Of a DNA stretch of 64,000 nt, positions 1 to 64,000 are shown one piece after another. The stretch lies in the NCBI GenBank assembly GCA_037349105.1, contig JAYJMM010000081.1, positions 1,736,001-1,800,000 on the forward strand. Direction: 5' to 3'. Positions within the stretch are counted from its first letter, which is position 1. Every line of letters begins with the position of its first letter. Origin of the DNA: Limnomonas spitsbergensis (taxonomy: Eukaryota > Chlorophyta > Chlorophyceae > Chlamydomonadales). The notes below the pieces were generated by a model that was not told where the DNA came from, did no database searches, and saw nothing but the letters and a program-made list of their open reading frames with translations. The translations under genes and the position numbers were made by a program.

Positions 1-1353
1 CAGTCGACAAGCCGTGAGCGCCAGCCCTCTAGAAACGGCTGCTGTGTGTGTGTGTGGGGGGGGGGGGCGGCGCAGCAGCAGCCGCTTGCTGCATCAGGGT
101 ATCATCAGCCACCTGAGCTGAGCGTTCAATTGTAACCAATCTTGACCCTGAATCCTAAACAATATATTGATATATACGGTATATATATATATATATATAT
201 ATATATTGATATATATATTCAAATTGGGGATGCTGCGTCAACTAGGCTGCATCCAGGAGTCGCCAGGCCCACAGCCAGCGCTTACTTCAGTGCGCAACAG
301 ACCACTACCTTGGGCGCGCTGCCGTCCACCAGTGTTGATTTTCTTGTGCATTCTACTACCTTTGGCAGGCTGCTGCCCACTAATCTTTAAACCAGGGCAC
401 AATATGCCTATGCCTTTGGCTGGCTGCCGCCTAACAGTCATAATGTCAGAGCGTACCAGACCACTACCTTGGGCAGGCTGCTGCTGCCCACCACTGTCAA
501 CTTCAGTGCGCATTATATTTTTTTTTGCAGGCCTGGGAGGCCACCACAGGGCCAATGAGGGCCAACTGTAAGCGGACAAATGCAGGAAAGTGTCAGATTA
601 CACAACTTGAGTTACCCTTTGCCGGCGTGGTAAATACTCAGTCTTGACTGGCCAACCTTGACTGGCCAACGTGTGGGCCAAGCAGCAGGGCATGCTGCAT
701 CACCCCACCCCCCCGGCTGCCATGATGTAGAAAACAAATCTACCTGGAATCTTCCTGCTGCCTAGGCACATTTGACCCTGGTACCCAGCTAAACATCCTC
801 ACAACGGTTGACCAAGCAGCTGTTTTGTTAAATTCAAAATTAAATTCAAATCGGATGTTGAGCCCTATGAATCCCTTCCCACCCTTGGCCATCCTTTTCC
901 GCAGGTATTGCATCAAATTCAAATTGGCCCAGGATCCTGTCTTGTTTTATACATTTAAATTTGATTCCTGTAAGTGTATGTCATGCTGTGGTGTGTTGAC
1001 CCTGGATGCTGTTTAGTCTGTTAAAATTTAAATAAGTTTCCTGCAATTGTATGACATGCTGTGCTGTGGCGACCCTGAATCGTGTCCTCTCAAATTTCGA
1101 ATTTCAATTTGAAGTTTGAATGCTGCACCAGTTTCGCATGCTGTGGTACGCTGACTTTGAACCATGCTTACGAAACTACTTTTGGAGATTTGAGCCTGCA
1201 CACATATATTGTATTGGTGTGCTGGCTGTAAATCCTGTGTTTGGCTGGATTTTACATGCAGGTTGTGGTTAGCAGACCAGCATTTTGAATTCAAGTTTGA
1301 ATTTGAATTATGCACAGGTATCGCACGCTGTGGTGCGTTGCAACTGCGTGCAG
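1..1353. other. Upstream sequence with degenerate repeats, no gene recognised
   Basis: No exon could be supported here. It holds a G run (about 55-67), a TA dinucleotide tract (about 172-215) and three or four degenerate copies of a unit of about 80 bp at 255-520 (key words ACCACTACCTTGGGC and GGCTGCTGCC). From about 890 to 1350 there are degenerate copies of the sequence that precedes the first recognised exon (CATGCTGTGGTGYGTTG followed by a CAG), so this looks like the intron 5' of that exon, expanded by repetition. Earlier exons of the gene are probably outside the window or not recognisable. Confidence 0.5.
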
Positions 1354-4300
1354 CCTGATGCACGGTCGGGGACCCACTTGATCAACGATGAGAATGTGTC
1401 GCTGTACATCGAGTTCAACACATCCTACCGCCTCACCGTGGAGGACACCCGGGGCATGCCCCCTTCAGAGAGAAAGGTGGACAGCCCAATCCGGCCAGGG
1501 CTCGGGGGATAGTGACCTCGGCCTTCAGCCTCGGTGATTATCCCCCTCGCCCTTGCCTTGACCTCGGGTTATAAGTTATAACCCGGTAACAGATTCGGTG
1601 ACACGATTACGCTGTACATGTTGAAGATGGGTGGCAGATTCAGAGTGCTGATGGCGATGGTGAGAGGTGATGGTGATGGTCATGAGAGAGGGGCGTCACC
1701 GGTAATAGTAGTGATTTGAACATAAAATGTTCTGTGACGGTTCTGAGATTGGGTCACACGATTACCCTATATTTGTCGAAGAGGTGTGGAAGAACCTTCT
1801 GGGGAGGAGGGCCTACCTTGCCCCTTTTTATTGAATCAGGTTTTTCAGAGTGCTGATGGTGAGAGGTGATGGCCATGAAGAGGGGTGTCACCGGCTCTAT
1901 AATTCATTTGAAAAAAACGAAACAATGTTCAGTACTGGCACTGAGATTCTCGAAAAGGGAATCTCAGTTCTACGGCGCGAAGCATTCCCGATTATCGTTA
2001 CCGAGGGGATGTTTTCGGCGAGGGGATGTTTTCGGTACCAAGCGACTGCACATGACTCACAGACGAACAATTGTTCCACGCGTGTTTGGGCACGGGCAGG
2101 TCCAGGTACCAACTAAAAATCCCGCTGGGCCTCCTCACTGCTTGCAACACGGGATGCATGAAGGAGGATTCCCTGGTGCAACCTGCTTCAAGGCAGGGCC
2201 ATTTCCCCGGATTTCCCGGGATACCTGGTAAAACCAGTTTCAATGCGGGGCCAGGCCGGGCCATTTCCCTGTCCCCCCCCCCCCCCCCCCCTCCTGACAC
2301 CCCATCCCATCCTTGCCTTCCATTCCCCCATTCATGCCCTACAGGCTGCCAGCATGGTGGATGAGGTGTGTAGCTGCCGGGTCAGTGCTCTGTTCCCCGG
2401 CACCCCATCACATCACTGCCTTTATTTCTCCGCGTTTATTGCACAAGCCGGGCCAGGCCAGTGCTCTGTCCTCCCCCCGGCACCCCATTCCCCCCTTGCC
2501 ATCGTTCATTACGCAGGCAGCCAGCATGGCGGAAGAGGTGTGTAGCTGCTGGGTCAGAGATCCCTCCTCCCCCGACACCCCATCCCATCACTTCCTTTAT
2601 TTCCCCGCGTTCATCGCACAGGCCGGGCCAGGCCAGTGCTCTTTCCCCCCCAACACCCCATCCCCCCCCTTTCCCTCCTTCACCCACATTCGTCCCCCAC
2701 AGGCAGCCAGCATGGTGGATGAGGTGTGTAGCTGCTGGGCCAGTGCCCTGCCTCCCTCCCCCGACACCCCATCCCATCACTGCCTTTGTTTCCCGCGTTC
2801 ATTGCGCAGGCAGCCAGCATGGTGGATGAGGTGTGCAGCTGCTGGGCCAGTGCCCTGCCTCCCCCCCCCGACACCCCATCCCATCACTGCCTTTGTTTCC
2901 CGCATTCATCGCGCAGGCAGCCAGCATGGTGGATGAGGTGTGCAGCTGCTGGGCTAGTGCCCAGTCCTCCCCCGCCACCCCATCCCCCCCTTGCCCTCCT
3001 TCCCCCGCATTCGTTCCCTACAGGCAGCCAGCATGGTGGATGAGGTGTGTAGCTGCTGGGCCATGGTGAACTTCCGCAAATGCTCCAGCCTCAGCAGGGA
3101 GATGACGGTCAGCGTGCCCCTCTACTTTGGGAGTTTGTACGAGCCGCAGGTAGGATAGTGGGATTTCGGTGGTTGGGGCAATTTTTGGTGTTTGGGGCAG
3201 TTTCGGTGTTAGGGGCAATTTGTTGTGCTGTAGATGTCCTTAGGACTTCCTGGTAATTCTTACGGGACCCGAAAAATGGAATTATAAACATCAGTCCATT
3301 GTGCAGGATGTTCTTCTCCATAAAAAATAAAAACAATTTATTGGAACTCTGTTTTTAATTTAGCCGGCGTAGCCTTATGAGCAAAGATAGGCTTATTTGT
3401 ATAAATTTTAGCCACCTGTATCCAGGTGGGGAGGCCCTCTACCTGTTGGGACCTAAATTGAGCCGCAAAGCGGTGTCCGCACCCCATTCTTTTTTTTAAT
3501 TTAACAAATCTATTACCTGCGGCAATTGGCCACGATTGGCTATTTAGGGAGCCTGTACCAGCCGCAGGTATGCAGCAAAGCGGGATCCGCCACGGCTCTA
3601 TTAGCTACGCTAATGGCACCAGACGGGTCGATAGTTGGGTCAGTTTCGGTTTAGGGGCAATTCGTTTGTGCTGTAGGGGTGTAGATGTACTTTATCCTCC
3701 CCTTTAATTATACAAGGTATGCAAGGTATTATTTCGATTGCTTTGACATTTTTATGATTTAAAAACATTTTTGGTAAAGGGTACGATGATGGCCACGATT
3801 TAGTTACGCCTTGTCTGGCAGCTGTGGGCATTTTGTGTGCAGCACGCCCTGTTAATCGGGCCGCCAGTTGTAGGCTGGTCATTTGTTAGTCCCAGGGGGC
3901 CTAGCGACCTGTTTAGGGTTTAGCGAGTGGTATACCACTATCAGCTACAGTTCAGCTACACTGAAAACCAGGGGCTTGTGGCCATATCACCATACCTGGA
4001 CCAGCCACAAGCCCCTGGTTTGGCCAGCCCAGCTGCTTGGGCCACCGGCCGGAGGCCAGTCCAGGTATAATGATACGGCCCAGGGGTGGCAGCGGGGCGA
4101 CCCTGAAAAGGTGGTCCCTTACCCCTCGCCTTACCCACTAAAATAAATACTGGGCCCAAGTGACCGCTGCTTAATAACTTCCCTCCCCCGTAACAGACTT
4201 TGATACACATACAAACATACGCACACAGAACATAAGGACAACCCTGGATTTTCTTAAACTATTGGAAGCACAATCAAAAGGGCTTCCTCATGTATTGGCC

Positions 4301-7300
4301 ACTCTCTCCCCTGCCACCCTAAGGTCCTTGAAAAGCTGCACTAGGCGGGGCGGAGGGGAGTCCTGGTCTGCCTTCTTCTCCTGCCCTCATGAGCAGCCCT
4401 CCCCACCCCCCCGGCTCTGCTCATCCTCTCCACTTTCACCCTCGGCTGTTCAACAAGCTATACAACAAGGGGTGGAAGAAGAATCGCCTTGCCTCCTCCT
4501 TCCACTTTCATGACTAGCCCTTCCCTCCTCACCTTCCCCGCTGCCACCCTCAGCTGCTCGACAAGCTGTACATGGAAGAGCGGAAGAAGTATCGCCTTGC
4601 CTCCTCCTTCCGCTTTCATTACTAGCCCTTCCCTCCTCACCTTCTCCGCTGCCACCCTCAGCTGCTCGACAAGCTGTACAAGGATGAGCGGAAGAAGTAT
4701 CGCCTTGCCTCCTCCTTCCACTTTCATTACTAGCCCTTCCCTCCTCACCTACTCCGCTGCCACCCTAAGCTGCTCAACAAGCTGTACAAGGATGAGCGGA
4801 AGAAGTATTGCCTTGCCTCCTCCTTCCGCTTTCATTACTAGCCCTTCCCTCCTCACCTTCTCCGCTGCCACCCTCAGCTGCTCAACAAGCTGTACAAGGA
4901 AGAGCGGAAGAGTCGCGCTTTGTCCCTTCTTCCGCTTTCATGACTAGCCCTGCCCTCCTCGCCTTCTCCGCTGCCACCCTCAGCTGCTCGACAAGCTGTA
5001 CAAGGATGAGCGGAAGAAGTATTGCCTTGCCTCCTCCTTCCGCTTTCATTACTAGCCCTTCCCTCCTCACCTTCTCCGCTGCCACCCTCAGCTGCTCAAC
5101 AAGCTGTACAAGGAAGAGCGGAAGAGTCGCGCTTTGCCTCCTCCTTCCGCTTTCATGACTAGCCCTGCCCTCCTCGCCTTCTCCGCTGCCACCCTCAGCT
5201 GCTCGACAAGCTGTACAAGGATGAGCGGAAGAAGTATTGCCTTGCCTCCTCCTTCTGCTTTCATTACTAGCCCTTCCCTCCTCACCTTCTCCGCTGCCAC
5301 CCTCAGCTGCTCAACAAGCTGTACAAGGAAGAGCGGAAGAGTCGCGCTTTGCCTCCTTCTTCCGCTTCATGACTAGCCCTGCCCTCCTCGCCTTCTCCGC
5401 TGCCACCCTCAGCTGCTCGACAAGCTGTACAAGGAGGAGCGGAAGAAGTCGCGGTTTGCCTCCTTCTTTCGCCCTCACGAGAAGCCCGTCTTCACGTTCA
5501 AGGCTGGGCCCCTCGTGGCCGCAGGAAAGGAATCGCCGCTCCTGCCCTATGCGTGAGTGATGGGGGACGGAGGGTTCGTCGGGACCCTCTGGGTGCAGCA
5601 GGAAAATAACGGCTGAGAAACCGAATCACAGGAAAGGAATGAAAAGGAAACCCTGACCCCCGAAGGCCTGGTTACAGCAAGAAAGAATGGAAAGGAAACC
5701 CCAAGTCTTGCTTGCAGGATAAAGGGATAGAAAAGGAAGCCTTGACCCTGGTCGCAGCGGGAAAGGAATTGCCGCTCCTGCCCTACGCATGGGTGATGGG
5801 GGACGGAGGGTTAGTCGGGACCCTCTGGGTGCAACAGGAGAAAAACGGTTAGGAAACCGAATCACAGGAAAGGGATAAACGCCCTAAGCCCTGCTTGCAG
5901 CAGGAATGGAATGGACAGGAAACCCTAAACCCTGTTTGAAGCAGGAATGGAAGGGACAAGAAACCCTAAGCCCTGCTTGCAGCAGGAATGGAATCGACAG
6001 GGAATCATAAACCCTGGTCGCAGCAAGAAAGGAATCGCTGCTCCTGCCCTATGCGTGAGAGATGTGGGCAGAGGTTAGGAGGCTAACCTGCCGTCCATGG
6101 GCTCATTCTTTAATCACGATAGCTCTTCCCAACCCCAACATCTGCACATGACATATTTCCATCCTAAACCCTTAACCGTATAGCCCCCCCCGTCCCAACA
6201 TCTGAACCCCCGTCCCAACATCTGTTCATGACATAGTTCCACCCTAAACCCTAAACCCTATAGCCCCCCCTTCCCAACATCTGCACATGACATAGTTCCA
6301 CCCTAAACCCTAAACCCTATAGCCCCCCCTTCCCAACATCTGCACATGACATAGTTCCACCCTAAACCCTAAACCCTATAGCCCCCCCCCGTCCCAACAT
6401 CTGCACATGACATAGTTCCACCCTCAACCCTAAACTGTATAGCCCCCCCCGTCCCAACATCTGCACATGACATGGTTCCACCCTTAACCCTTAACCGTAT
6501 AGCCCCCCCCGTCCCAACATCTGTACATGACATAGTTTTCCAATCCCTTTAAGCGTTTGTAGATGACAGCCTGCTGCCAATACCTTACCATGCGTGCGAG
6601 TGCAGGACTGCAGGCTGTAAGGTGTGCCAACGTTTGAAACATCGCAAATTTGGCTCTGGCCCTTAGCTGCAATGTTTCCTTCGAACTCTTCGCACCCCAG
6701 TGCCGCCAATACCTTCCCAATTTCCCATGCGGGCGAGTGCAGACTGTAGGAAGAAAGAAAGCTACGCCCTATTAGGGCCTGGAGGTAAAGGAAACTGCAC
6801 AGCTTGGGGCCGTAGCCACATCCGTGCCGTTACCATAAGGCTGTTAGGTGTGCCAACGTTTGTAACGGCGCGGATGTGGCTCTGGCCCCAAGCTGCGCTG
6901 TTTCATTCGCACTCTTCACTCCCCAGTGGGCGTTGTTTCTCTCTTTCTTTGCCAACGTTGGGGGGGGGGGTACAACTGCATCTCCCCGCAAATCTTGCAG
7001 ACATGTTTCCAATGTCGTTTGCTTCGCCAGCCTCCTCTATCCCCCTGGCCCTCTCATGCACCACCCACATCTCCTGCTCGCTTAAGGTCAAGGGTTGTAA
7101 GTTTGTAACCCTTTCTGACCCTGATCCCTAGACCCTCCTGCCCGCTTAGGAAACCTGAACGCTAAACCCTATTCCTTGCTACCCGCAGCTACATGCCCAC
7201 CACGCTGCTGGGCATGACCCACCTAGCCAACCTGCTGGCAGCGTACCGCCTGACGCTGGCACTACAGCTCGGCAGGCAGGCCAGTCCGTTTGCCCCGCTG

Positions 7301-9074
7301 TCGGACCCGGTGCTGGCCGCCTTTCCCGCGGTGCTAGCGGACCATCATTTGCTCTCCGAGGTGCTGCTCAAGTGGAAGGACTGGACGGAGAAGATGTCGT
7401 GGGCGGACGACGTGAGTCATAGGCCTAAACCTGAACCATATCCTTTAACCTGAACCCAAACTCTAGGCTAGAAGCTTGACCTTGTGTAGGAGGTGCTCTT
7501 CAAGTGGATGGACTAGACGGAGAAGATGTCGTGGGCGGACGATGTGCCATAGCCTCATTGGCCTGACCCCTAACCTCTAGACTAGGACCTTGACCTTCTT
7601 TAAGAGGTGCTCCTGAAGGACTGGATGGAGATGATATCTTCACATCACTCTTCTCTCCCTCTCAGGCTGGTTGCTTGAGCCCCAAGGTGCTTCCTCCCAT
7701 CGCCTCCCTGGTTGAGGCGTTCCGGCGCTGCTGCATGGCTGTGGCCCCTCTGGTGAACTGCGTCACACTGCCTCCACGGCATATCAACAACTTCGTCGAG
7801 TACCAGGTGGGAGCAGGGTGGACGTGTGTCAAGACTGAGTGGGAGCAGGGTTGTCAAGCACCCGGTGAAAGCTTGGGAGCATACAGGAAAACGTTGTTTG
7901 ATGTGACCAGGTGGGAGCAGGATTGAAGAGTGTCAAGCCTGATGTAGGGGCAGGATAGAAGTGTGTCAAGAACCAAGTGAAAGCTGTTAGGCATGCAGTA
8001 GAATTTGCTGTTTTATGTGACTAGGTGGGAGCAGGTTTGAATGTGTCAAGTTCAACGTGGGAGCACGGACACAGGCCCTTGCCACGGCCTGCAGCAGCTT
8101 GCACAGATGCCAGGTTTCATGACTCTGTGTGTGTGTGGGATTTGTTAAAACACTTTGAAAATACATTTTGAAATATCACGAACATTTTTGCCTGCAGGGC
8201 TATATACGGCCTGAAGCTGGTTCAGCAGTTTTGCCAGGTCATGAATTTGCTTTTTGTTAAAAACTAAACGCAACCACCGAAAAGCCCATTATTTCGTCGT
8301 GTACCGGTGTCATATGTGAATGACTCATGATTTTAAAACGCCTGCAGGGCCACCGGCTGAAGCTTGTTCAGCAGTTCTGCCACGTCATTGACCCCAAAAC
8401 CAACAAGGTCGTCGCTGCACGACACGCGGTGGAGCCTCTCAGCCACTCTGGATTTGAATTCCTGCACAAGCCTTTCGACACCAGCGAAGTGAGTGTCCAA
8501 ACAGGATCCAGGGTTTAAACAGGATCCAGGGTTTAAACAGGATCCAGGGTTTAAACAGGATCCAGGGTTTAAACAGGATCCAGGGTTTAAACAGGATCCA
8601 GGGTTTAAACAGGATCCAGGGTTTAAACAGGATCCAGGGTTTGAACAGGATCCAGGGTTTAAATGGGATCCAGGGTTTAAACGGGATCCAGGGTTTAAAC
8701 AGGATCCAGGGTTTAAACAGGATCCTGAACCCTCAACGCCAGCAAGGGGACCGTCTAAAGAGGGGGCTGCATCAGTAGTATGAGTAGGATATTCAAGGCA
8801 TTGTTAATTGTGTAATGATTCACTGGCTGTTGCATGCCCCTGACTGCTGATCCTGGATGAGCACCCTTTCCTCCTCCTACCCTTTCACCTTGGGCACGGC
8901 CCTGATCATGCTCGCCGTAGCGCCGGTGCATGCCCCTGACTGCTGATCCTGGATGGAAGCTTTATCATTCTCGTGCCCTTCTCTTACCTTGGACCCCCCT
9001 GACTCTGCTGGACACAGGTGCGAGTTTGCCTTGGAAACAGGCTGGAGAAGGGGACGACATTCCTCAAGTACTGA
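1354..9074 (+). CDS. Unrecognised multi-exon protein, 3' part (seven exons)
   Basis: The exons are 1354-1476, 3024-3149, 5413-5552, 7189-7411, 7666-7806, 8348-8488 and 9018-9074 (TGA at 9072-9074). All have AG/GT borders, and the phases (0,0,2,0,0,0) join into 316 codons without a stop. The 5' end is missing, because the first exon seen begins after an acceptor. I do not recognise the family. Visible features are a basic segment starting LLDKLYKEERKKS, a leucine/alanine-rich helical stretch (TTLLGMTHLANLLAAYRL), a cysteine pair in FRRCCMAV, and a conserved-looking NNFVEYQ/GHRLKLVQQF junction between the fifth and sixth exons. No signal peptide or clear membrane span is seen. Every intron carries tandem copies of one of its own splice junctions. 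The last exon (VRVCLGNRLEKGTTFLKY, stop) is in phase but short, so it is less certain. Confidence 0.75.
1585..1915 (+). repeat. Two-copy imperfect tandem duplication in intron
   Basis: Two diverged copies of a unit of about 165 bp share the words ACACGATTAC, CAGAGTGCTGATGG, GAGAGGTGATGG and GTCACCGG. They lie in the intron between 1476 and 3024. Confidence 0.6.
2341..3023 (+). repeat. Acceptor-side exon copies (five decoys)
   Basis: Five upstream copies of the start of the exon at 3024 sit near 2341, 2518, 2701, 2811 and 2915. Each contains a pyrimidine-rich tract, CAG, and about 35 bp encoding AASMVDEVCSCW. They are nearly identical to the true exon start, but none continues into the rest of the exon (MVNFRKCSSLS..). 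Only the 3'-most acceptor gives the full exon. Confidence 0.85.
4439..5412 (+). repeat. Acceptor-side array, about 107-bp unit, 9 decoys
   Basis: The exon start CTGCTCGACAAGCTGTACAA recurs at about 4446 (degenerate), 4554, 4662, 4770, 4878, 4984, 5092, 5199 and 5307 before the true exon at 5413. Spacing is 106-108 bp. Each copy keeps the tract CTTCTCCGCTGCCACCCTCAG, so each has a complete-looking 3' splice site. The array gives spurious open frames on both strands. Confidence 0.9.
5745..6075 (+). repeat. Donor-side copies of the exon ending at 5552
   Basis: The exon end GGAAAGGAATCGCCGCTCC..TATGC with its donor GTGAGTGATG recurs near 5756-5815, where the donor is mutated to ATGGGTGATG, and near 6005-6060 (GCGTGAGAG). 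Between them are AGCAGGAATGGAA repeats. These are decayed duplications of an exon end plus its 5' splice site. Confidence 0.75.
6160..6530 (+). repeat. Telomere-motif minisatellite, about 65 bp
   Basis: About six copies of a unit containing CCCTAAACCCTAAACCCTAT, AGCCCCCC, CCCAACATCTGCACATGAC and ATAGTTCCAC. It lies inside an intron and is not a chromosome end, because coding exons continue on both sides. Confidence 0.85.
6600..6960. repeat. Palindromic MITE-like element, copy 1
   Basis: Positions 6750-6836 and about 6860-6950 are imperfect reverse complements. The left arm has GAAAGAAAGCTACGCCC.. and CAGCTTGGGGCC; the right arm has GGCCCCAAGCTGCGCTGTTT and TCTCTCTTTC. They enclose a spacer of about 25 bp. 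A more decayed half copy precedes it at 6608-6700. Related half or full copies occur at 24998-25318, 25683-25768 and 42955-43046, so this is a dispersed family. No coding capacity. Confidence 0.7.
7480..8345 (+). repeat. Decayed donor- and acceptor-side exon copies
   Basis: Near 7490-7556 and 7590-7635 are two copies of the end of the 7189-7411 exon (GAGGTGCT.CTCAAGTGGA.GGACT..ACGGAGAAGATG). Near 7805-8050 the junction at 7806 (CAGGTGGGAGCAGG) recurs several times with the tail GTGTGTCAAG. At 8195-8245 there is a decoy of the 8348 acceptor (TGCAGGGC..GGCCTGAAGCTGGTTCAGCAG). Confidence 0.75.
8494..8725 (+). repeat. 18-bp tandem repeat after a donor site
   Basis: About 13 near-perfect copies of AAACAGGATCCAGGGTTT begin 6 bp after the donor at 8489. 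The array is open in one frame but is intronic. Confidence 0.95.
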
Positions 9075-10186
9075 TGTACAATACGGCCGTATTGGCAAAA
9101 ATCCCGTACCGTTTGACCGTACTGTTTGGAACTACCGTATTGTCCATTTTCTTACTAGCCCATCCCATTATGTCCGTACCGTAACGTACCCGTACCGTTT
9201 GACCGTACCGGGTTACCGGGTCTGAACCAAATGGCCTGCTGGTTGAGGTCCTATCCCCTTGTCCTATTGAGTGCACATTTATTCTTTATTGTGAAGATGA
9301 ATATCTGTGAAGAATGAGAATATAATGAGCTTATATCCCCATGAACAGGTCAACAGGCCATGCCAAGCACCTTGCTGTGTCAGACCACTGCATTCATTAC
9401 TAGTCGAAACATGTTTGTTGTATAAATTTTTTATCCGGGGATCACCTGATAATAACGGGCCTCTGTGCAATGCATATTTGAATATCTAATTGGGGTTCAG
9501 AGACGCTGTCTTGGTGGAATCCTGGGAGCGATCCCGCCCTAGGGGCGGTCCTCTCTGATGTGGCCGGGTTACCCTGCCCGTACCGGGTTACCCTGCCCTG
9601 GTGAGAGGCCAAAGAGCCAGGGTCTGAGGGACCAGGTGAGAGACTGGCCTATTTATTTCGCCAGTGCATGATCTGATCAGTTGGGTATCCATGAGAGCTT
9701 TTCCCTATCCCTCAGATATGATGGTATCTGGTTTTAGACTTCGCGTGAGTCATCGGTGAAGCTACCTGTTGCAATCACGGGTTGCAGTTGATGGATTTTG
9801 AAATTCAAATACTGTTGGTCGAAACTTGCTGAATGGACTGATGCTCATCCGTCGGGGGGATCTTGTCCCCATTTTGTATCTGAAGACCTTTATACCGGTC
9901 TTTAAACTGGTGCTCTCATGCCCGAAATTTAGGTCCGGTTCCTCGAACGATGTATTGTGTTCCGTCTCTGTAAGTATGATCACCCCTGGTATCACGTATG
10001 ATAAAGCCGAAGTAATTCCCCTCGACTGATCGACACCCCAGTGAGTCTGCCAAACCTGCTGTCCACTACCGATCTATCTGCGCCACTCAAGTACGGGTTA
10101 GCGCAACATCGCTGCGTTGTCATCGCCCCTCGAACACGCTGTCGCCCTAGTCACTGTAGTCAGTGGCTCAGCGTCGGTTGCTAGAC
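9075..10186. other. Intergenic, with dispersed TACGG-rich repeat
   Basis: No coding exon seen. At about 9100-9215 there is a GTACCGTTTGACCGTAC-rich segment. The same words recur inverted at 54760-54840 (TACGGTCAAATGGTACG), so it is a dispersed element. GGGTTACC-type words recur at 9555-9600 and 54610-54620. The promoter of the following acetyltransferase gene should lie toward the 3' end, but no motif is convincing. Confidence 0.5.
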
Positions 10187-11389
10187 ATGTTTGAGTATAA
10201 TTTCTTACTGTCATCTCAATCCACTGAGGTGCAAGTGCACTTGTTGGCGGATCGTCCCGAGTTTGCAGCGCTGATGGGTCAGGTTGGCTGGGACGAGTGG
10301 TCGGAATGCGTCATCAAAGATTTCGGGATCAACAGCCCAGAGGAATGGACTGCTGACATCATCAAGAACAAGCTGAACCGCGACAGGGCGCCTCTCATCC
10401 TTGTTGCCCACACCAAAGAGGTGCACAGCCATGCAAGCATTATAACATGCATGCCTTTGTCTTGCTCTCTGTCTTTCTTCTTCCCTCTTGCCTTGTTTTA
10501 TTTGATCCCAGCCAGACAGTTGGGTGCCACGTAGCCAAGCCGTTTTGAGCAGGGCCCAGAGGTGTATTATCATGGACCATGCCTGCCGAAACTCTCCACT
10601 GGAGGCCAACTGGCAGCCCAGCATAAAGTGATTCAGCATGTGATTTGCGCACGCCATGCCAATCTGGAAGACAGATATGGAATCATGCATGTGTTTTGAG
10701 ATGGCAGCCATCATTCACCTTGTACGTTCCCCCACCTAAGGGTACATGTAGGTAAGGTTCCTGACTTCCCTTCCGCAATGACATGGCATTGGAGAATGGA
10801 GACTCTCCCTCGGTAACTTCACCTTTCTGACAAGGCATCTGCCTCTATCCTCTATTTACCACTGCAGGGGGAGTTTGTCGGCACGGTAGAGCTTGAGGTA
10901 AGCTGAATGCCACTAATGCCACGCTGATAACAAGTCAAGCTTGATGTCAGTGCTTTGTGCGCATGGATTTCCAGTCCCTGGCCGGCTTGCAAGCTGTGAA
11001 TCAACTGCTAGTAATAATCAGCCTCTTAATAAACCCGTATTCCTCATATTACCAATCTTTCCGTACACGCTTCCTCCTGCCTCCAGCCGGATGACATGCC
11101 CAACCACCGACCAGAACTCTCTCCTTGGATGGCCACCTTGCTCGTCAACAAGCAGTACCGGAAACAGGGTGTTGCTGGGCACCTCATGAGATGCTTACAC
11201 ACCATAGTGCATGGCATGGGCTGCACCAGGCTACACCTCTACACTGAGGCAGAAACCTCGGCGGCCATGTATGTGCGGTATGGGTGGGTGGAGCGGGAGC
11301 GGTTGGACTACTACGGGTCAGTGGCGATATTGATGGATCTGGACACGAGCAGCACGCCCTCAGATGAGCAGGGTAGATGGCATACATAG
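10187..11389 (+). CDS. GNAT-family N-acetyltransferase
   Basis: Three exons, 10187-10420, 10868-10897 and 11087-11389 (TAG), all in phase 0, give 188 residues. The product should transfer an acetyl group from acetyl-CoA to an amine; the substrate cannot be told. The core is classical: VGTVELE (strand 4), PDDMPNHRPELSPWMATLLV (strand 4 into strand 5), the pyrophosphate-binding RKQGVAG (Q/RxxGxG/A) and a following helix GHLMRCLHTI. Then come LHLYTEAETSAAMYVRYGWV and a C-terminal strand SVAILMDL. The PDxxPxxxxxLSPW and YxxYGW signatures resemble the group that includes NAA80/NAT6-like and bacterial GNATs; that assignment is inference. The start could instead be an acceptor near 10229, because the first 14 residues are not obviously part of the fold. 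The first donor (GTGCAC) is weak. Unlike its neighbours, this gene has no junction-repeat arrays. Confidence 0.88.
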
Positions 11390-11482
11390 GCATGCCCGAA
11401 TGAGGGGCATGTCTTTGTTGGGCAGTGATCCTTGAGTCCCCTTGAACCAGCTGAATTTGCTGACGCCCCCTTATGTAAATGA

Positions 11483-12125
11483 TGTCACAGTATATTACAG
11501 TATACGTGACAGAACCGTTTAGGCCGCTGTTAGCGGCCACGGAGCCTCCGCAGCTTCCCTGCGGAGTCTCCTGATCTGATCTGGAACCCAGAATCCCGCT
11601 TAAGTGTGAAGTGTAGCAGATTCTACCGTACTCAGTAATTAGGGCATGCCGGGACCTTTGAATCCCGGCGTGCCAGCTTTCTACTTACTTTTGTCCCTTT
11701 TGAAGGACAGGCCTCTGGTGTAAAGAGTATAGGCCTAGCTCTCACGGATACTAGCCCTTGCTCGCCACTAAGTCAGTACCTTACACTTCAGTCAAGTCTA
11801 GCACCACGGAAAGTGGTGATAGCATAAGCAAGTGACAAGCGAGCCCCATCCATATCACTGGTCATCCCCAGCCGACGCCATCTACGGAGCTCGCCCTGAA
11901 GAGCACGCGACCTACGGTGCCGATCCCTGACTACTCGTCCATCGGAGACGACTAATCAGGCAAGCAGTCCCAAGCAGATATTCACCTAAATAGACCAGGA
12001 GGCGCAAAGCCGACCAGGAGCTCTCGGCGTACCAGCTTCCAGCTGAGTCCGCCTGGCGACAAAACCCACGGACAAAGTCACCTCCGTCGCCGTTCCTTCG
12101 CAACCCCGAGCATCCCCGCTCTCAG
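11483..12125 (+). repeat. Terminal repeat part A1
   Basis: It begins TGTCACAGTATA and ends CCGCTCTCAG. It contains three strong hairpins: 11522-11538 (7-bp stem, loop GTT), 11546-11566 (8-bp stem) and 11643-11674 (12-bp stem with one G-T pair). The first 29 bp form an imperfect inverted repeat (TGTCAC..GTGACA). A2 and A3 differ at single positions, for example GAAAGTGGTG in A1 against GAAAGTAGTG in A2 and A3. Confidence 0.92.
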
Positions 12126-12900
12126 TGTCCTTCAAAAGGGACAAAAGTGGTATTGCAGCCTGATCAGCTGCTTGCCAACGAGTTCCTCGCTGAGGGAAGC
12201 TAAGCTTGTCTGACCTGGAATATTTTTTTGAATTGGTCGCCTTGGACAGCTTGAAAAAGCACCTCTGTCGCTGCATTCTGCTTGGGCTTTTCGTGCCAAA
12301 TTAGATCTTGCAAACCACGGCTGTGAAGAGCCTTGGGGAGAAGCTCGAAGATCCAGTTGTGGAGCTATAAACCCAGCTTGATTCCCTGTGCATTTGGTCA
12401 GTGGTTAAGGTTGGACCACTTGATTGTGAAAACAAAAGTGTTAACAGAAGTGGATCGGCGGATCAGCGATCAATGGATTGCTGAGGCTGAGATTTCAGTG
12501 GCCCAGAACTGTGTGCATGCAAGACAGTCTGAGCAGCGGTTTGACGTGCGCCGAGGAGATCCGCAGGAGTTTAGCGGATTGCTGTGAAGGATCCAGTGAA
12601 GGATCGCTGTGCAGGTCACTGTCCAGGATCGCTGTCCAGGATCGCCCGGTAGCTGGCAGCAGCCGCACCCGATCGCTGTGAAGGATCGCTGTCCAGGATC
12701 GCTGTGAAGGATCGCAGTGAAAGCTGGGAGAAAGTTGGGAGAAAGAAACCTGGTACGGGCGAAGGAGAATTCCGCCTAGCACCAGATATTGTTGAGCAAA
12801 TAGAAATATTCGGATTGCCTGTCCTTGAGCTATAATTGCCTGTCAACCAGACCTGTCTAGCAAGCCCTCAGAAAGGCAGGGCCTGGACTCAGAGCAGCAG
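12126..12900 (+). other. Leader of the retroelement
   Basis: The first 23 bp (12126-12148) are the exact reverse complement of 11687-11709 inside A1. The leader also holds a degenerate minisatellite of about 15 bp at 12590-12720 (words GGATCGCTGTGAA and GGATCGCTGTCCA). No ORF of note. No tRNA primer-binding site was recognised directly after A1. Confidence 0.6.
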
Positions 12901-15297
12901 ATGGCGCTTGAGGGAGAAGCGATGCGTATTTCCCGCGGGCTAGCAGGGATCGAGGATCCCGCAGCTTTGGGGTGCAAGGTGCCCAGTGCAGATCAAGCTT
13001 GGCCCAAGGACGTTGGGCAGGCTGATGGCACTGTGGGCGCTGAAGTGTCGCACAAAGGGATCAGCCGAGGTGGGCCAGTGCCCCAATCAACCCTGGATAT
13101 TCCAAGGCAAGGCCTGGAATATGCGCAGTGGTTGAGACAGGGAGGAAGAACCCCTGAGCTGACATTGGACCCGGCCGTTGAGGTGTCGCAGACCAGTGGC
13201 GCAGATCGGGACAGTGGTCCAGAAGGCGCACCAGAGCAGGACTTGCCCAGTGGGGCAGGGGCCGCGCAACGAGTCAAGAACGAGCCCGATCACGGTGATC
13301 AAGGGGCAGGCACCTCGGCAGCCCCAGAGGGGGCAGCAGAGTGCGGGGGAGCCAGAGACCTAGGCAGTGGGCCAGAATACACGACGCAGAAGAGGCTGAT
13401 GAGAGTGGCAAGTGCTGCGCAGAGCGTTAAAAAGCAGAACGGGACGATGCCCCGTGGTGGAAGTCAGGTGATCAGGAAACCTGCAGATCTGCAGGCGGTG
13501 GGTGGAGCAAAAGCCGCCACTGCGGAATGGCCCCCAGTAAAAAGGAAGGAGGATCTGGCTCAGCCAATAGGGTGGAACAGGCTAGGGCAGTGGGCCACGG
13601 GAATGTGGAAAATTGTGTGTGACGCAGAGCAGGCGGGGTTTAGCAGTCTGGCTGTGCCCCAGCAGCGCGCACGCTTGGAGGCACAGACCAGGTGTGTGGA
13701 GCAGCCAAGTAGGCAGGTGTCCCCCAACGGCTGGTCCATTTTCGATATCCTCAGCAGTGAAGGTGAGCCAAGTCCCAGGCACCAACAGCAGACCCGAGGG
13801 AGTGCCTGTCCACCCAGGCAGGATAGCCCGGTAGCTAGCGAGCAGCTGCACATGTTCAACTGTGTTACGGCAAAGAGTGCCTGCCCACCCAGGCAGGATA
13901 GCCCGGTAGCTAGAGAGCAGCTGCACCTGATCAACCGTATTACAGCAGAGAATACCTGCCCACCCAGGCGGGATAGCCCGGTAACTAGCGAGCAGCTGCA
14001 CCTGATCAGCTGTGTTCCGAAAGGGAATGCCTGTCCACCCAAACCAGTGACCGGTGGCTGCGAGCCGGGCCAACTGCAGGTGCAAGCGTCACGGCTGTGC
14101 TTGCAGAGTGAGGCAGATCATGTGACACCTGTGGTGGCCGGTGACTGCCAGCCGGGCCAACTGCAGGTGCATGCGTCACGGCTGTGCTTGAAGAGTGAGG
14201 CAGATCATGTGACACCTGTGGTGGCCGGTGGCTGCGAGCCGGGCCAACTGCAGGTGCAAGCGTCACGGCTGTGCTTGCAGAGTGAGGCAGATCCTGTGAC
14301 ACCTGTGGTGGCCGGTGACTGCGAGCCGGGCCAACTGCAGGTGCATGCGTCACGGCTGTGCTTGCAGAGTGAGGCAGATCATGTGACACCTGTGGTGGCC
14401 GGTGACTGCCAGCCGGGCCAACTGCAAGTGCATACGTCACGGCTGTGTTTGCCGAGTGAGGCAGTTCCTGTGACACCTGTGATGGCCGGTGGCTGCGAGC
14501 CGGGCCAACTGCAGGTGCAGGCGTCACGGCTGTGTTTGCAGAGGGAGGCAGTTCCTGCGACACCTGTGGTAATCAGTGGCTGCGAGCCGGGCCAACTGCA
14601 GGTGCATGCGTCACGGCTGTGTTTGCAGAGGGAGGCAGTTCCTGTTACACCTGTGGTGGCCGGTGGCTGCGAGCCGGGCCAACTGCAGGTGCAAGCGTCA
14701 CGGCTGTGCTTGCAGAGTGAGGCAGATCCTGTGACACCTGTGGTGGCCGGTGGCTGCGAGCCGGGCCAACTGCAGGTGCATGCGTCTCGGCTGTGCGTGC
14801 AGAGTGAGGCAGATCATGTGACACCTGTGGTGGCCGGTGACTGCGAGCCGGGCCAACTGCAGGTGCATACGTCACGGCTGTGTTTGCCGAGTGAGGCAGT
14901 TCCTGTGACACCTGTGATGGCCGGTGGCTGCGAGCCGGGCCAACTGCAGGTGCAGGCGTCACGGCTGTGTTTGCAGAGGGAGGCAGTTCCTGTGACACCT
15001 GTGGTGGCCGGTGGCTGCGAGCCGGGCCAACTGCATTCGTGGGAGCAGAAGCTGAACCAGCAGGTGGCCGAGGAACCAGCAGGATCAAGGGAAATTGAGG
15101 ACCACGTGCACAGGCAGGCGCCGGCTGGTGCAGATGCACCAGCCAGAAGAGGATGGGCCTGTCACACCACCGGTGGCAGCAGCTCCAGAAGGGGGTCAGG
15201 TGCCAACACCGGAACCAGGGGCGGCCCAGCAGGCCATTATATGGCTGGGGGCGCCCAAGGGTGTGGCAGGTGTGCCTGCAGCTGCCGATGGCCCTAG
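12901..15297 (+). CDS. Retroelement ORF1, repetitive gag-like protein
   Basis: ATG at 12901, 798 codons, TAG at 15295-15297. The N-terminal 250 residues are acidic and polar. A hydrophobic/aromatic patch, PIGWNRLGQWATGMWKIVC, lies near residue 220. Next come about four units of 25-26 residues (CPPRQDSPVASEQLH) and then eleven full units of 29 residues (CEPGQLQVHASRLCLQSEA). The N-terminal half is clearly homologous to the C-terminal half of ORF2: ADGTV..GRGG, GGxTPELxLDPAxEVSQ, AQRVK and PIGWxxxxxWAxxxWKxVC are shared in order. The ORFs therefore arose by an internal duplication. No catalytic motif is seen. A structural role in particle assembly is inference from position. Confidence 0.7.
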   Translation: MALEGEAMRISRGLAGIEDPAALGCKVPSADQAWPKDVGQADGTVGAEVSHKGISRGGPVPQSTLDIPRQGLEYAQWLRQGGRTPELTLDPAVEVSQTSGADRDSGPEGAPEQDLPSGAGAAQRVKNEPDHGDQGAGTSAAPEGAAECGGARDLGSGPEYTTQKRLMRVASAAQSVKKQNGTMPRGGSQVIRKPADLQAVGGAKAATAEWPPVKRKEDLAQPIGWNRLGQWATGMWKIVCDAEQAGFSSLAVPQQRARLEAQTRCVEQPSRQVSPNGWSIFDILSSEGEPSPRHQQQTRGSACPPRQDSPVASEQLHMFNCVTAKSACPPRQDSPVAREQLHLINRITAENTCPPRRDSPVTSEQLHLISCVPKGNACPPKPVTGGCEPGQLQVQASRLCLQSEADHVTPVVAGDCQPGQLQVHASRLCLKSEADHVTPVVAGGCEPGQLQVQASRLCLQSEADPVTPVVAGDCEPGQLQVHASRLCLQSEADHVTPVVAGDCQPGQLQVHTSRLCLPSEAVPVTPVMAGGCEPGQLQVQASRLCLQREAVPATPVVISGCEPGQLQVHASRLCLQREAVPVTPVVAGGCEPGQLQVQASRLCLQSEADPVTPVVAGGCEPGQLQVHASRLCVQSEADHVTPVVAGDCEPGQLQVHTSRLCLPSEAVPVTPVMAGGCEPGQLQVQASRLCLQREAVPVTPVVAGGCEPGQLHSWEQKLNQQVAEEPAGSREIEDHVHRQAPAGADAPARRGWACHTTGGSSSRRGSGANTGTRGGPAGHYMAGGAQGCGRCACSCRWP
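14045..15035 (+). repeat. 87-bp in-frame tandem repeat within ORF1
   Basis: Eleven full copies and one partial copy of an 87-bp (29-codon) unit with the words GAGCCGGGCCAACTGCAGGT and GTGACACCTGTGGTGGCCGG. Variants alternate (QVQA/QVHA, SEAD/REAV), suggesting higher-order duplication of two- to five-unit blocks. Confidence 0.93.
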
Positions 15298-17437
15298 CCA
15301 GTCCCAGGTCGAGGCCTCAGGACTGAAGGGGGGGCAGGCAGGCAACCTGCCAGAGGGGTTGGCCGTGCATGGTCCAACTGAAGGAGCAAGGCAGGCGATC
15401 CCGGGCACAAGGGAAACAAGCCCAACCAGCCAGGGCAGTGCCCATGGGGAACCCAGAGGACACTCACCCAAGCCTGTTGCGGCAGAGAACCCTGAGGGGC
15501 CAATGGAGCTGGATATCTCCATATCCATGCTGAGGGAAAAGGTGAACTGGTACCGGCAGAAGCTCAAAGGAATGGCCAGGCAGCTGTGGATGGCCAGGCA
15601 GCCAGGGATGGCCTGGCAGATGAGAATGACCAGGCAGCTGAGGATGATGAAGCGTCGCTTGGCAAAGAAACTGCAGACGCTGCTGCCACAAGGCGAGGAG
15701 GAGGAAGAGCAGCAGCTGCAGCACACAGCCATGGTTGCGTGGCACGTGGCACTACCCAGTGGGCACATGGCTGAGCTGGCCGGCCACGAGGTGAAAGAAG
15801 AAGCACAGCCACAGCTGCAGCAGGGGTGCACGCCCAGATTTCCCAGACAGGAGGGCTTCCGCTCAGCAGAGCAGTGTGGGCCAGTGGGTCAAGCCAGCCC
15901 TAGCCTGAGTCTCGGCCCAGACGGCTGCAGCAGGTCCAGCCAGGCGGTGGCAGGCAGGGTAGCTGACAGTGACGTGGATGAAGCTAGGAGCAGCAGGTCT
16001 CCGGTGCCAGCACCCGTGAACAACAGCAGCAGCAGGAATGTGTGTCTGGTAGCATTCCCTGCTGCGGTGCCTGCAGATGTGGAGCTGGCCAGGCTCTGGG
16101 AGGATTGCGCAACAGGTGACCGTCAGCAGCAGATGGACACCCGCAATGCCATGCGTCAGGCCATGAGGCATTACCCCGGAAGAGTATGCATGTTCTGCGG
16201 GTTCGAGTGCGAGCACAGCGACAGTGCATGTGAGCACCTCATAGATGCCAACATCCAGAGGGGGCTGGAGCCGGGTGATGACCCGGCTGAGGCCAGTGAT
16301 GCAGTGATTGCAGAGGAAGCAATGCGGATTGCGGTGAAGCTGGCCGGGCCAGCGGATCCGGCCGCAGGCGCGCGCAGGGTGCCAGTGCAAGACTGCTCCC
16401 TGTCCGCGGAGGAAGGGAAGCTGGCTGATGGTACGGTGCGCGTCCAGGTGACACAAAAAGGAATGGGCCGAGGGGGCCAGGTGCACGCAGATCCCAGGAA
16501 GGACCTGGAAGCTGAGCAGTGGCCGACGCAAGGGGGAGGAACCCCAGAGCTGATCTTGGATCCAGCAGCTGAGGTATCCCAGAGCGGAAATACGAGGCGG
16601 GGCTGTGGTCCAGACGCCGCTGTGCAGCAGAATCCGCCCAGGGGGGCAAGGACTGCGCAGCGGGTCAAGGAGAAGTCCAGCCAAAGTGACCAAAGGGCGG
16701 ATGTCGCCGCAGGCCCAGAGGGGCTTGCAGGCCGTGACAAGGTCAGGGCAGGCGAACCGCTGGTGAAAGTAGAGGTGAGTGCGGCCAGGCGCGGACCTGC
16801 AGAAGTCAAGCGCGAGGGGGCAGGAGCCAAACCAGCGATGGCCGGGCAGGTTTCGCAGGAGAGCGATGAACCGCGGATCCAGAGCAAAAGGGCGGCTATG
16901 CCGGTGGGAAAGCCGTCGGCTGACCTGATGTGGGAAGAAGAGCTGTCAGATCCCATCCCAGAGGTGCAAGTGCAAAAAGGGCCGCAGCTGAGGGCAGAGC
17001 TGCATCCAAAGGGGCAGCTGAGGCCGCACCGCACTCCAGTCAGGAGGGTGGTAGGGTCCACGGTGTATAGAACACCCCTGTCCAGGTTTCTCCCCAGTGT
17101 GGGCAGGCCTGTGCAGAGATCCAAGGAGGGATTTAGCGGCCAAGTGAAGAGAGGCGGCAGCCGAGGGGGCGGCCTGTATGGATTTTCCAATAATCCAGCG
17201 TGGGCACAGGAGGAAGGCCCCAGAGAGTCAGAGCACTCCAGGGCGATGAAGGTGGCAGATCTACAGGAGCTGATTGAGGAGGATCTGCAGCCGATCGGCT
17301 GGAGGGGGATTCTGCGGTGGGCGGCGAACCTGTGGAAGCAAGTTTGCTCCAGGTATTTCTCCCACATCAGCGATCAGGTGAATGCGATTGAGGAATTCAG
17401 GGCCCATCATCTAGGGAATGGGCAACGAAGGCCATGA
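15134..17437 (+). CDS. Retroelement ORF2, gag-like with Cys/His cluster
   Basis: The frame is open from about 15095 and the first ATG is at 15134. The TGA at 17435-17437 overlaps the ATG of ORF3 at 17434 (ATGATG). It overlaps the end of ORF1 in the +1 frame, so it could be reached by frameshifting or from its own start. Features are a Q/R/M-rich helical region (MARQLWMARQPGMAWQM), a possible zinc-binding cluster CMFCGFECEHSDSACEH near residue 355, and a C-terminal half homologous to the N-terminal half of ORF1. That half includes DLQPIGWRGILRWAANLWKQ near the end. No enzyme motif is found. Confidence 0.65.
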   Translation: MHQPEEDGPVTPPVAAAPEGGQVPTPEPGAAQQAIIWLGAPKGVAGVPAAADGPSQSQVEASGLKGGQAGNLPEGLAVHGPTEGARQAIPGTRETSPTSQGSAHGEPRGHSPKPVAAENPEGPMELDISISMLREKVNWYRQKLKGMARQLWMARQPGMAWQMRMTRQLRMMKRRLAKKLQTLLPQGEEEEEQQLQHTAMVAWHVALPSGHMAELAGHEVKEEAQPQLQQGCTPRFPRQEGFRSAEQCGPVGQASPSLSLGPDGCSRSSQAVAGRVADSDVDEARSSRSPVPAPVNNSSSRNVCLVAFPAAVPADVELARLWEDCATGDRQQQMDTRNAMRQAMRHYPGRVCMFCGFECEHSDSACEHLIDANIQRGLEPGDDPAEASDAVIAEEAMRIAVKLAGPADPAAGARRVPVQDCSLSAEEGKLADGTVRVQVTQKGMGRGGQVHADPRKDLEAEQWPTQGGGTPELILDPAAEVSQSGNTRRGCGPDAAVQQNPPRGARTAQRVKEKSSQSDQRADVAAGPEGLAGRDKVRAGEPLVKVEVSAARRGPAEVKREGAGAKPAMAGQVSQESDEPRIQSKRAAMPVGKPSADLMWEEELSDPIPEVQVQKGPQLRAELHPKGQLRPHRTPVRRVVGSTVYRTPLSRFLPSVGRPVQRSKEGFSGQVKRGGSRGGGLYGFSNNPAWAQEEGPRESEHSRAMKVADLQELIEEDLQPIGWRGILRWAANLWKQVCSRYFSHISDQVNAIEEFRAHHLGNGQRRP

Positions 17438-19332
17438 TGGGGATTCCACACACGGGGCAGGACAGGGCGATGCTGTTGGCCGCCCTTGGACAGGCGTCCA
17501 AGGGAGGAGCAGGACGCGAGGCAGCCCTGGCCGTTAAGGCCTTCGCAGATGAGTGGTGCAATGGGGTGAAGGGAGATCAGGAGGAGCCTGGATCTGAACC
17601 CGAGGATGAAGAAGTGGAGGATCAAGAGTGGGAAGGTTATGAAACAGCTGTGCAGCAACCAGAGGAGCTCAGGGAGGTCCAAAGGTGGCAGCAGCAGGCA
17701 AGGGCCGCGCCCACCCCAGGGTCCAGAGAGGCCAGAGAGGAGGTGCTGTCAGATCCCTGGGTCAGGAATTACACGGGAGGGAAACAGCCAAGCTGGCAGA
17801 GCCAGGAGCCGCCCAGGGGGCAGGCATACGGCAGGGAACAGCCAAGCTGGCAGAGCCAGGAGCCGCCCAGGGGGCAGGCAGACGGAAAGAAACAGCCAAA
17901 CTGGCAGAGCCAGGAGCCGCCCAGGGGGCCGGCAGAATACGGCAGGAGGACACAGCCAGGCGGGCCAAGCCAGAAGCCGCCCAGGGGGCAGGCAGAATCC
18001 GGCAGAGGATCACAGCCTCGGGAGTCTGGCCCAGAGGAGAGAAAAAGCAGAGATGAGGCTGATCAGCCGCCACCCGAGAGAAGCAGAGGCTCCGCGGGCG
18101 GGGCCGGCAGACAGTCGTCCGGGGGCGGACAAGCCCAGGATGGGGCTGGCCGCAGAAACAGCCAGTACCAGCGCAGTCGCAGCCCATCAGGGGGCGACAG
18201 TAGCGGATCTGGATCAGACTCCAGTTCAGACGAGTCGGGGTCAGGTGGAGCGGACAGGCGCGGGCCAGGGGCCAGGCGGGAGTCCAGCGACCAGGAAATG
18301 AAGAGGCTCGATAGGGAGCAGGCAAGGATGAACATGCAACTGCTGCAGCAGATGGTCCTGCAGCTGGCAGGGGTGGCCAAATATACCAAAATCCCAGCTA
18401 TCCAAGGCAACGAGCCGGTGTTGGATATGTCACACCCGGGCGCGGTTGCAGCCAAGAAATATTGCCAAGCGTGTGGCTATTGGGGATCACACAACAGACT
18501 GGCGCTGTCGGATGAACCACCGGCGCTGGCCGTGGTGGCAGGGGAAATTGTTGGATCCTGCCAGTCACCCTCGGCCATGGCCATGCTCGTGCGATCCCTG
18601 GCCAGGTTGTGGAACAACAAGCCTGCCAGTGTGGGGCCGTTGATGGTGGCTATCAGGGCAGCGCCCCACGCAGGGGACAGGGCCACCAAGGAGACGGAAA
18701 GGATCAGGGGGCAGTGGGCCGCTCCAGCAGAGGAGCAGTGCTGTGAGGTTTCCCTTCTTACCCTGTGGATCAGGGTGGTAAAGGAGGAGGTGGGGAAGCC
18801 GACCTCGGATGAGAAATCCGCGATCACCAACCTCAAGCTGGGCGTCAAAACCACCTTGGATCCAGAGGTCAAGCCAGAGGAGACAGTGGAGGCGTTTGCG
18901 CACAGAGTACTGTCCACAGCAGAGCTGCTGCAGATCTCCAGGGATGCAGTGGACTACTTTGGCAGAAGGCACTCGGTCTCGCACATGTTCTATGAGGGGC
19001 TGCCAGTGGCCACCAGGGTCATGCTGAGCACGTTCGTGGTCACGGTGCCAGGGTACTTGTGTATGACCGATGAGGAGCAGATCACTGTACTGACGCAGCA
19101 GGTGGTGCTGTGGGAGAAGTTCGCCCTGGAAATGGGGGACCTGTCTGTCACAGATCACAGGCCTGCGGCAGAAGAGGAGAATGAGACGGAAGAGGGGGAA
19201 GAGACGGAAGAGGAGGAAGAAGAGCGAGAGGCTTCTTGGGGGCAGAGACTTTTTGGAGGAAGATATTCCTTGGATGAAGAGAGGCCAGTGACACCCAGCG
19301 AGCGGTCCATAGATGGGCCAAGGTGGCGCTAG
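17434..19332 (+). CDS. Retroelement ORF3, putative capsid (gag)
   Basis: ATG at 17434 in an ATGA overlap with the ORF2 stop, 632 codons, TAG at 19330-19332. The N-terminal third is low complexity: five units around QPSWQSQEPPRGQA, then an RS/SG-rich stretch. From about residue 285 there is a helical, well-behaved region: MKRLDREQARMNMQLLQQMV, a CQACGYWGSH Cys/His motif, VRSLARLWNNKP, KLGVKTTLDPEVKPEETVEA, FYEGLPVATRVML and VLTQQVVLWEKF. This is the most gag-capsid-like part of the element, with LK..P.E.V..F..R reminiscent of capsid C-terminal segments. It ends in an acidic tail (EEENETEEGEETEEEEEER). The identification as capsid is inference. Confidence 0.65.
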   Translation: MMGIPHTGQDRAMLLAALGQASKGGAGREAALAVKAFADEWCNGVKGDQEEPGSEPEDEEVEDQEWEGYETAVQQPEELREVQRWQQQARAAPTPGSREAREEVLSDPWVRNYTGGKQPSWQSQEPPRGQAYGREQPSWQSQEPPRGQADGKKQPNWQSQEPPRGPAEYGRRTQPGGPSQKPPRGQAESGRGSQPRESGPEERKSRDEADQPPPERSRGSAGGAGRQSSGGGQAQDGAGRRNSQYQRSRSPSGGDSSGSGSDSSSDESGSGGADRRGPGARRESSDQEMKRLDREQARMNMQLLQQMVLQLAGVAKYTKIPAIQGNEPVLDMSHPGAVAAKKYCQACGYWGSHNRLALSDEPPALAVVAGEIVGSCQSPSAMAMLVRSLARLWNNKPASVGPLMVAIRAAPHAGDRATKETERIRGQWAAPAEEQCCEVSLLTLWIRVVKEEVGKPTSDEKSAITNLKLGVKTTLDPEVKPEETVEAFAHRVLSTAELLQISRDAVDYFGRRHSVSHMFYEGLPVATRVMLSTFVVTVPGYLCMTDEEQITVLTQQVVLWEKFALEMGDLSVTDHRPAAEEENETEEGEETEEEEEEREASWGQRLFGGRYSLDEERPVTPSERSIDGPRWR

Positions 19333-20113
19333 GCTTCCAACAAAGAGGAGGAGTCAGCCCTAGAGGGGCATACAGAGGACGCGGACTATGGTTAAGCCAA
19401 GCCCAGAGCGGCAAGGCTGCTGAGCACTTGACGGTCCCCACGCCGTAACCGGCAAGGAGCGGGCAAGCGCCTGCGTAGCGGAAGACACCTTCAGGCGCAG
19501 CGCGGCTTGTCCTAGTACCCGGCAGGCAGTGGGCCGGCGGCCAGCGGGCCGAAGGCTGGAAATGCAAAATTGGAACGGAGAATACGGCAGGTGCGTGTTA
19601 AAAATTTGTTTCTCAAGAGCCGCAGCAGCAAGGCTGCGGTAGTACATATGCTGGAAGCGATGGACGACGACACTTGATTTTGTGGAGTAGTAATAGTACT
19701 GCAGGGGGCAGAGTCCCGCTGCTGCGGCGCACATTTCCTGTGGCCTTGAAGACCTGGCGGCTATGGCGCAGTGGGGCGAGAGCAGCGGTTATACCTAGCC
19801 TGGCCTGATGATTCTGTTTAACAGCCAGTTTGGGGCTGACCAGCTGAGATGCTTAGAATGACGCGCAGTAAATGCGCAATGACTGCGGAGATTATGTGAA
19901 TTTTGCTTTGAAAACAGCCTGAACCAGGCAGATATGTGTATATAGCCTGAACCAGGCAGATGCGGAGGACGGCCTGAACCAGGCAGATTTGCTTTGATAC
20001 TTTGATCTTCTGAGGTGTACATATTGCCAGAAGTTTCTTTCTTACAGTACCGACCCCTTTTTCCGGCTCCCAGCGCATGCCCGATAGGCTTAACGCTGAG
20101 GAGCGGGGGGGCG
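19333..20113 (+). other. 3' non-coding part of the retroelement
   Basis: No ORF of note and no polymerase. Three copies of GCCTGAACCAGGCAGAT lie at 19917-19933, 19945-19961 and 19972-19988. Each folds as a small GCCTG/CAGGC hairpin. The last 18 bp (CTGAGGAGCGGGGGGGCG) are purine-rich and resemble the reverse complement of the end of A. They could serve as a polypurine tract or as a complementary region; this is undecided. Confidence 0.55.
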
Positions 20114-20354
20114 AGTGAAGTAGTAGGGGCGGTACCCACGAGACAGGGACACCCAGACTTACCCCTAGGCAGAGAGACTTCCTGCTAGGGCTGAACCTTA
20201 CAGTAGCCAGTTAACAGCTCTTGTCTGAAGTACAAGGAGCCTGTGTGTACGGTGATGTACCGTGTTTGTGAGTAGAGGACGCCTCTCTAAGGCGCCCTGA
20301 CCGGAGTTCACGGTATTTACCATAGTATTGCAGTTACTGCTTTATGGTGCGACA
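20114..20354 (+). repeat. Terminal repeat part B1
   Basis: 241 bp, from AGTGAAGTAGTAGG to GGTGCGACA, directly after the internal region and separated from A2 by GC. The junction reads GACAGCTGTC, a perfect palindrome. It contains a small hairpin, ACGGTGATGTACCGT. Confidence 0.92.
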
Positions 20355-20356
20355 GC

Positions 20357-21240
20357 TGTCACAGTATATTACAGTATACGTGACAGAACCGTTTAGGCCG
20401 CTGTTAGCGGCCACGGAGCCTCCGCAGCTTCCCTGCGGAGTCTCCTGATCTGATCTGGAACCCAGAATCCCGCTTAAGTGTGAAGTGTAGCAGATTCTAC
20501 CGTACTCAGTAATTAGGGCATGCCGGGACCTTTGAATCCCGGCGTGCCAGCTTTCTACTTACTTTTGTCCCTTTTGAAGGACAGGCCTCTGGTGTAAAGA
20601 GTATAGGCCTAGCTCTCACGGATACTAGCCCTTGCTCGCCACTAAGTCAGTACCTTACACTTCAGTCAAGTCTAGCACCACGGAAAGTAGTGATAGCATA
20701 AGCAAGTGACAAGCGAGCCCCATCCATATCACTGGTCATCCCCAGCCGACGCCATCTACGGAGCTCGCCCTGAAGAGCACGCGACCTACGGTGCCGATCC
20801 CTGACTACTCGTCCATCCGAGACGACTAATCAGGCAAGCAGTCCCAAGCAGATATTCACCTAAATAGACCAGGAGGCGCAAAGCCGACCAGGAGCTCTCG
20901 GCGTACCAGCTTCCAGCTGAGTCCGCCTGGCGACAAAACCCACGGACAAAGTCACCTCCGTCGCCGTTCCTTCGCAACCCCGAGCATCCCCGCTCTCAGA
21001 GTGAAGTAGTAGGGGCGGTACCCACGAGACAGGGACACCCAGACTTACCCCTAGGCAGAGAGACTTCCTGCTAGGGCTGAACCTTACAGTAGCCAGTTAA
21101 CAGCTCTTGTCTGAAGTACAAGGAGCATGTGTGTACGGTGATGTACCGTGTTTGTGAGTAGAGGACGCCTCTCTAAGGCGCCCTGACCGGAGTTCACGGT
21201 ATTTACCATAGTATTGCAGTTACTGCTTTATGGTGCGACA
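20357..21240 (+). repeat. Terminal repeat A2-B2
   Basis: A complete 884-bp A+B unit (643 + 241). B2 differs from B1 and B3 by AGCATGTGTGT against AGCCTGTGTGT. A2 has CATCCGAGACG where A1 and A3 have CATCGGAGACG. Confidence 0.92.
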
Positions 21241-21242
21241 GC

Positions 21243-22126
21243 TGTCACAGTATATTACAGTATACGTGACAGAACCGTTTAGGCCGCTGTTAGCGGCCAC
21301 GGAGCCTCCGCAGCTTCCCTGCGGAGTCTCCTGATCTGATCTGGAACCCAGAATCCCGCTTAAGTGTGAAGTGTAGCAGATTCTACCGTACTCAGTAATT
21401 AGGGCATGCCGGGACCTTTGAATCCCGGCGTGCCAGCTTTCTACTTACTTTTGTCCCTTTTGAAGGACAGGCCTCTGGTGTAAAGAGTATAGGCCTAGCT
21501 CTCACGGATACTAGCCCTTGCTCGCCACTAAGTCAGTACCTTACACTTCAGTCAAGTCTAGCACCACGGAAAGTAGTGATAGCATAAGCAAGTGACAAGC
21601 GAGCCCCATCCATATCACTGGTCATCCCCAGCCGACGCCATCTACGGAGCTCGCCCTGAAGAGCACGCGACCTACGGTGCCGATCCCTGACTACTCGTTC
21701 ATCGGAGACGACTAATCAGGCAAGCAGTCCCAAGCAGATATTCACCTAAATAGACCAGGAGGCGCAAAGCCGACCAGGAGCTCTCGGCGTACCAGCTTCC
21801 AGCTGAGTCCGCCTGGCGACAAAACCCACGGACAAAGTCACCTCCGTCGCCGTTCCTTCGCAACCCCGAGCATCCCCGCTCTCAGAGTGAAGTAGTAGGG
21901 GCGGTACCCACGAGACAGGGACACCCAGACTTACCCCTAGGCAGAGAGACTTCCTGCTAGGGCTGAACCTTACAGTAGCCAGTTAACAGCTCTTGTCTGA
22001 AGTACAAGGAGCCTGTGTGTACGGTGATGTACCGTGTTTGTGAGTAGAGGACGCCTCTCTAAGGCGCCCTGACCGGAGTTCACGGTATTTACCATAGTAT
22101 TGCAGTTACTGCTTTATGGTGCGACA
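21243..22126 (+). repeat. Extra terminal repeat A3-B3
   Basis: A second complete 884-bp A+B unit after another GC dinucleotide. A canonical split-repeat element needs only A2-B2, so this is an added tandem copy. It ends GACA and is followed by ATGA. Confidence 0.92.
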
Positions 22127-22130
22127 ATGA

Positions 22131-22235
22131 CGTTACACCTCTGGGCCATGCTATAAAGAAGCTTGGCCACATGGGCAAACAAAAAGACGGCTAGGAAAGT
22201 CAAGGGAGAAGGCACAAGAGGAAAGAAAGGATAGC
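22131..22235. mobile_element. SINE-like short element, split by the retroelement
   Basis: The head word ACGTTACACCTCTGGGCC and a purine-rich tail are shared with 27133-27274. The 15-bp word GACGCCCCCTTATGT occurs at 11462-11476 and 22236-22250. With the 10.6-kb element and one ATGA removed, a short element of about 111 bp remains between these direct repeats, which look like its target-site duplication. No A/B box was identified, so the class is uncertain. Confidence 0.55.
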
Positions 22236-22250
22236 GACGCCCCCTTATGT

Positions 22251-23415
22251 GCTTGTGGAACCCAGTGCCCTCTAGGGTGCGATAGGCATGGGGTTCTCAG
22301 AGAGCCTACAGCATGTGCTGTCGACAGGGGCTCATATTTTGTACTGGCCAGCGAGAGATTTTGAAAAACTTTAACTGAAATTATGAACATTTTTGAGGTG
22401 AGAACAAGGGAGATGCATGAAGCTTTACAGTCCAATAGAGCACCACTTTTGATGCATGGGACATGTGTCGGTAAACCGGTACATGCACTAAACATGCTAG
22501 GTCAGCGAGCAAAAACCGAGTGACCCCCTGGGCTAGCAACCAACACACAACCACCGGGCAGTAACGTGGGAACGAATCCCATCGTGCAGAAGATAAGCCC
22601 CGACCATAAACATGACGCGGGTGCAAATGGTTCGGTCGAACACCGCCTAGAAAATTGCGAATGTATACAAGAGTATAAATCTAAAAATACGGTGTGAAAC
22701 TGGTGGAGATCCAGGATGATTTCCCAGGGTATGCACTGCCATACTGGTGTGTTCACGGGCCAGCATTTTAATTTGCCACCACTGCCTCATCAAGTCTCGA
22801 GTACCTCATGTGAAATAACTATTGAAAAACTGAGCAGCGTTTCCACACACCCCAAAACATTATATGTTGGCAGACAGGAAACTTGAGTGAACACTACGTC
22901 CACACTTATGCAAATTGAAATCCAGAGGCACAAATAAATGGGCAATCGCTTCATCTACCTGAATTAAGACGATCTGAAAACATCGGAAATTCGGAACCAC
23001 ATCGGTACCAGTTGTTTGAGACGATAAACATCCCATGGTGATACATGATTGATGCTGCTGTGCACGATGCCATGCAACCCCATACACCAAGAAAACTAAA
23101 AATACATCGCGTAACCAATTGCTTTTGGTTATTTACCACGCAACCCCATACACCAAGAAAACTAACAAATACATCGCGTAACCAATTGCTTTTGGTTGTT
23201 AATCCTCATCTTCGTAGTCCTCATCTGTAAACACCTCGTCTGGACAGCACTCGTCAGTCTCCTCGTAGTCCTCCACCATGCCCTCACCATGCCATTGTAC
23301 AAAAGACCATCGAAACCCTCATCCACATCAAGATCCTCATCGGAATCCTCATCAAAGTCCCCGTTAGAATCCAGATCCTCATCGGACGTGCCCCCTTCTT
23401 CAAATGTGTCAATCA
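22251..23415. other. No gene recognised; 68-bp duplication
   Basis: No convincing exon in 22251-23160. At about 23071-23200 a unit of about 68 bp is present twice (ACCCCATACACCAAGAAAAC ... CCAATTGCTTTTGGTT). From about 23215 to 23415 the minus strand encodes the acidic tail of the leucine-rich-repeat gene. Confidence 0.5.
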
Positions 23416-24300
23416 GAAGACTCTCATTTGCTTCCTTCAAGACAGCACTCTGCTCAGGTAAGTCGGGGATGTTGCAGCCATCAACGATTATTTTCTCAAG
23501 TTTGGTGCAAGCAAGCAAAGGCAGGAGATCTGTGACACATGTGTAACTGCAGTCTAAGAGCTGAAGTTCCCTACAAGATGCCAGAGGGCTCTAGAGACTA
23601 AAGTACCACTACAAAACAATTTACGAAGTCCTGCACATGCTGCCAAAGGGCTGAGATCTGATGCAGTGAGCTGCAGTCCAGAATCCTGAGCAGCTTGCAA
23701 GCAGCTAGCGGTGTAAGATCTGATCTGCGACATTGCAATATCTGAGATGCAGCTCCTCAAGCTCGGTGCACGCAGCAAGCGCAGCCAGGTCATGCACTTC
23801 AGCTTTGTAGCAGTCCAAAGATTGAAGACGCACGCAAGAAGACAGTGGCGATAGATCCTCCAGCCCTCTGTCATTGCACCTCAATCTCCGCAACAGAGGG
23901 CAACCAGAGCGTGTTATAATTCCTAAGGCCGTAGATGCGGCCAACGCTGGTTCAGAGGTGCAGAATGTCGCTGGATCCCACTCGAGCGAAATAGTGCATG
24001 CCGTGACTGCTTGCTTCAAATTTCGGCTGGCAAGGCGAAGGTGATTCTTGTAATTTTCAAAATGAGACAGGACAAGAGCCAGCAGGTCGGGAGCATCGTG
24101 GATTTCGTGGAGGATGTTGAAACCCTTTTTCCTCCCGATCGGGTGATCATAACGCAATGTAAAAAAATGCGTCCTGTATCGGTATGCTATGAGAAGCGGC
24201 TTGCATACAACTGTTTTGACGATGTACGCACCATCCACCAGTGCCGTATTCCCAGATTCCTCAGGCCAAGCCACGCATCCTGCGTGGGAGCTCTCATAGT
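23220..24300 (-). pseudogene. F-box-like leucine-rich-repeat protein, frame-disrupted
   Basis: Read from about 24300 downward, the minus strand gives an F-box-like segment (HEIHDAPDLLALVLSHFENY, then LRLASRNLKQAV). Leucine-rich repeats of the form LxPLAxCxxLxxLxC follow: LEDLSPLSSCVRLQSLDCY, DLAALAACTELEELHLRYC, LTPLAACKLLRILDC, DLSPLAACAGLRKLFC, then ASCRELQLLDC and LLPLLACTKLEKIIVDGC. After these comes a very acidic tail (EEGGTSDEDLDSNGDFDEDS). The repeats keep their spacing but jump between frames near 23715, 23660 and 23595. There have thus been at least three single-base indels: a decaying gene, or uncorrected read errors in the assembly. The N-terminal start was not fixed. An intact version would be expected to bind substrates for ubiquitination or act as a scaffold; this is family knowledge, not shown here. 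Confidence 0.6.
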
Positions 24301-24784
24301 TGACAGCAAATAGGAAGCATACCAGGCCTGTGATAAAAATGTACACATGATCAGGGAACAGATGCCAGCATTTTCTTCTTCAGCGTGGCTCTCGCGAAAT
24401 GGAATCTTAGATCTCAGCACTTCGTGCAGAGCACGTGTTCAACAGCGTCCCATTGGCAGTCAAACTTATGTCACAACTACTGAGCTGCATCAGTGCATGA
24501 ACTGTACATCATGCTTGCATGCTAGCACAGAAGGCGCTGCCTTGCCAGCCATACCTTTATAATCACCCTTCCTACGATTAAGTTCTGGCCCAATCCCAGG
24601 GGATCCCCCTGCCCAATCCAATGAGTATTGAGTACTTGCCGGATCAATGGACCCAACCCGCACCAAGACGTCAATGACGGTACACCTGTGGGCCAGCCCC
24701 TCCAGCGGCGCCACAGAGAACGGTGCCCCCCACCACCGCTCAGCCGGAGGACCCAGGCGTGTCAGATGCACAGCTTACCTCTTG

Positions 24785-24975
24785 CTTCGACAGGGCTTTC
24801 TCCCGCAAGCCAGTGCACCAGCGGCGGGCCTAGACAGTCTGGCGGCACCCTTCATCAAGCTGGCCGTGATAGTGGTTGATTCACAGGGGGAGCAGCGGCA
24901 CATGATGAGGGATCTGCCGCACGACTGGTTGACTGCGATGGTGGTGCGGGGGGGAAGCCTAGTGCATGACAACCA
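24785..24975 (+). CDS. Possible exon of an unknown protein
   Basis: After TTGCTTCGACAG the plus strand reads GFLPQASAPAAG, then LAAPFIKLAVIVVDSQGEQR and LPHDWLTAMVVRGGSLVHDN, which has protein-like composition and strand/helix alternation. It ends against the palindromic repeat at 24998. No partner exon was found, so it may be a gene fragment. Confidence 0.25.
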
Positions 24976-24997
24976 GTTAGAACTCAGCGTGTTTACA

Positions 24998-25318
24998 AGA
25001 AAGAAAGGAAGAAAACTACGCAGGGGCGTGAGGGTTAAGGAAACAACGCGACATGGTCCGCGCCGTTCCCATTTTTGCGGTAGAGAATCATCGGAATCGC
25101 CTCCAAGAGTTCAATCTGGGTACCAGACGGTAGTGGCGCAGCCCATACCACCTGGGGTCCTAATTGACCTCAAGGAGTTTACGCCGCAGCTCCTCCCCCC
25201 AGCCCTTTAAGAGAAAAACGTGCACATCCCATAGTAACGGCGCGGACGCAGCCTAGGCCCATGCCGCGCTGTTTCCTTAACCCCCACGCCCCTGCGTAGT
25301 TTTCTTCCTTTCTTTCTT
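24998..25318. repeat. Palindromic MITE-like element, copy 2
   Basis: Left arm 24998-25076 (AGAAAGGAAGAAAACTACGC ... GGAAACAACGCG) and right arm 25236-25318 (GCGCTGTTTCCTTAACCC ... CTTCCTTTCTTTC) are inverted copies around a central stretch of about 160 bp. Same family as 6750-6950. Confidence 0.7.
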
Positions 25319-25439
25319 GCACATCCCAAAGGAACGATGTCTGGAAGAGACAGAGCCCCCATAACACTCAGGCCAACCATTGGCCCATGCATTCATGAGG
25401 AAACAGGGTGCAGATTCCCAGGTCTCACATGCGCCACTC

Positions 25440-25660
25440 ATGATAAGGAAGGGGTCCTGGCAGTATTAGTTGCATGCATAACGGTGGTCCAGGGGGAGGC
25501 CTGATAAGGAAGGGGTCCTGGCAGTACTGGTTGCATGCATAACGGTGGTCCAGGGGGAGGCCTGAAGCGGCGTCCTTGATCGTCATGTTGGCCATGCAGG
25601 ACAGGCAGCTCTCAGGGGGGTAGTTGATGTCCTGGGTCACACCTCCGATCCTGAAACCAG
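25440..25660 (-). CDS. Exon of a cysteine-rich secreted protein (paralogous fragment)
   Basis: On the minus strand, after TTTCAG at about 25661, the frame reads IGGVTQDINYPPESCLSCMA, then NMTIKDAASGLPLDHRYACN and QYCQDPFLI. The CxxC pair, the N-glycosylation site NMT and the YACNQYCQ motif match the neighbouring gene at 26180-28011 (YACAHYCQ). It lies downstream of that gene's stop, so it is a separate paralog or a fragment. The exon's 3' end and following DNA are duplicated as a tandem pair of about 62 bp (25441-25502 and 25503-25563). Further upstream a palindromic-repeat half copy (25683-25768) interrupts the sequence. Confidence 0.5.
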
Positions 25661-25682
25661 GAAATCGATTTGGTGCGGGGCG

Positions 25683-25768
25683 TAGGCATACAAAGAAGAA
25701 AGAGAGAAAGCTACGCCCTGTTTGGGCGTGGAAGGTAATGAAACAACGCAGCTTGGGGCCGTAGGCAT
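25683..25768. repeat. MITE-like half copy 3
   Basis: Contains GAAAGAGAGAAAGCTACGCC and GAAACAACGCAGCTTGGGGC, the left-arm words of the palindromic family seen at 6750. It sits next to the cysteine-rich exon. Confidence 0.65.
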
Positions 25769-26179
25769 ACAACATGTTCGACCAATCCTTGGGACATTCT
25801 TTTGATTGACCTCCAGCGGCTGACCCTGGCAGCAGGATTGAGGCACCAAGCCCGCCTAGTCATAGGCCTAGGGTTCATACCTAGGGTTCACACAGGCAAT
25901 CAGGTTTAGTGCTAGTCCTGGGCGGATCCCTCTAGAGGATTCATACCTAGGGTTCACAAAGGATTGCCCTGGGTTTGTCCCTCTAGAGAAACCAGCCAGT
26001 CCGTGTAATCCCTTGGTGTGTGGGTTGCACCCCCCTGCCCCAGAAATTGGGTTAGGTAATAAAAAAATCAACATAATTGGCGGGCCGTCATGAAGGGGGA
26101 TTCAGTGTCTTTTCACAATTGTCCTTACTGTTTTTTTGTGAATTCCTTAGTAAACGACCACAATTTGCTTTCAGGGTAC

Positions 26180-28011
26180 CTAGCACCTGAGGGGAAAATT
26201 TGTTAACATCGTGCCCAGCAGCATAGCAAGCATGAGCGCTGGTACCCACTGGAAAGGTGAGAAGCAGCTCCGCTTGATGGGGTCCAGCGTGGTGTTGCCG
26301 TAGTATGTCAGGTTCTTGATCACATCAATGCAGCTGCAGATGTTGGATCCAGTTATGTCCGTGGCCTTGTTGGCGGTGTCGAAGGGCTGAGAGGAAATGC
26401 ACTGCATGCACAGGCCGCGAAGCTCGGCATCGGCAATGGTCGCACACTCGCCGCAGGCCCTGTATGGATTGAAAGGATGAGGTTGATCGACTTGCATTGG
26501 GACAGCAGCGTAAAATATCATACATGAACGGAACAACTGTGGCAGTGGTAGTGGAAGCAGCTTACCAGTTGAAGTTCTGAACGGTTCTGTTGTAGGGCTC
26601 GATCTGGACGCAGTTGAAGCAAGCGCCGCGGAACATTTCGTTGGCGCCACAGACAGTCAGGCTGGAGGTGGGAGGTGGATGGGTAAGGAGGAGGAAAAGC
26701 TATGTGAGGCTGAGCGGTTACTTAGTTGTTGTTACCACACACTGCCTTTTTGAAAGGGCCAGGCACGAGCGAACCGGGGGAAGACCACCAACAAAAGCGA
26801 AACAAACATGTGCCAACCAACATAAAAAGAGTAAATGATGTCAAGCAAGTGTTGCGTCAGGTGGTGAGGAGGAACTGCGGGAGAAAGTGAGGAAAACATC
26901 CTCAGCTGGATGAAGCAGGGCAACTTTTTGGCACACAGTTCATGGCCGCTTGACTAGCGTCCATGCATAGTGACGTCGCATGTACTTACAACTGCAGCCA
27001 TCTCACCAGTTGGAGCACGCCCAGGAATCGTAGGGGTACACGCTGCCGACGCAGGTGGAGCACTAATCGGCAGCTGCAGCTACAATAAAAGCAAGAGGGT
27101 TAAGGGGATTAATGTCTAGAGGGAGGTGCATGTCAATAACGTTACACCTCTGGGCCCGCTCAAAGCTCGGCCGCGTGGGCGCCCAACTGTTCAGAAGGGA
27201 GTAAAGAAGGAACTAGAGGAAAGAAGAGAGGGGGAAAGGAACAAAAGGAGAGGCCGGGAAGGCAACGAAGACCAAGAGGGAGGTGCATGCACAGGGGATT
27301 AAATGTCTGGATGGACGTGTGGGTACAGGTCTGTAGTGAAGCCAGATGGTTTTCTCAAACATAACGGTTCTCGGAGCGAGGGTTGTTTTCATCTTATCCC
27401 AGGATAGAGCATAACTAGAGTGGTCTGGAAAGGAAGCACAAGCTGCATGGGCTTGACCGATGCCTGATGCTTGGTGTTAAACGTAGATGGCGTATGATGA
27501 CAGTAGTACCCATGCTCACCATAGTTGGCAAGGTTCTAGAATTGGGGCTGGTTCAGCAAATTATATCAGCGGCAACAAAACTCACTTGAGGTGGCGAGGG
27601 TATCCAGCTGACAGTAGTGTGCACAGGCGTAGCCGCGTAGGCTTTGGGCAGGACGGTGACGGACAGCTGGCAGTACTGTGCACAGGCGTAGCCGCGTAGG
27701 CTTTGGGCAGGACGGTGACGGACAGCTGGCAGTAGTGTGCACAGGCGTAGCCGCGTAGGCTTTGGGCAGGACGGTGACGGACAGCTGGCAGTAGTGTGCA
27801 CAGGCGTAGCCGCGTAGGCTTTGGGCAGGACGGTGACGGACAGCTGGCTCACGCTGAGCATGCATGCAGAGCAGGTGGTGTTGGACATGTAGGTGTCCCT
27901 CCCAGCCACGTAGCACTGGGCCTCCACTCCGGCGATCTGACCGAGGGTGGTGGCGTTGTAGATGCAGGGACCAATGCCAGAGCTGGACGTGGTGCCGGTG
28001 GTGTTCTGGAT
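26180..28011 (-). CDS. Cysteine-rich N-glycosylated secreted/surface protein
   Basis: The clear exons in gene order are 27062-27007, 26661-26566 and 26459-26180 (TAG); all phases fit. Upstream coding continues within about 28011-27870 (GVEAQCYVAGRDTYMSNTTC), followed by a GTGAGC donor and an exon piece YACAHYCQLDTLATS ending at a GTGAGT donor near 27590; those borders are not fixed. The product has repeated short CxxC-type modules (CSTCVG, CGANEMFRGACFNC, CGECATIADAELRGLCMQC, CSCIDV) and many NxT/S sites (NTT, NAT, NRT, NLT). Its hydrophobic end FQWVPALMLAMLLGTMLTNF suggests a GPI signal or a C-terminal membrane anchor. I do not recognise the family. A cell-surface or matrix role is inference. 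The 5' end was not found. Confidence 0.7.
27133..27274. mobile_element. SINE-like short element, intact copy
   Basis: 142 bp starting TCAATAACGTTACACCTC and ending in a purine-rich tail. It is flanked by the 15-bp direct repeat AGAGGGAGGTGCATG at 27118-27132 and 27275-27289. Shares its head with the copy interrupted by the retroelement at 22127. It sits in an intron of the cysteine-rich gene. Confidence 0.6.
27612..27847 (-). repeat. 59-bp tandem repeat at a splice region
   Basis: Four near-identical copies of a 59-bp unit (word GTGTGCACAGGCGTAGCCGC). The unit covers the exon piece encoding YACAHYCQ and the sequence before it. Because 59 is not a multiple of three, neighbouring copies read in different frames, but three added copies (177 bp) restore the frame. 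Confidence 0.92.
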
Positions 28012-29360
28012 GCAGTTTATAAACCGGGACGAGAACTATGACAGCAAAGGAGACCGCAAAAAAGGAACAGGTCAGAGCCGGCTAAAAACAACTAAAGGCA
28101 ACCTGCTCACACTCTCCCAGAACAGCAATGAAAGGGTGGGATGGGGGCAGCAGTGGCACCTTCTGCCACCCAGGGTATCCGCGGGACAACTGTCTCCTTG
28201 TTTGAGGGGACAGAGGCCAGAGACAAGAAGTCTTGCAGGAAATACCAGAAATACACTTCAGCCCGGTGGGAGGGACGACGCACACAATTGGCGTGCTCAT
28301 CCACCGATGGCATAGAAATGCAGTGGGTAAAATACTTAAGACTGATGAACAGCGAGAGGTCAAGTCATTTTTCCTCCTCCTTGCTTTCAATCAGAAACGA
28401 GTGCCCCGAGGTACCGACACCCCCATTCCATGGCCTCCATAGCTACCGCGCACACCACCGACCACACGCCAGCAAGATTGCCAGATGGGGGCTGCAACAG
28501 CCAAACCGCGGAAGAGCTAGGGAGAGGCAGGCCATCACGGGGGGCAAGGCTGATCCATTAGAAGCTCGCACGCTTAACACCACTGAGTGTAACCAGAAGA
28601 CATGAGCTTGCTACATTATAGCCCGATGCAGATGTGCTTTAGCCTGGAGTAAAGACCTGCCAGCCACAAGGGCATGGGCCGGCATGTGCAATGCCATGAC
28701 CTCCAGCTGCCGTGAAGCCTTTGACAGGAAGCCGCCAAAAGGTCTCCTTGCGCACGGTATCCCATGGCAGCTTCCAAAGGGTTTACATGGAAGAGCTGAA
28801 CTGAGACACTGCTGCATTAAGCTGAGCATCCGCCACTGCATTTCCTTGGACAAGGCCCAAGCCACGAAGCTGATCCGCGCCTTTGGGTGCTAGCTACTTG
28901 TGGGCTGACGCAATAAGCATGCAGCCCTATTAGCTGCAATACAGCGACACTTTACCTCCGGCTAAGCCGCTTGGGCCGCCAGCTGCGAGCCGATCAAGGT
29001 TTGGTCCTCAGGGGCCGCCTGGCGGCCCCCTGAAGGTGGTTTGGTGCCCATCCTCTCCTAGTGATCTCCTTGTCGTTCCGCCAGTGGCAGCGTGCTTTTG
29101 CAGCTTTAACACTTCAACAGAGGACTAGTTTAAATGCAAGAAAGCCGGTTTGAACACTAGATCAAGGTCTCAAACTTGTCACCACCGTGGTCTAGAACAT
29201 ACTAACTTTTTCCTAACTGCTTTGAGCATCCTAAAGAGCTTTGAGCATCCCAAAGAACCCTCCTAGTTCCAACTTCCGCATTGCCCGCATTCCCCAGCGT
29301 TCCCCGCATTCAAACTTCCCGCATTCCCCAGCGTTGTTCCAACTCGGGTTCAATGAAAAA
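28012..29360. other. No gene recognised
   Basis: Unique-looking sequence between the TBL gene's stop and the cysteine-rich gene. It should contain the 5' exons of the cysteine-rich gene. Open frames exist on both strands at 28082-28605, but none has a recognisable motif and clear splice borders together. Confidence 0.4.
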
Positions 29361-30053
29361 TCACGTCTTGTCCGACAGCATATCAAGAAATATCTCCGCC
29401 CATGCATCTGACACACTTCCCAAGCAGAAGTGTGAACAATCCTGCAAAGCAGCGGACGAGAGATGAGCTTAGCAGATGGAGGCCATTCAATTGCATATAG
29501 ATCAGCAAGATTCATGCAATGCGCTCATGGCAGTGACGGCGTGGCGAGCAAAAACAAAATACGTGTTGTCCCATGGGCAAACAATCCTGTTTTCAGATTT
29601 CTGTCATGTTCGGTTGCCAGGGACCAGGCATGGACCCAAGGGGGGGAATATCCTTGATCTCGATACGAGTGTCCACATTAATAAGTCCTCATGCAAAAAA
29701 CACAACTTTCTTCAGAGAAGAACACAGCTCTCTGGCTCCCTTCCAGCGTCTTTTACCCTCAATGAAAAAAAAAAGGACAACTGTGATTTAAGCCGAACGC
29801 TGCCTGTGACAGGCTTCCTTAGTGAACAGGTGGCCCACATAAAGACACAAGTATAAGAAATGTTATGTCAGACAGGCCTTTGTCTCCAGTATTAGTTTTT
29901 GCTTACCCTGAAATATATATCTTAGCCTCTCTCACCTCGTTGATCTTGCTATTAAACCCCATTCCTAGTTTTTAGTGGATGTAGGGTGTAGGGTTTGGGT
30001 TCATGGTTTTTACCCGGCTATCACACCATTCCGAATCCCTCTATATATCTCAC
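29361..30053 (-). other. Last intron and 3' exon of the TBL gene
   Basis: The intron is 30053-29442. Near 29930-29955 it repeats the exon 5 end plus donor (plus-strand word CTCACCTCGTTGATCTTGCTAT, matching CTCACCTCGTTTATCTTGCTAT at the true donor), a donor-side decoy. The rest of the intron shows nothing recognisable. Confidence 0.6.
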
Positions 30054-33000
30054 CTCGTTTATCTTGCTATCGGGCCTGATCCCGGCATCATGCAAGGCCT
30101 CCGCAGGATGGGCATCCGGTCTGAGCTTTGAGAGGTGAGTGATGTCCAGAAGCCGCCAGCGTGGGAATCGAGGAGCGAGGTAGTCCACCTCGGTGACGTA
30201 AAAGCGCAGGTGGTCATCGAGGAGCATCACGTCTGATGGGGCCCAGGGGCCTGAATGAAAGGGCCAGGAGGCACCGAGTCACAACGATACTTTTACCACA
30301 CTTAAGCTAGATCAGGCCAGGAGGCGCTGAGCCACAATGCTATTTTTACCACACGTTAGCTAGATCATGTCTGATGGGGCCCAGGGGCCTGAATGAAACG
30401 GCCATGTGGCGCTAAGTCACAATGTTACTGTTACCACGCTTAATCTACATCATGTCTGATGGGGCCCAGGGGCTTGAATGAAACGGTCATGTGGCGCTAA
30501 GTCACAATGTTACTGTTACCACACTTAATCTAGGTCATGTCTGATGGGGCCCAGGGGCTTGAATGAAACGGCCATGTGGCGCTAAGTCACAATGTTACTG
30601 TTACCACACTTAATCTAGGTCATGTCTGATGGGGCCCAGGGGCTTGAATGAAACGGTCATGTGGCGCTAAGTCACAATGTTACTGTTACCACACTTAATC
30701 TAGGTCATGTCTGATGGGGCCCAGGGGCTTGAATGAAACGGTCATGTGGCGCTAAGTCACAATGTTACTGTTACCACACTTAATCTAGGTCATGTCTGAT
30801 GTGGCCCAGGGGCTTGAATGAAACGGTCATGTGGCGCTAAGTCACAATGTTACTGTTACCACACTTAATCTACATCATGTCTGATGGGGCCCAGGGGCTT
30901 GAATGAAACGGTCAGGAGGCGCTGAGTCACAATGTGACTTAATCATACATAACTACTTAAGCTACATTTCAGCATGATCATGCAGAAGCACAGGTGCTCA
31001 TCGAGGAGCATCACGTCTGAAAGGGTCCCGAGGCCTGAATGAAACAGTCAGGTGGCGTTGATTTGCAGTGTCACTTGAGCTACATCACGCCTGATGGGGC
31101 CCAGGGTCCTGAATGAAGGGCCAGGTGACGCTGAGTTCAATATTACTGTTAACACTCTTCAGCTACACTTCAGCTAGATCATGCAGAAGCGCACGTGGTC
31201 ATACAGAAGCATGGCTCCTGATGGATTCCACGGGCCTGAATGTGAGAGACCAGAGATGGGAGTGATTGTTTGGGAATTCTTGGAACGACATCCGAGTTTC
31301 ATTTGCCGTGCACATCAGACCCCCTTTGGGGAGGGAGAGCCTGCCTACCTTCAAAGCCGGCACAGGAGGCCGTTGAGATGTTCCCGGGAGAGAAGTGAGC
31401 AGGAGAGGAAGTCTGATAGAACAGCTGGCCACTGAAGCCTTGAGTCTCGTGCACCATAGCCTCCAGAGCTGCCTTGTAGCCCGGGTGCTCATTGGAGAGA
31501 TGCGGCTTGAAATCAGGATGCACCTGATCGGGGGAAGGCAGCTGATGAGGGCAAAGAAAAAAAGCGGTGCTGAACCAGGTGGGGAGAAGGAGCAAGCTGT
31601 TGAGTGAATGAGTTTGATTCCTTTCTTTCTTTGCAGGAGAGGGGGGGGGGAAACAAGCTTCTGGGTGAAAGGAAGGAATCTGATGGGGTTAAAGAAAGAA
31701 AGATGTGCCTAACGAGGGACGTGGGAGCAAAGGGTGCACATTGGAAATATGCTGTTTGAATTCAGGATGTGCCTGCAAGGGGGGGTACGTAGGAAGCTGC
31801 TTGGAGGGAAGAAAGGACCTGTGCCTCCTCCCTCAGCCTCTGTCTACCGAGCTGCTGCAGCAGCTGCCCCCCCCTCTTGCCTCTGCCAGCTGCCGTCCCC
31901 CTCCTCTCCCCAGCCTTACCTGCATCTGCTCCAGGACTGTAGACCCCTCTCGCGGACGCACCCCCGGTGTCATGTTGACCATGAGACTCTCTCTCCTGGC
32001 GGCATCGTGGACGTTCTTCGAGGAACCATACCAGCGACCAACGGAAAATAAGGCCACGTTGAATAGGCGTAGACTGGAAGTCCACCTCTCGTCAGGACTG
32101 CAGGGGGCGCAACAGCAGGTGGGGACGCGGTCTGGAGAAGTCTCTCTCCCGTTTCTTTCTTCCTAGCTTGGCAGCATTTCAGCAGCCTTTCAGCTTCCTC
32201 CTGGCCTGTGGCCCACGCATGGCCAATCAGGAGCATGGCATCTGGCTCCATTCATGGCCAGCCATGTCACTTAGGCCTGATTCTGCAGGCCGGTCAAGAG
32301 GGGGTCCGAATCAGACCATGGGCGGCTGGGGGCGGCCCACCTGAGCCGGACTTTGTATCGGGGGGAAACATACACTGGGATCAACCCCACTGACCTGCAG
32401 CGGGCCTGCCTGGCTTCATCCTCAGACTTGTCCTTGGGCAGGCAGAGCGTGTTGGACCGGATGTACGTGAGCGTAAGGTTGATGCTGGGGATGCTCAGCT
32501 TTTCCACAAAGCCCTCCGTTTGTCCCCGCCAGTCCTCAAGATGCACGCCGAGCGGCCGCAGGCGCGACTCCACAAGACACACCATGGACATGAAGTGGTT
32601 GCGGGACAGAGAGTCACCGATGAAGGCCACATGCTTGCCTGAAAACAGGACGGCATCATGCATAGGTGTGCGTCAGCGTGTGTGTGTGTGTGTGCAGATG
32701 TGAGTGTGCTTTTCTGAGTGGGCGTGTAATCACAAAGCAAGCAGAACCAACCCAATCTGCAATCTCCCCAACATATTTCCCAATGAGCCCGAGCTTTCCA
32801 ACTGACTAACACAAAGATCTCAAGCTGTTCAAATGAATAACATCACGGTCCTCAGCCGTTGGTAGGAATGGCCGATGGGGTTTGGCCAAGGTGGAACTCT
32901 GATGAATACACCCTATTCAAATCTGACAAAGCACTCCCCAGATGCACACACGCGCAATCAAATCGCGAAACATCTGCACCTTCAGATGCATCCTTTTCAC

Positions 33001-33236
33001 CTGACAAGACATTGCGTAAGTAACCGTCCTCCGTCCGGCTCCTCAGTGAGCATCCGGAGGGCTCCCACCTGAAGCGCTCAAAGCCTTTGTGGCTCTTCCC
33101 CCGGCATGCCCCCTGCCCTAGGAAGTATCTGTCGGCGCACTGGAACGGTCGGTACTCGGGGCCGGCTGCGTGCACGCTCCATTCCCCGATGCCATAGTTA
33201 CAAGCGGGCGAGTTCTTGTCAGCAGCAGCTACACCT
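29361..33236 (-). CDS. TBL/PMR5-family O-acyltransferase (PC-esterase domain)
   Basis: The exons in gene order are about 33236-33001, 32638-32395, 32097-31920, 31523-31349, 30232-30054 and 29441-29361 (TGA). All internal phases (1,2,0,1,0) fit. Exon 1 holds the PMR5N domain: CNYGIGEWSV, FQCADRYFLGQGACRG and FRWEPSGCSL. The GDSL block is GKHVAFIGDSLSRNHFMSMV, with the nucleophile serine in GDS. FNVALFSVGRWYG replaces the usual GHWW; SSPAHF and LLDITHLSKLRPDAHP follow. The last exon gives DCSHFCLGSVSDAWAEIFL, which carries the second catalytic motif DxxH. Plant relatives acetylate wall polysaccharides in the Golgi; that is family knowledge. The N-terminal membrane anchor expected of the family was not found, because the 159-bp array precedes exon 1. 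Introns carry junction-repeat arrays at exons 1 and 5. Confidence 0.93.
30233..31230 (-). repeat. Acceptor-side 85-bp array before TBL exon 5
   Basis: The plus-strand word CATGTCTGATGGGGCCCAGG recurs with an exact 85-bp spacing at 30366, 30451, 30536, 30621, 30706, 30791 and 30876. Degenerate copies lie at about 31010, 31085 and 31210, and the true junction at 30226-30233 has CATCACGTCTGATGGGGCCC. Each unit carries the acceptor CAG and the first bases of exon 5. Confidence 0.93.
31349..32394 (-). other. Introns 2 and 3 of the TBL gene
   Basis: The intervals 31524-31919 and 32098-32394 lie between exons 2, 3 and 4. They contain purine-rich runs on the plus strand (GGAGAGGGGGGGGGAAAC near 31640) that act as pyrimidine tracts in the gene's direction. 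No array of note. Confidence 0.5.
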
Positions 33237-34990
33237 GGTGGTGTCACTGCATCTGCGTGCTGCAGGAACCTGAGAGGGTGGCCACATGCGTTATGCATAA
33301 CACAAAAATGCATGGCTCTGCCATGCCAGTTCGTGCGTACACCCCCATGTCGGAGGAGTCAGCAGCAGAAGCAGAAGCAGCTGCAGCTGGACCTAGTGGT
33401 GTCACTGCATCTGCGTGCTGCAGGAACCTGAGAGGGTGGCCACATGCGTTATGCATAACGCAAAAATGCATGGCTCTGCCATGCCAGTTTCGTGCGTACA
33501 CCCCCATGTCGGAGGAGTCAGCAGCAGAAGCAGAAGCAGCTGCAGCTGGACCTAGTGGTGTCACTGCATCTGCGTGCTGCAGGAACCTGAGAGGGTGGCC
33601 ACATGCGTTATGCATAACGCAAAAATGCATGGCTCTGCCATGCCAGTTTCGTGCGTACACCCCCATGTCGGAGGAGTCAGCAGCAGAAGCAGAAGCAGCT
33701 GCAGCTGGACCTAGTGGTGTCACTGCATCTGCGTGCTGCAGGAACCTGAGAGGGTGGCCACATGCGTTATGCATAACGCAAAAATGCATGGCTCTGCCAT
33801 GCCAGTTTCGTGCGTACACCCCCATGTCGGAGGAGTCAGCAGCAGAAGCAGAAGCAGCTGCAGCTGGACCTAGTGGTGTCACTGCATCTGCGTGCTGCAG
33901 GAACCTGAGAGGGTGGCCACATGCGTTATGCATAACGCAAAAATGCATGGCTCTGCCATGCCAGTTTCATGCGTACACCCCCATGTCGGAGGAGTCAGCA
34001 GCAGAAGCAGAAGCAGCTGCAGCTGGACCTAGTGGTGTCACTGCATCTGCGTGCTGCAGGAACCTGAGAGGGTGGCCACATGCGTTATGCATAACGCAAA
34101 AATGCATGGCTCTGCCATGCCAGTTTCGTGCGTACACCCCCATGTCGGAGGAGTCAGCAGCAGAAGCAGAAGCAGCTGCAGCTGGACCTAGTGGTGTCAC
34201 TGCATCTGCGTGCTGCAGGAACCTGAGAGGGTGGCCACATGCGTTATGCATAACGCAAAAATGCATGGCTCTGCCATGCCAGTTTCGTGCGTACACCCCC
34301 ATGTCGGACGAGTCAGCAGCAGAAGCAGAAGCAGCTGCAGCTGGACCTAGTGGTGTCACTGCATCTGCGTGCTGCAGGAACCTGAGAGGGTGGCCACATG
34401 CGTTATGCATAACGCAAAAATACATGGCTCTGCCATGCCAGTTTCGTGCGTACACCCTCATGTCGGAGGAGTCAGCAGCAGAAGCAGAAGCAGCTGCAGC
34501 TGGACCTAGTAGTGTCACTGCATCTGCTTGCTGCAGGAACCTGAGAGGGTGGCCACATGTGTTATGCATAACGCAAAAATGCATGGCTCTGCCATGCCAG
34601 TTTCGTGCGTACACCCTTATATCGGAGGATTCAACAGCAGCAGCAGCAGCAGCGGCTGGACCTAGAGGTGTCACTGCAGCTGCAGGAACCTGAGAGGGTG
34701 GCTTGCATGATGCACGGTGCATGCTGATTGGACCTGATAGACCTAGTAGTGTCACTGCATCTGCTTGCTGCAGGAACCTGAGAGGGTGGCCACATGTGTT
34801 ATGCATAACGCAAAAATGCATGGCTCTGCCATGCCAGTTTCGTGCGTACACCCCTATATCGGAGGATTCAACAGCAGCAGCAGCAGCAGCAGCGGCTGGA
34901 CCTAGAGGTGTCACTGCAGCTGCAGGAACCTGAGAGGGTGGCTTGCATGATGCACGGTGCATGCTGATTGGACCTGATAGGATGGCGTGC
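33237..34990 (-). repeat. 159-bp array overlapping the start of TBL exon 1
   Basis: About ten copies of a 159-bp (53-codon) unit. The plus-strand words are GTGTCACTGCATCTGCGTGC, GAGAGGGTGGCCACATGCG and GTCGGAGGAGTCAGCAGCAG. The copy nearest the gene merges into exon 1 (VTPPGVAAAD beside VTPLGPAAAA in the units). Each unit has the minus-strand acceptor-like CCCTCTCAG and TGCAG. Because 159 is divisible by three the array is open in long frames on both strands, which are not evidence of genes. Distal copies diverge (GCAGCAGCAGCAGCGGC) and form a higher-order duplication of about 240 bp at 34560-34985. Confidence 0.92.
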
Positions 34991-34992
34991 AT

Positions 34993-37551
34993 GAATCATG
35001 AAACATGATCATTTTATCTTTGAAGGGGGCATGCATGGTGCATGATACAAACTGCTTTAACACGAGGGGGGGGATGCATTGATTTCATATGCGTCATGCC
35101 GGCTTGCAAACAGGCCAGGAGTAAGGTTGTTTGCCCTGGTATGAACCTGCCTTGCGTTTGCACAAGGCCATATCGGGAGCAGCAGAAGCGCCAAGATGAA
35201 GCTCAACGGACAGATGGCCAGGCTTCGGCTGAAATGCCGTTTGGTCGTTTGGTCGTTTGGTCCGCCCTTGGGGTCGTCGCAAGTTTGAACCAACGAGCAG
35301 GCATTGGGCATTTACATATGAATGCGATAGTCAGATTAGGTAATGTCGCTGACGATTCAGAAGCTACTGCGCTGAGCCTTCAATTCAAACTTGCTGGAGG
35401 TATGAACGGGTGGTATGAAAACATCCGTCAGGTGGCCAGGGGCGCGTTCACATTGGGGGTGATCCGAGCCAAAAGTGGGCGCCGTACAGAATTCTGAGAT
35501 GATCCGAACTACATCCACACTAGAGGCGCGAGTTGGGCGACAGTTAGTCGTTGTACTTTTGTGTACATCTAGGATCATTTCAGAAACGACCTCCCGAGGT
35601 AGTGTCCAAGAATGATCCAAATGATCCTGCCACGCTGGCTAGGTCAGGGTTCACGCAAACTCAAAACTATGTCGATTGAATGCATACTTGTCTCATTCGT
35701 TTACGTGCTTGTTATTTTGGAACGGGTGTGATTAAGCAAAATGTTTCATCGAGGAGGAAAGGTGCTGTGCAATGGCAAAATGGAGAGTCTCGGTCGGTAC
35801 ATGCTCTGGTACAAGCTTGAGATCCCTGCGCGATTTCTCTCGTGTTCACAGCAGCAGTGATAAGCGCGCCACGACGATTGTGGTGTGTTGATATCAGAAC
35901 TTGACTGTGAAATCGTCTGTGGCTGACGGATTCCTGCAAGTAGCTGAAACTGGCGAGAGAGTGGGCAAACAAGATCCATACTAATGCAACGAAGAATCCC
36001 AACGACTGGATTGGAGCCAATGTGAACGCGCCCCAGGTGGGCCTAGCTGCCAAACCTAGTCAGTACATGCTTCAACATAAGCACCTTAACACTTTCAGAT
36101 AATGTCGTTGGTCCTTGCTGTCACGAGGATTTCAGCATCGGTGCTCAGATGATCAGAAGAGGTGTGTGGTGGTGGGGTTGACGAAATAAAAGAGCCGCGG
36201 CCGGCGTGGTGGGTCACCTGCGCAGTGGGAGGGCCGGAGGGGCTACTACTACTACTAGGGGGAGCTGTATGCAGCATTATGCATGCTCTCCTAACTGTCC
36301 ATCCATTATTATATCTGCAGATGGTGGTGTGCTTTGTGGGGCTTGGACCTGCAGCATAACGCACAAGATGGTATCTGAAAGGGTTTGGAGGCGTTTGCAC
36401 GAATCCCTTACAGACGCCATCCCCTTATACGCTGGACTGTTTAAATGTATACAAAGTGGACTTCAAAAATGTAAGGCTGACCACCCAAAAACTAAAAACG
36501 AAACGCGAACATGATGCGAACCACATGTTTGCCGTTGTGGCATGCGCCGCTATCTAAGGAATGTCGCGTAGGACATAAATAACATAATGGAGGGCACATG
36601 ATCAGCAAATGGTACCACTACGGTACTGCAATAATTTGCAGGTTTACACAAACAATGAAAACGAAAAAAATGTAGCACTTGTAAGCACTTGACACCAAGC
36701 AAAACCACAGAGATCTTATGCACTTGCTGAGGATTGACACAGAAGTTGTTGGTGGGGAGAGCCACTACCGCTGCCTCAGTTTTGCTGGGGATAGTCCCCC
36801 CCCTCTCAATGCCAAGGTGGACCTCATGCATTCTCATGTGACACATTCACACATGTACCAGAATCAGGAAACATGCTTCGCTTTGCATGCCGTTCTCTGG
36901 AATCTGGATGGGACCTACGGTTTTCGCATGGGCGGTCTGCCGCTGATCCATGCGAAAATGTTCGCTCCGTATAGTCATCCATGCCTGTTGCTATCGAAAT
37001 CTGATTTTGTGTGGATGCGTAGACGGTGTAACTAGCAGCAACGTATCGGCGTTCCTGACGGACATGCCACACTGCCCACACAGACGAGGTCGCATTGGCT
37101 GGATGGGCCGGGGATGGATCTGCGTTTCTCATACAATTATAACCGTGTGGCCCCTCAATACAAGCGCGTTATGCTGCTCGATCAGCGCGCCAATGCAGCT
37201 AGATCAGCACAAATTCCACCTCAGCCGCTCGTTTCAGGCACGAACAAAATAGGGGCCGACCTCCTCGGCTCGAAAATTAATTGACTAGCAAAGCAACTTT
37301 CCAACCATATGGCAGTAGGTAGAGCTGCAGAATGGCGATGGCATGCAATCGGCTGGCAAGAACAGACAGCTACTTTGTGTGGATTGTGTAAGAGGCCTTC
37401 CCACAAGTACAGATGTATAATTCCCGCACCCAAGTCAATCGAACTTCGAACGCGCGTTGAGCAAACGAGTAACATCGCAAACATACAAGCTGTGGCCGCA
37501 TCTAAACCACGCTACTAGATAGGCTTAATTTGAAGCGAAAGAGGTGTCGAA
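34993..37551. other. Intergenic, no gene recognised
   Basis: A 151-codon frame from the ATG at 35042 to 35497 (+) has no recognised motif. On the minus strand near 36000-35930 a hydrophobic stretch, LGFFVALVWILFAHSLASF, would suit the missing membrane anchor of the TBL protein, but it lacks an in-frame ATG and clear splice borders, so it is not called. Three TTTGGTCG words occur near 35240. The promoters of the divergent TBL gene and of the gene at 37552 should lie here. Confidence 0.45.
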
Positions 37552-40500
37552 ATGACTTCCAGGCCGACCTCCGCCCCGATCTACGGCATGTTGAAGCCCC
37601 ACAAGGCCCACCAGCACAACAATGTATGTGAAAATATGTCACAATTCATATCTCCCTTGATCCGTATGATTATTACCTTTTCCCCCCGGGTTCGACAGGG
37701 CATCGAAAGGTACGCGGGGGGCATGGACGGCGACCCAAGACACAACGACGAGACGCCGGTCCCATGGCTACGCTACTTCTTCCCCAAGGTCTGCACGCGC
37801 CATGCAGGTCACATGGACCGAAACGTTGCATCACCATGCACGTGTTCATACTTATGGACAGCATGCCCTTACGCATGGGATGTAAACCTTGTCTATGGCA
37901 ACGCTACTGGTTCCTTGAAGTCCGCACCCCAGCAGCTCACATAAAGCTCACGACTTACCCTCGCATGGAGCTCACAGCTTGCCCATGCAGCTACCCCATG
38001 GAGCTCACAGCTACTCCATGCAGTTCACACAGACCCGAATGTGGAAACGCCATGCATTCCCATGCGCAATGGCTGGTGCCCTCTCCCATTGCGCTATTCT
38101 TGTTGCAACACGCTGGAGTGGTGTTGATGATCGGACGTGGCAAGCGGGCGTTACGCTGTTGCGCCGCTTCTGGCACCCCATAGGGCTGCTGAGAAGCAGC
38201 GGCACTGAGGAGTCTTGAGTCTGTTTTAATGCGCAACAGACCACCGTCGGAGGGCCGACGAGCGGCCACCACTAGGCAGATGGGGAGGAGACCTTGACAC
38301 CGGCCGGTGGCCCGAGCAGCTTGCACCAGCATCATGGGGCTGCAATCCATCAATTGGCTAAATTATGGCTGAAGCACGGTCACAAATAGTCTGTGGAGGG
38401 GTCGGAGTTTAGGGTTTAGGGAGTCCCCTCGTCATTTCTAGGGGATTAACGCAGCATTGAATCTTGGCGCTAGATCTGAAAGGAAAGTCATCAAATGGAT
38501 GCGACGCCGGGGCATTAACTGATGCGTGGCGAAGCAATTATTACGCTTGGGGATGGGGGACGCAGTTTCTACGCATGGACAAACGATGTATTTGCGTGGC
38601 TGCTGCGGTGTGTGTGCATGGTGAAACTATGCATGCCGTTTTGGAGCATCGCTATTCTTGCCCTCTATGGGATCAGGTTGCAATAACAGCCACAGAATAC
38701 CTGCGGTACAAGATAGTTTCGCTGGAAAGTACATGAAAGTACTTGTGTCTGTAGGATGCATTGCGGATGGGTTTGCCGATGCACGAAATCTTGCAGGACA
38801 TTGCATGTGAAGAATCACAACTGTTGCAGCAGCATGCTGAGGAACCCTGTTTTTGTTGATGCAGGGTTTCAATCTCGAGGCCAGGGTTGCAAGTTAAACC
38901 TGTGCTGCCTGCCGGACGCTGAGCCTCCTTTCCTTTTTGCTGGTGCAGGATTTTGACCTGAGGGAAGGCTGTGAGGAGAACCCGTACTATCAGTACTTTG
39001 ACGTGACACAAAGCCCTCTCGAGGTGAGGGACGCCAGGGGGGCACGATCCGTTTGCGGATACTTCAGCTACCACTTAGCTACATGATGTTTTCCCAGCCC
39101 TCCTGCTTCGGCCACAGTCTGCAAGCCAGCACAGTTTGTATCCCCATTGTATCCTCATTGACCCAGCAGCAGCAGCAGCAGCAGCAGCCTGCAGAGGGTA
39201 GTCCGTTGCACACAAGCAAAAACTCTGTATTTCTGATGTCCACCCAGCTCTTCTGAAAAAGGCTTGGAATGATTGCGTTCACACTAAGAAGATCATAGGT
39301 CTGCGTATGTGTGCAGCGGGTGGGGGGTGGGTGGGGAGAGCAGGGTTTTGGGAGAAAAGCCTTTTGGTGCATCAGTGTGTCTGTCCCACCACCCCTTACG
39401 ACACATGAACATTTACAGTTAACCCTGGCTTTTCTACCTCCACCTAGCTTGTTCAAAAAAGGCTTGGGAGGGGTTACTCAAGCACCGTAAGAATACTAGC
39501 GGTCTTCGTGCGACGGGTGGGGGGTGGGTGCAGGATTTGCCTTTGGAGGCATGCCCTCTGCTGTATCAGTGTCACTGCTCAGCTGCCCCACCCACCCCCT
39601 TCCAACACATGAACAGTAACGCTGGCTCTCCTGTCCCCACCTGGTTCATTCGAAAAAGGCTTGAGACGGTTGCTAAAACGCTGCAAGGAAAACCTGGTCT
39701 ACGTTTGTGCGACGGGTGGGGGACGGGTGGGGGCAGAAGGATTTCAATTTGGGAGGAAATGCCTTTTTCTGCGTCAGCGTGTGGGCCCAGCTATCCTTCC
39801 ACACCCTTTAAACACAAGCAGTTTCAGTGTCCATTGTCCCTAGCTTGTGAGAGACAATAAAACTGCTTGTGTTGAAAGTTCCTCATCTTATACCCGGCCT
39901 GGCTGTCCCCCCAGGCTGTTCAAATTCAAAACTGTGGGCCTGCCTCTGCAGGAGGACATCACTGTACCGCCGCCAGCCTGGACGCCCAATGCGTACTTCA
40001 GGCTGTCCTTCACTCAGACAAACCTGGCCATCAGCCAGGTGGGTGCGCCACACTTCCACCGTTTCTTTCAGCGCGGTTCCGCTACAATTCAGCTCAATAA
40101 CGGCCGAGGGCTGGTGGGGCATGCTGCAGCCAGGTCGCTGCTTCTGGGTGCCTCTGCTGTTGACCTTACAAAGTTTGGACCCGTTTGTGGCTAGGGTTGG
40201 CTGATGGCGCATATGGAAATGGAAACTCGGTTTTTCAATGGATGAAGTGATGGGTGGAGTCAAGGCATGAAATGCCCTAGGTTTCAAGGCTTTTAAAGAT
40301 TTCCAGGTCCTCATATGCGTTTACGTATACAGTATGTAACCGGTATATAACTATATAAGCTTACACACGTATATACGTGTATATTTTGGTAGAATATACG
40401 GTATCTACCGACCCGATTTGTGGCCCTACAGCAGTACCCTCAAGGTTTAGGGTTTAGGGTTCTTGAACATACAATGGCATGCTCCCCTGCTAAACCCTAA

Positions 40501-43500
40501 TGCCCATACCCCTTACAAGGTGTGGGCCCCGCCTAGCCCACGGGCTCTTGGCTCTCAACCCTTGATCTGTTTTGTTCTGTCCTCTGCACTTCACCCAGAA
40601 CACCCTGGGCCATGGACCCCAAACCCTAGACCCCTTGGATGTTGGCCTTCGGTCCTCTTGGCTGCGCTGCCTGCAGCTGACTCCCAGCCTTAAAACCTAA
40701 ACCCTAACCATCAACCCTTAATCCGATTGGTGTTGGCCTTCAACCCCCTGGTTGCGCTGACTTCTGCTGACTCCGAGCCTTAAACCCTAAAGCCTACCCC
40801 TCAACGACGAATTTATCTGAGCAGATCTTGTTTGCTTTGGGGAGCCGGTGCTGGGAGGAGCTGGTGTGGAGCAGGTGTGGAGCACAACCAAAAGCACACC
40901 AGCTACCAAGGGATGAGCGGAAGGCTCAGTTAAATCTGTTTGTATTTGTATTTGTTGCATGTTAGCCCAGCTAATTCTACAGCTTACCGTGTGGCTATAA
41001 TCTTAACCCAAAAGGCCTAAACCCTAAACTCACCCTTATCCCAAAAGGCCGAAACCCTAAACTCATCCTTAACCCGAAAGGCCGAAACCCTAGACACATC
41101 CTTAACCCAAAAGGCCTAAACCCTAAACCCACCTTAAACCCAACAGACTTAAACCCTTAACCCATCCTCAACCCGAAGGACTTAAACCCTAAACACACCT
41201 TCAACCCGAAAGGCCTAAACCCTAAATCCACCTTAAACCCAACAGACTTAAACCCTTAACCCAACAGACTTAGACCCTTAACACACCTGTAACCCAAAAG
41301 GCCTAAACCCTAAACACACTTTCAACCCAAAAGACTGAAACCCTAAAGCCTAAACCCTGAACCCGAACCCTAAAACCTGACCACTCAGGATGTGGCATCG
41401 CGCGTCCCGGACAAAAGCAGCCCGCTGGACGCTTTAGACTTCACGCAGGCCAACTGGCCCATCTTCTCAGCGGGCGCCGAGAAGCACCTGGCTGAGGTCC
41501 GCCGCTTCTGCTACTCTGTCGCCAGCCTGCGGGCAAGGACGTGGAAGGATGCGTTCCCGCTGGCGGACCTGCTGAGGGGCCTGATGCTGTACCTCCTGAG
41601 CCAGGTGAGGGTGGTGGTATGGATCTGCCTCTCTGTCGCCAGCCTGCGGGCAAGGACGTGGAAGGATGCGTTCCCGCTGGCGGACCTGCTGAGGGGCCTG
41701 ATGCTGTACCTGCTGAGCCAGGTGAGGATGGTGGTATGGATCTGCTACTCTTTGTCGCCAGCCTGCGGGCAAAGACGTGGAAGGATGCGTTCCCGCTGGC
41801 GGACCTGCTGAGGGGCCTGATGCTGTACCTGCTGAGCCAGGTGAGGATGGTGGTATGGATCTGCTTCTCTTTGTCGCCAGCCTGCGGGCAAAGACGTGGA
41901 AGGATGCGTTCCCGCTGGCGGACTTGCTCAGGGGCCTGATGCTGTACCTGCTGAGCCAGGTGAAGGTGGTGGTATGGATCTGCCTCTTTGTCGCCAGCCT
42001 GCGGGCAAAGACGTGAAAGGATGCGTTCCCGCTGGCGGACCTGCTCAGGGGCCTGATGCTGTACCTGCTGAGCCAGGTGAGGGTGGTGGTATGGATCTGC
42101 TACTCTTTGTCGCCAGCCTGCGGGCAAAGATGTGGAAGGATGCGTTCCCGCTGGCGGACCTGCTGAGGGGCCTGATGCTGTACTTGCTGAGCCAGGTGAA
42201 GGTGGTGGTATGGATCTGCTTCTCTTTGTCGCCAGCCTGCGGGCAAAGACGTGGAAGGATGCGTTCCCGCTGGCGGACCTGCTGAGGGGCCTGATGCTGT
42301 ACTTGCTGAGCCAGGTGAGGGTGGTGGTATGGATCTGCTACTCTTTGTCGCCAGCCTGCGAGCAAAGACGTGGAAGGATGCGTTCCCGCTGGCGGACCTG
42401 CTGAGGGGCCTGATGCTGTACCTGCTGAGCCAGGTGAGGGTGGTGGTATGGATCTGCCTCTTTGTCGTCAGCCTGCGGGCAAAGACGTGGAAGGATGCGT
42501 TCCCGCTGGCGGACCTGCTGAGGGGCCTGATGCTGTACCTGCTGAGCCAGGTGAGGGTGGTGGTATGGACCTGCCTCTTTGTCGCCAGCCTGCAGGCAAG
42601 GACGTGGAAGGATGCGTTCCCGCCGGCGGACCTGCTGAGGGGCCTGATGCTGTACCTGCTCAGCCAGGTGAGCAATATGAGAAAGTGGAATGCCCTGCTG
42701 GTCATAGAGATAACGTACCCTGAGGAAGGAGACGAATGTATTGGTTGTGAAATGTCTAATCGTGTACGTAATTACGGTCTCGAAGCGGCAAAGTTGCTGA
42801 ATTTGCCTTAAAATTACAGGGACTGAAACTCAGCTACGTAGTTCAGCCACCGTAAGGACCGTAATCGGCACAGCATTGATTGTGTGTGATGCAGATGAAC
42901 GAAGGCCCATCTTGCATGCGCGTGTATGTGTTTGTGTGTTGCAGATGACAAAAAGCAGTGGTAACGGCGCAAACGAGGCCTCGGCCCATGCCGCGCTGTT
43001 TCCTTAACCCTCACCAGCATAGTTTTATTTATTTCTTACTTTCTGACCAAGAGCCCATCCTGTGCGTAGATGACCAAGGGGCAGCAGCTGGCTTCAGAGT
43101 ACGCCAAGCGGGAGTGCAATCACATCATTGAGGACCTTCGAGAAAGGTTGATCCAAGAGCACGCTGCGGTAGGTACGGCTGTTAAGAATGATGCTGGGTA
43201 AATTGTAACGAATAATCGAAGACCTGTTTTCGGTATATGAAAATTCCGTTTCAATATCTGCTTCAGGCATATTTGTTTTTTCATTTTAAGACTCTCAACC
43301 CTAAGCCTTCTAAGACCTGCTTCCAGGTTATTTTAATGGCTTCCTTTACCTAGAGCATGCTGATGTAGGCAGTATGGTTGATGCACATGGCCTTTAATAA
43401 TAATAATGATAATAATAATACCGGTAGGAACTGTTTTCAATAGGTACTATTATTATTTAGGCGTTTGAGTGGCCAATGCACCTGATGAAAATGGCTTTCA

Positions 43501-46500
43501 CCGGCAGCAGCCGTTCAAACAAATGGTTATAACCAGGAGCATGCTGAGTCAGGCAGGACGTGAGGCCTTAAGGCTGCATATGGTGGGCACTGGGCAGGGT
43601 GAAGTTCGTCAATCCTTGTTCAAAAGCCATGTATCAGGCAGGACAGGATGGGGATATGGTGCAGGGTAGGGCAGGGCAGGGCAAGTCGGGATTGGACAGG
43701 GCAGGTTGGGGCTTGTGGCGGCATTATGAGCCATGGCGGACCATGCCTATATGATGGATAGGACAAGGGATAGGGGGTGGGACAGGGAACGGAACAGAAG
43801 GGCAGAACCAGGAGGGGCAGAACAAGGAAGGACATAACCAGGAAGGACAGAACCAGGGAGGACAGAACCAGGAAGGGCAGAACCAGGAAGGGCAGAACCA
43901 GGAAGGGCAGAACCAGGAAGGGCAGAACCAGGAAGGACAGAACCAGGAAGGGCAGAACCAGGAAGGGCAGAACCAGGAAGGGCATAACCAGGAAGGACAG
44001 AACGAGGAAGGGTAGAACCAGGAAGGGTAGAACCAGGAGGGGCAGAACCAGGAAGGGCAGAACCAGGAAGGGCAGAACCAGGAGGGGCAGAACCAGGAAG
44101 GGCAGAACCAGGAAGGGCAGAACCAGGAAGGGCAGAACCAGGAAGGGCATAACCAGGTAGGACAGAACCAGGAAGGGCAGAACCAGGAAGGGCAGAACCA
44201 GGAAGGGCAGAACCAGGAAGGGTAGAACCAGGAGGGGCAGAATCAGGAAGGGCAGAACCAGGAAGGGCAGAACCAGGAAGGGTAGAACTAAGAGGGGCAG
44301 AACCAGGAAGGGCAGAACCAGGAAGGGCAGAACCAGGAAGGGCAGAACCAGGAAGGGCAGAACCAGGAAGGGCAGAACCAGGAAGGGCAGAACCAGGAAG
44401 GGCAGAACCAGGAAGGGCAGAACCAGGAAGGGCAGAACCAGGAAGGGCAGAACCAGGAAGGGCAGAACCAGGAAGGGCAGAACCAGGAAGGGCATAACCA
44501 TGAAGGGCATAACCAGGAAGGACAGAACCAGGAAGGGTAGAACCAGGAAGGGTAGAACCAGGAGGGGCAGAACCAGGGAGGGCAGAACCAGGGAGGACAG
44601 AACCAAGAAGGGCAGAACCAGGAAGGGCAGAACCAAGAAGGGCATAACCAAGAAGGGCATAACGAGGAAGGGCAGAACCAGGAAGGGCAGAACCAGGAGG
44701 GGCAGAACCATGAAGGACAGAACCAGGAAGGGCAGAACCAGGAAGGGCAGAACCAGGAAGGGCAGAACCAGGAAGGGCAGAACCAGGAAGGGCAGAACCA
44801 GGAAGGGCAGAACCAGGAAGGGCAGAACCAGGAAGGGCAGAACCAGGAAGGGCAGAACCAGGAAGGACAGAACCAGGAAGGGCAGAACCAGGAAGGGCAG
44901 AACCAGGAAGGGCAGAACCAGGAAGGGCAGAACCAGGAAGGGCAGAACCGGAAGGGCAGAACCAGGAAAGGTAGAACCAGGAAGGGTAGAACCAAGAGGG
45001 GCAGAACCAGGAAGGGCAGAACCAAGAAGGGCAGAACCAGGAAGGGCAGAACCAGGAAGGGCAGAACCATGAAGGGCAGAACCAGGAAGGGCAGAACCAG
45101 GAAGGGCAGAACCAGGAAGGGCAGAACCAGGAAGGGCAGAACCAGGAAGGGCAGAACCAGGAAGGGCAGAACCAGGAAGGGCAGAACCAGGAAGGGCAGA
45201 ACCAGGAAGGGCATAACCAGGAAGGGCAGAACCAGGAAGGGCATAACCAGGTAGGACAGAACCAGGAAGGGCAGAACCAGGAAGGGCAGAACCAGGAAGG
45301 GTAGAACCAGGAGGGGCAGAATCAGGAAGGGCAGAACCAGGAAGGGCAGAACCAGGAAGGGTAGAACTAAGAGGGGCAGAACCAGGAAGGGCAGAACCAG
45401 GAAGGGCAGAACCAGGAAGGGTAGAACCAGGAAGGGCAGAACCAGGAAGGGCAGAACCAGGAAGGGCAGAACCAGGAAGGGCAGAACCAGGAAGGGCAGA
45501 ACCAGGAAGGGCATAACCAGGAAGGGCAGAACCAGGAAGGGCAGAACCAGGAAGGGCAGAATTAGGAAGGGCAGAACCAGGAAGGGCAGAACCAGGAAGG
45601 GCAGAACCAGGAAGGGCATAACCAGGAAGGGCAGAACCAGGAAGGGCATAACCAGGTAGGACAGAACCAGGAAGGGCAGAACCAGGAAGGGCAGAACCAG
45701 GAAGGGCAGAACCAGGAAGGGTAGAACCAGGAGGGGCAGAATCAGGAAGGGCAGAACCAGGAAGGGCAGAACCAGGAAGGGTAGAACTAAGAGGGGCAGA
45801 ACCAGGAAGGGCAGAACCAGGAAGGGCAGAACCAGGAAGGGTAGAACCAGGAAGGGCAGAACCAGGAAGGGCAGAACCAGGAAGGGCAGAACCAGGAAGG
45901 ACAGAACCAGGAAGGGCAGAACCAGGAAGGGCATAACCAGGAAGGGCAGAACCAGGAATATCAGTCATGGAGGGGCTTGACTGAGACTGAGCTAAAAAAC
46001 GTTTTTCCAGCTTGGGGACGCGCTGCGCTGAGTCACTCTTTACATTTGTTTCAAGGAGAGTGACTCTGAGTTACCATTCAACTTTGTCTCCAGACTACTG
46101 TCCAAAACTGTTTTGGTATGCTGGGTGCCTAGGTGGTGTCAAATGCTGTATGTGTGTGCGGTTTTGAGTGCTGGCGATGGCCAAAAGACATGTCACTAAT
46201 AAACAGGCATTGGTTGGTTGGTTGTGTTAACTTTGTAACGAGAATATAAACTGAATTCCAAATCGCTGCCTGTATGTGTGCCTGTGTGCAGGCTATGGCC
46301 AAGGCCAAGGCTGAGTGGGAGGAGGAGCTTCAGAGGCAGCTGGCTGCGGCACGGGAACTGACGCGGAAGCATGTGGTGAGGCCAGATATTTTGTCCAGAT
46401 ATTTTGGGTTCAGACATTTTGAGTGGGAGCTTCAGAGTCAACTGGCTGCGGCACGGGAACTGACGCGGAAGCATGTGGTGAGTTCAGATATTTTGTGTCC

Positions 46501-49500
46501 AGATATTTTGAGTTCAGATATTTTGCTGATTACTTTTTGGTATCAGTTAAGTACCAAACAGGTAAATGTAAATTAAATGAATAATACCTGGTATGCGATT
46601 TAGGGTATATAGTGTTATCTACATCTTTTTGAAATGCTTGATGATTCTGAAGATGATTTTCAACATTTGAAATTGTGCCCCTGCCTGCTTTATCAGCTGT
46701 AGGAGAGCCCTCAAATCAGATGAACATCATCCACGTTTAGGGTTCAGCTGTTTGAAATGCTTGAATATTTTCCGAGGTACTGCAACATTTGACATTGTGA
46801 CCCATCCTGCTGATTCAGCTGGAGGAACTCTCCAGCCAAATGGATGACATCCACGTTTAGGGTTCAGCTGTTTGAAATGCTGGGATGTTTTTTAGTAATT
46901 AATATTTGAAATTGTGACCCATCCTGCTGATTCAGCTGAAGGAACTCTCCAGCCAGATGAACGACATCCACGTTTAGGGTTTAGCTGTTTGAAATGCTTG
47001 AATACTTTTTGAAGTGATTCCAACATTTGAAATCGTGGCCCTGCTGTCTCAGTTGGAGGAGCTGTCCAGCCAGACAAAGTCCATCCACGTTTAGTAAACC
47101 TGTTTGAAATGCTTGAATATTTACCAAGTTATTTTATTTTTGTCATCGTGCCCCTGCCTGCTGTCTCAGTTGGAGGAGCTCTCCAGCCAGATGAAGTCCA
47201 TCTCAGAGGACAAGGAGCGCTGGGTCCAGAAATGCATCCTCGCCGAACAGCAGATCAAGAAGCTGTCAGACGTAAGTGGCGACAGGGTTCAGGGCTTAAG
47301 GTTTCGACCAACGTCAGAGGATAGGGTTCAGGGTGACTGTTTGTATAGATTTAGTCGCGATGCTTCATTTGTGATGCCTGTGTGGACAAGCTGTTGCCAT
47401 GCTTCAGTGCAATGTGGCGCATCTCTAGTTTGACCCCTCCCCTCCTCCCCCCCTGCCCCTCTGCCCCCCTCCCCCCCTCCCCCCTTTGAGTCCCCTTACC
47501 CCCTACCCCCTGGTTGCTTGTATGTCTTTTTGTCACTGTGTGCACATTGTCTAGATGTTTTAACGTCATGTGGAGCATCTCTAGCTTGAGATTTTGACCC
47601 CCCCTCCCCCTGCCACCCTGCTCACATCCTTATTGCGTCTCTCTTAAACCCCAAAACCATAAACCATAAACCCTTCACCGTTCCTGTCGCTGTGTGTAGA
47701 CCATGGCCATGCTTAAACGCGACGTGTAACAGCTTCAGGTTGATTTTGTGACCCCCCCCTGCCCCCCCTGCTGGCTTCCTTGTTGCGTCTCTCTTAAACC
47801 ATTTGACCCTAAACCCTCAACCCTTCATCCTTCCTGTCACCGTGTGCAGACCGTGGCCATGCTTCAGCGCAACGTAGAGCAGCTTCAGGTTGACTTTGAG
47901 GCAGAGAGGGCCTCTAGCTCCAAGGCCATGGCCGACAAGGACTCACAATCACGGGCCTTGAAGGAGAAGATCAAAGATATGGAGGTGAGGAACAGGGGGG
48001 CAGCGATTAGCAAGGTTTGAGGCCGGAAAGAGGGGCTAGCTCCAAGGCCATGGCTGATAAGGACTCAAAATCAAGGGCCTTGAAGGAGAAGATTAACGAT
48101 ATGGAGGTGAGGAAGAGGGAGGCAGCATTTAGTAGGGCACAAGCTTTTTGGGGTGGATAGAGCCTCCAGCTCCAAGACCATGGCTGATAAGGACTGACAA
48201 TCAAGGGCACTCTAGAAGACAATCAAATGTATGGAGGTGAGGAAGAGGGGAGCATTAAGAAGCTAGGTTTTTGACGTGGATAGAGCGTCTCGCTCCGAGG
48301 CCGTGGCCGATAAGGACTCGAGGGCACCGAAAGGGAAGTTCAGAGGTATCGATATTAAGGAGGGGGGGCTGCAGCGTTTTGATGGAGACGGTTTCAAACA
48401 TGTGGAGGCCTAGTTTATGGTTTAGGGTTTCAAACATATGGAGGCCTAGTTTAGGGTTTGGAGTTTCAAACTTGTGGAGGTCGAGTTTAGGGTTTAGGGT
48501 TTCAAACATATGGAGGCCTAGTTTATGGTTTAGGGTTCAAACATATGGAGGCCTAGTTTAGGGTTAAGGGGTTCAAACATGTGGAGGCCTACTTTAGGGT
48601 TTAGGGTTTCAAATATATGGAGGCCTAGTGTAGGGTTTAGGGTTTCAAACATGTGGAGGCCTAGTTGAGGGTTTAGGGTTTCAAACATGTGGAAGCTTAG
48701 TTTGGGGTTAAGGGTTTCAAACATGTGGAGGCCTACTTTAGGGTTAAGGGTTTCAAACATATGGAGACCTAGATTAGGGTTTGGGGTTTCAAACATGTAG
48801 ATGCCTACTTTAGGGTTTAGGGTTTCAAACATATGGAGGCCTAGGTCTAGGGTTTAGGGTTTCAAACATGTGAAGGCCTAGTTTATGGTTTAGGGTTTCA
48901 AACATATGGAGGCCTAGTTTAGGGTTTTGGGTTTCAAACATGTGGATGCCTAGTTTATGGTTTAGGGTTTCAAACATGTATATGCCTAGTGTAGGGTTTG
49001 GAGTTTCAAACATATGGAGGCCTAGTTTAGGGTTTAGGGTTTCAAACATATGGAGGCCTAGTTTATGGTTTAGGGTTTCAAACATGTGGAGGCCTAGTTT
49101 AGGGTTTAGGGTTTCAAACATGTGGAGGCCTAGTTTAGGGTTAAGGGTTTCAAACATATGGAGGCCTTGTTTAGGGTTTTGGGTTTCAAACATGTGGATG
49201 CCTAGTTTAGGGTTTAGGGTTTCAAACATGTGGAGGCCTACTTTAAGGTTTAGGGTTTCAAACATGTGGAGGCCTAAGAGTGAGTTCCTGGGGACACCTA
49301 CGCCTGGTTGCGGCCGGCGCTTGCTGCCCTGCTCCTCCGCTCCCGCTTTCAATTCTCCTCAGGCACACTGGCAGCCGTGCTCCACTCCACCGCTCCACCG
49401 CCCCTCTCAGGCAAACTGGTAGCCATGCCCCGCTCCTCTGCTCCCACTCATCTGTTTTCCTCAGGCACATCATCAAGCTGTGCCCCGCTCCTCCACCCCC

Positions 49501-52500
49501 GCCTTCCCGCTGTCCTCACCCACGGCGCCGCTCCGCTCTCGCTTTTCCGTTTGCATCGCCCACAGCGCCGCACCTCATCAAGCTTTGCAGGCCCTGCCCT
49601 GAGAGTTACCAGAGGCTTGCTCCCAAATCATATACCCTCACACAATCTGCTCCCTGCACATGACAGGATGCACTCATGAAGGCACAGCGGTGCATCATCG
49701 ACGCATTGAATGCAAGGAGCAAGGACGAGACGTTAGCCGTGGTTGCCACCGCTGCGTCGCTGACTGTGCCTGGCGCCCACGCCTATGTGGCTCAGCTCAC
49801 CTCAAAGGTTGGTATGGATCAAGGGTTTGGGTTTGGGGTTTCCGAATCCTTTGCTGACTGTGCCTGGCGCCCACGCCTACGTGGCACAGCTCACCTCAAA
49901 GGTGGGTCTGGGTTAAGGGTTTGGGTTTGGGGTTTCCGAATCCTTTGCTGACTGTGCCTGGCGCCCACGCCTACGTGGCACAGCTCACCTCAAAGGTGGG
50001 TCTGGGTTAAGGGTTTGGGTTTGGGGTTTCCGAATCCTTTGCTGACTGTGCCTGGCGCCCACGCCTACGTGGCACAGCTCACCTCAAAGGTGGGTCTGGG
50101 TTTAGGGTTTGGGTTTGGGGTTTCCGAATCCTTTGCTGACTGTGCCTGGCGCCCACGCCTACGTGGCACAGCTCACCTCAAAGGTGGGTCTGGGTTAAGG
50201 GTTTGGGTTTGGGGTTTCCTAATCCTTTGCTGACTGTACCGGGCGTATGTGCCTATGTGGCCAAGCCGACATCAAGGGTGGGTTCAGGGTTCAGGTGTGG
50301 GGTCTCAACCCCCTAGCTGACTGTACCGGGTGCCCACGCCTATGTGGCACAGCTCACTTCAAACGTGGGCCTGGGTTAGGGGTTCGGGTGTGAAGTTATA
50401 ATCCCTTTGCTGTCTGTACTGGGCACCTGTGCCTATGTGGCACAGCTCACCTCAAAAGTGGGTCAAAGTTAAGGGTTCAGCTGTGGGGTCTAAACCCCTG
50501 AGGTGACTGTACCGGGTGCCCATGCCTGTGTGGCACAGCTCACTTCAAAGGTGAGTCTGGGTTCAGGGTAAATGGTTCGGGTGTAGGGTCATTATCCCTT
50601 TGTTGACTGTACCGGGTGCCCAGGCACATGTGGCCCAGCTCACTTTAAATCAGGGTCAAGGGTTCCGTTGGTGGGTTATTATCCCTTTGCTGACTGTACT
50701 GGGCGCCCGTGCTCATGTGGCACATGCCCTGCCTCTTGAACCCTGTCCCTGAACTCTGCCCCTGAACCCTGCACTTGAACCCTGCACTTGAACCCTGCCC
50801 CTGAACCCTGAACCCTGCCCCTGCTCCCCGCTTCCCGTGTAGGGTGTTGTTGATACTGCGGACGATGCTGCCCTGGTACGGGCCAGAGAGCTGCTGGCAG
50901 ATGACCCTGACGGCAACCTTACGGAGGCGCTGGCCAAACTGACTGCCAGCTTCACGAGCAGGTGGGGCAGGGGGCAGGTGGGGGGGCAGGGTGAAGGGGC
51001 AGAGTGAAGGGGCAGAGTGAAGGGGCAGGGTGAAGGGGCAGGGTGAAGGGGCAGAGTGAAGGGGCAGAGTGAAGGGGCAGAGTGAAGGGGCAGGGTGAAG
51101 GGGCAGAGTGAAGGGGCAGAGTGAAGGGGCAGGGTGAAGGGGCAGAGTGAAGGGGCAGAGTGAAGGGGCAGGGTGAAGGGGCAGGGTGAAGGGGCAGAGT
51201 GAAGGGGCAGGGTGAAGGGGCAGGGTGAAGGGGCAGAGTGAAGGGGCAGGGTGAAGGGGCAGGGTGAAGGGGCAGGGTGAAGGGGCAGAGTGAAGGGGCA
51301 GGGTGAAGGGGCAGAGTGAAGGGGCAGGGTGAAGGGGCAGGGTGAAGGGGCAGAGTGAAGGGGCAGGGTGAAGGGGCAGGGTGGAGGGGCAGAGTGAAGG
51401 GGCAGGGTGAAGGGGCAGGGTGAAGGGGCAGAGTGAAGGGGCAGAGTACCCCTGCAGGTGGGGGAGTGGAGGGACAGGAGGAGGGTGAGGGGGCAGCCTG
51501 CGGCATGCAGGTGCTGATACCCACAAGCAAAATTGCCGGTTGTGCCACTCCTCCTGCAGCCACAGGCCGTGATGTAGCCAAATGTGGCTAGTGCAGCAAA
51601 TGTAGCTAAATGTAGCTGAAATGTGCTGAACGTAGTCATGCTCTAGTCCACGCAAAGCCTGCTGCCTGTTGGCGCTGGTGCCCCTGACAAGGATACCAAG
51701 GAAGTGTAGCTGAATAGTAGCTGAACATATCAACTCCCCCTTGCTCCTGCCCCAGTAGCCCGCTGCCTGTTGGCGCTGGTGCCCCTGACAAGTGTACCAA
51801 GGAAGTGTTGCTTAAATGTAGCTGAATAGTAGCTTAACGTATCAACTCCTCTTTGCTCCTGCCCCTGCAGCCCGCTGTCTGTTGGTGCTGGTGCCCCTGA
51901 CAAGGGTACCAAGGAATTGTAGCTGAATTGTAGCTGAATTGTAGCTGAAAGTATCAACTCCTCCTTACTCCTGCCCCTGTAGCCCGCTGCCTGTTGGTGC
52001 TGGTGCCCCTGACAAGGGTACCAAGGAAGTGTAGCTGAACCAAGGAAGTGTAGCTGAAATGTTGCTGAAATGTTGCTGAGAAATAGCTGGATTGTAGCTG
52101 TAAGTATCGACTTCTCCTTGCTCCTGCCCCTGTAGCCCGCTGCCTGTTGGTGCTGGTGCCCATGACAAGGGTACCAAGGAAGTGTAGCTTTAATGTAGCT
52201 GAAATGTTGCTGAGGTGTAGCTGAATAGTAGCTGAACATATCAACTTCTCCTTGCTCATGCCCCTGTAGCCCGCTGCCTGTTGGTGCTGGTGCCCCCGAC
52301 AAGGACACCAAGGAGGCGCTGATGCTCAAGTACGTGTTTGCGTCTCCTGGACAGGTGGGAGGGAGAACTGAGTGGAAGGGGAGGGAGGAACGGGCAAGGG
52401 GGGGGGGGGGGGGAGTTGGGACAGTGAGTTGGACAGGTGCCAGGGAGGAGTGGATGGAGGGTGAGGGAGGGAGGGAGGGGGAGGGAGTTGGGACAGTGAG

Positions 52501-55500
52501 TTGGACAGGTGCCAGGGAGGAGTGGATGGAGGGTGAGGGAGGGAGGGAGGGGGAGGGAGTTGGGACAGTGAGTTGGACAGGTGCCAGGGAGGAGTGGATG
52601 GAGGGTGAGGGAGGGAGGGAGGGGGAGAGAGTTGGGACAGTGAGTTGGACAGGTGCCAGGGAGGAGTGGATGGAGGGTGAGGGAGTGAGGGAGGGGGAGG
52701 GAGGAACGGGCAAAGGGGGAGAGAGGGAGTTGGGACAGTGAGTTGGACAGGTGCCAGGGAGGAGTGGATGGAGGGCAAAGGGGGGGGGAGGGAGGAACGG
52801 GCAGAGGGGGGGGGGGAGGAACAGGCAGAGGGGGGGGGGGGGGGGGGAACGGGCAAAGGGGGGAGGGAGGAATGCTTGGAAGAGGAGGGAGGAGCAGGTA
52901 GGGGGGGAAGGAACGGGCAGAGGGGGGAGGGAGGAACGGGCAAAGGGGGGGGGGAGGGAGGAACGGGCAGAGGGGGGGGGGGGGGGGGAACGGGCAAAGG
53001 GGGGAGGGAGGAATGCTTGGAAGAGGAGGGAGGAGCAGGTAGGGGGGGAAGGAACGGGCAGAGGGGGGAGGGAGGAACGGGCAAAGGGGGGGGGGAGGGA
53101 GGAACGGGCAGAGGGGGGGGGGGGGGGAACGGGCAAAGGGGGGGGGGAGGAACGGGCAAAGGGGGGAGGGAGGAATGCTTGGAAGGGGAGGGAGGAGCAG
53201 GTAGGGGGGGAAGGAACGGGCAGAGGGGGGAGGGAGGAATGCTTGGAAGGGGAGGGAGGAACGGGTAGGAGGGGGAGGAACGGGCAGGGGGGGAGGGGGG
53301 GAGGAACGGGCAAAGGGGGGGGGGGGGGGGGGGGGGGGAGTTGGGACGGCGTGCTGACAGGTGCCAGGGAGGAGCATATGGAGTGTGAAGGAAGGAGGGA
53401 GGGGGGAGGAAGGAGGGAGGGGGGAAGGAAGGAGGGAGGGGGAAGGAAGGAGGGAGTGGGAAGGAAGGAGGCAGTGGGAAGGAAGGAGGGAGTGGGAAGG
53501 AAGGAGGGAGTGGGAAGGAAGGAGGGAGTGGGAAGGAAGGAGGGAGGGGGAAGGAAGGAGGGAGGGGGAAGGAAGGAGGGAGGGGGAAGGAAGGAGGGAG
53601 GGGGAAGGAAGGAGGGAGGGGGAAGGAAGGAGGGAGGGGGAAGGAAGGAGGGAGGGGGAAGGAAGGAGGGAGGAATGGGGAGGGTGTGAGAGAGAGCAAT
53701 GGGTAGAGGGCAGATGCTGGGAGATGGGGGAACATGAATGGCCATTGGTAGACGCTGGAAGATTGGGAGGGGTGGGATGTGACGCAGGCAACTTAGGCAG
53801 TTGTTTTTCCAGCTACGAGGCCACCATCAGCAGGCCGCCCTGCGGCCGTCAGAGACCTGATTGGGACCAAACCTGGACTGGTATACGGGTGGCCCCAGCA
53901 GCTTGGCTGGCCACACCTAGGGCCTCTGGCAGGAAGCCAGCTTATAGCTGATATTTAGCTGAGTCCCGGGGGGGAGGGGACTGACAAGTTATTCGGTTGC
54001 AATCACAAAAGCAGCAGTCATGTTTGCTGTCTCGTCTGCAGCAGCGAGGGCTTGCACTCTTGTGGTGTGCTGAAATGGAGGGCTGTGGTGTGCTGAAATG
54101 GAGGGCTGTGCAGGGCAGCTGGCGTCGAGGAGCATAGTGATATTTAAAGTCCTTGCCAGATCTGGAGATCTACAGCCATTGAATCTGGCGAGGTCTTGGG
54201 TTCTGGAGATCTACAGCCAAGGCCTCTGGCAAGGTATCAGATATGTCCAGATCTGGAGATCTACCGCCATGGCCTCTGGCATGGTCTTTGATCTGTGGTA
54301 TGGAGATGCCAGCGGCATCTCGTCACATAAATATTATTTGCATCTTCGCCCCTCCTCCCCCACAAACCCTAAACCCTAAACCCTGAACCCTAAACCAAAC
54401 ACAACGCAGGATTTCATGATTGGCAAAAAGCTGCCGTACGGCACCGGGGCTTGCTGGGGCCCCGTCAGCGAAGCAGCTGCCTACGCGGCGGTGGCCAAGC
54501 CGCCCGGCGCAGCGAGCGCTGGCAAGGCCGCATTCATCTCATCGCACGCGTTCCTTGTGGTCGATGTATCTGAGCACGAATCGGTGCACTTCTTCCAGGT
54601 GCGGCCTGGTCAGGGTTACCCGGTCTGCAGACCCCTTCTGGGGGGGCTTCGCCCCCCCCAAAGTGTGGGCAAGCCCTTCCCCCCTCCCCCTTGGGGGGAA
54701 ACTGGGGGGGCAAGCCCCCTCCAAGATGCGGTGCACTTCTTCCAGGTGCGTCCCGCTCAGGGTTACCTGGTACGGAAATACGGTACGGTCAAATGGTACG
54801 CGGTACGGATGGTACAACCGTATTGGTTTGCTTTTCTCCCGCGCTGATGGCGCCAATTTTCCGCCGTAATCTTGTGCGCGCGCAAGCACGCGCCCCGTTG
54901 CTGGTGCGGCTCCTGGCGCCCGCCCGCCGTAGACTGAAACCAGTCAACTAAACCCTAAACCCTAAACCACCGATAGGGCGGTGGGCTGCCGCATACCTTA
55001 TAGAGTGGTGGCGGGATCCCCTTGGTACAGTTGACGGGCGCACTGGTTACCACTTTGTTACCTAGTACGGGGTAACGGGGGTATCACAGCCTGTGGCTGC
55101 AGGGGCCTCGTGCAGGGAGTCTACAGCTGGACAAGGCTTGGTCAGTTGGTCCCCTATTGGTCAGTTGGCCCCCTATTGGCCTGTTGGCCCCTATTGGCAC
55201 AGGTGGGGACTGACCAGCGTTACTGGTGGTCCACGTCTGTAAATATCATTTAAGATATGTCATTTATAGGGGGATATGCTATTTATAGGGGGATATGTTA
55301 TTTATAGGGGGATATGTTAATTATAGGGGGATATGTCAATTATAGGGGGATATGTTATTTATAGGGGGATATTTTATTTATAGGGGGATATGTTATTTAT
55401 AGGGGGATATGTTATTTATAGGGGGATATGTTATTTATAGGGGGATATGTTATTTATAGGGGGATATGTTATTTATAGCGGGATATGTTATTTATAGGGG

Positions 55501-58500
55501 GATATTTTATTAATAGGGGGATATTTTATTTTTAGGGGGATATGTTATTTATAGGGGGATATGTTATTTATAGGGGGATATGTTATTTATAGGGGGATAT
55601 GTTATTTATAGGGGGATATGTTATTTATAGGGGGATATGTTATTTATAGGGGGATATGTTATTTATAGGGGGATATGTTATTTATAGCGGGATATGTTAT
55701 TTATAGGGGGATATTTTATTAATAGGGGGATATTTTATTTTTAGGGGGATATTTTATTAATAGGGGGATATTTTATTTTTAGGGGGATATGTTATTTATA
55801 GGGGGATATGTTATTAATAGGGGGATATGTTATTTATAGGGGGATATGTTATTTACAGGGGGGATATGTTATTTATAGGGGGATATGTTATTTATAGGGG
55901 GATATGTTATTTATAGGGGGATATGTTATTTTTAGGGGGATATGTTAGTAATAGGGGATATGTTATTTATAGGGGGATATGTTATGTATCCCCCGCTCGA
56001 CCCCCAAAAAGGTCATTCATTCGGCGCGGTATCCTGCCACCTCGGGTGACCTGGCATGCGATCATTTTCGCGTTGCATAGCAATGAAACGCAGCATCATA
56101 AGACACACAGCATATTATTTGCAATGATCTAAGACAGAGCACGGGAGTCGGCGAATGCAATCAGAATCACGACTGGGTGAACAGGCTGGCTGAGCGCGAC
56201 ACCATGCGGCATTCAGTGCAACGAGGCGTTGAAACACTTGCGAACACACACGACGTTTGATCCAACATAAAACCTGTGATTGTGCTGTCACCATTTGGAC
56301 TGTGCTTTGCACGCGAGAGACTGAGATGCCTGTTTGGGCAGGCTGTGAGGGCATGAAGTGCGCGACGTAGCAACACGCCTCATTGAGACCGACCAGGCTT
56401 TCAATTACAGACCATTCATATACCGGTATGGGAATGTAATAGACAGCCTTGTTGAACACGCGCTAAGTCGAGAGATGTCATGCATGGATAGCTGTTTCGG
56501 TGACGAGAGATATCACCCCAGTTGACGAGAGATATCACCCCAGTTGACGACAGATATCACCCCCGTTGACGAGAGATATCACCCCAGTTGACGACAGATA
56601 TCAGCCCAGTTGACGACAGATATCAGCCCAGTTGACGACAGATATCACCCCAGTTGACGACAGATATCACCCCAGTTGACGGCAGATATCAGCCCAATTG
56701 ACGATAGATATCACCCCAGTTGACGACAGATATCAGCCCAGTTGACGACAGATATCAGCCCAGTTGACGACAGATATCAGCCCAGTTGACGACAGATATC
56801 AGCCCAGTTGACGACAGATATCAGCCCAGTTGACGACAGATATCACCCCAGTTGACGACAGATATCACCCCCGTTGACGACAGATATCACCCCCGTTGAC
56901 GACAGATATCAGCCCAGTTGACGACAGATATCAGCCCAGTTGACGACAGATATCACCCCCGTTGACGACAGATATCACCCCCGTTGACGACAGATATCAG
57001 CCCAGTTGACGACAGATATCAGCCCAGTTGACGACAGATATCACCCCCGTTGACGACAGATATCAGCCCAGTTGACGACAGATATCAGCCCAGTTGACGA
57101 CAGATATCACCCCCGTTGACGACAGATATTAGCCCCGCTGACGACAGATATCACCCCCGTTGACGACAGATATCACCCCCGTTGACGACAGATATCACCC
57201 CCGTTGACGACAGATATCACCCCCGTTGACGACAGATATCACCCCAGTTGACGACAGATATCACCCCCGTTGACGACAGATATCACCCCCGTTGACGACA
57301 GATATCACCCCCGTTGACGACAGATATCACCCCCGTTGACGACAGATATCACCCCCGTTGACGACAGATATTAGCCCCGCTGACGACAGAAGCCCTGCTG
57401 ATCACGCGTTAAATCGAGAGATGCCATGCACATATAGCTGTCACGGCGACGAAAGATATCGCCACCGCTAACGACTGATATACCCCGCTGACGAGAGAAA
57501 TCACCCCCCGAGACGACTGCTACAACCTGTTGACGACAGATATCACCTCTGTTGACGACAGATATCACCCCAGTTGACGACAGATCGATCAGCCTCACAT
57601 CAGCGCTCGACTTGCAGAAAAAAACTGCTCGACTGAATAACGGGCCATTATTCTCGGTATCCCCCCGGGGTCGTGCTATAACGTATACTTATAGGGGGAT
57701 GTGTTTTTAATAGGGGGATATGTTATTTATAGGGGAAAGCAAGGCGCATCTACAGAGTATATTTATTATATCCACGCACGTCATCTCCTTGCATGCACTG
57801 ACATGCACAGGACACACCCTACCACCCAGTAATCTCAACCCCACAACACACTCTGCCACTCGCATATCCCACCCATCAGCCACCCCACCACACACCCTAC
57901 CACTCACCCAACCCCACCCCATCAGCCACCCCACCACACACCCTACCACTCAGCCAACCCCACCCCATCAGCAACCCCACCACACACCCTACCACACACA
58001 CAACCCCACCACGTCAGCAACCCCACCACACACCCTACCACTCACCCAACCCCACCACACACACAACCCCACCACACACACAACCCCACCACATCAGCAA
58101 CCCCACCACACACCCTACCACTCACCCGGCCCCACCCCATCAGCCACCCCAACACACACCCTACCACTCACCCAACCCCACCCCATCAGCCACACCACCA
58201 CACACTCTACCACTCACCCACCATAAATCATCAGTCACCCCACCACTCACCCTACCACTCACTCAACCCCACCTCATCAGCCACCCCACCACACACCCTA
58301 CCACTCACCCAACCCCACCCCATCAGCCACCCCATCACACACCCGACCATTCACACAACCACACCCCATCAGCCACCCTATCACACACCCTACCACTCAC
58401 TCAACCTCACCTCAGCAGCCACCCCATCACACACCCTACCACTCACACAACCCCACATCATCAGCCACCCCACCACACACCCTACCACTCACCCAACCCC

Positions 58501-61500
58501 ACCCCATCAGCAACCCCACCACACACCATACCACTCACACAACCACACCCCATCAGCCACCCCATCACACACCCTACCACTCACACAACCCCACCCCATC
58601 AACAACCCCATCACACACCCTACCACTCACCCAACCTCACATCATCAGCCACCCCATCACACACCCTACCACTCACACAACACCACCTCATCAGCCACCC
58701 CACCACTCACCCAACCCCACCCCATCAGCAACCCCACCACACACCCTACCACTCACCCAACCCCACCCCATCAACCACCCCATCACACACCCTACCACTC
58801 ACACAACCTCACCTCATCAGCCACCTCATCACACACCCTACCACTCACACAACCCCACCTCATCAGCCACCCCATCACACACCCTACCACGCACACAACC
58901 CCACCTCATCAGCCACCCCATCACACACCCTACCACTCACACAACCCCACCTCATCAGCCACCCCATCACACACCCTACCACTCACACAACCCCACCTCA
59001 TCAGCCACCCCATCACACACCCTACCACTCACACAACCCCACCTCATCAGCCACCCCATCACACACCCTACCACTCACACAACCCCACCTCATCAGCAAC
59101 CGCACCACACACCCTACCACTCACCCAACCCCACCTCATCAGCCACCCCATCACACACCATACCACTCACTCAACCCCACCTCATCAGCCACCCCATCAC
59201 ACACCCTACCATTCACTCAACCCCATCTCATCAGCCACCCCACCACACACCCTACCACTCACCCAACCCCACCTCATCAGCCACCCCATCACACACCCTA
59301 CCACTCACACAACCCCACCTCATCATCACCCCATCACACACCCTACCACTCACTCAACCTCACCTCAGCAGCCACCCCATCACACACCCTACCACTCACC
59401 GAACCCCACCTCATCAGCAACCCCACCACACACCCTACCACTCACACAACCCCACCCCATCAACAACCCCATCACACACCCTACCACTCACACAACCCCA
59501 CCTCATCAACCACCCCATCACACACCCTACCACTCACCTAACCCCACCCCATCAGCAACCCCACCACACACCCTACCACTCACCCAACCCCACCCCATCA
59601 GCCACCCCACCACACACCCGAACCACCCCATCAGCCACCCCACCACACACCTTACCACAGAAACACCCCAACATTCACTCACCCCATCATTCATCCCACC
59701 ACCGCCACCCCCCATGCACCCCCCCCACTAACCCCCCATGCACCCCCCATGCACCCCCTCCCCCACTAACCCCCCATGCACCCCTAACTGCAGGGTGCTG
59801 CCACCGCCGCCGCATCCGCGTCGCACGGCTCCTACTCGGCTGTTCCCCTCCTTGGAGCCGGCGGCGCCGTCGTCGGGCTGCTTGGCGTCGACACGGTCAC
59901 GCAGGCGGTCATGGCGGGCGGCATTGTCGGCGGGTCCAGCGGGCAGATCGGCTTACCACAGTTTGAGTACATCAAGGAGCTGGCGGCGGCGGCGGGACGC
60001 GCGATCGCGCGGGACCAAGAGGCACTGAATGATATCATGCTCAAGGTACGCTGCTCCCTAAGCCTCTGAAACCCACACTGCACGCTGTACCCTTAACCCT
60101 GGACGCCGACCCTAAACCCTGAACGCTGTACTCTCAACCCTGAACGCTGACTATAAACCCTTAGCCCTGTACTCTTAACCCTGAAAGCTGACTCTCAACC
60201 CTAAACGCTGTGCTCTTAACCCTGAATGCTGGCTCTTAACCCTAAACGCTGTACCCTCAAGCCAGAGCGCTGACTCTAAACCCTTAACGCTGTACCCTTA
60301 ACCCTGAACTGCTCATCGCAATGTGATGGTATGGAAGACCTCGCGGTGGCTGCAGACCGCACTAGGGTTGAAACTTGCAACTTGCAAAGGATCGGGCAGC
60401 GCTCGCTGACAGTATGCTGGTACGAAAGGTGTGAAAGGTACAAAAGACCTAGACCATAAAAACCCCCAAACCCTCACCCCCTCAAACACAGGCCCGAAAT
60501 CCCATACCGGTGGTATTTTTTTAACCGCTCCTTGCAATACGAGCACTTCAAAACCTTCCGGAGGCGGCAGGCCTCTTTGTAAGATTGTGGGTGCCTCCTG
60601 GATTTACAAGATTGCGAGAGATCAGGAGGCACCCAAAGTATCATGATCAAGGTATGCTTAACCCTTCACTCCAAACCCTTTTTGCCCTGGCCCTACACCA
60701 TTCACCCCGAGCCCTAAACCCCCTCTTCCCCTCAAGCACAAGCCCGAATTCCCCTACCGGTAGTGTTTTTTAACCGCCCCTCGCAATGCGAGCACTTCAT
60801 AACCTCCCAGAGGCGGCAGGCCTCTCTGTTGCAAGAGGAGGCACCCAAAGTAGCATGATCAAGGTATGCTTAACTCTTCACTCCAAGCCCTTTTTGCCCT
60901 GGCCCGAGTTCCCGAAACCATTCACCCTCGAGCCCTAAACCCTTTTGTCAAAGATCTGGAAGCGCTTAGGGTTTTGTGGCCAGAAGGTACAGAGCGGGTT
61001 CAAAGGTATGATAAACAGTGTGAATGGGTAAAACATGAAAATGTTCATACTTTCGGGTCCATCCCGAGGATAAGCATGATATCCTCAGGTCATGCCCGAA
61101 AACTGAGAAATGAAAACTGAAACACGACAGTCTGCCCTCTTCCCAAATCTGGGCACAGGCATCCCTGCTTCGGGCCGGTGATGAGGTGGAAGACGTACCG
61201 CTGGATCTAGATCCGGAGCAGTACGCGGACATGCCCGGAGGGCTGCGTATGTTCAAGGACGCGCTCAGCATCATGAAGGGCCTCAACGATGCCTCGCTGC
61301 TGGCGCTACAGAATGTGGACAAGTGAGTGTGTGTTGCACAAGTGTCAATATAGCCTGTTTGACAAGTGAGTGTGTGTTGCAAAAGTGTCAGCCCAGTATC
61401 GTTTTCAGCCCTATATCTCACCTGTTTGAAAGCCTAAGGCAGTGTAAACTGGAATTAGAGGTAAAAATGAGGTTTGGGGGGGGGGGGGGAGGCATTTCTG

Positions 61501-64000
61501 CAACCGGGGCCCCTCACCCCCACACACTTGTGCTTAGGAAGAGTTCATCACTCGCTTTAGTGAGGGAGTAGAGTGACTCTACCCCCTCACCCCCTCCAAG
61601 AGGCCCGCGGACGCCGCCCTGGCAGTGCTGAAGTCCATTTTGACGGTGGTGGGCAAGCCAGGAGATGGCAAATGGTCACCGTGCCCTGAACCATTCACCC
61701 ACCCATTCACTCCGCACCTTAAAACACCCACTCTCCCTCCCCCCACCCCACAGGCCCGATGATGCTACCCTGGCTGTTCTAAGGTCTATCTTGGCGGTGG
61801 TGGGCGAGCTAGGGGATGGCGAGTGGTCGCACGTGCGTACCAAGTTGACACGAGATCTGGTTGATAAACTCTTGGCTATGGATCCAAAGGTGGGTCTTAG
61901 GGTGTAGGTTAAGTGGTTAGGGTTAGGGTGGGTGTGACGCGGGAGCTTGTAGACCAGCTGCTGGGCGTCGACCCAAAGGCACGTTTGAAAAAGACTGTGA
62001 GCTCAGAGTGGCAGGAGTTGTGCCAATGGTGCGCACCCTACACACCCTCAAAGATGCACTCTATAAACCCTACAAACCCTGTTTATTTTGGCAGCCTGCC
62101 CGGGAGCCGCCAGGATGCATGCCTTGAGTTCTGCCGGATGATGCAGTCCCTGTTAGTGCTGTACAGCTGCTTAAACCGTAAACCCTGCTTTCCTCGCAGT
62201 CTGCCTGGGCGGAGTGGCAGGAATTCTGCGAAAAGATGAAGCCGCTGTTGGTGCTGTACAGCTGCTTAACCCTAACCCTAACCCCTCAACTCAACGTCTC
62301 TTTTCCTCGCAGTCTGCCTGGGCGGAGTGGCAGGAGTTCTGCCAGAAGATGAAGCCGCTGTTGGTGCTGGAGGGTGAGGTGGGCCGTGCCGACAGCTCGA
62401 TGCAGCAGGAGGATGCCTCATCGTCGGCCAAGGATGGCGCGGGGGATAGCGGGTGGGCCACAGCACAGGCGCAGCCTGTGACCAAGGCCATGTCCAGGTA
62501 AGCTGGTGTTGCAGTGGTTGTTGCTATTGCTGCAGCTGCTGTTGCTCTCGTTGCAGTGGTTGTTGTTGGTGTTGTTGCTGCTGCTGCTTTTGATGTAACC
62601 ATTGCTGCTGCTCCTGCTGTTCTTGTTGCTCTGGTTCCAGCTTCTGTTGCTGTTGCTGCTGCTGCTGCTGCTGTTGCAGCTGTTGTAGCAGTCGGTCCTG
62701 CTGCAGCTGCTGCTGATGTTGCAACTGTTGTTGCTGCTGCAGCTGCTGCTGATGTTGCAGCTGTTGTTGCTGCTATTGCTGCTGCTGCAACTACTGTTGC
62801 CGTTGTTTTTGTTGCTGCTGCTGTTGTTGCAGCTGATGCTGTTGTTGCTGCTGCTGTTTTAGCGTAGCTAGTGGCCATGGCCCGGTCAGCTACTGTGCAT
62901 GTTGCTGTTGCTGTTACAGCTGGACAGGCTGCTGTTGCTGCTTCTACATAGTAAACTGTTGTTAGTGTTGCTACAGCAGAGTAAAAGTCTTTGAAGGTAG
63001 GATCCTCCCACCTTCCACCACTCACCTCACACCTCTTCCGGCCCACCCCTCCCTCTTCTGGTCCACCCCTTCACTCTTCCGTCCCACCCCTCACTCTTCC
63101 GACCCACCCCTCACTCGCCAGGTGGCTGATCGCAGTCAGGAAGATAAGTGCGGCCAATGCACTGCTTAAGTCACTCGAGGCGAGGATGGAGCGTGCCAAC
63201 GCGGCGCTCCTGCGGACGTTCCAAGGCGACGGGTCTTCTGCCCTGTCAGAGCTGCGATCGTACCGAGTACCGCCCAAGATCACATTCCAAGTCCTGCAGG
63301 TAGGCAGTTTATCTTGCAGGGTTGTAAGTGTGACCTTGCAAGTCCATCAGATGGTCAGTCAAGTGTGGGCTTCCGGAAGCGTGGCCTGCCAGATCAGGAG
63401 TGGGCAGTGGCGGCGGCGCATGAGGCGTTAGGAGCCGCTGGGCAATATGGGGGAATCGAGTGCAGCTTGGCTGTTTTGCCATGATCGAATCACTCTGGGG
63501 TACCGGTACTAGGGGCTGGGATGTACAGCCTGGCTGCTTCTGTTTGCTGTCTTGTGTTCCTAGTTAAGGGTTTAGGGGCGGGGGAAAGGATGTAGAGCCT
63601 GGCTGTTTGTCGTCTTGTGCTTTTAGTTTAGGTTTTAGGGTTTAGGGGCAGGGATGTAGAGCATGGCTGCTTCTGTTTGCCGTCTTGTGCCCCCACCTCC
63701 AGATGTGGATTTTGGGTGTAAGTCCCATCCAGCGTCTTCTTCACACATCCCATCCCATGCTTCCCATCAGCTGCAAAATGTGTGGACCTGGGCATGAAAG
63801 GCCCAGGCTTTGGCTTTGTGGTTGAAAGGCATGCTTGTGTTGTTGTGGAATGCATGCATGCTGTATAAAAAATGATTGTGATAAAAATGCTCTTTATGGA
63901 ATCCTTGTCTGCTTCCTCGCTTATGAAGAGCATGCATGTTTCGTCTCAGGTGGCACTCCAGCTGTGCGGCTGCAGCGAAGACGACTGCCACAACTGGGGC
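37552..64000 (+). CDS. Large coiled-coil / GAF-like / dynein-stalk-like protein, 5' part
   Basis: Nineteen exons, all AG/GT and phase-matched, give 820 codons with no stop: 37552-37623 (ATG), 37699-37788, 38949-39023, 39952-40038, 41389-41604, 43070-43168, 46292-46375, 47170-47271, 47850-47984, 49667-49807, 50843-50961, 52270-52354, 54410-54598, 59794-60045, 61159-61322, 61754-61889, 62313-62497, 63122-63299, 63950 to the window end. The N-terminus is MTSRPTSAPIYGMLKPHK. Exons 6-9 form a coiled coil (AKAEWEEELQRQLAAARELT, LEELSSQMKSISEDKERWVQ). Exons 13-14 resemble a GAF fold (GSYSAVPLLGAGGAVVGLLG). Exons 15-18 resemble the dynein heavy-chain stalk (PDDATLAVLRSILAVVGE, a W, LVDKLLAMDPK, KAMSRWLIAV, EARMERANAALL). 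No ATPase motif is seen in this part. A ciliary or microtubule role is inference, and the name of the family is not known to me. Confidence 0.85.
38740..38948 (+). repeat. Decoy acceptor before exon 3
   Basis: GATGCAGGGTTTCAATCTCG at about 38859-38880 mirrors the true junction GGTGCAGGATTTTGACCTGA at 38943, including the following GGCCAGGGTTG against GGGAAGGCTG. It is one degenerate acceptor-side copy. Confidence 0.55.
39164..39187 (+). repeat. CAG trinucleotide repeat, 8 copies
   Basis: (CAG)8 in the intron after exon 3. It is not in the coding sequence as modelled. Confidence 0.95.
39230..39850 (+). repeat. Three degenerate copies of an approx. 190-bp unit
   Basis: The words AAAAAGGCTTG and GCGACGGGTGGGGG recur at about 39256/39310, 39456/39510 and 39650/39710. 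A shared middle portion reads like CCTTT..GCATCAGTGT..CCACC. Intronic. Confidence 0.7.
40440..41388 (+). repeat. Telomere-motif intron (CCCTAAA-rich)
   Basis: GGTTTAGGGTTTAGGGTT occurs at 40444-40461. From about 40480 and especially 40980-41380 there are diverged units around AAAAGGCCTAAACCCTAAAC and AACAGACTTAAACCCTTAAC. The array runs directly into the acceptor ACCACTCAG of exon 5. Confidence 0.85.
41505..42667 (+). repeat. Donor-side array of exon 5, 117/119-bp units, 10 copies
   Basis: The 3' end of exon 5 (SLRARTWKDAFPLADLLRGL..YLLSQ) with its donor GTGAGG and about 20 bp of intron occurs ten times. Units begin (GCCAGCCTGC) at 41521, 41638, 41757, 41876, 41993, 42112, 42231, 42350, 42467 and 42584. 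Steps are 117 or 119 bp, depending on TGCCTCTTT against TGCTACTCTTT. Every copy keeps the GT donor. The donors at 41722 and 42196 would keep the downstream reading phase; the others would shift it. Confidence 0.95.
42955..43046. repeat. MITE-like half copy 4
   Basis: TAACGGCGCAAACGAGGCC, CATGCCGCGCTGTTTCCTTA and CTTACTTTC match the right arm of the family at 24998-25318. A decoy of exon 6 (GCAGATGACAAAAAGCAG at about 42942) abuts it, before the true exon 6 at 43070 (ATGACCAAGGGGCAGCAG). Confidence 0.65.
43797..45958 (+). repeat. 15-bp satellite, about 145 copies
   Basis: Continuous tandem array of AGAACCAGGAAGGGC with point variants (GGTAG, GGACAG, GGCATAACC). Higher-order blocks repeat, for example the AGAACTAAGAGGGGC variant at about 44285, 45364 and 45785. 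Since the unit is 15 bp it is open in several frames on both strands (RTRKG on plus, LVLPF and GSALP on minus). It lies wholly in the intron between exons 6 and 7. Confidence 0.97.
46376..46480 (+). repeat. Donor-side copy of exon 7
   Basis: The last 54 bp of exon 7 (GAGTGGGAG..CTTCAGAG...AAGCATGTG with donor GTGAG) recur at about 46421-46474, followed by the same CAGATATTTTG words. Confidence 0.85.
46690..47169 (+). repeat. Acceptor-side array before exon 8, four decoys
   Basis: Copies of TCAGCTGGAGGAACTCTCCA followed by ATGA..GACATCCACGTTTAGG occur near 46695, 46817, 46936 and 47052, with a period of about 118 bp. They include the upstream words TGTTTGAAATGCTTGAATA. Decoys end in CCACGTTTAG, whereas the true exon continues with ATGAAGTCCATCTCAGAGGA. 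Confidence 0.88.
47580..48345 (+). repeat. Acceptor- and donor-side copies around exon 9
   Basis: Upstream, CGCTGTGTGTAGACCATGGCCATGCTT at about 47688 and a further decayed copy near 47540 mirror the exon 9 start at 47850. Downstream, the exon end (GCTCCAAGGCCATGGC .. AAGGACTCA .. GATATGGAG plus donor GTGAGG) recurs near 48034-48110, 48166-48242 and 48285-48345, increasingly decayed. Exon 9 has arrays on both sides. Confidence 0.85.
48375..49275 (+). repeat. 37-bp minisatellite built on TTTAGGG
   Basis: About 25 copies of TTTAGGGTTTCAAACATGTG followed by GAGGCCTAG, with variants (ATATGGAGG, GTTATGG, GTTAAGG). Each unit holds one or two TTTAGGG motifs. Intronic, between exons 9 and 10. Confidence 0.95.
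49808..50720 (+). repeat. Donor-side array of exon 10, about 74-bp units
   Basis: Around eleven copies of the exon 10 end (TVPGAHAYVAQLTSK) with donor GTGGGT, then GGTTTGGGTTTGGGGTTTCC. The first five are nearly perfect (from 49850, step about 77 bp) and the later ones decay gradually up to about 50720. Confidence 0.93.
50975..51455 (+). repeat. 13-bp satellite, about 36 copies
   Basis: Tandem GGGGCAGAGTGAA with A/G alternation (CAGAGTG or CAGGGTG), starting 13 bp after the donor of exon 11. Open on the minus strand as a SAPSPCPFTLPLH-like repeat; not a gene. Confidence 0.95.
51750..52269 (+). repeat. Acceptor-side array before exon 12
   Basis: The true exon 12 start (CCCGCTGCCTGTTGGTGCTGG) recurs near 51660, 51758, 51870, 51980 and 52135, each after a CCTGTAG or CCTGCAG acceptor. 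Each is followed by GACAAGGGTACCAAGGAAGT and GTAGCTGAA words. The true copy at 52270 continues into GACACCAAGGAGGCGCTGATG. Confidence 0.9.
52360..52790 (+). repeat. Approx. 72-bp repeats after exon 12 donor
   Basis: About five copies of a unit with GTTGGGACAGTGAGTTGGAC and AGGTGCCAGGGAGGAGTGGA. The unit is related to the exon 12 junction CTGGACAGGTGGGAGG, so it is another donor-side expansion. Confidence 0.85.
52780..53345 (+). repeat. G-rich repeat with long G runs
   Basis: Units around GGAACGGGCAGAGGGGGG and GGAATGCTTGGAAG in higher-order blocks of about 180 bp. There are G runs of 8 to over 20, for example at about 53315-53338. Strong G-quadruplex potential on the plus (transcribed-sense) strand. 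Confidence 0.9.
53385..53680 (+). repeat. 18-bp GGAAGGAAGGAGGGAGGG satellite
   Basis: About 15 tandem copies of a purine-only 18-bp unit with GTGGG/GGGGG variants. It could form triplexes or G-quadruplexes. Confidence 0.95.
53813..54409 (+). other. End of intron 12, small repeats
   Basis: TTTTTCCAG at 53804-53812 followed by a short open stretch could be an alternative exon (CTACGAGGCCACCATCAGCA), but its phase does not fit exon 12. At 54155-54290 there are three copies of a unit of about 55 bp (TCTGGAGATCTACAGCCA). Directly before exon 13 the sequence is AAACCCTAAACCCTAAACCC. Confidence 0.5.
54604..54850. repeat. TACGG-rich dispersed repeat and exon 13 decoy donor
   Basis: GATGCGGTGCACTTCTTCCAGGTGCG at about 54724 duplicates the exon 13 end and donor. 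Next to it is GGTTACCTGGTACGG, then TACGGTCAAATGGTACG, the inverted form of the segment at 9100-9215. CCCCTTCTGGGGGGGCTTCG and CCTTGGGGGGAA nearby form C/G-rich hairpins. Confidence 0.65.
55255..55990 (+). repeat. 19-bp satellite GGGGGATATGTTATTTATA
   Basis: About 38 copies with few variants (ATTTTATTAATA, TAGCGGG). The same unit reappears at 57690-57740, on the far side of a different 1.7-kb block, so the array appears to have been split. Confidence 0.95.
55990..57690. other. 1.7-kb block interrupting the 19-bp satellite
   Basis: A unique-looking part (about 55990-56460) is followed by a 22-bp satellite and a second diverged copy of its leader (57400-57590: AAATCGAGAGATGCCATGCA beside TAAGTCGAGAGATGTCATGC at 56465). 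Edges read GTATCCCCCGCTCGACCCCC (left) and GGTATCCCCCCGGGGTCGTG (right), suggesting inverted ends. No coding capacity was recognised. Confidence 0.5.
56495..57395 (+). repeat. 22-bp satellite with GATATC core
   Basis: About 40 copies of a 22-bp unit with GTTGACGACAGATATCA and then CCCCAG, CCCCCG or GCCCAG. The three endings occur in runs, showing block duplication. It is spacerless, so it is not a CRISPR array. Confidence 0.96.
57830..59660 (+). repeat. 46-bp satellite, about 40 copies
   Basis: Units with CCCATCACACACCCTACCAC, TCACACAACCCCACC and TCATCAGCCA. A C/A-only strand bias (almost no G) persists over 1.8 kb. It runs to about 130 bp before exon 14. Confidence 0.95.
60046..61158 (+). 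repeat. Telomere-like repeats and exon 14 donor decoys
   Basis: At 60060-60310 CCCTAAACCCTGAACGCTG-type words repeat about ten times. Two copies of the exon 14 junction ATCATGCTCAAGGTACGC occur as AGTATCATGATCAAGGTATG (about 60637) and AGTAGCATGATCAAGGTATG (about 60848), each with a shared tail (TTCACTCCAA.CCCTTTTTGCC). Confidence 0.8.
61320..61410 (+). repeat. Donor-side duplication of exon 15
   Basis: GACAAGTGAGTGTGTGTTGC followed by an AAGTGTCA word occurs at 61318 and again at about 61362, a duplication of about 44 bp that includes the donor. Confidence 0.85.
61590..61990 (+). repeat. Copies of exon 16 on both sides
   Basis: At about 61600-61680 an acceptor-side copy (GAGGCCCGCGGACGCCGCCC .. 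TGGCAGTGCTGAAGTCCATT) is about 75% similar to the start of exon 16. At about 61932-61980 the exon end recurs (GACGCGGGAGCTTGTAGACC .. GGGCGTCGACCCAAAGG). Confidence 0.75.
61991..62312 (+). repeat. Acceptor-side copies of exon 17
   Basis: Near-perfect copy at about 62198-62255 (CGCAGTCTGCCTGGGCGGAG .. GAAGCCGCTGTTGGTGCTG), plus decayed copies near 62003 and 62090. The true exon begins at 62313. CCCTAACCCTAACCCC lies between. Confidence 0.88.
62500..62990 (+). repeat. GTT/GCT trinucleotide-rich intron
   Basis: About 480 bp made almost wholly of GTT, GCT and GCA triplets, directly after the donor of exon 17. It is open on both strands (poly-Val/Ala on plus, poly-Gln/Ala/Thr on minus), with longest pure runs near 62650-62690. 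Confidence 0.93.
63300..63949 (+). other. Last complete intron
   Basis: Contains three loose copies of a unit with GGATGTAGAGCCTGGCTG and TTGTCGTCTTGTGC near 63520, 63590 and 63655, with TTTAGGGTTTAGGGG. No other feature seen. Confidence 0.55.

Follow-up and report, generated by a model that had tools for sequence, protein, structure and literature searches.

Gene Models in and around the Window

The window, i.e. the whole stretch of 64,000 nucleotides of Limnomonas spitsbergensis DNA that was analyzed, corresponds to positions 1736001–1800000 of contig C81 in a 260-Mb genome of 124 contigs. Six genes were modelled by hand (49 exons and 43 introns), and each was checked for GT-AG borders and for one open spliced frame. 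The window contains gene A on the forward strand (6 exons modelled), a PC-esterase gene on the minus strand (5 exons; Pfam PF13839 at 2.1e-29), a GNAT gene (3 exons; PF00583), and gene C, which continues with one exon across the window's end and one exon beyond it, giving 20 modelled exons. A gene encoding an RRM protein (5 exons; PF00076) lies 14.9–18.8 kb upstream of the window, and a sterol reductase gene (10 exons; PF01222 at 1.1e-134) was modelled on contig C20. The sample is non-random: the window genes prompted the finding, and the sterol reductase gene was picked for its coding signal, its arrays being visible at the same time.

A Pfam search gave no family for gene A, and for gene C there was no Pfam match and there were only insignificant PDB matches; for neither gene was homology support found beyond the open frames. 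The predicted sterol reductase aligns with few gaps to solved delta-14 sterol reductases (9l5r, 3.3e-98; 4quv, 4.7e-91), including one 5-residue gap relative to 9l5r that adjoins the join of exons 4 and 5. Because the alignment to solved enzymes spans exon joins, the borders of this gene are supported by homology as well as by an open frame.

Positions 11490–22130 of the window are retroelement-like, with similar stretches near 11490 and 20365 (by eye), an 886-bp direct repeat at 20113–22126, open frames at 12901–15297, 15095–17437, and 17434–19332, and repeats of 54, 75, and 87 bp. Intron 6 of gene C includes about 144 copies of a 15-bp unit at 43797–45958 (TRF).

Introns Contain Tandem Copies of Single Splice Junctions

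Many of the modelled introns contain tandem or near-tandem copies of sequence that crosses one adjacent splice junction, on either the acceptor or the donor side (Table 1). In a strict test, which required an alignment to extend at least 12 nt to either side of the junction and the other copy to lie within the same exon-intron-exon stretch, copies were found for 21 of 86 junctions (11 donor, 10 acceptor), spread over 20 of the 43 introns. In a looser test, in which alignments were grouped into families and a family was counted if it included at least 12 nt of exon, 23/49 exons and 25/43 introns are affected (exons per gene: sterol reductase 6/10, RRM 0/5, A 4/6, C 11/20, PC-esterase 2/5, GNAT 0/3). 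Junction copies thus recur outside the window, in the sterol reductase gene on contig C20. The periods of the junction families range from 61 to 250 bp, and among the 43 introns no family overlaps both junctions of one intron.

Table 1. Gene C, junction copies, and contrasting arrays in the window
Feature	Positions	Strand	Details
Gene C	37552..63299	+	18 window exons, all GT-AG; single open frame of 803 aa
Acceptor-side copies of exon 3024-3149 (gene A)	2284..3063	+	Units ~76-175 bp; 5 decoy AGs, 5/5 intact; TRF + self-alignment
Acceptor-side array of exon 5413-5552 (gene A)	4305..5490	+	108 bp x ~9.6; 10 decoys, AG intact in 9; TRF + self-alignment
Donor-side copies of exon 5413-5552 (gene A)	5510..6078	+	Self-alignment
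Donor-side copies of exon 7189-7411 (gene A)	7358..7629	+	132 bp; self-alignment
Acceptor-side copy of exon 8348-8488 (gene A)	8190..8388	+	Spacing 150 bp; self-alignment
Coding arrays, for contrast	13797..15035	+	Units 75 and 87 bp (multiples of 3); within open frame 12901-15297 of the retroelement-like stretch
Acceptor-side array, exon with first base 30250 (PC-esterase gene)	30202..31242	-	TRF + self-alignment
Acceptor-side copy of exon 31349-31523	31483..31783	-	Self-alignment
159-bp array near acceptor of exon 33001-33228	33220..34683	-	~9 copies; exon share ~10 nt (by eye); excluded from junction arrays
Donor-side array of exon 41389-41604 (gene C)	41507..42672	+	117-119 bp x ~10; 8 decoy GTs, 8/8 intact; TRF + self-alignment
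Donor-side copy of exon 46292-46375 (gene C)	46324..46525	+	102 bp; self-alignment
Acceptor-side array of exon 47170-47271 (gene C)	46622..47202	+	~117-123 bp; TRF + self-alignment
Acceptor-side copies of exon 47850-47984 (gene C)	47393..47898	+	150-154 bp; self-alignment
Donor-side array of exon 47850-47984 (gene C)	47895..48319	+	121 bp; self-alignment
Donor-side array of exon 49667-49807 (gene C)	49759..50724	+	94 bp x ~10; TRF + self-alignment
Acceptor-side array of exon 52270-52354 (gene C)	51595..52314	+	101-134 bp; TRF + self-alignment
Donor-side copy of exon 54410-54598 (gene C)	54582..54771	+	Spacing 147 bp; self-alignment
Decayed donor-side copies of exon 59794-60045 (gene C)	60003..60942	+	Period 250 bp; under strict-test threshold; partly by eye
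Acceptor-side copy of exon 61754-61889 (gene C)	61584..61836	+	151 bp; self-alignment
Acceptor-side copies of exon 62313-62497 (gene C)	62126..62369	+	Self-alignment

An earlier note on this DNA had described copies across a single splice junction, and TRF and self-alignment recover tandem or near-tandem copies at 11 of the 13 places that it listed. The array that it placed at 33237–34990 shares only about 10 nt (by eye) with the modelled exon start at 33228, so that it lies within the intron or, at the most, reaches the junction; the repeat at 61320–61410 has an exon content of about 5 nt by eye, under the 12-nt threshold. The fraction of affected exons in the window is about half, not two-thirds (16 of the 32 exons modelled there: A 4/6, exons 1–18 of C 10/18, PC-esterase 2/5, GNAT 0/3). 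Nor do the copies occur in every multi-exon gene except the GNAT gene, as had been proposed: none of the 5 modelled exons of the RRM gene is affected, its last intron having four short acceptor-like matches in the looser decoy search described below, and none of the 12 junctions of six uncurated exons on contig C100 is crossed. At each copied junction the site used in our models is the 3′-most acceptor or the 5′-most donor, as the note had stated; the open frames support this, but they are ambiguous at three donors of gene C.

Junction Copies Compared with a Length-Matched Null

For comparison with chance, each array (units of at least 40 bp) was collapsed to one unit, the intron length before array growth being the proper reference. 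Under this null 26 of 49 families lie at junctions compared with 15.2 expected (P 0.0005), 22 of 38 compared with 10.8 at a mean identity of at least 76% (P 0.0001), 11 of 22 compared with 5.0 at an identity of at least 80% (P 0.002), and 26 of 58 compared with 17.1 when short-period arrays are retained (P 0.004). Overall, the length-matched comparison gives a 1.5- to 2-fold junction excess (P 0.0005–0.004; P 0.0001–0.004 over most identity cut-offs), a result that varies with the labelling of families and with the ancestral intron length assumed. In a profile of the retained copies, repeat coverage peaks at the junction (0.23 versus 0.10 in the intron interior), as it does for matches of at least 85% identity (0.07 versus 0.02), and arrays cluster in some genes (C, A, and the sterol reductase). 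The excess, the coverage peak, and the clustering would all be accommodated by a targeted process, in which junctions, or transcription, R-loop, or spliceosome activity there, provoke local tandem duplication more than elsewhere in the intron.

We nevertheless consider such targeting unlikely. Young families (identity at least 85%) show no significant excess (3 of 8 versus 2.0 expected, P 0.32), nor do alignments of at least 85% identity under an earlier, stricter labelling (6 of 21 versus 3.6, P 0.13), and the stricter labelling as a whole gives 20 of 58 versus 17.4 (P 0.25). Older junction copies may stay detectable for longer because the exon is constrained. Exon overlaps of the units in the 26 junction families span 17–98 nt and are evenly spread (KS p = 0.33, with four overlap fractions capped at 1); with unit ends at no fixed offset, a fixed breakpoint at the junction was rejected. 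The 23 uncurated exons examined on contigs C20, C81, and C100 likewise show no excess, with 9 of 46 junctions crossed versus 28 of 130 intron control points, in a comparison that favors the controls since the arrays were left uncollapsed. This set leaves out a repeat frame, the retroelement, and any exon no more than 400 bp from a curated one; two of its 23 exons, which supply 2 of the 9 hits, consist of simple repeats and are probably not real exons. Finally, a simulation of blind duplication, described below, matches the data from introns of 250–300 bp. A modest junction excess is therefore possible, but the claim that copies lie at junctions far more often than expected at random is not established by the length-matched null or by the simulations. 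That impression of a strong excess rests on an uncollapsed comparison, in which 26 of 49 families contrast with 6.4 expected; uncollapsed repeat coverage itself is higher in introns (0.55) than at junctions (0.24).

The broader proposal that a lineage-wide junction-amplifying process, perhaps template switching linked to transcription or to the spliceosome, drives intron growth, with AG|GT donor copies being harmless as stepwise ratchet points, appears quite improbable to us. A genome-wide junction excess in young arrays, if true, would implicate a mutational mechanism tied to splice junctions.

Simulation of Blind Duplication

In the simulation, tandem duplications arose at random, those wholly within exons or spanning a whole intron were rejected, and introns and third codon positions mutated; 16 replicates of 43 introns were measured by the same procedure as the real data, with deletions absent from the scheme. 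Ancestral introns of 200, 250, 300, and 400 bp gave mean junction shares of 0.64, 0.55, 0.47, and 0.38, and 21.9, 19.1, 15.9, and 13.7 strict junctions of 86, respectively, compared with 21 observed. The observed share, 26/49 (0.53) or 26/58 (0.45) depending on labelling, falls within the ranges obtained from 250-bp (0.41–0.68) and 300-bp (0.36–0.61) introns; a 400-bp start falls short, with 0.53 being reached in only 1 of 16 replicates. The simulated introns (median 419–611 bp) and families (33–36) remain below the real values (886 bp; 49–58). Lower duplication rates fell short of the data, with 11–13 families per 43 introns and junction shares of 0.44, 0.31, and 0.22 from 300-, 450-, and 600-bp introns.

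The eight repeat-free introns have a median length of 287 bp, compared with about 1.0 kb for repeat-bearing introns and 886 bp for all modelled introns, and intron medians of 198–343 bp are given for six species, Chlamydomonas and relatives, in the excerpted text of PMC8226300. Given the simulated junction shares and these medians, a blind process would be enough if the introns began at about 250–300 bp. The simulation is a demonstration of the sufficiency of blind duplication, not proof of it.

Decoy Sites Are Strong, and Decoy Copies Drift

A looser search for decoys, with scoring matrices built without the site being tested, identified 84 decoys at 26 junctions (a different set, from a different search, from the 26 junction families). 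GT or AG is kept in 72 of the 84, a proportion biased upward because copies found by similarity tend to have intact splice sites. Of these 72, 49 equal or exceed the true site in score, and at least one such decoy is present at 18 of the 26 junctions. At the exon at 49667–49807 the modelled true donor, GTTGGT, scores 6.0, which is less than all eight of its decoys (6.6–11.3). As the decoys are often as strong as the true site, strength cannot explain site choice. The true splice site is probably chosen by position, and pairing of the nearest acceptor and donor to give the shortest exon would be the rule; exon definition, as described in the excerpted text of PMC3488318, would yield such a choice. 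As many as ten consecutive sites compete, many of them equal to the true one in strength, with the outermost probably still being used, so that the arrays, e.g. the donor array of the exon at 49667–49807, provide a natural test of whether the spliceosome selects sites by position or by strength.

Codon positions distinguish the outermost copy from the others. The true copy and its decoys differ at 13.7%, 10.5%, and 21.6% of first, second, and third codon positions (166/1213, 128/1219, and 264/1220), and the third-position rate is higher than the average for the other two positions in 20 of 22 cases (Wilcoxon P 0.0004), the cases being 22 of the 26 decoy junctions after three without family overlap and one without a countable difference were left out. 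Among the decoys themselves, variation is nearly flat over codon positions (9.0%, 7.5%, 10.3%). A rougher pairwise comparison, made without realigning the copies, gave 8.4%, 8.0%, and 18.6% for true versus decoy copies and 10.3%, 7.9%, and 14.7% among decoys. The pattern is close to the two-to-one ratio that results from an exon changing only silently and decoys changing everywhere, and suggests that the coding role belongs to the outermost copy and that the decoys drift. Identity to the true copy declines with distance in 8 of the 11 arrays having three or more decoys, as if the exon end were being renewed or were a conserved seed.

Selection might retain strong and intact decoys because they serve as alternative donors or acceptors, or as AG|GT ratchet points in stepwise splicing, and so regulate transcripts or add to their diversity. 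The retention of GT or AG and strengths equal to those of the true sites fit this idea, as does the AG|GT motif at 20 of 36 donor decoys, which would permit harmless stepwise removal. However, AG|GT is no commoner in decoys than in true donors (31 of 43), the retention carries the upward bias noted above, and the decoys show little codon-position constraint. Extension of the exon to the decoy leaves the frame open in only 6 of 84 cases, and both open and in phase in 3 of 84. At the donors of the gene C exons at 41389–41604, 46292–46375, and 54410–54598 the nearest decoy does keep an open frame, so that frame by itself does not decide the true site there. Overall, a function for the decoys appears distinctly doubtful; alternative splicing, of which the arrays had been proposed to be a source, is unsupported by frame or stop content and was rejected on these grounds.

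It is very improbable that the arrays reflect wrong exon borders or assembly artefacts. The borders were modelled from genomic sequence, and neither gene A nor gene C is supported by homology; however, spliced frames are open in all six genes, one gene aligns to a solved enzyme across its exon joins, the differences between true and decoy copies are in excess at third positions, and most copies differ by 2–30% from the true one and are hardly an assembler's invention.

The notion that the arrays record intron birth through tandem duplication of an exonic AGGT site, a route described for Drosophila in the excerpted text of PMC2891723 and in keeping with AG|GT at 31 of 43 true donors, is scarcely credible, as it predicts an intron start like the next exon start and an intron end like the previous exon end, whereas donor-acceptor similarity is found in 0 of 43 introns and the units carry intron-specific sequence.

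A Proposed Model of General Duplication Filtered by Selection

The likely explanation is a general process of tandem duplication that is purged in exons and tolerated at junctions by shortest-exon splicing. Units of about 60–250 bp would be tandemly duplicated and amplified in non-coding DNA by slippage or unequal exchange. Duplications internal to an exon would be purged unless they kept the frame, while one across a single junction would leave one complete exon and push the extra copy into the intron. Such a duplication would survive because the closest acceptor and donor would be paired over a short exon, and outer decoys ignored even if equally strong. The decoy copies, presumably neutral, would later drift and then be re-amplified, and introns would have grown in this way from about 300 bp to about 1 kb. 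Because the units are a third to half of the proposed ancestral intron length, a large share of arrays would cross junctions without any targeting.

Periods of the junction families are unconstrained by reading frame (remainders of 0, 1, and 2 on division by three in 10, 12, and 4 families), while the few coding arrays in nearby open frames repeat every 75, 87, or 54 bp, each divisible by three. The even spread of unit ends, the arbitrary junction periods, and the multiples of three in open frames together fit one general duplication process filtered by selection. Of the origins suggested in the earlier note, slippage or duplication damage is well supported by the drifting decoys, the stops in the extensions, and the coding periods in multiples of three, whereas a process that amplifies splice junctions is not needed, given the even exon share and the match with blind simulation. 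Tandem duplication filtered only inside exons would represent a concrete route to intron lengthening. The notable point is that many strong and apparently tolerated decoy junctions lie beside the true ones.

Comparison with Known Systems

Intronic minisatellites and other intronic tandem repeats have units of tens to hundreds of base pairs, in arbitrary periods, with diverging copies that drift. The arrays described here share these properties but differ in that their units often hold a strong splice site and 17–98 nt of coding sequence, and in that the array end is pinned to a constrained exon.

Proto-splice-site intron gain (excerpted text of PMC2891723) also involves tandem duplication of exonic sequence with a splice motif; there the exonic site gives rise to both borders of a new intron, whereas here one side of an existing intron grows longer, in line with the lack of donor-acceptor similarity in the 43 introns. 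The dual-specific AGGT arrays of polyubiquitin genes (excerpted text of PMC10809524) are similar in having tandem splice-competent AGGT motifs within one gene. Each of their repeats is an entire coding monomer and the sites take part in splicing, whereas the units here combine exon fragments with intron sequence, mostly contain stops, and provide putative decoys. Introns of Chlamydomonas and its relatives are likewise long for genome size, and their medians are close to those of the repeat-free introns here; in contrast, the modelled introns as a whole have a far longer median, and copied junctions are not mentioned in the excerpted text of PMC8226300. Among the matches listed in our literature search, copied junctions do not come up in titles or abstract openings; this is much too small a basis for claiming their absence from print.

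Other Repeats and a Gene-Dense Stretch

A cysteine-rich gene on the minus strand at ~25.5–28.0 kb of the window carries arrays of 59 bp × 4 and 61 bp × 2 (27605–27848 and 25441–25565) in near-identical, coding-looking sequence, and these could be further junction arrays. Identification of this gene as a pherophorin was considered and set aside, three pieces having no Pfam match.

Other stretches of the genome contain repeats of different kinds. A 50-bp satellite with at least about 160 copies occupies positions 2024–10000 of stretch L016, and an in-frame tandem repeat encoding a repeated MQPRRQRWFFIQGI-like peptide is present at 9151–10000 of stretch L005 and 1–639 of stretch L002. Positions 300001–340000 of contig C30 are densely packed with genes: on the two strands together, the 40 kb hold 36 ORFs of 200 aa or longer. 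Matches to RNA polymerase Rpb1 domain 1, a ResIII/SNF2-type helicase, and a DDE transposase were obtained for three pieces; from this content, the stretch or the contig may be derived from a giant virus.
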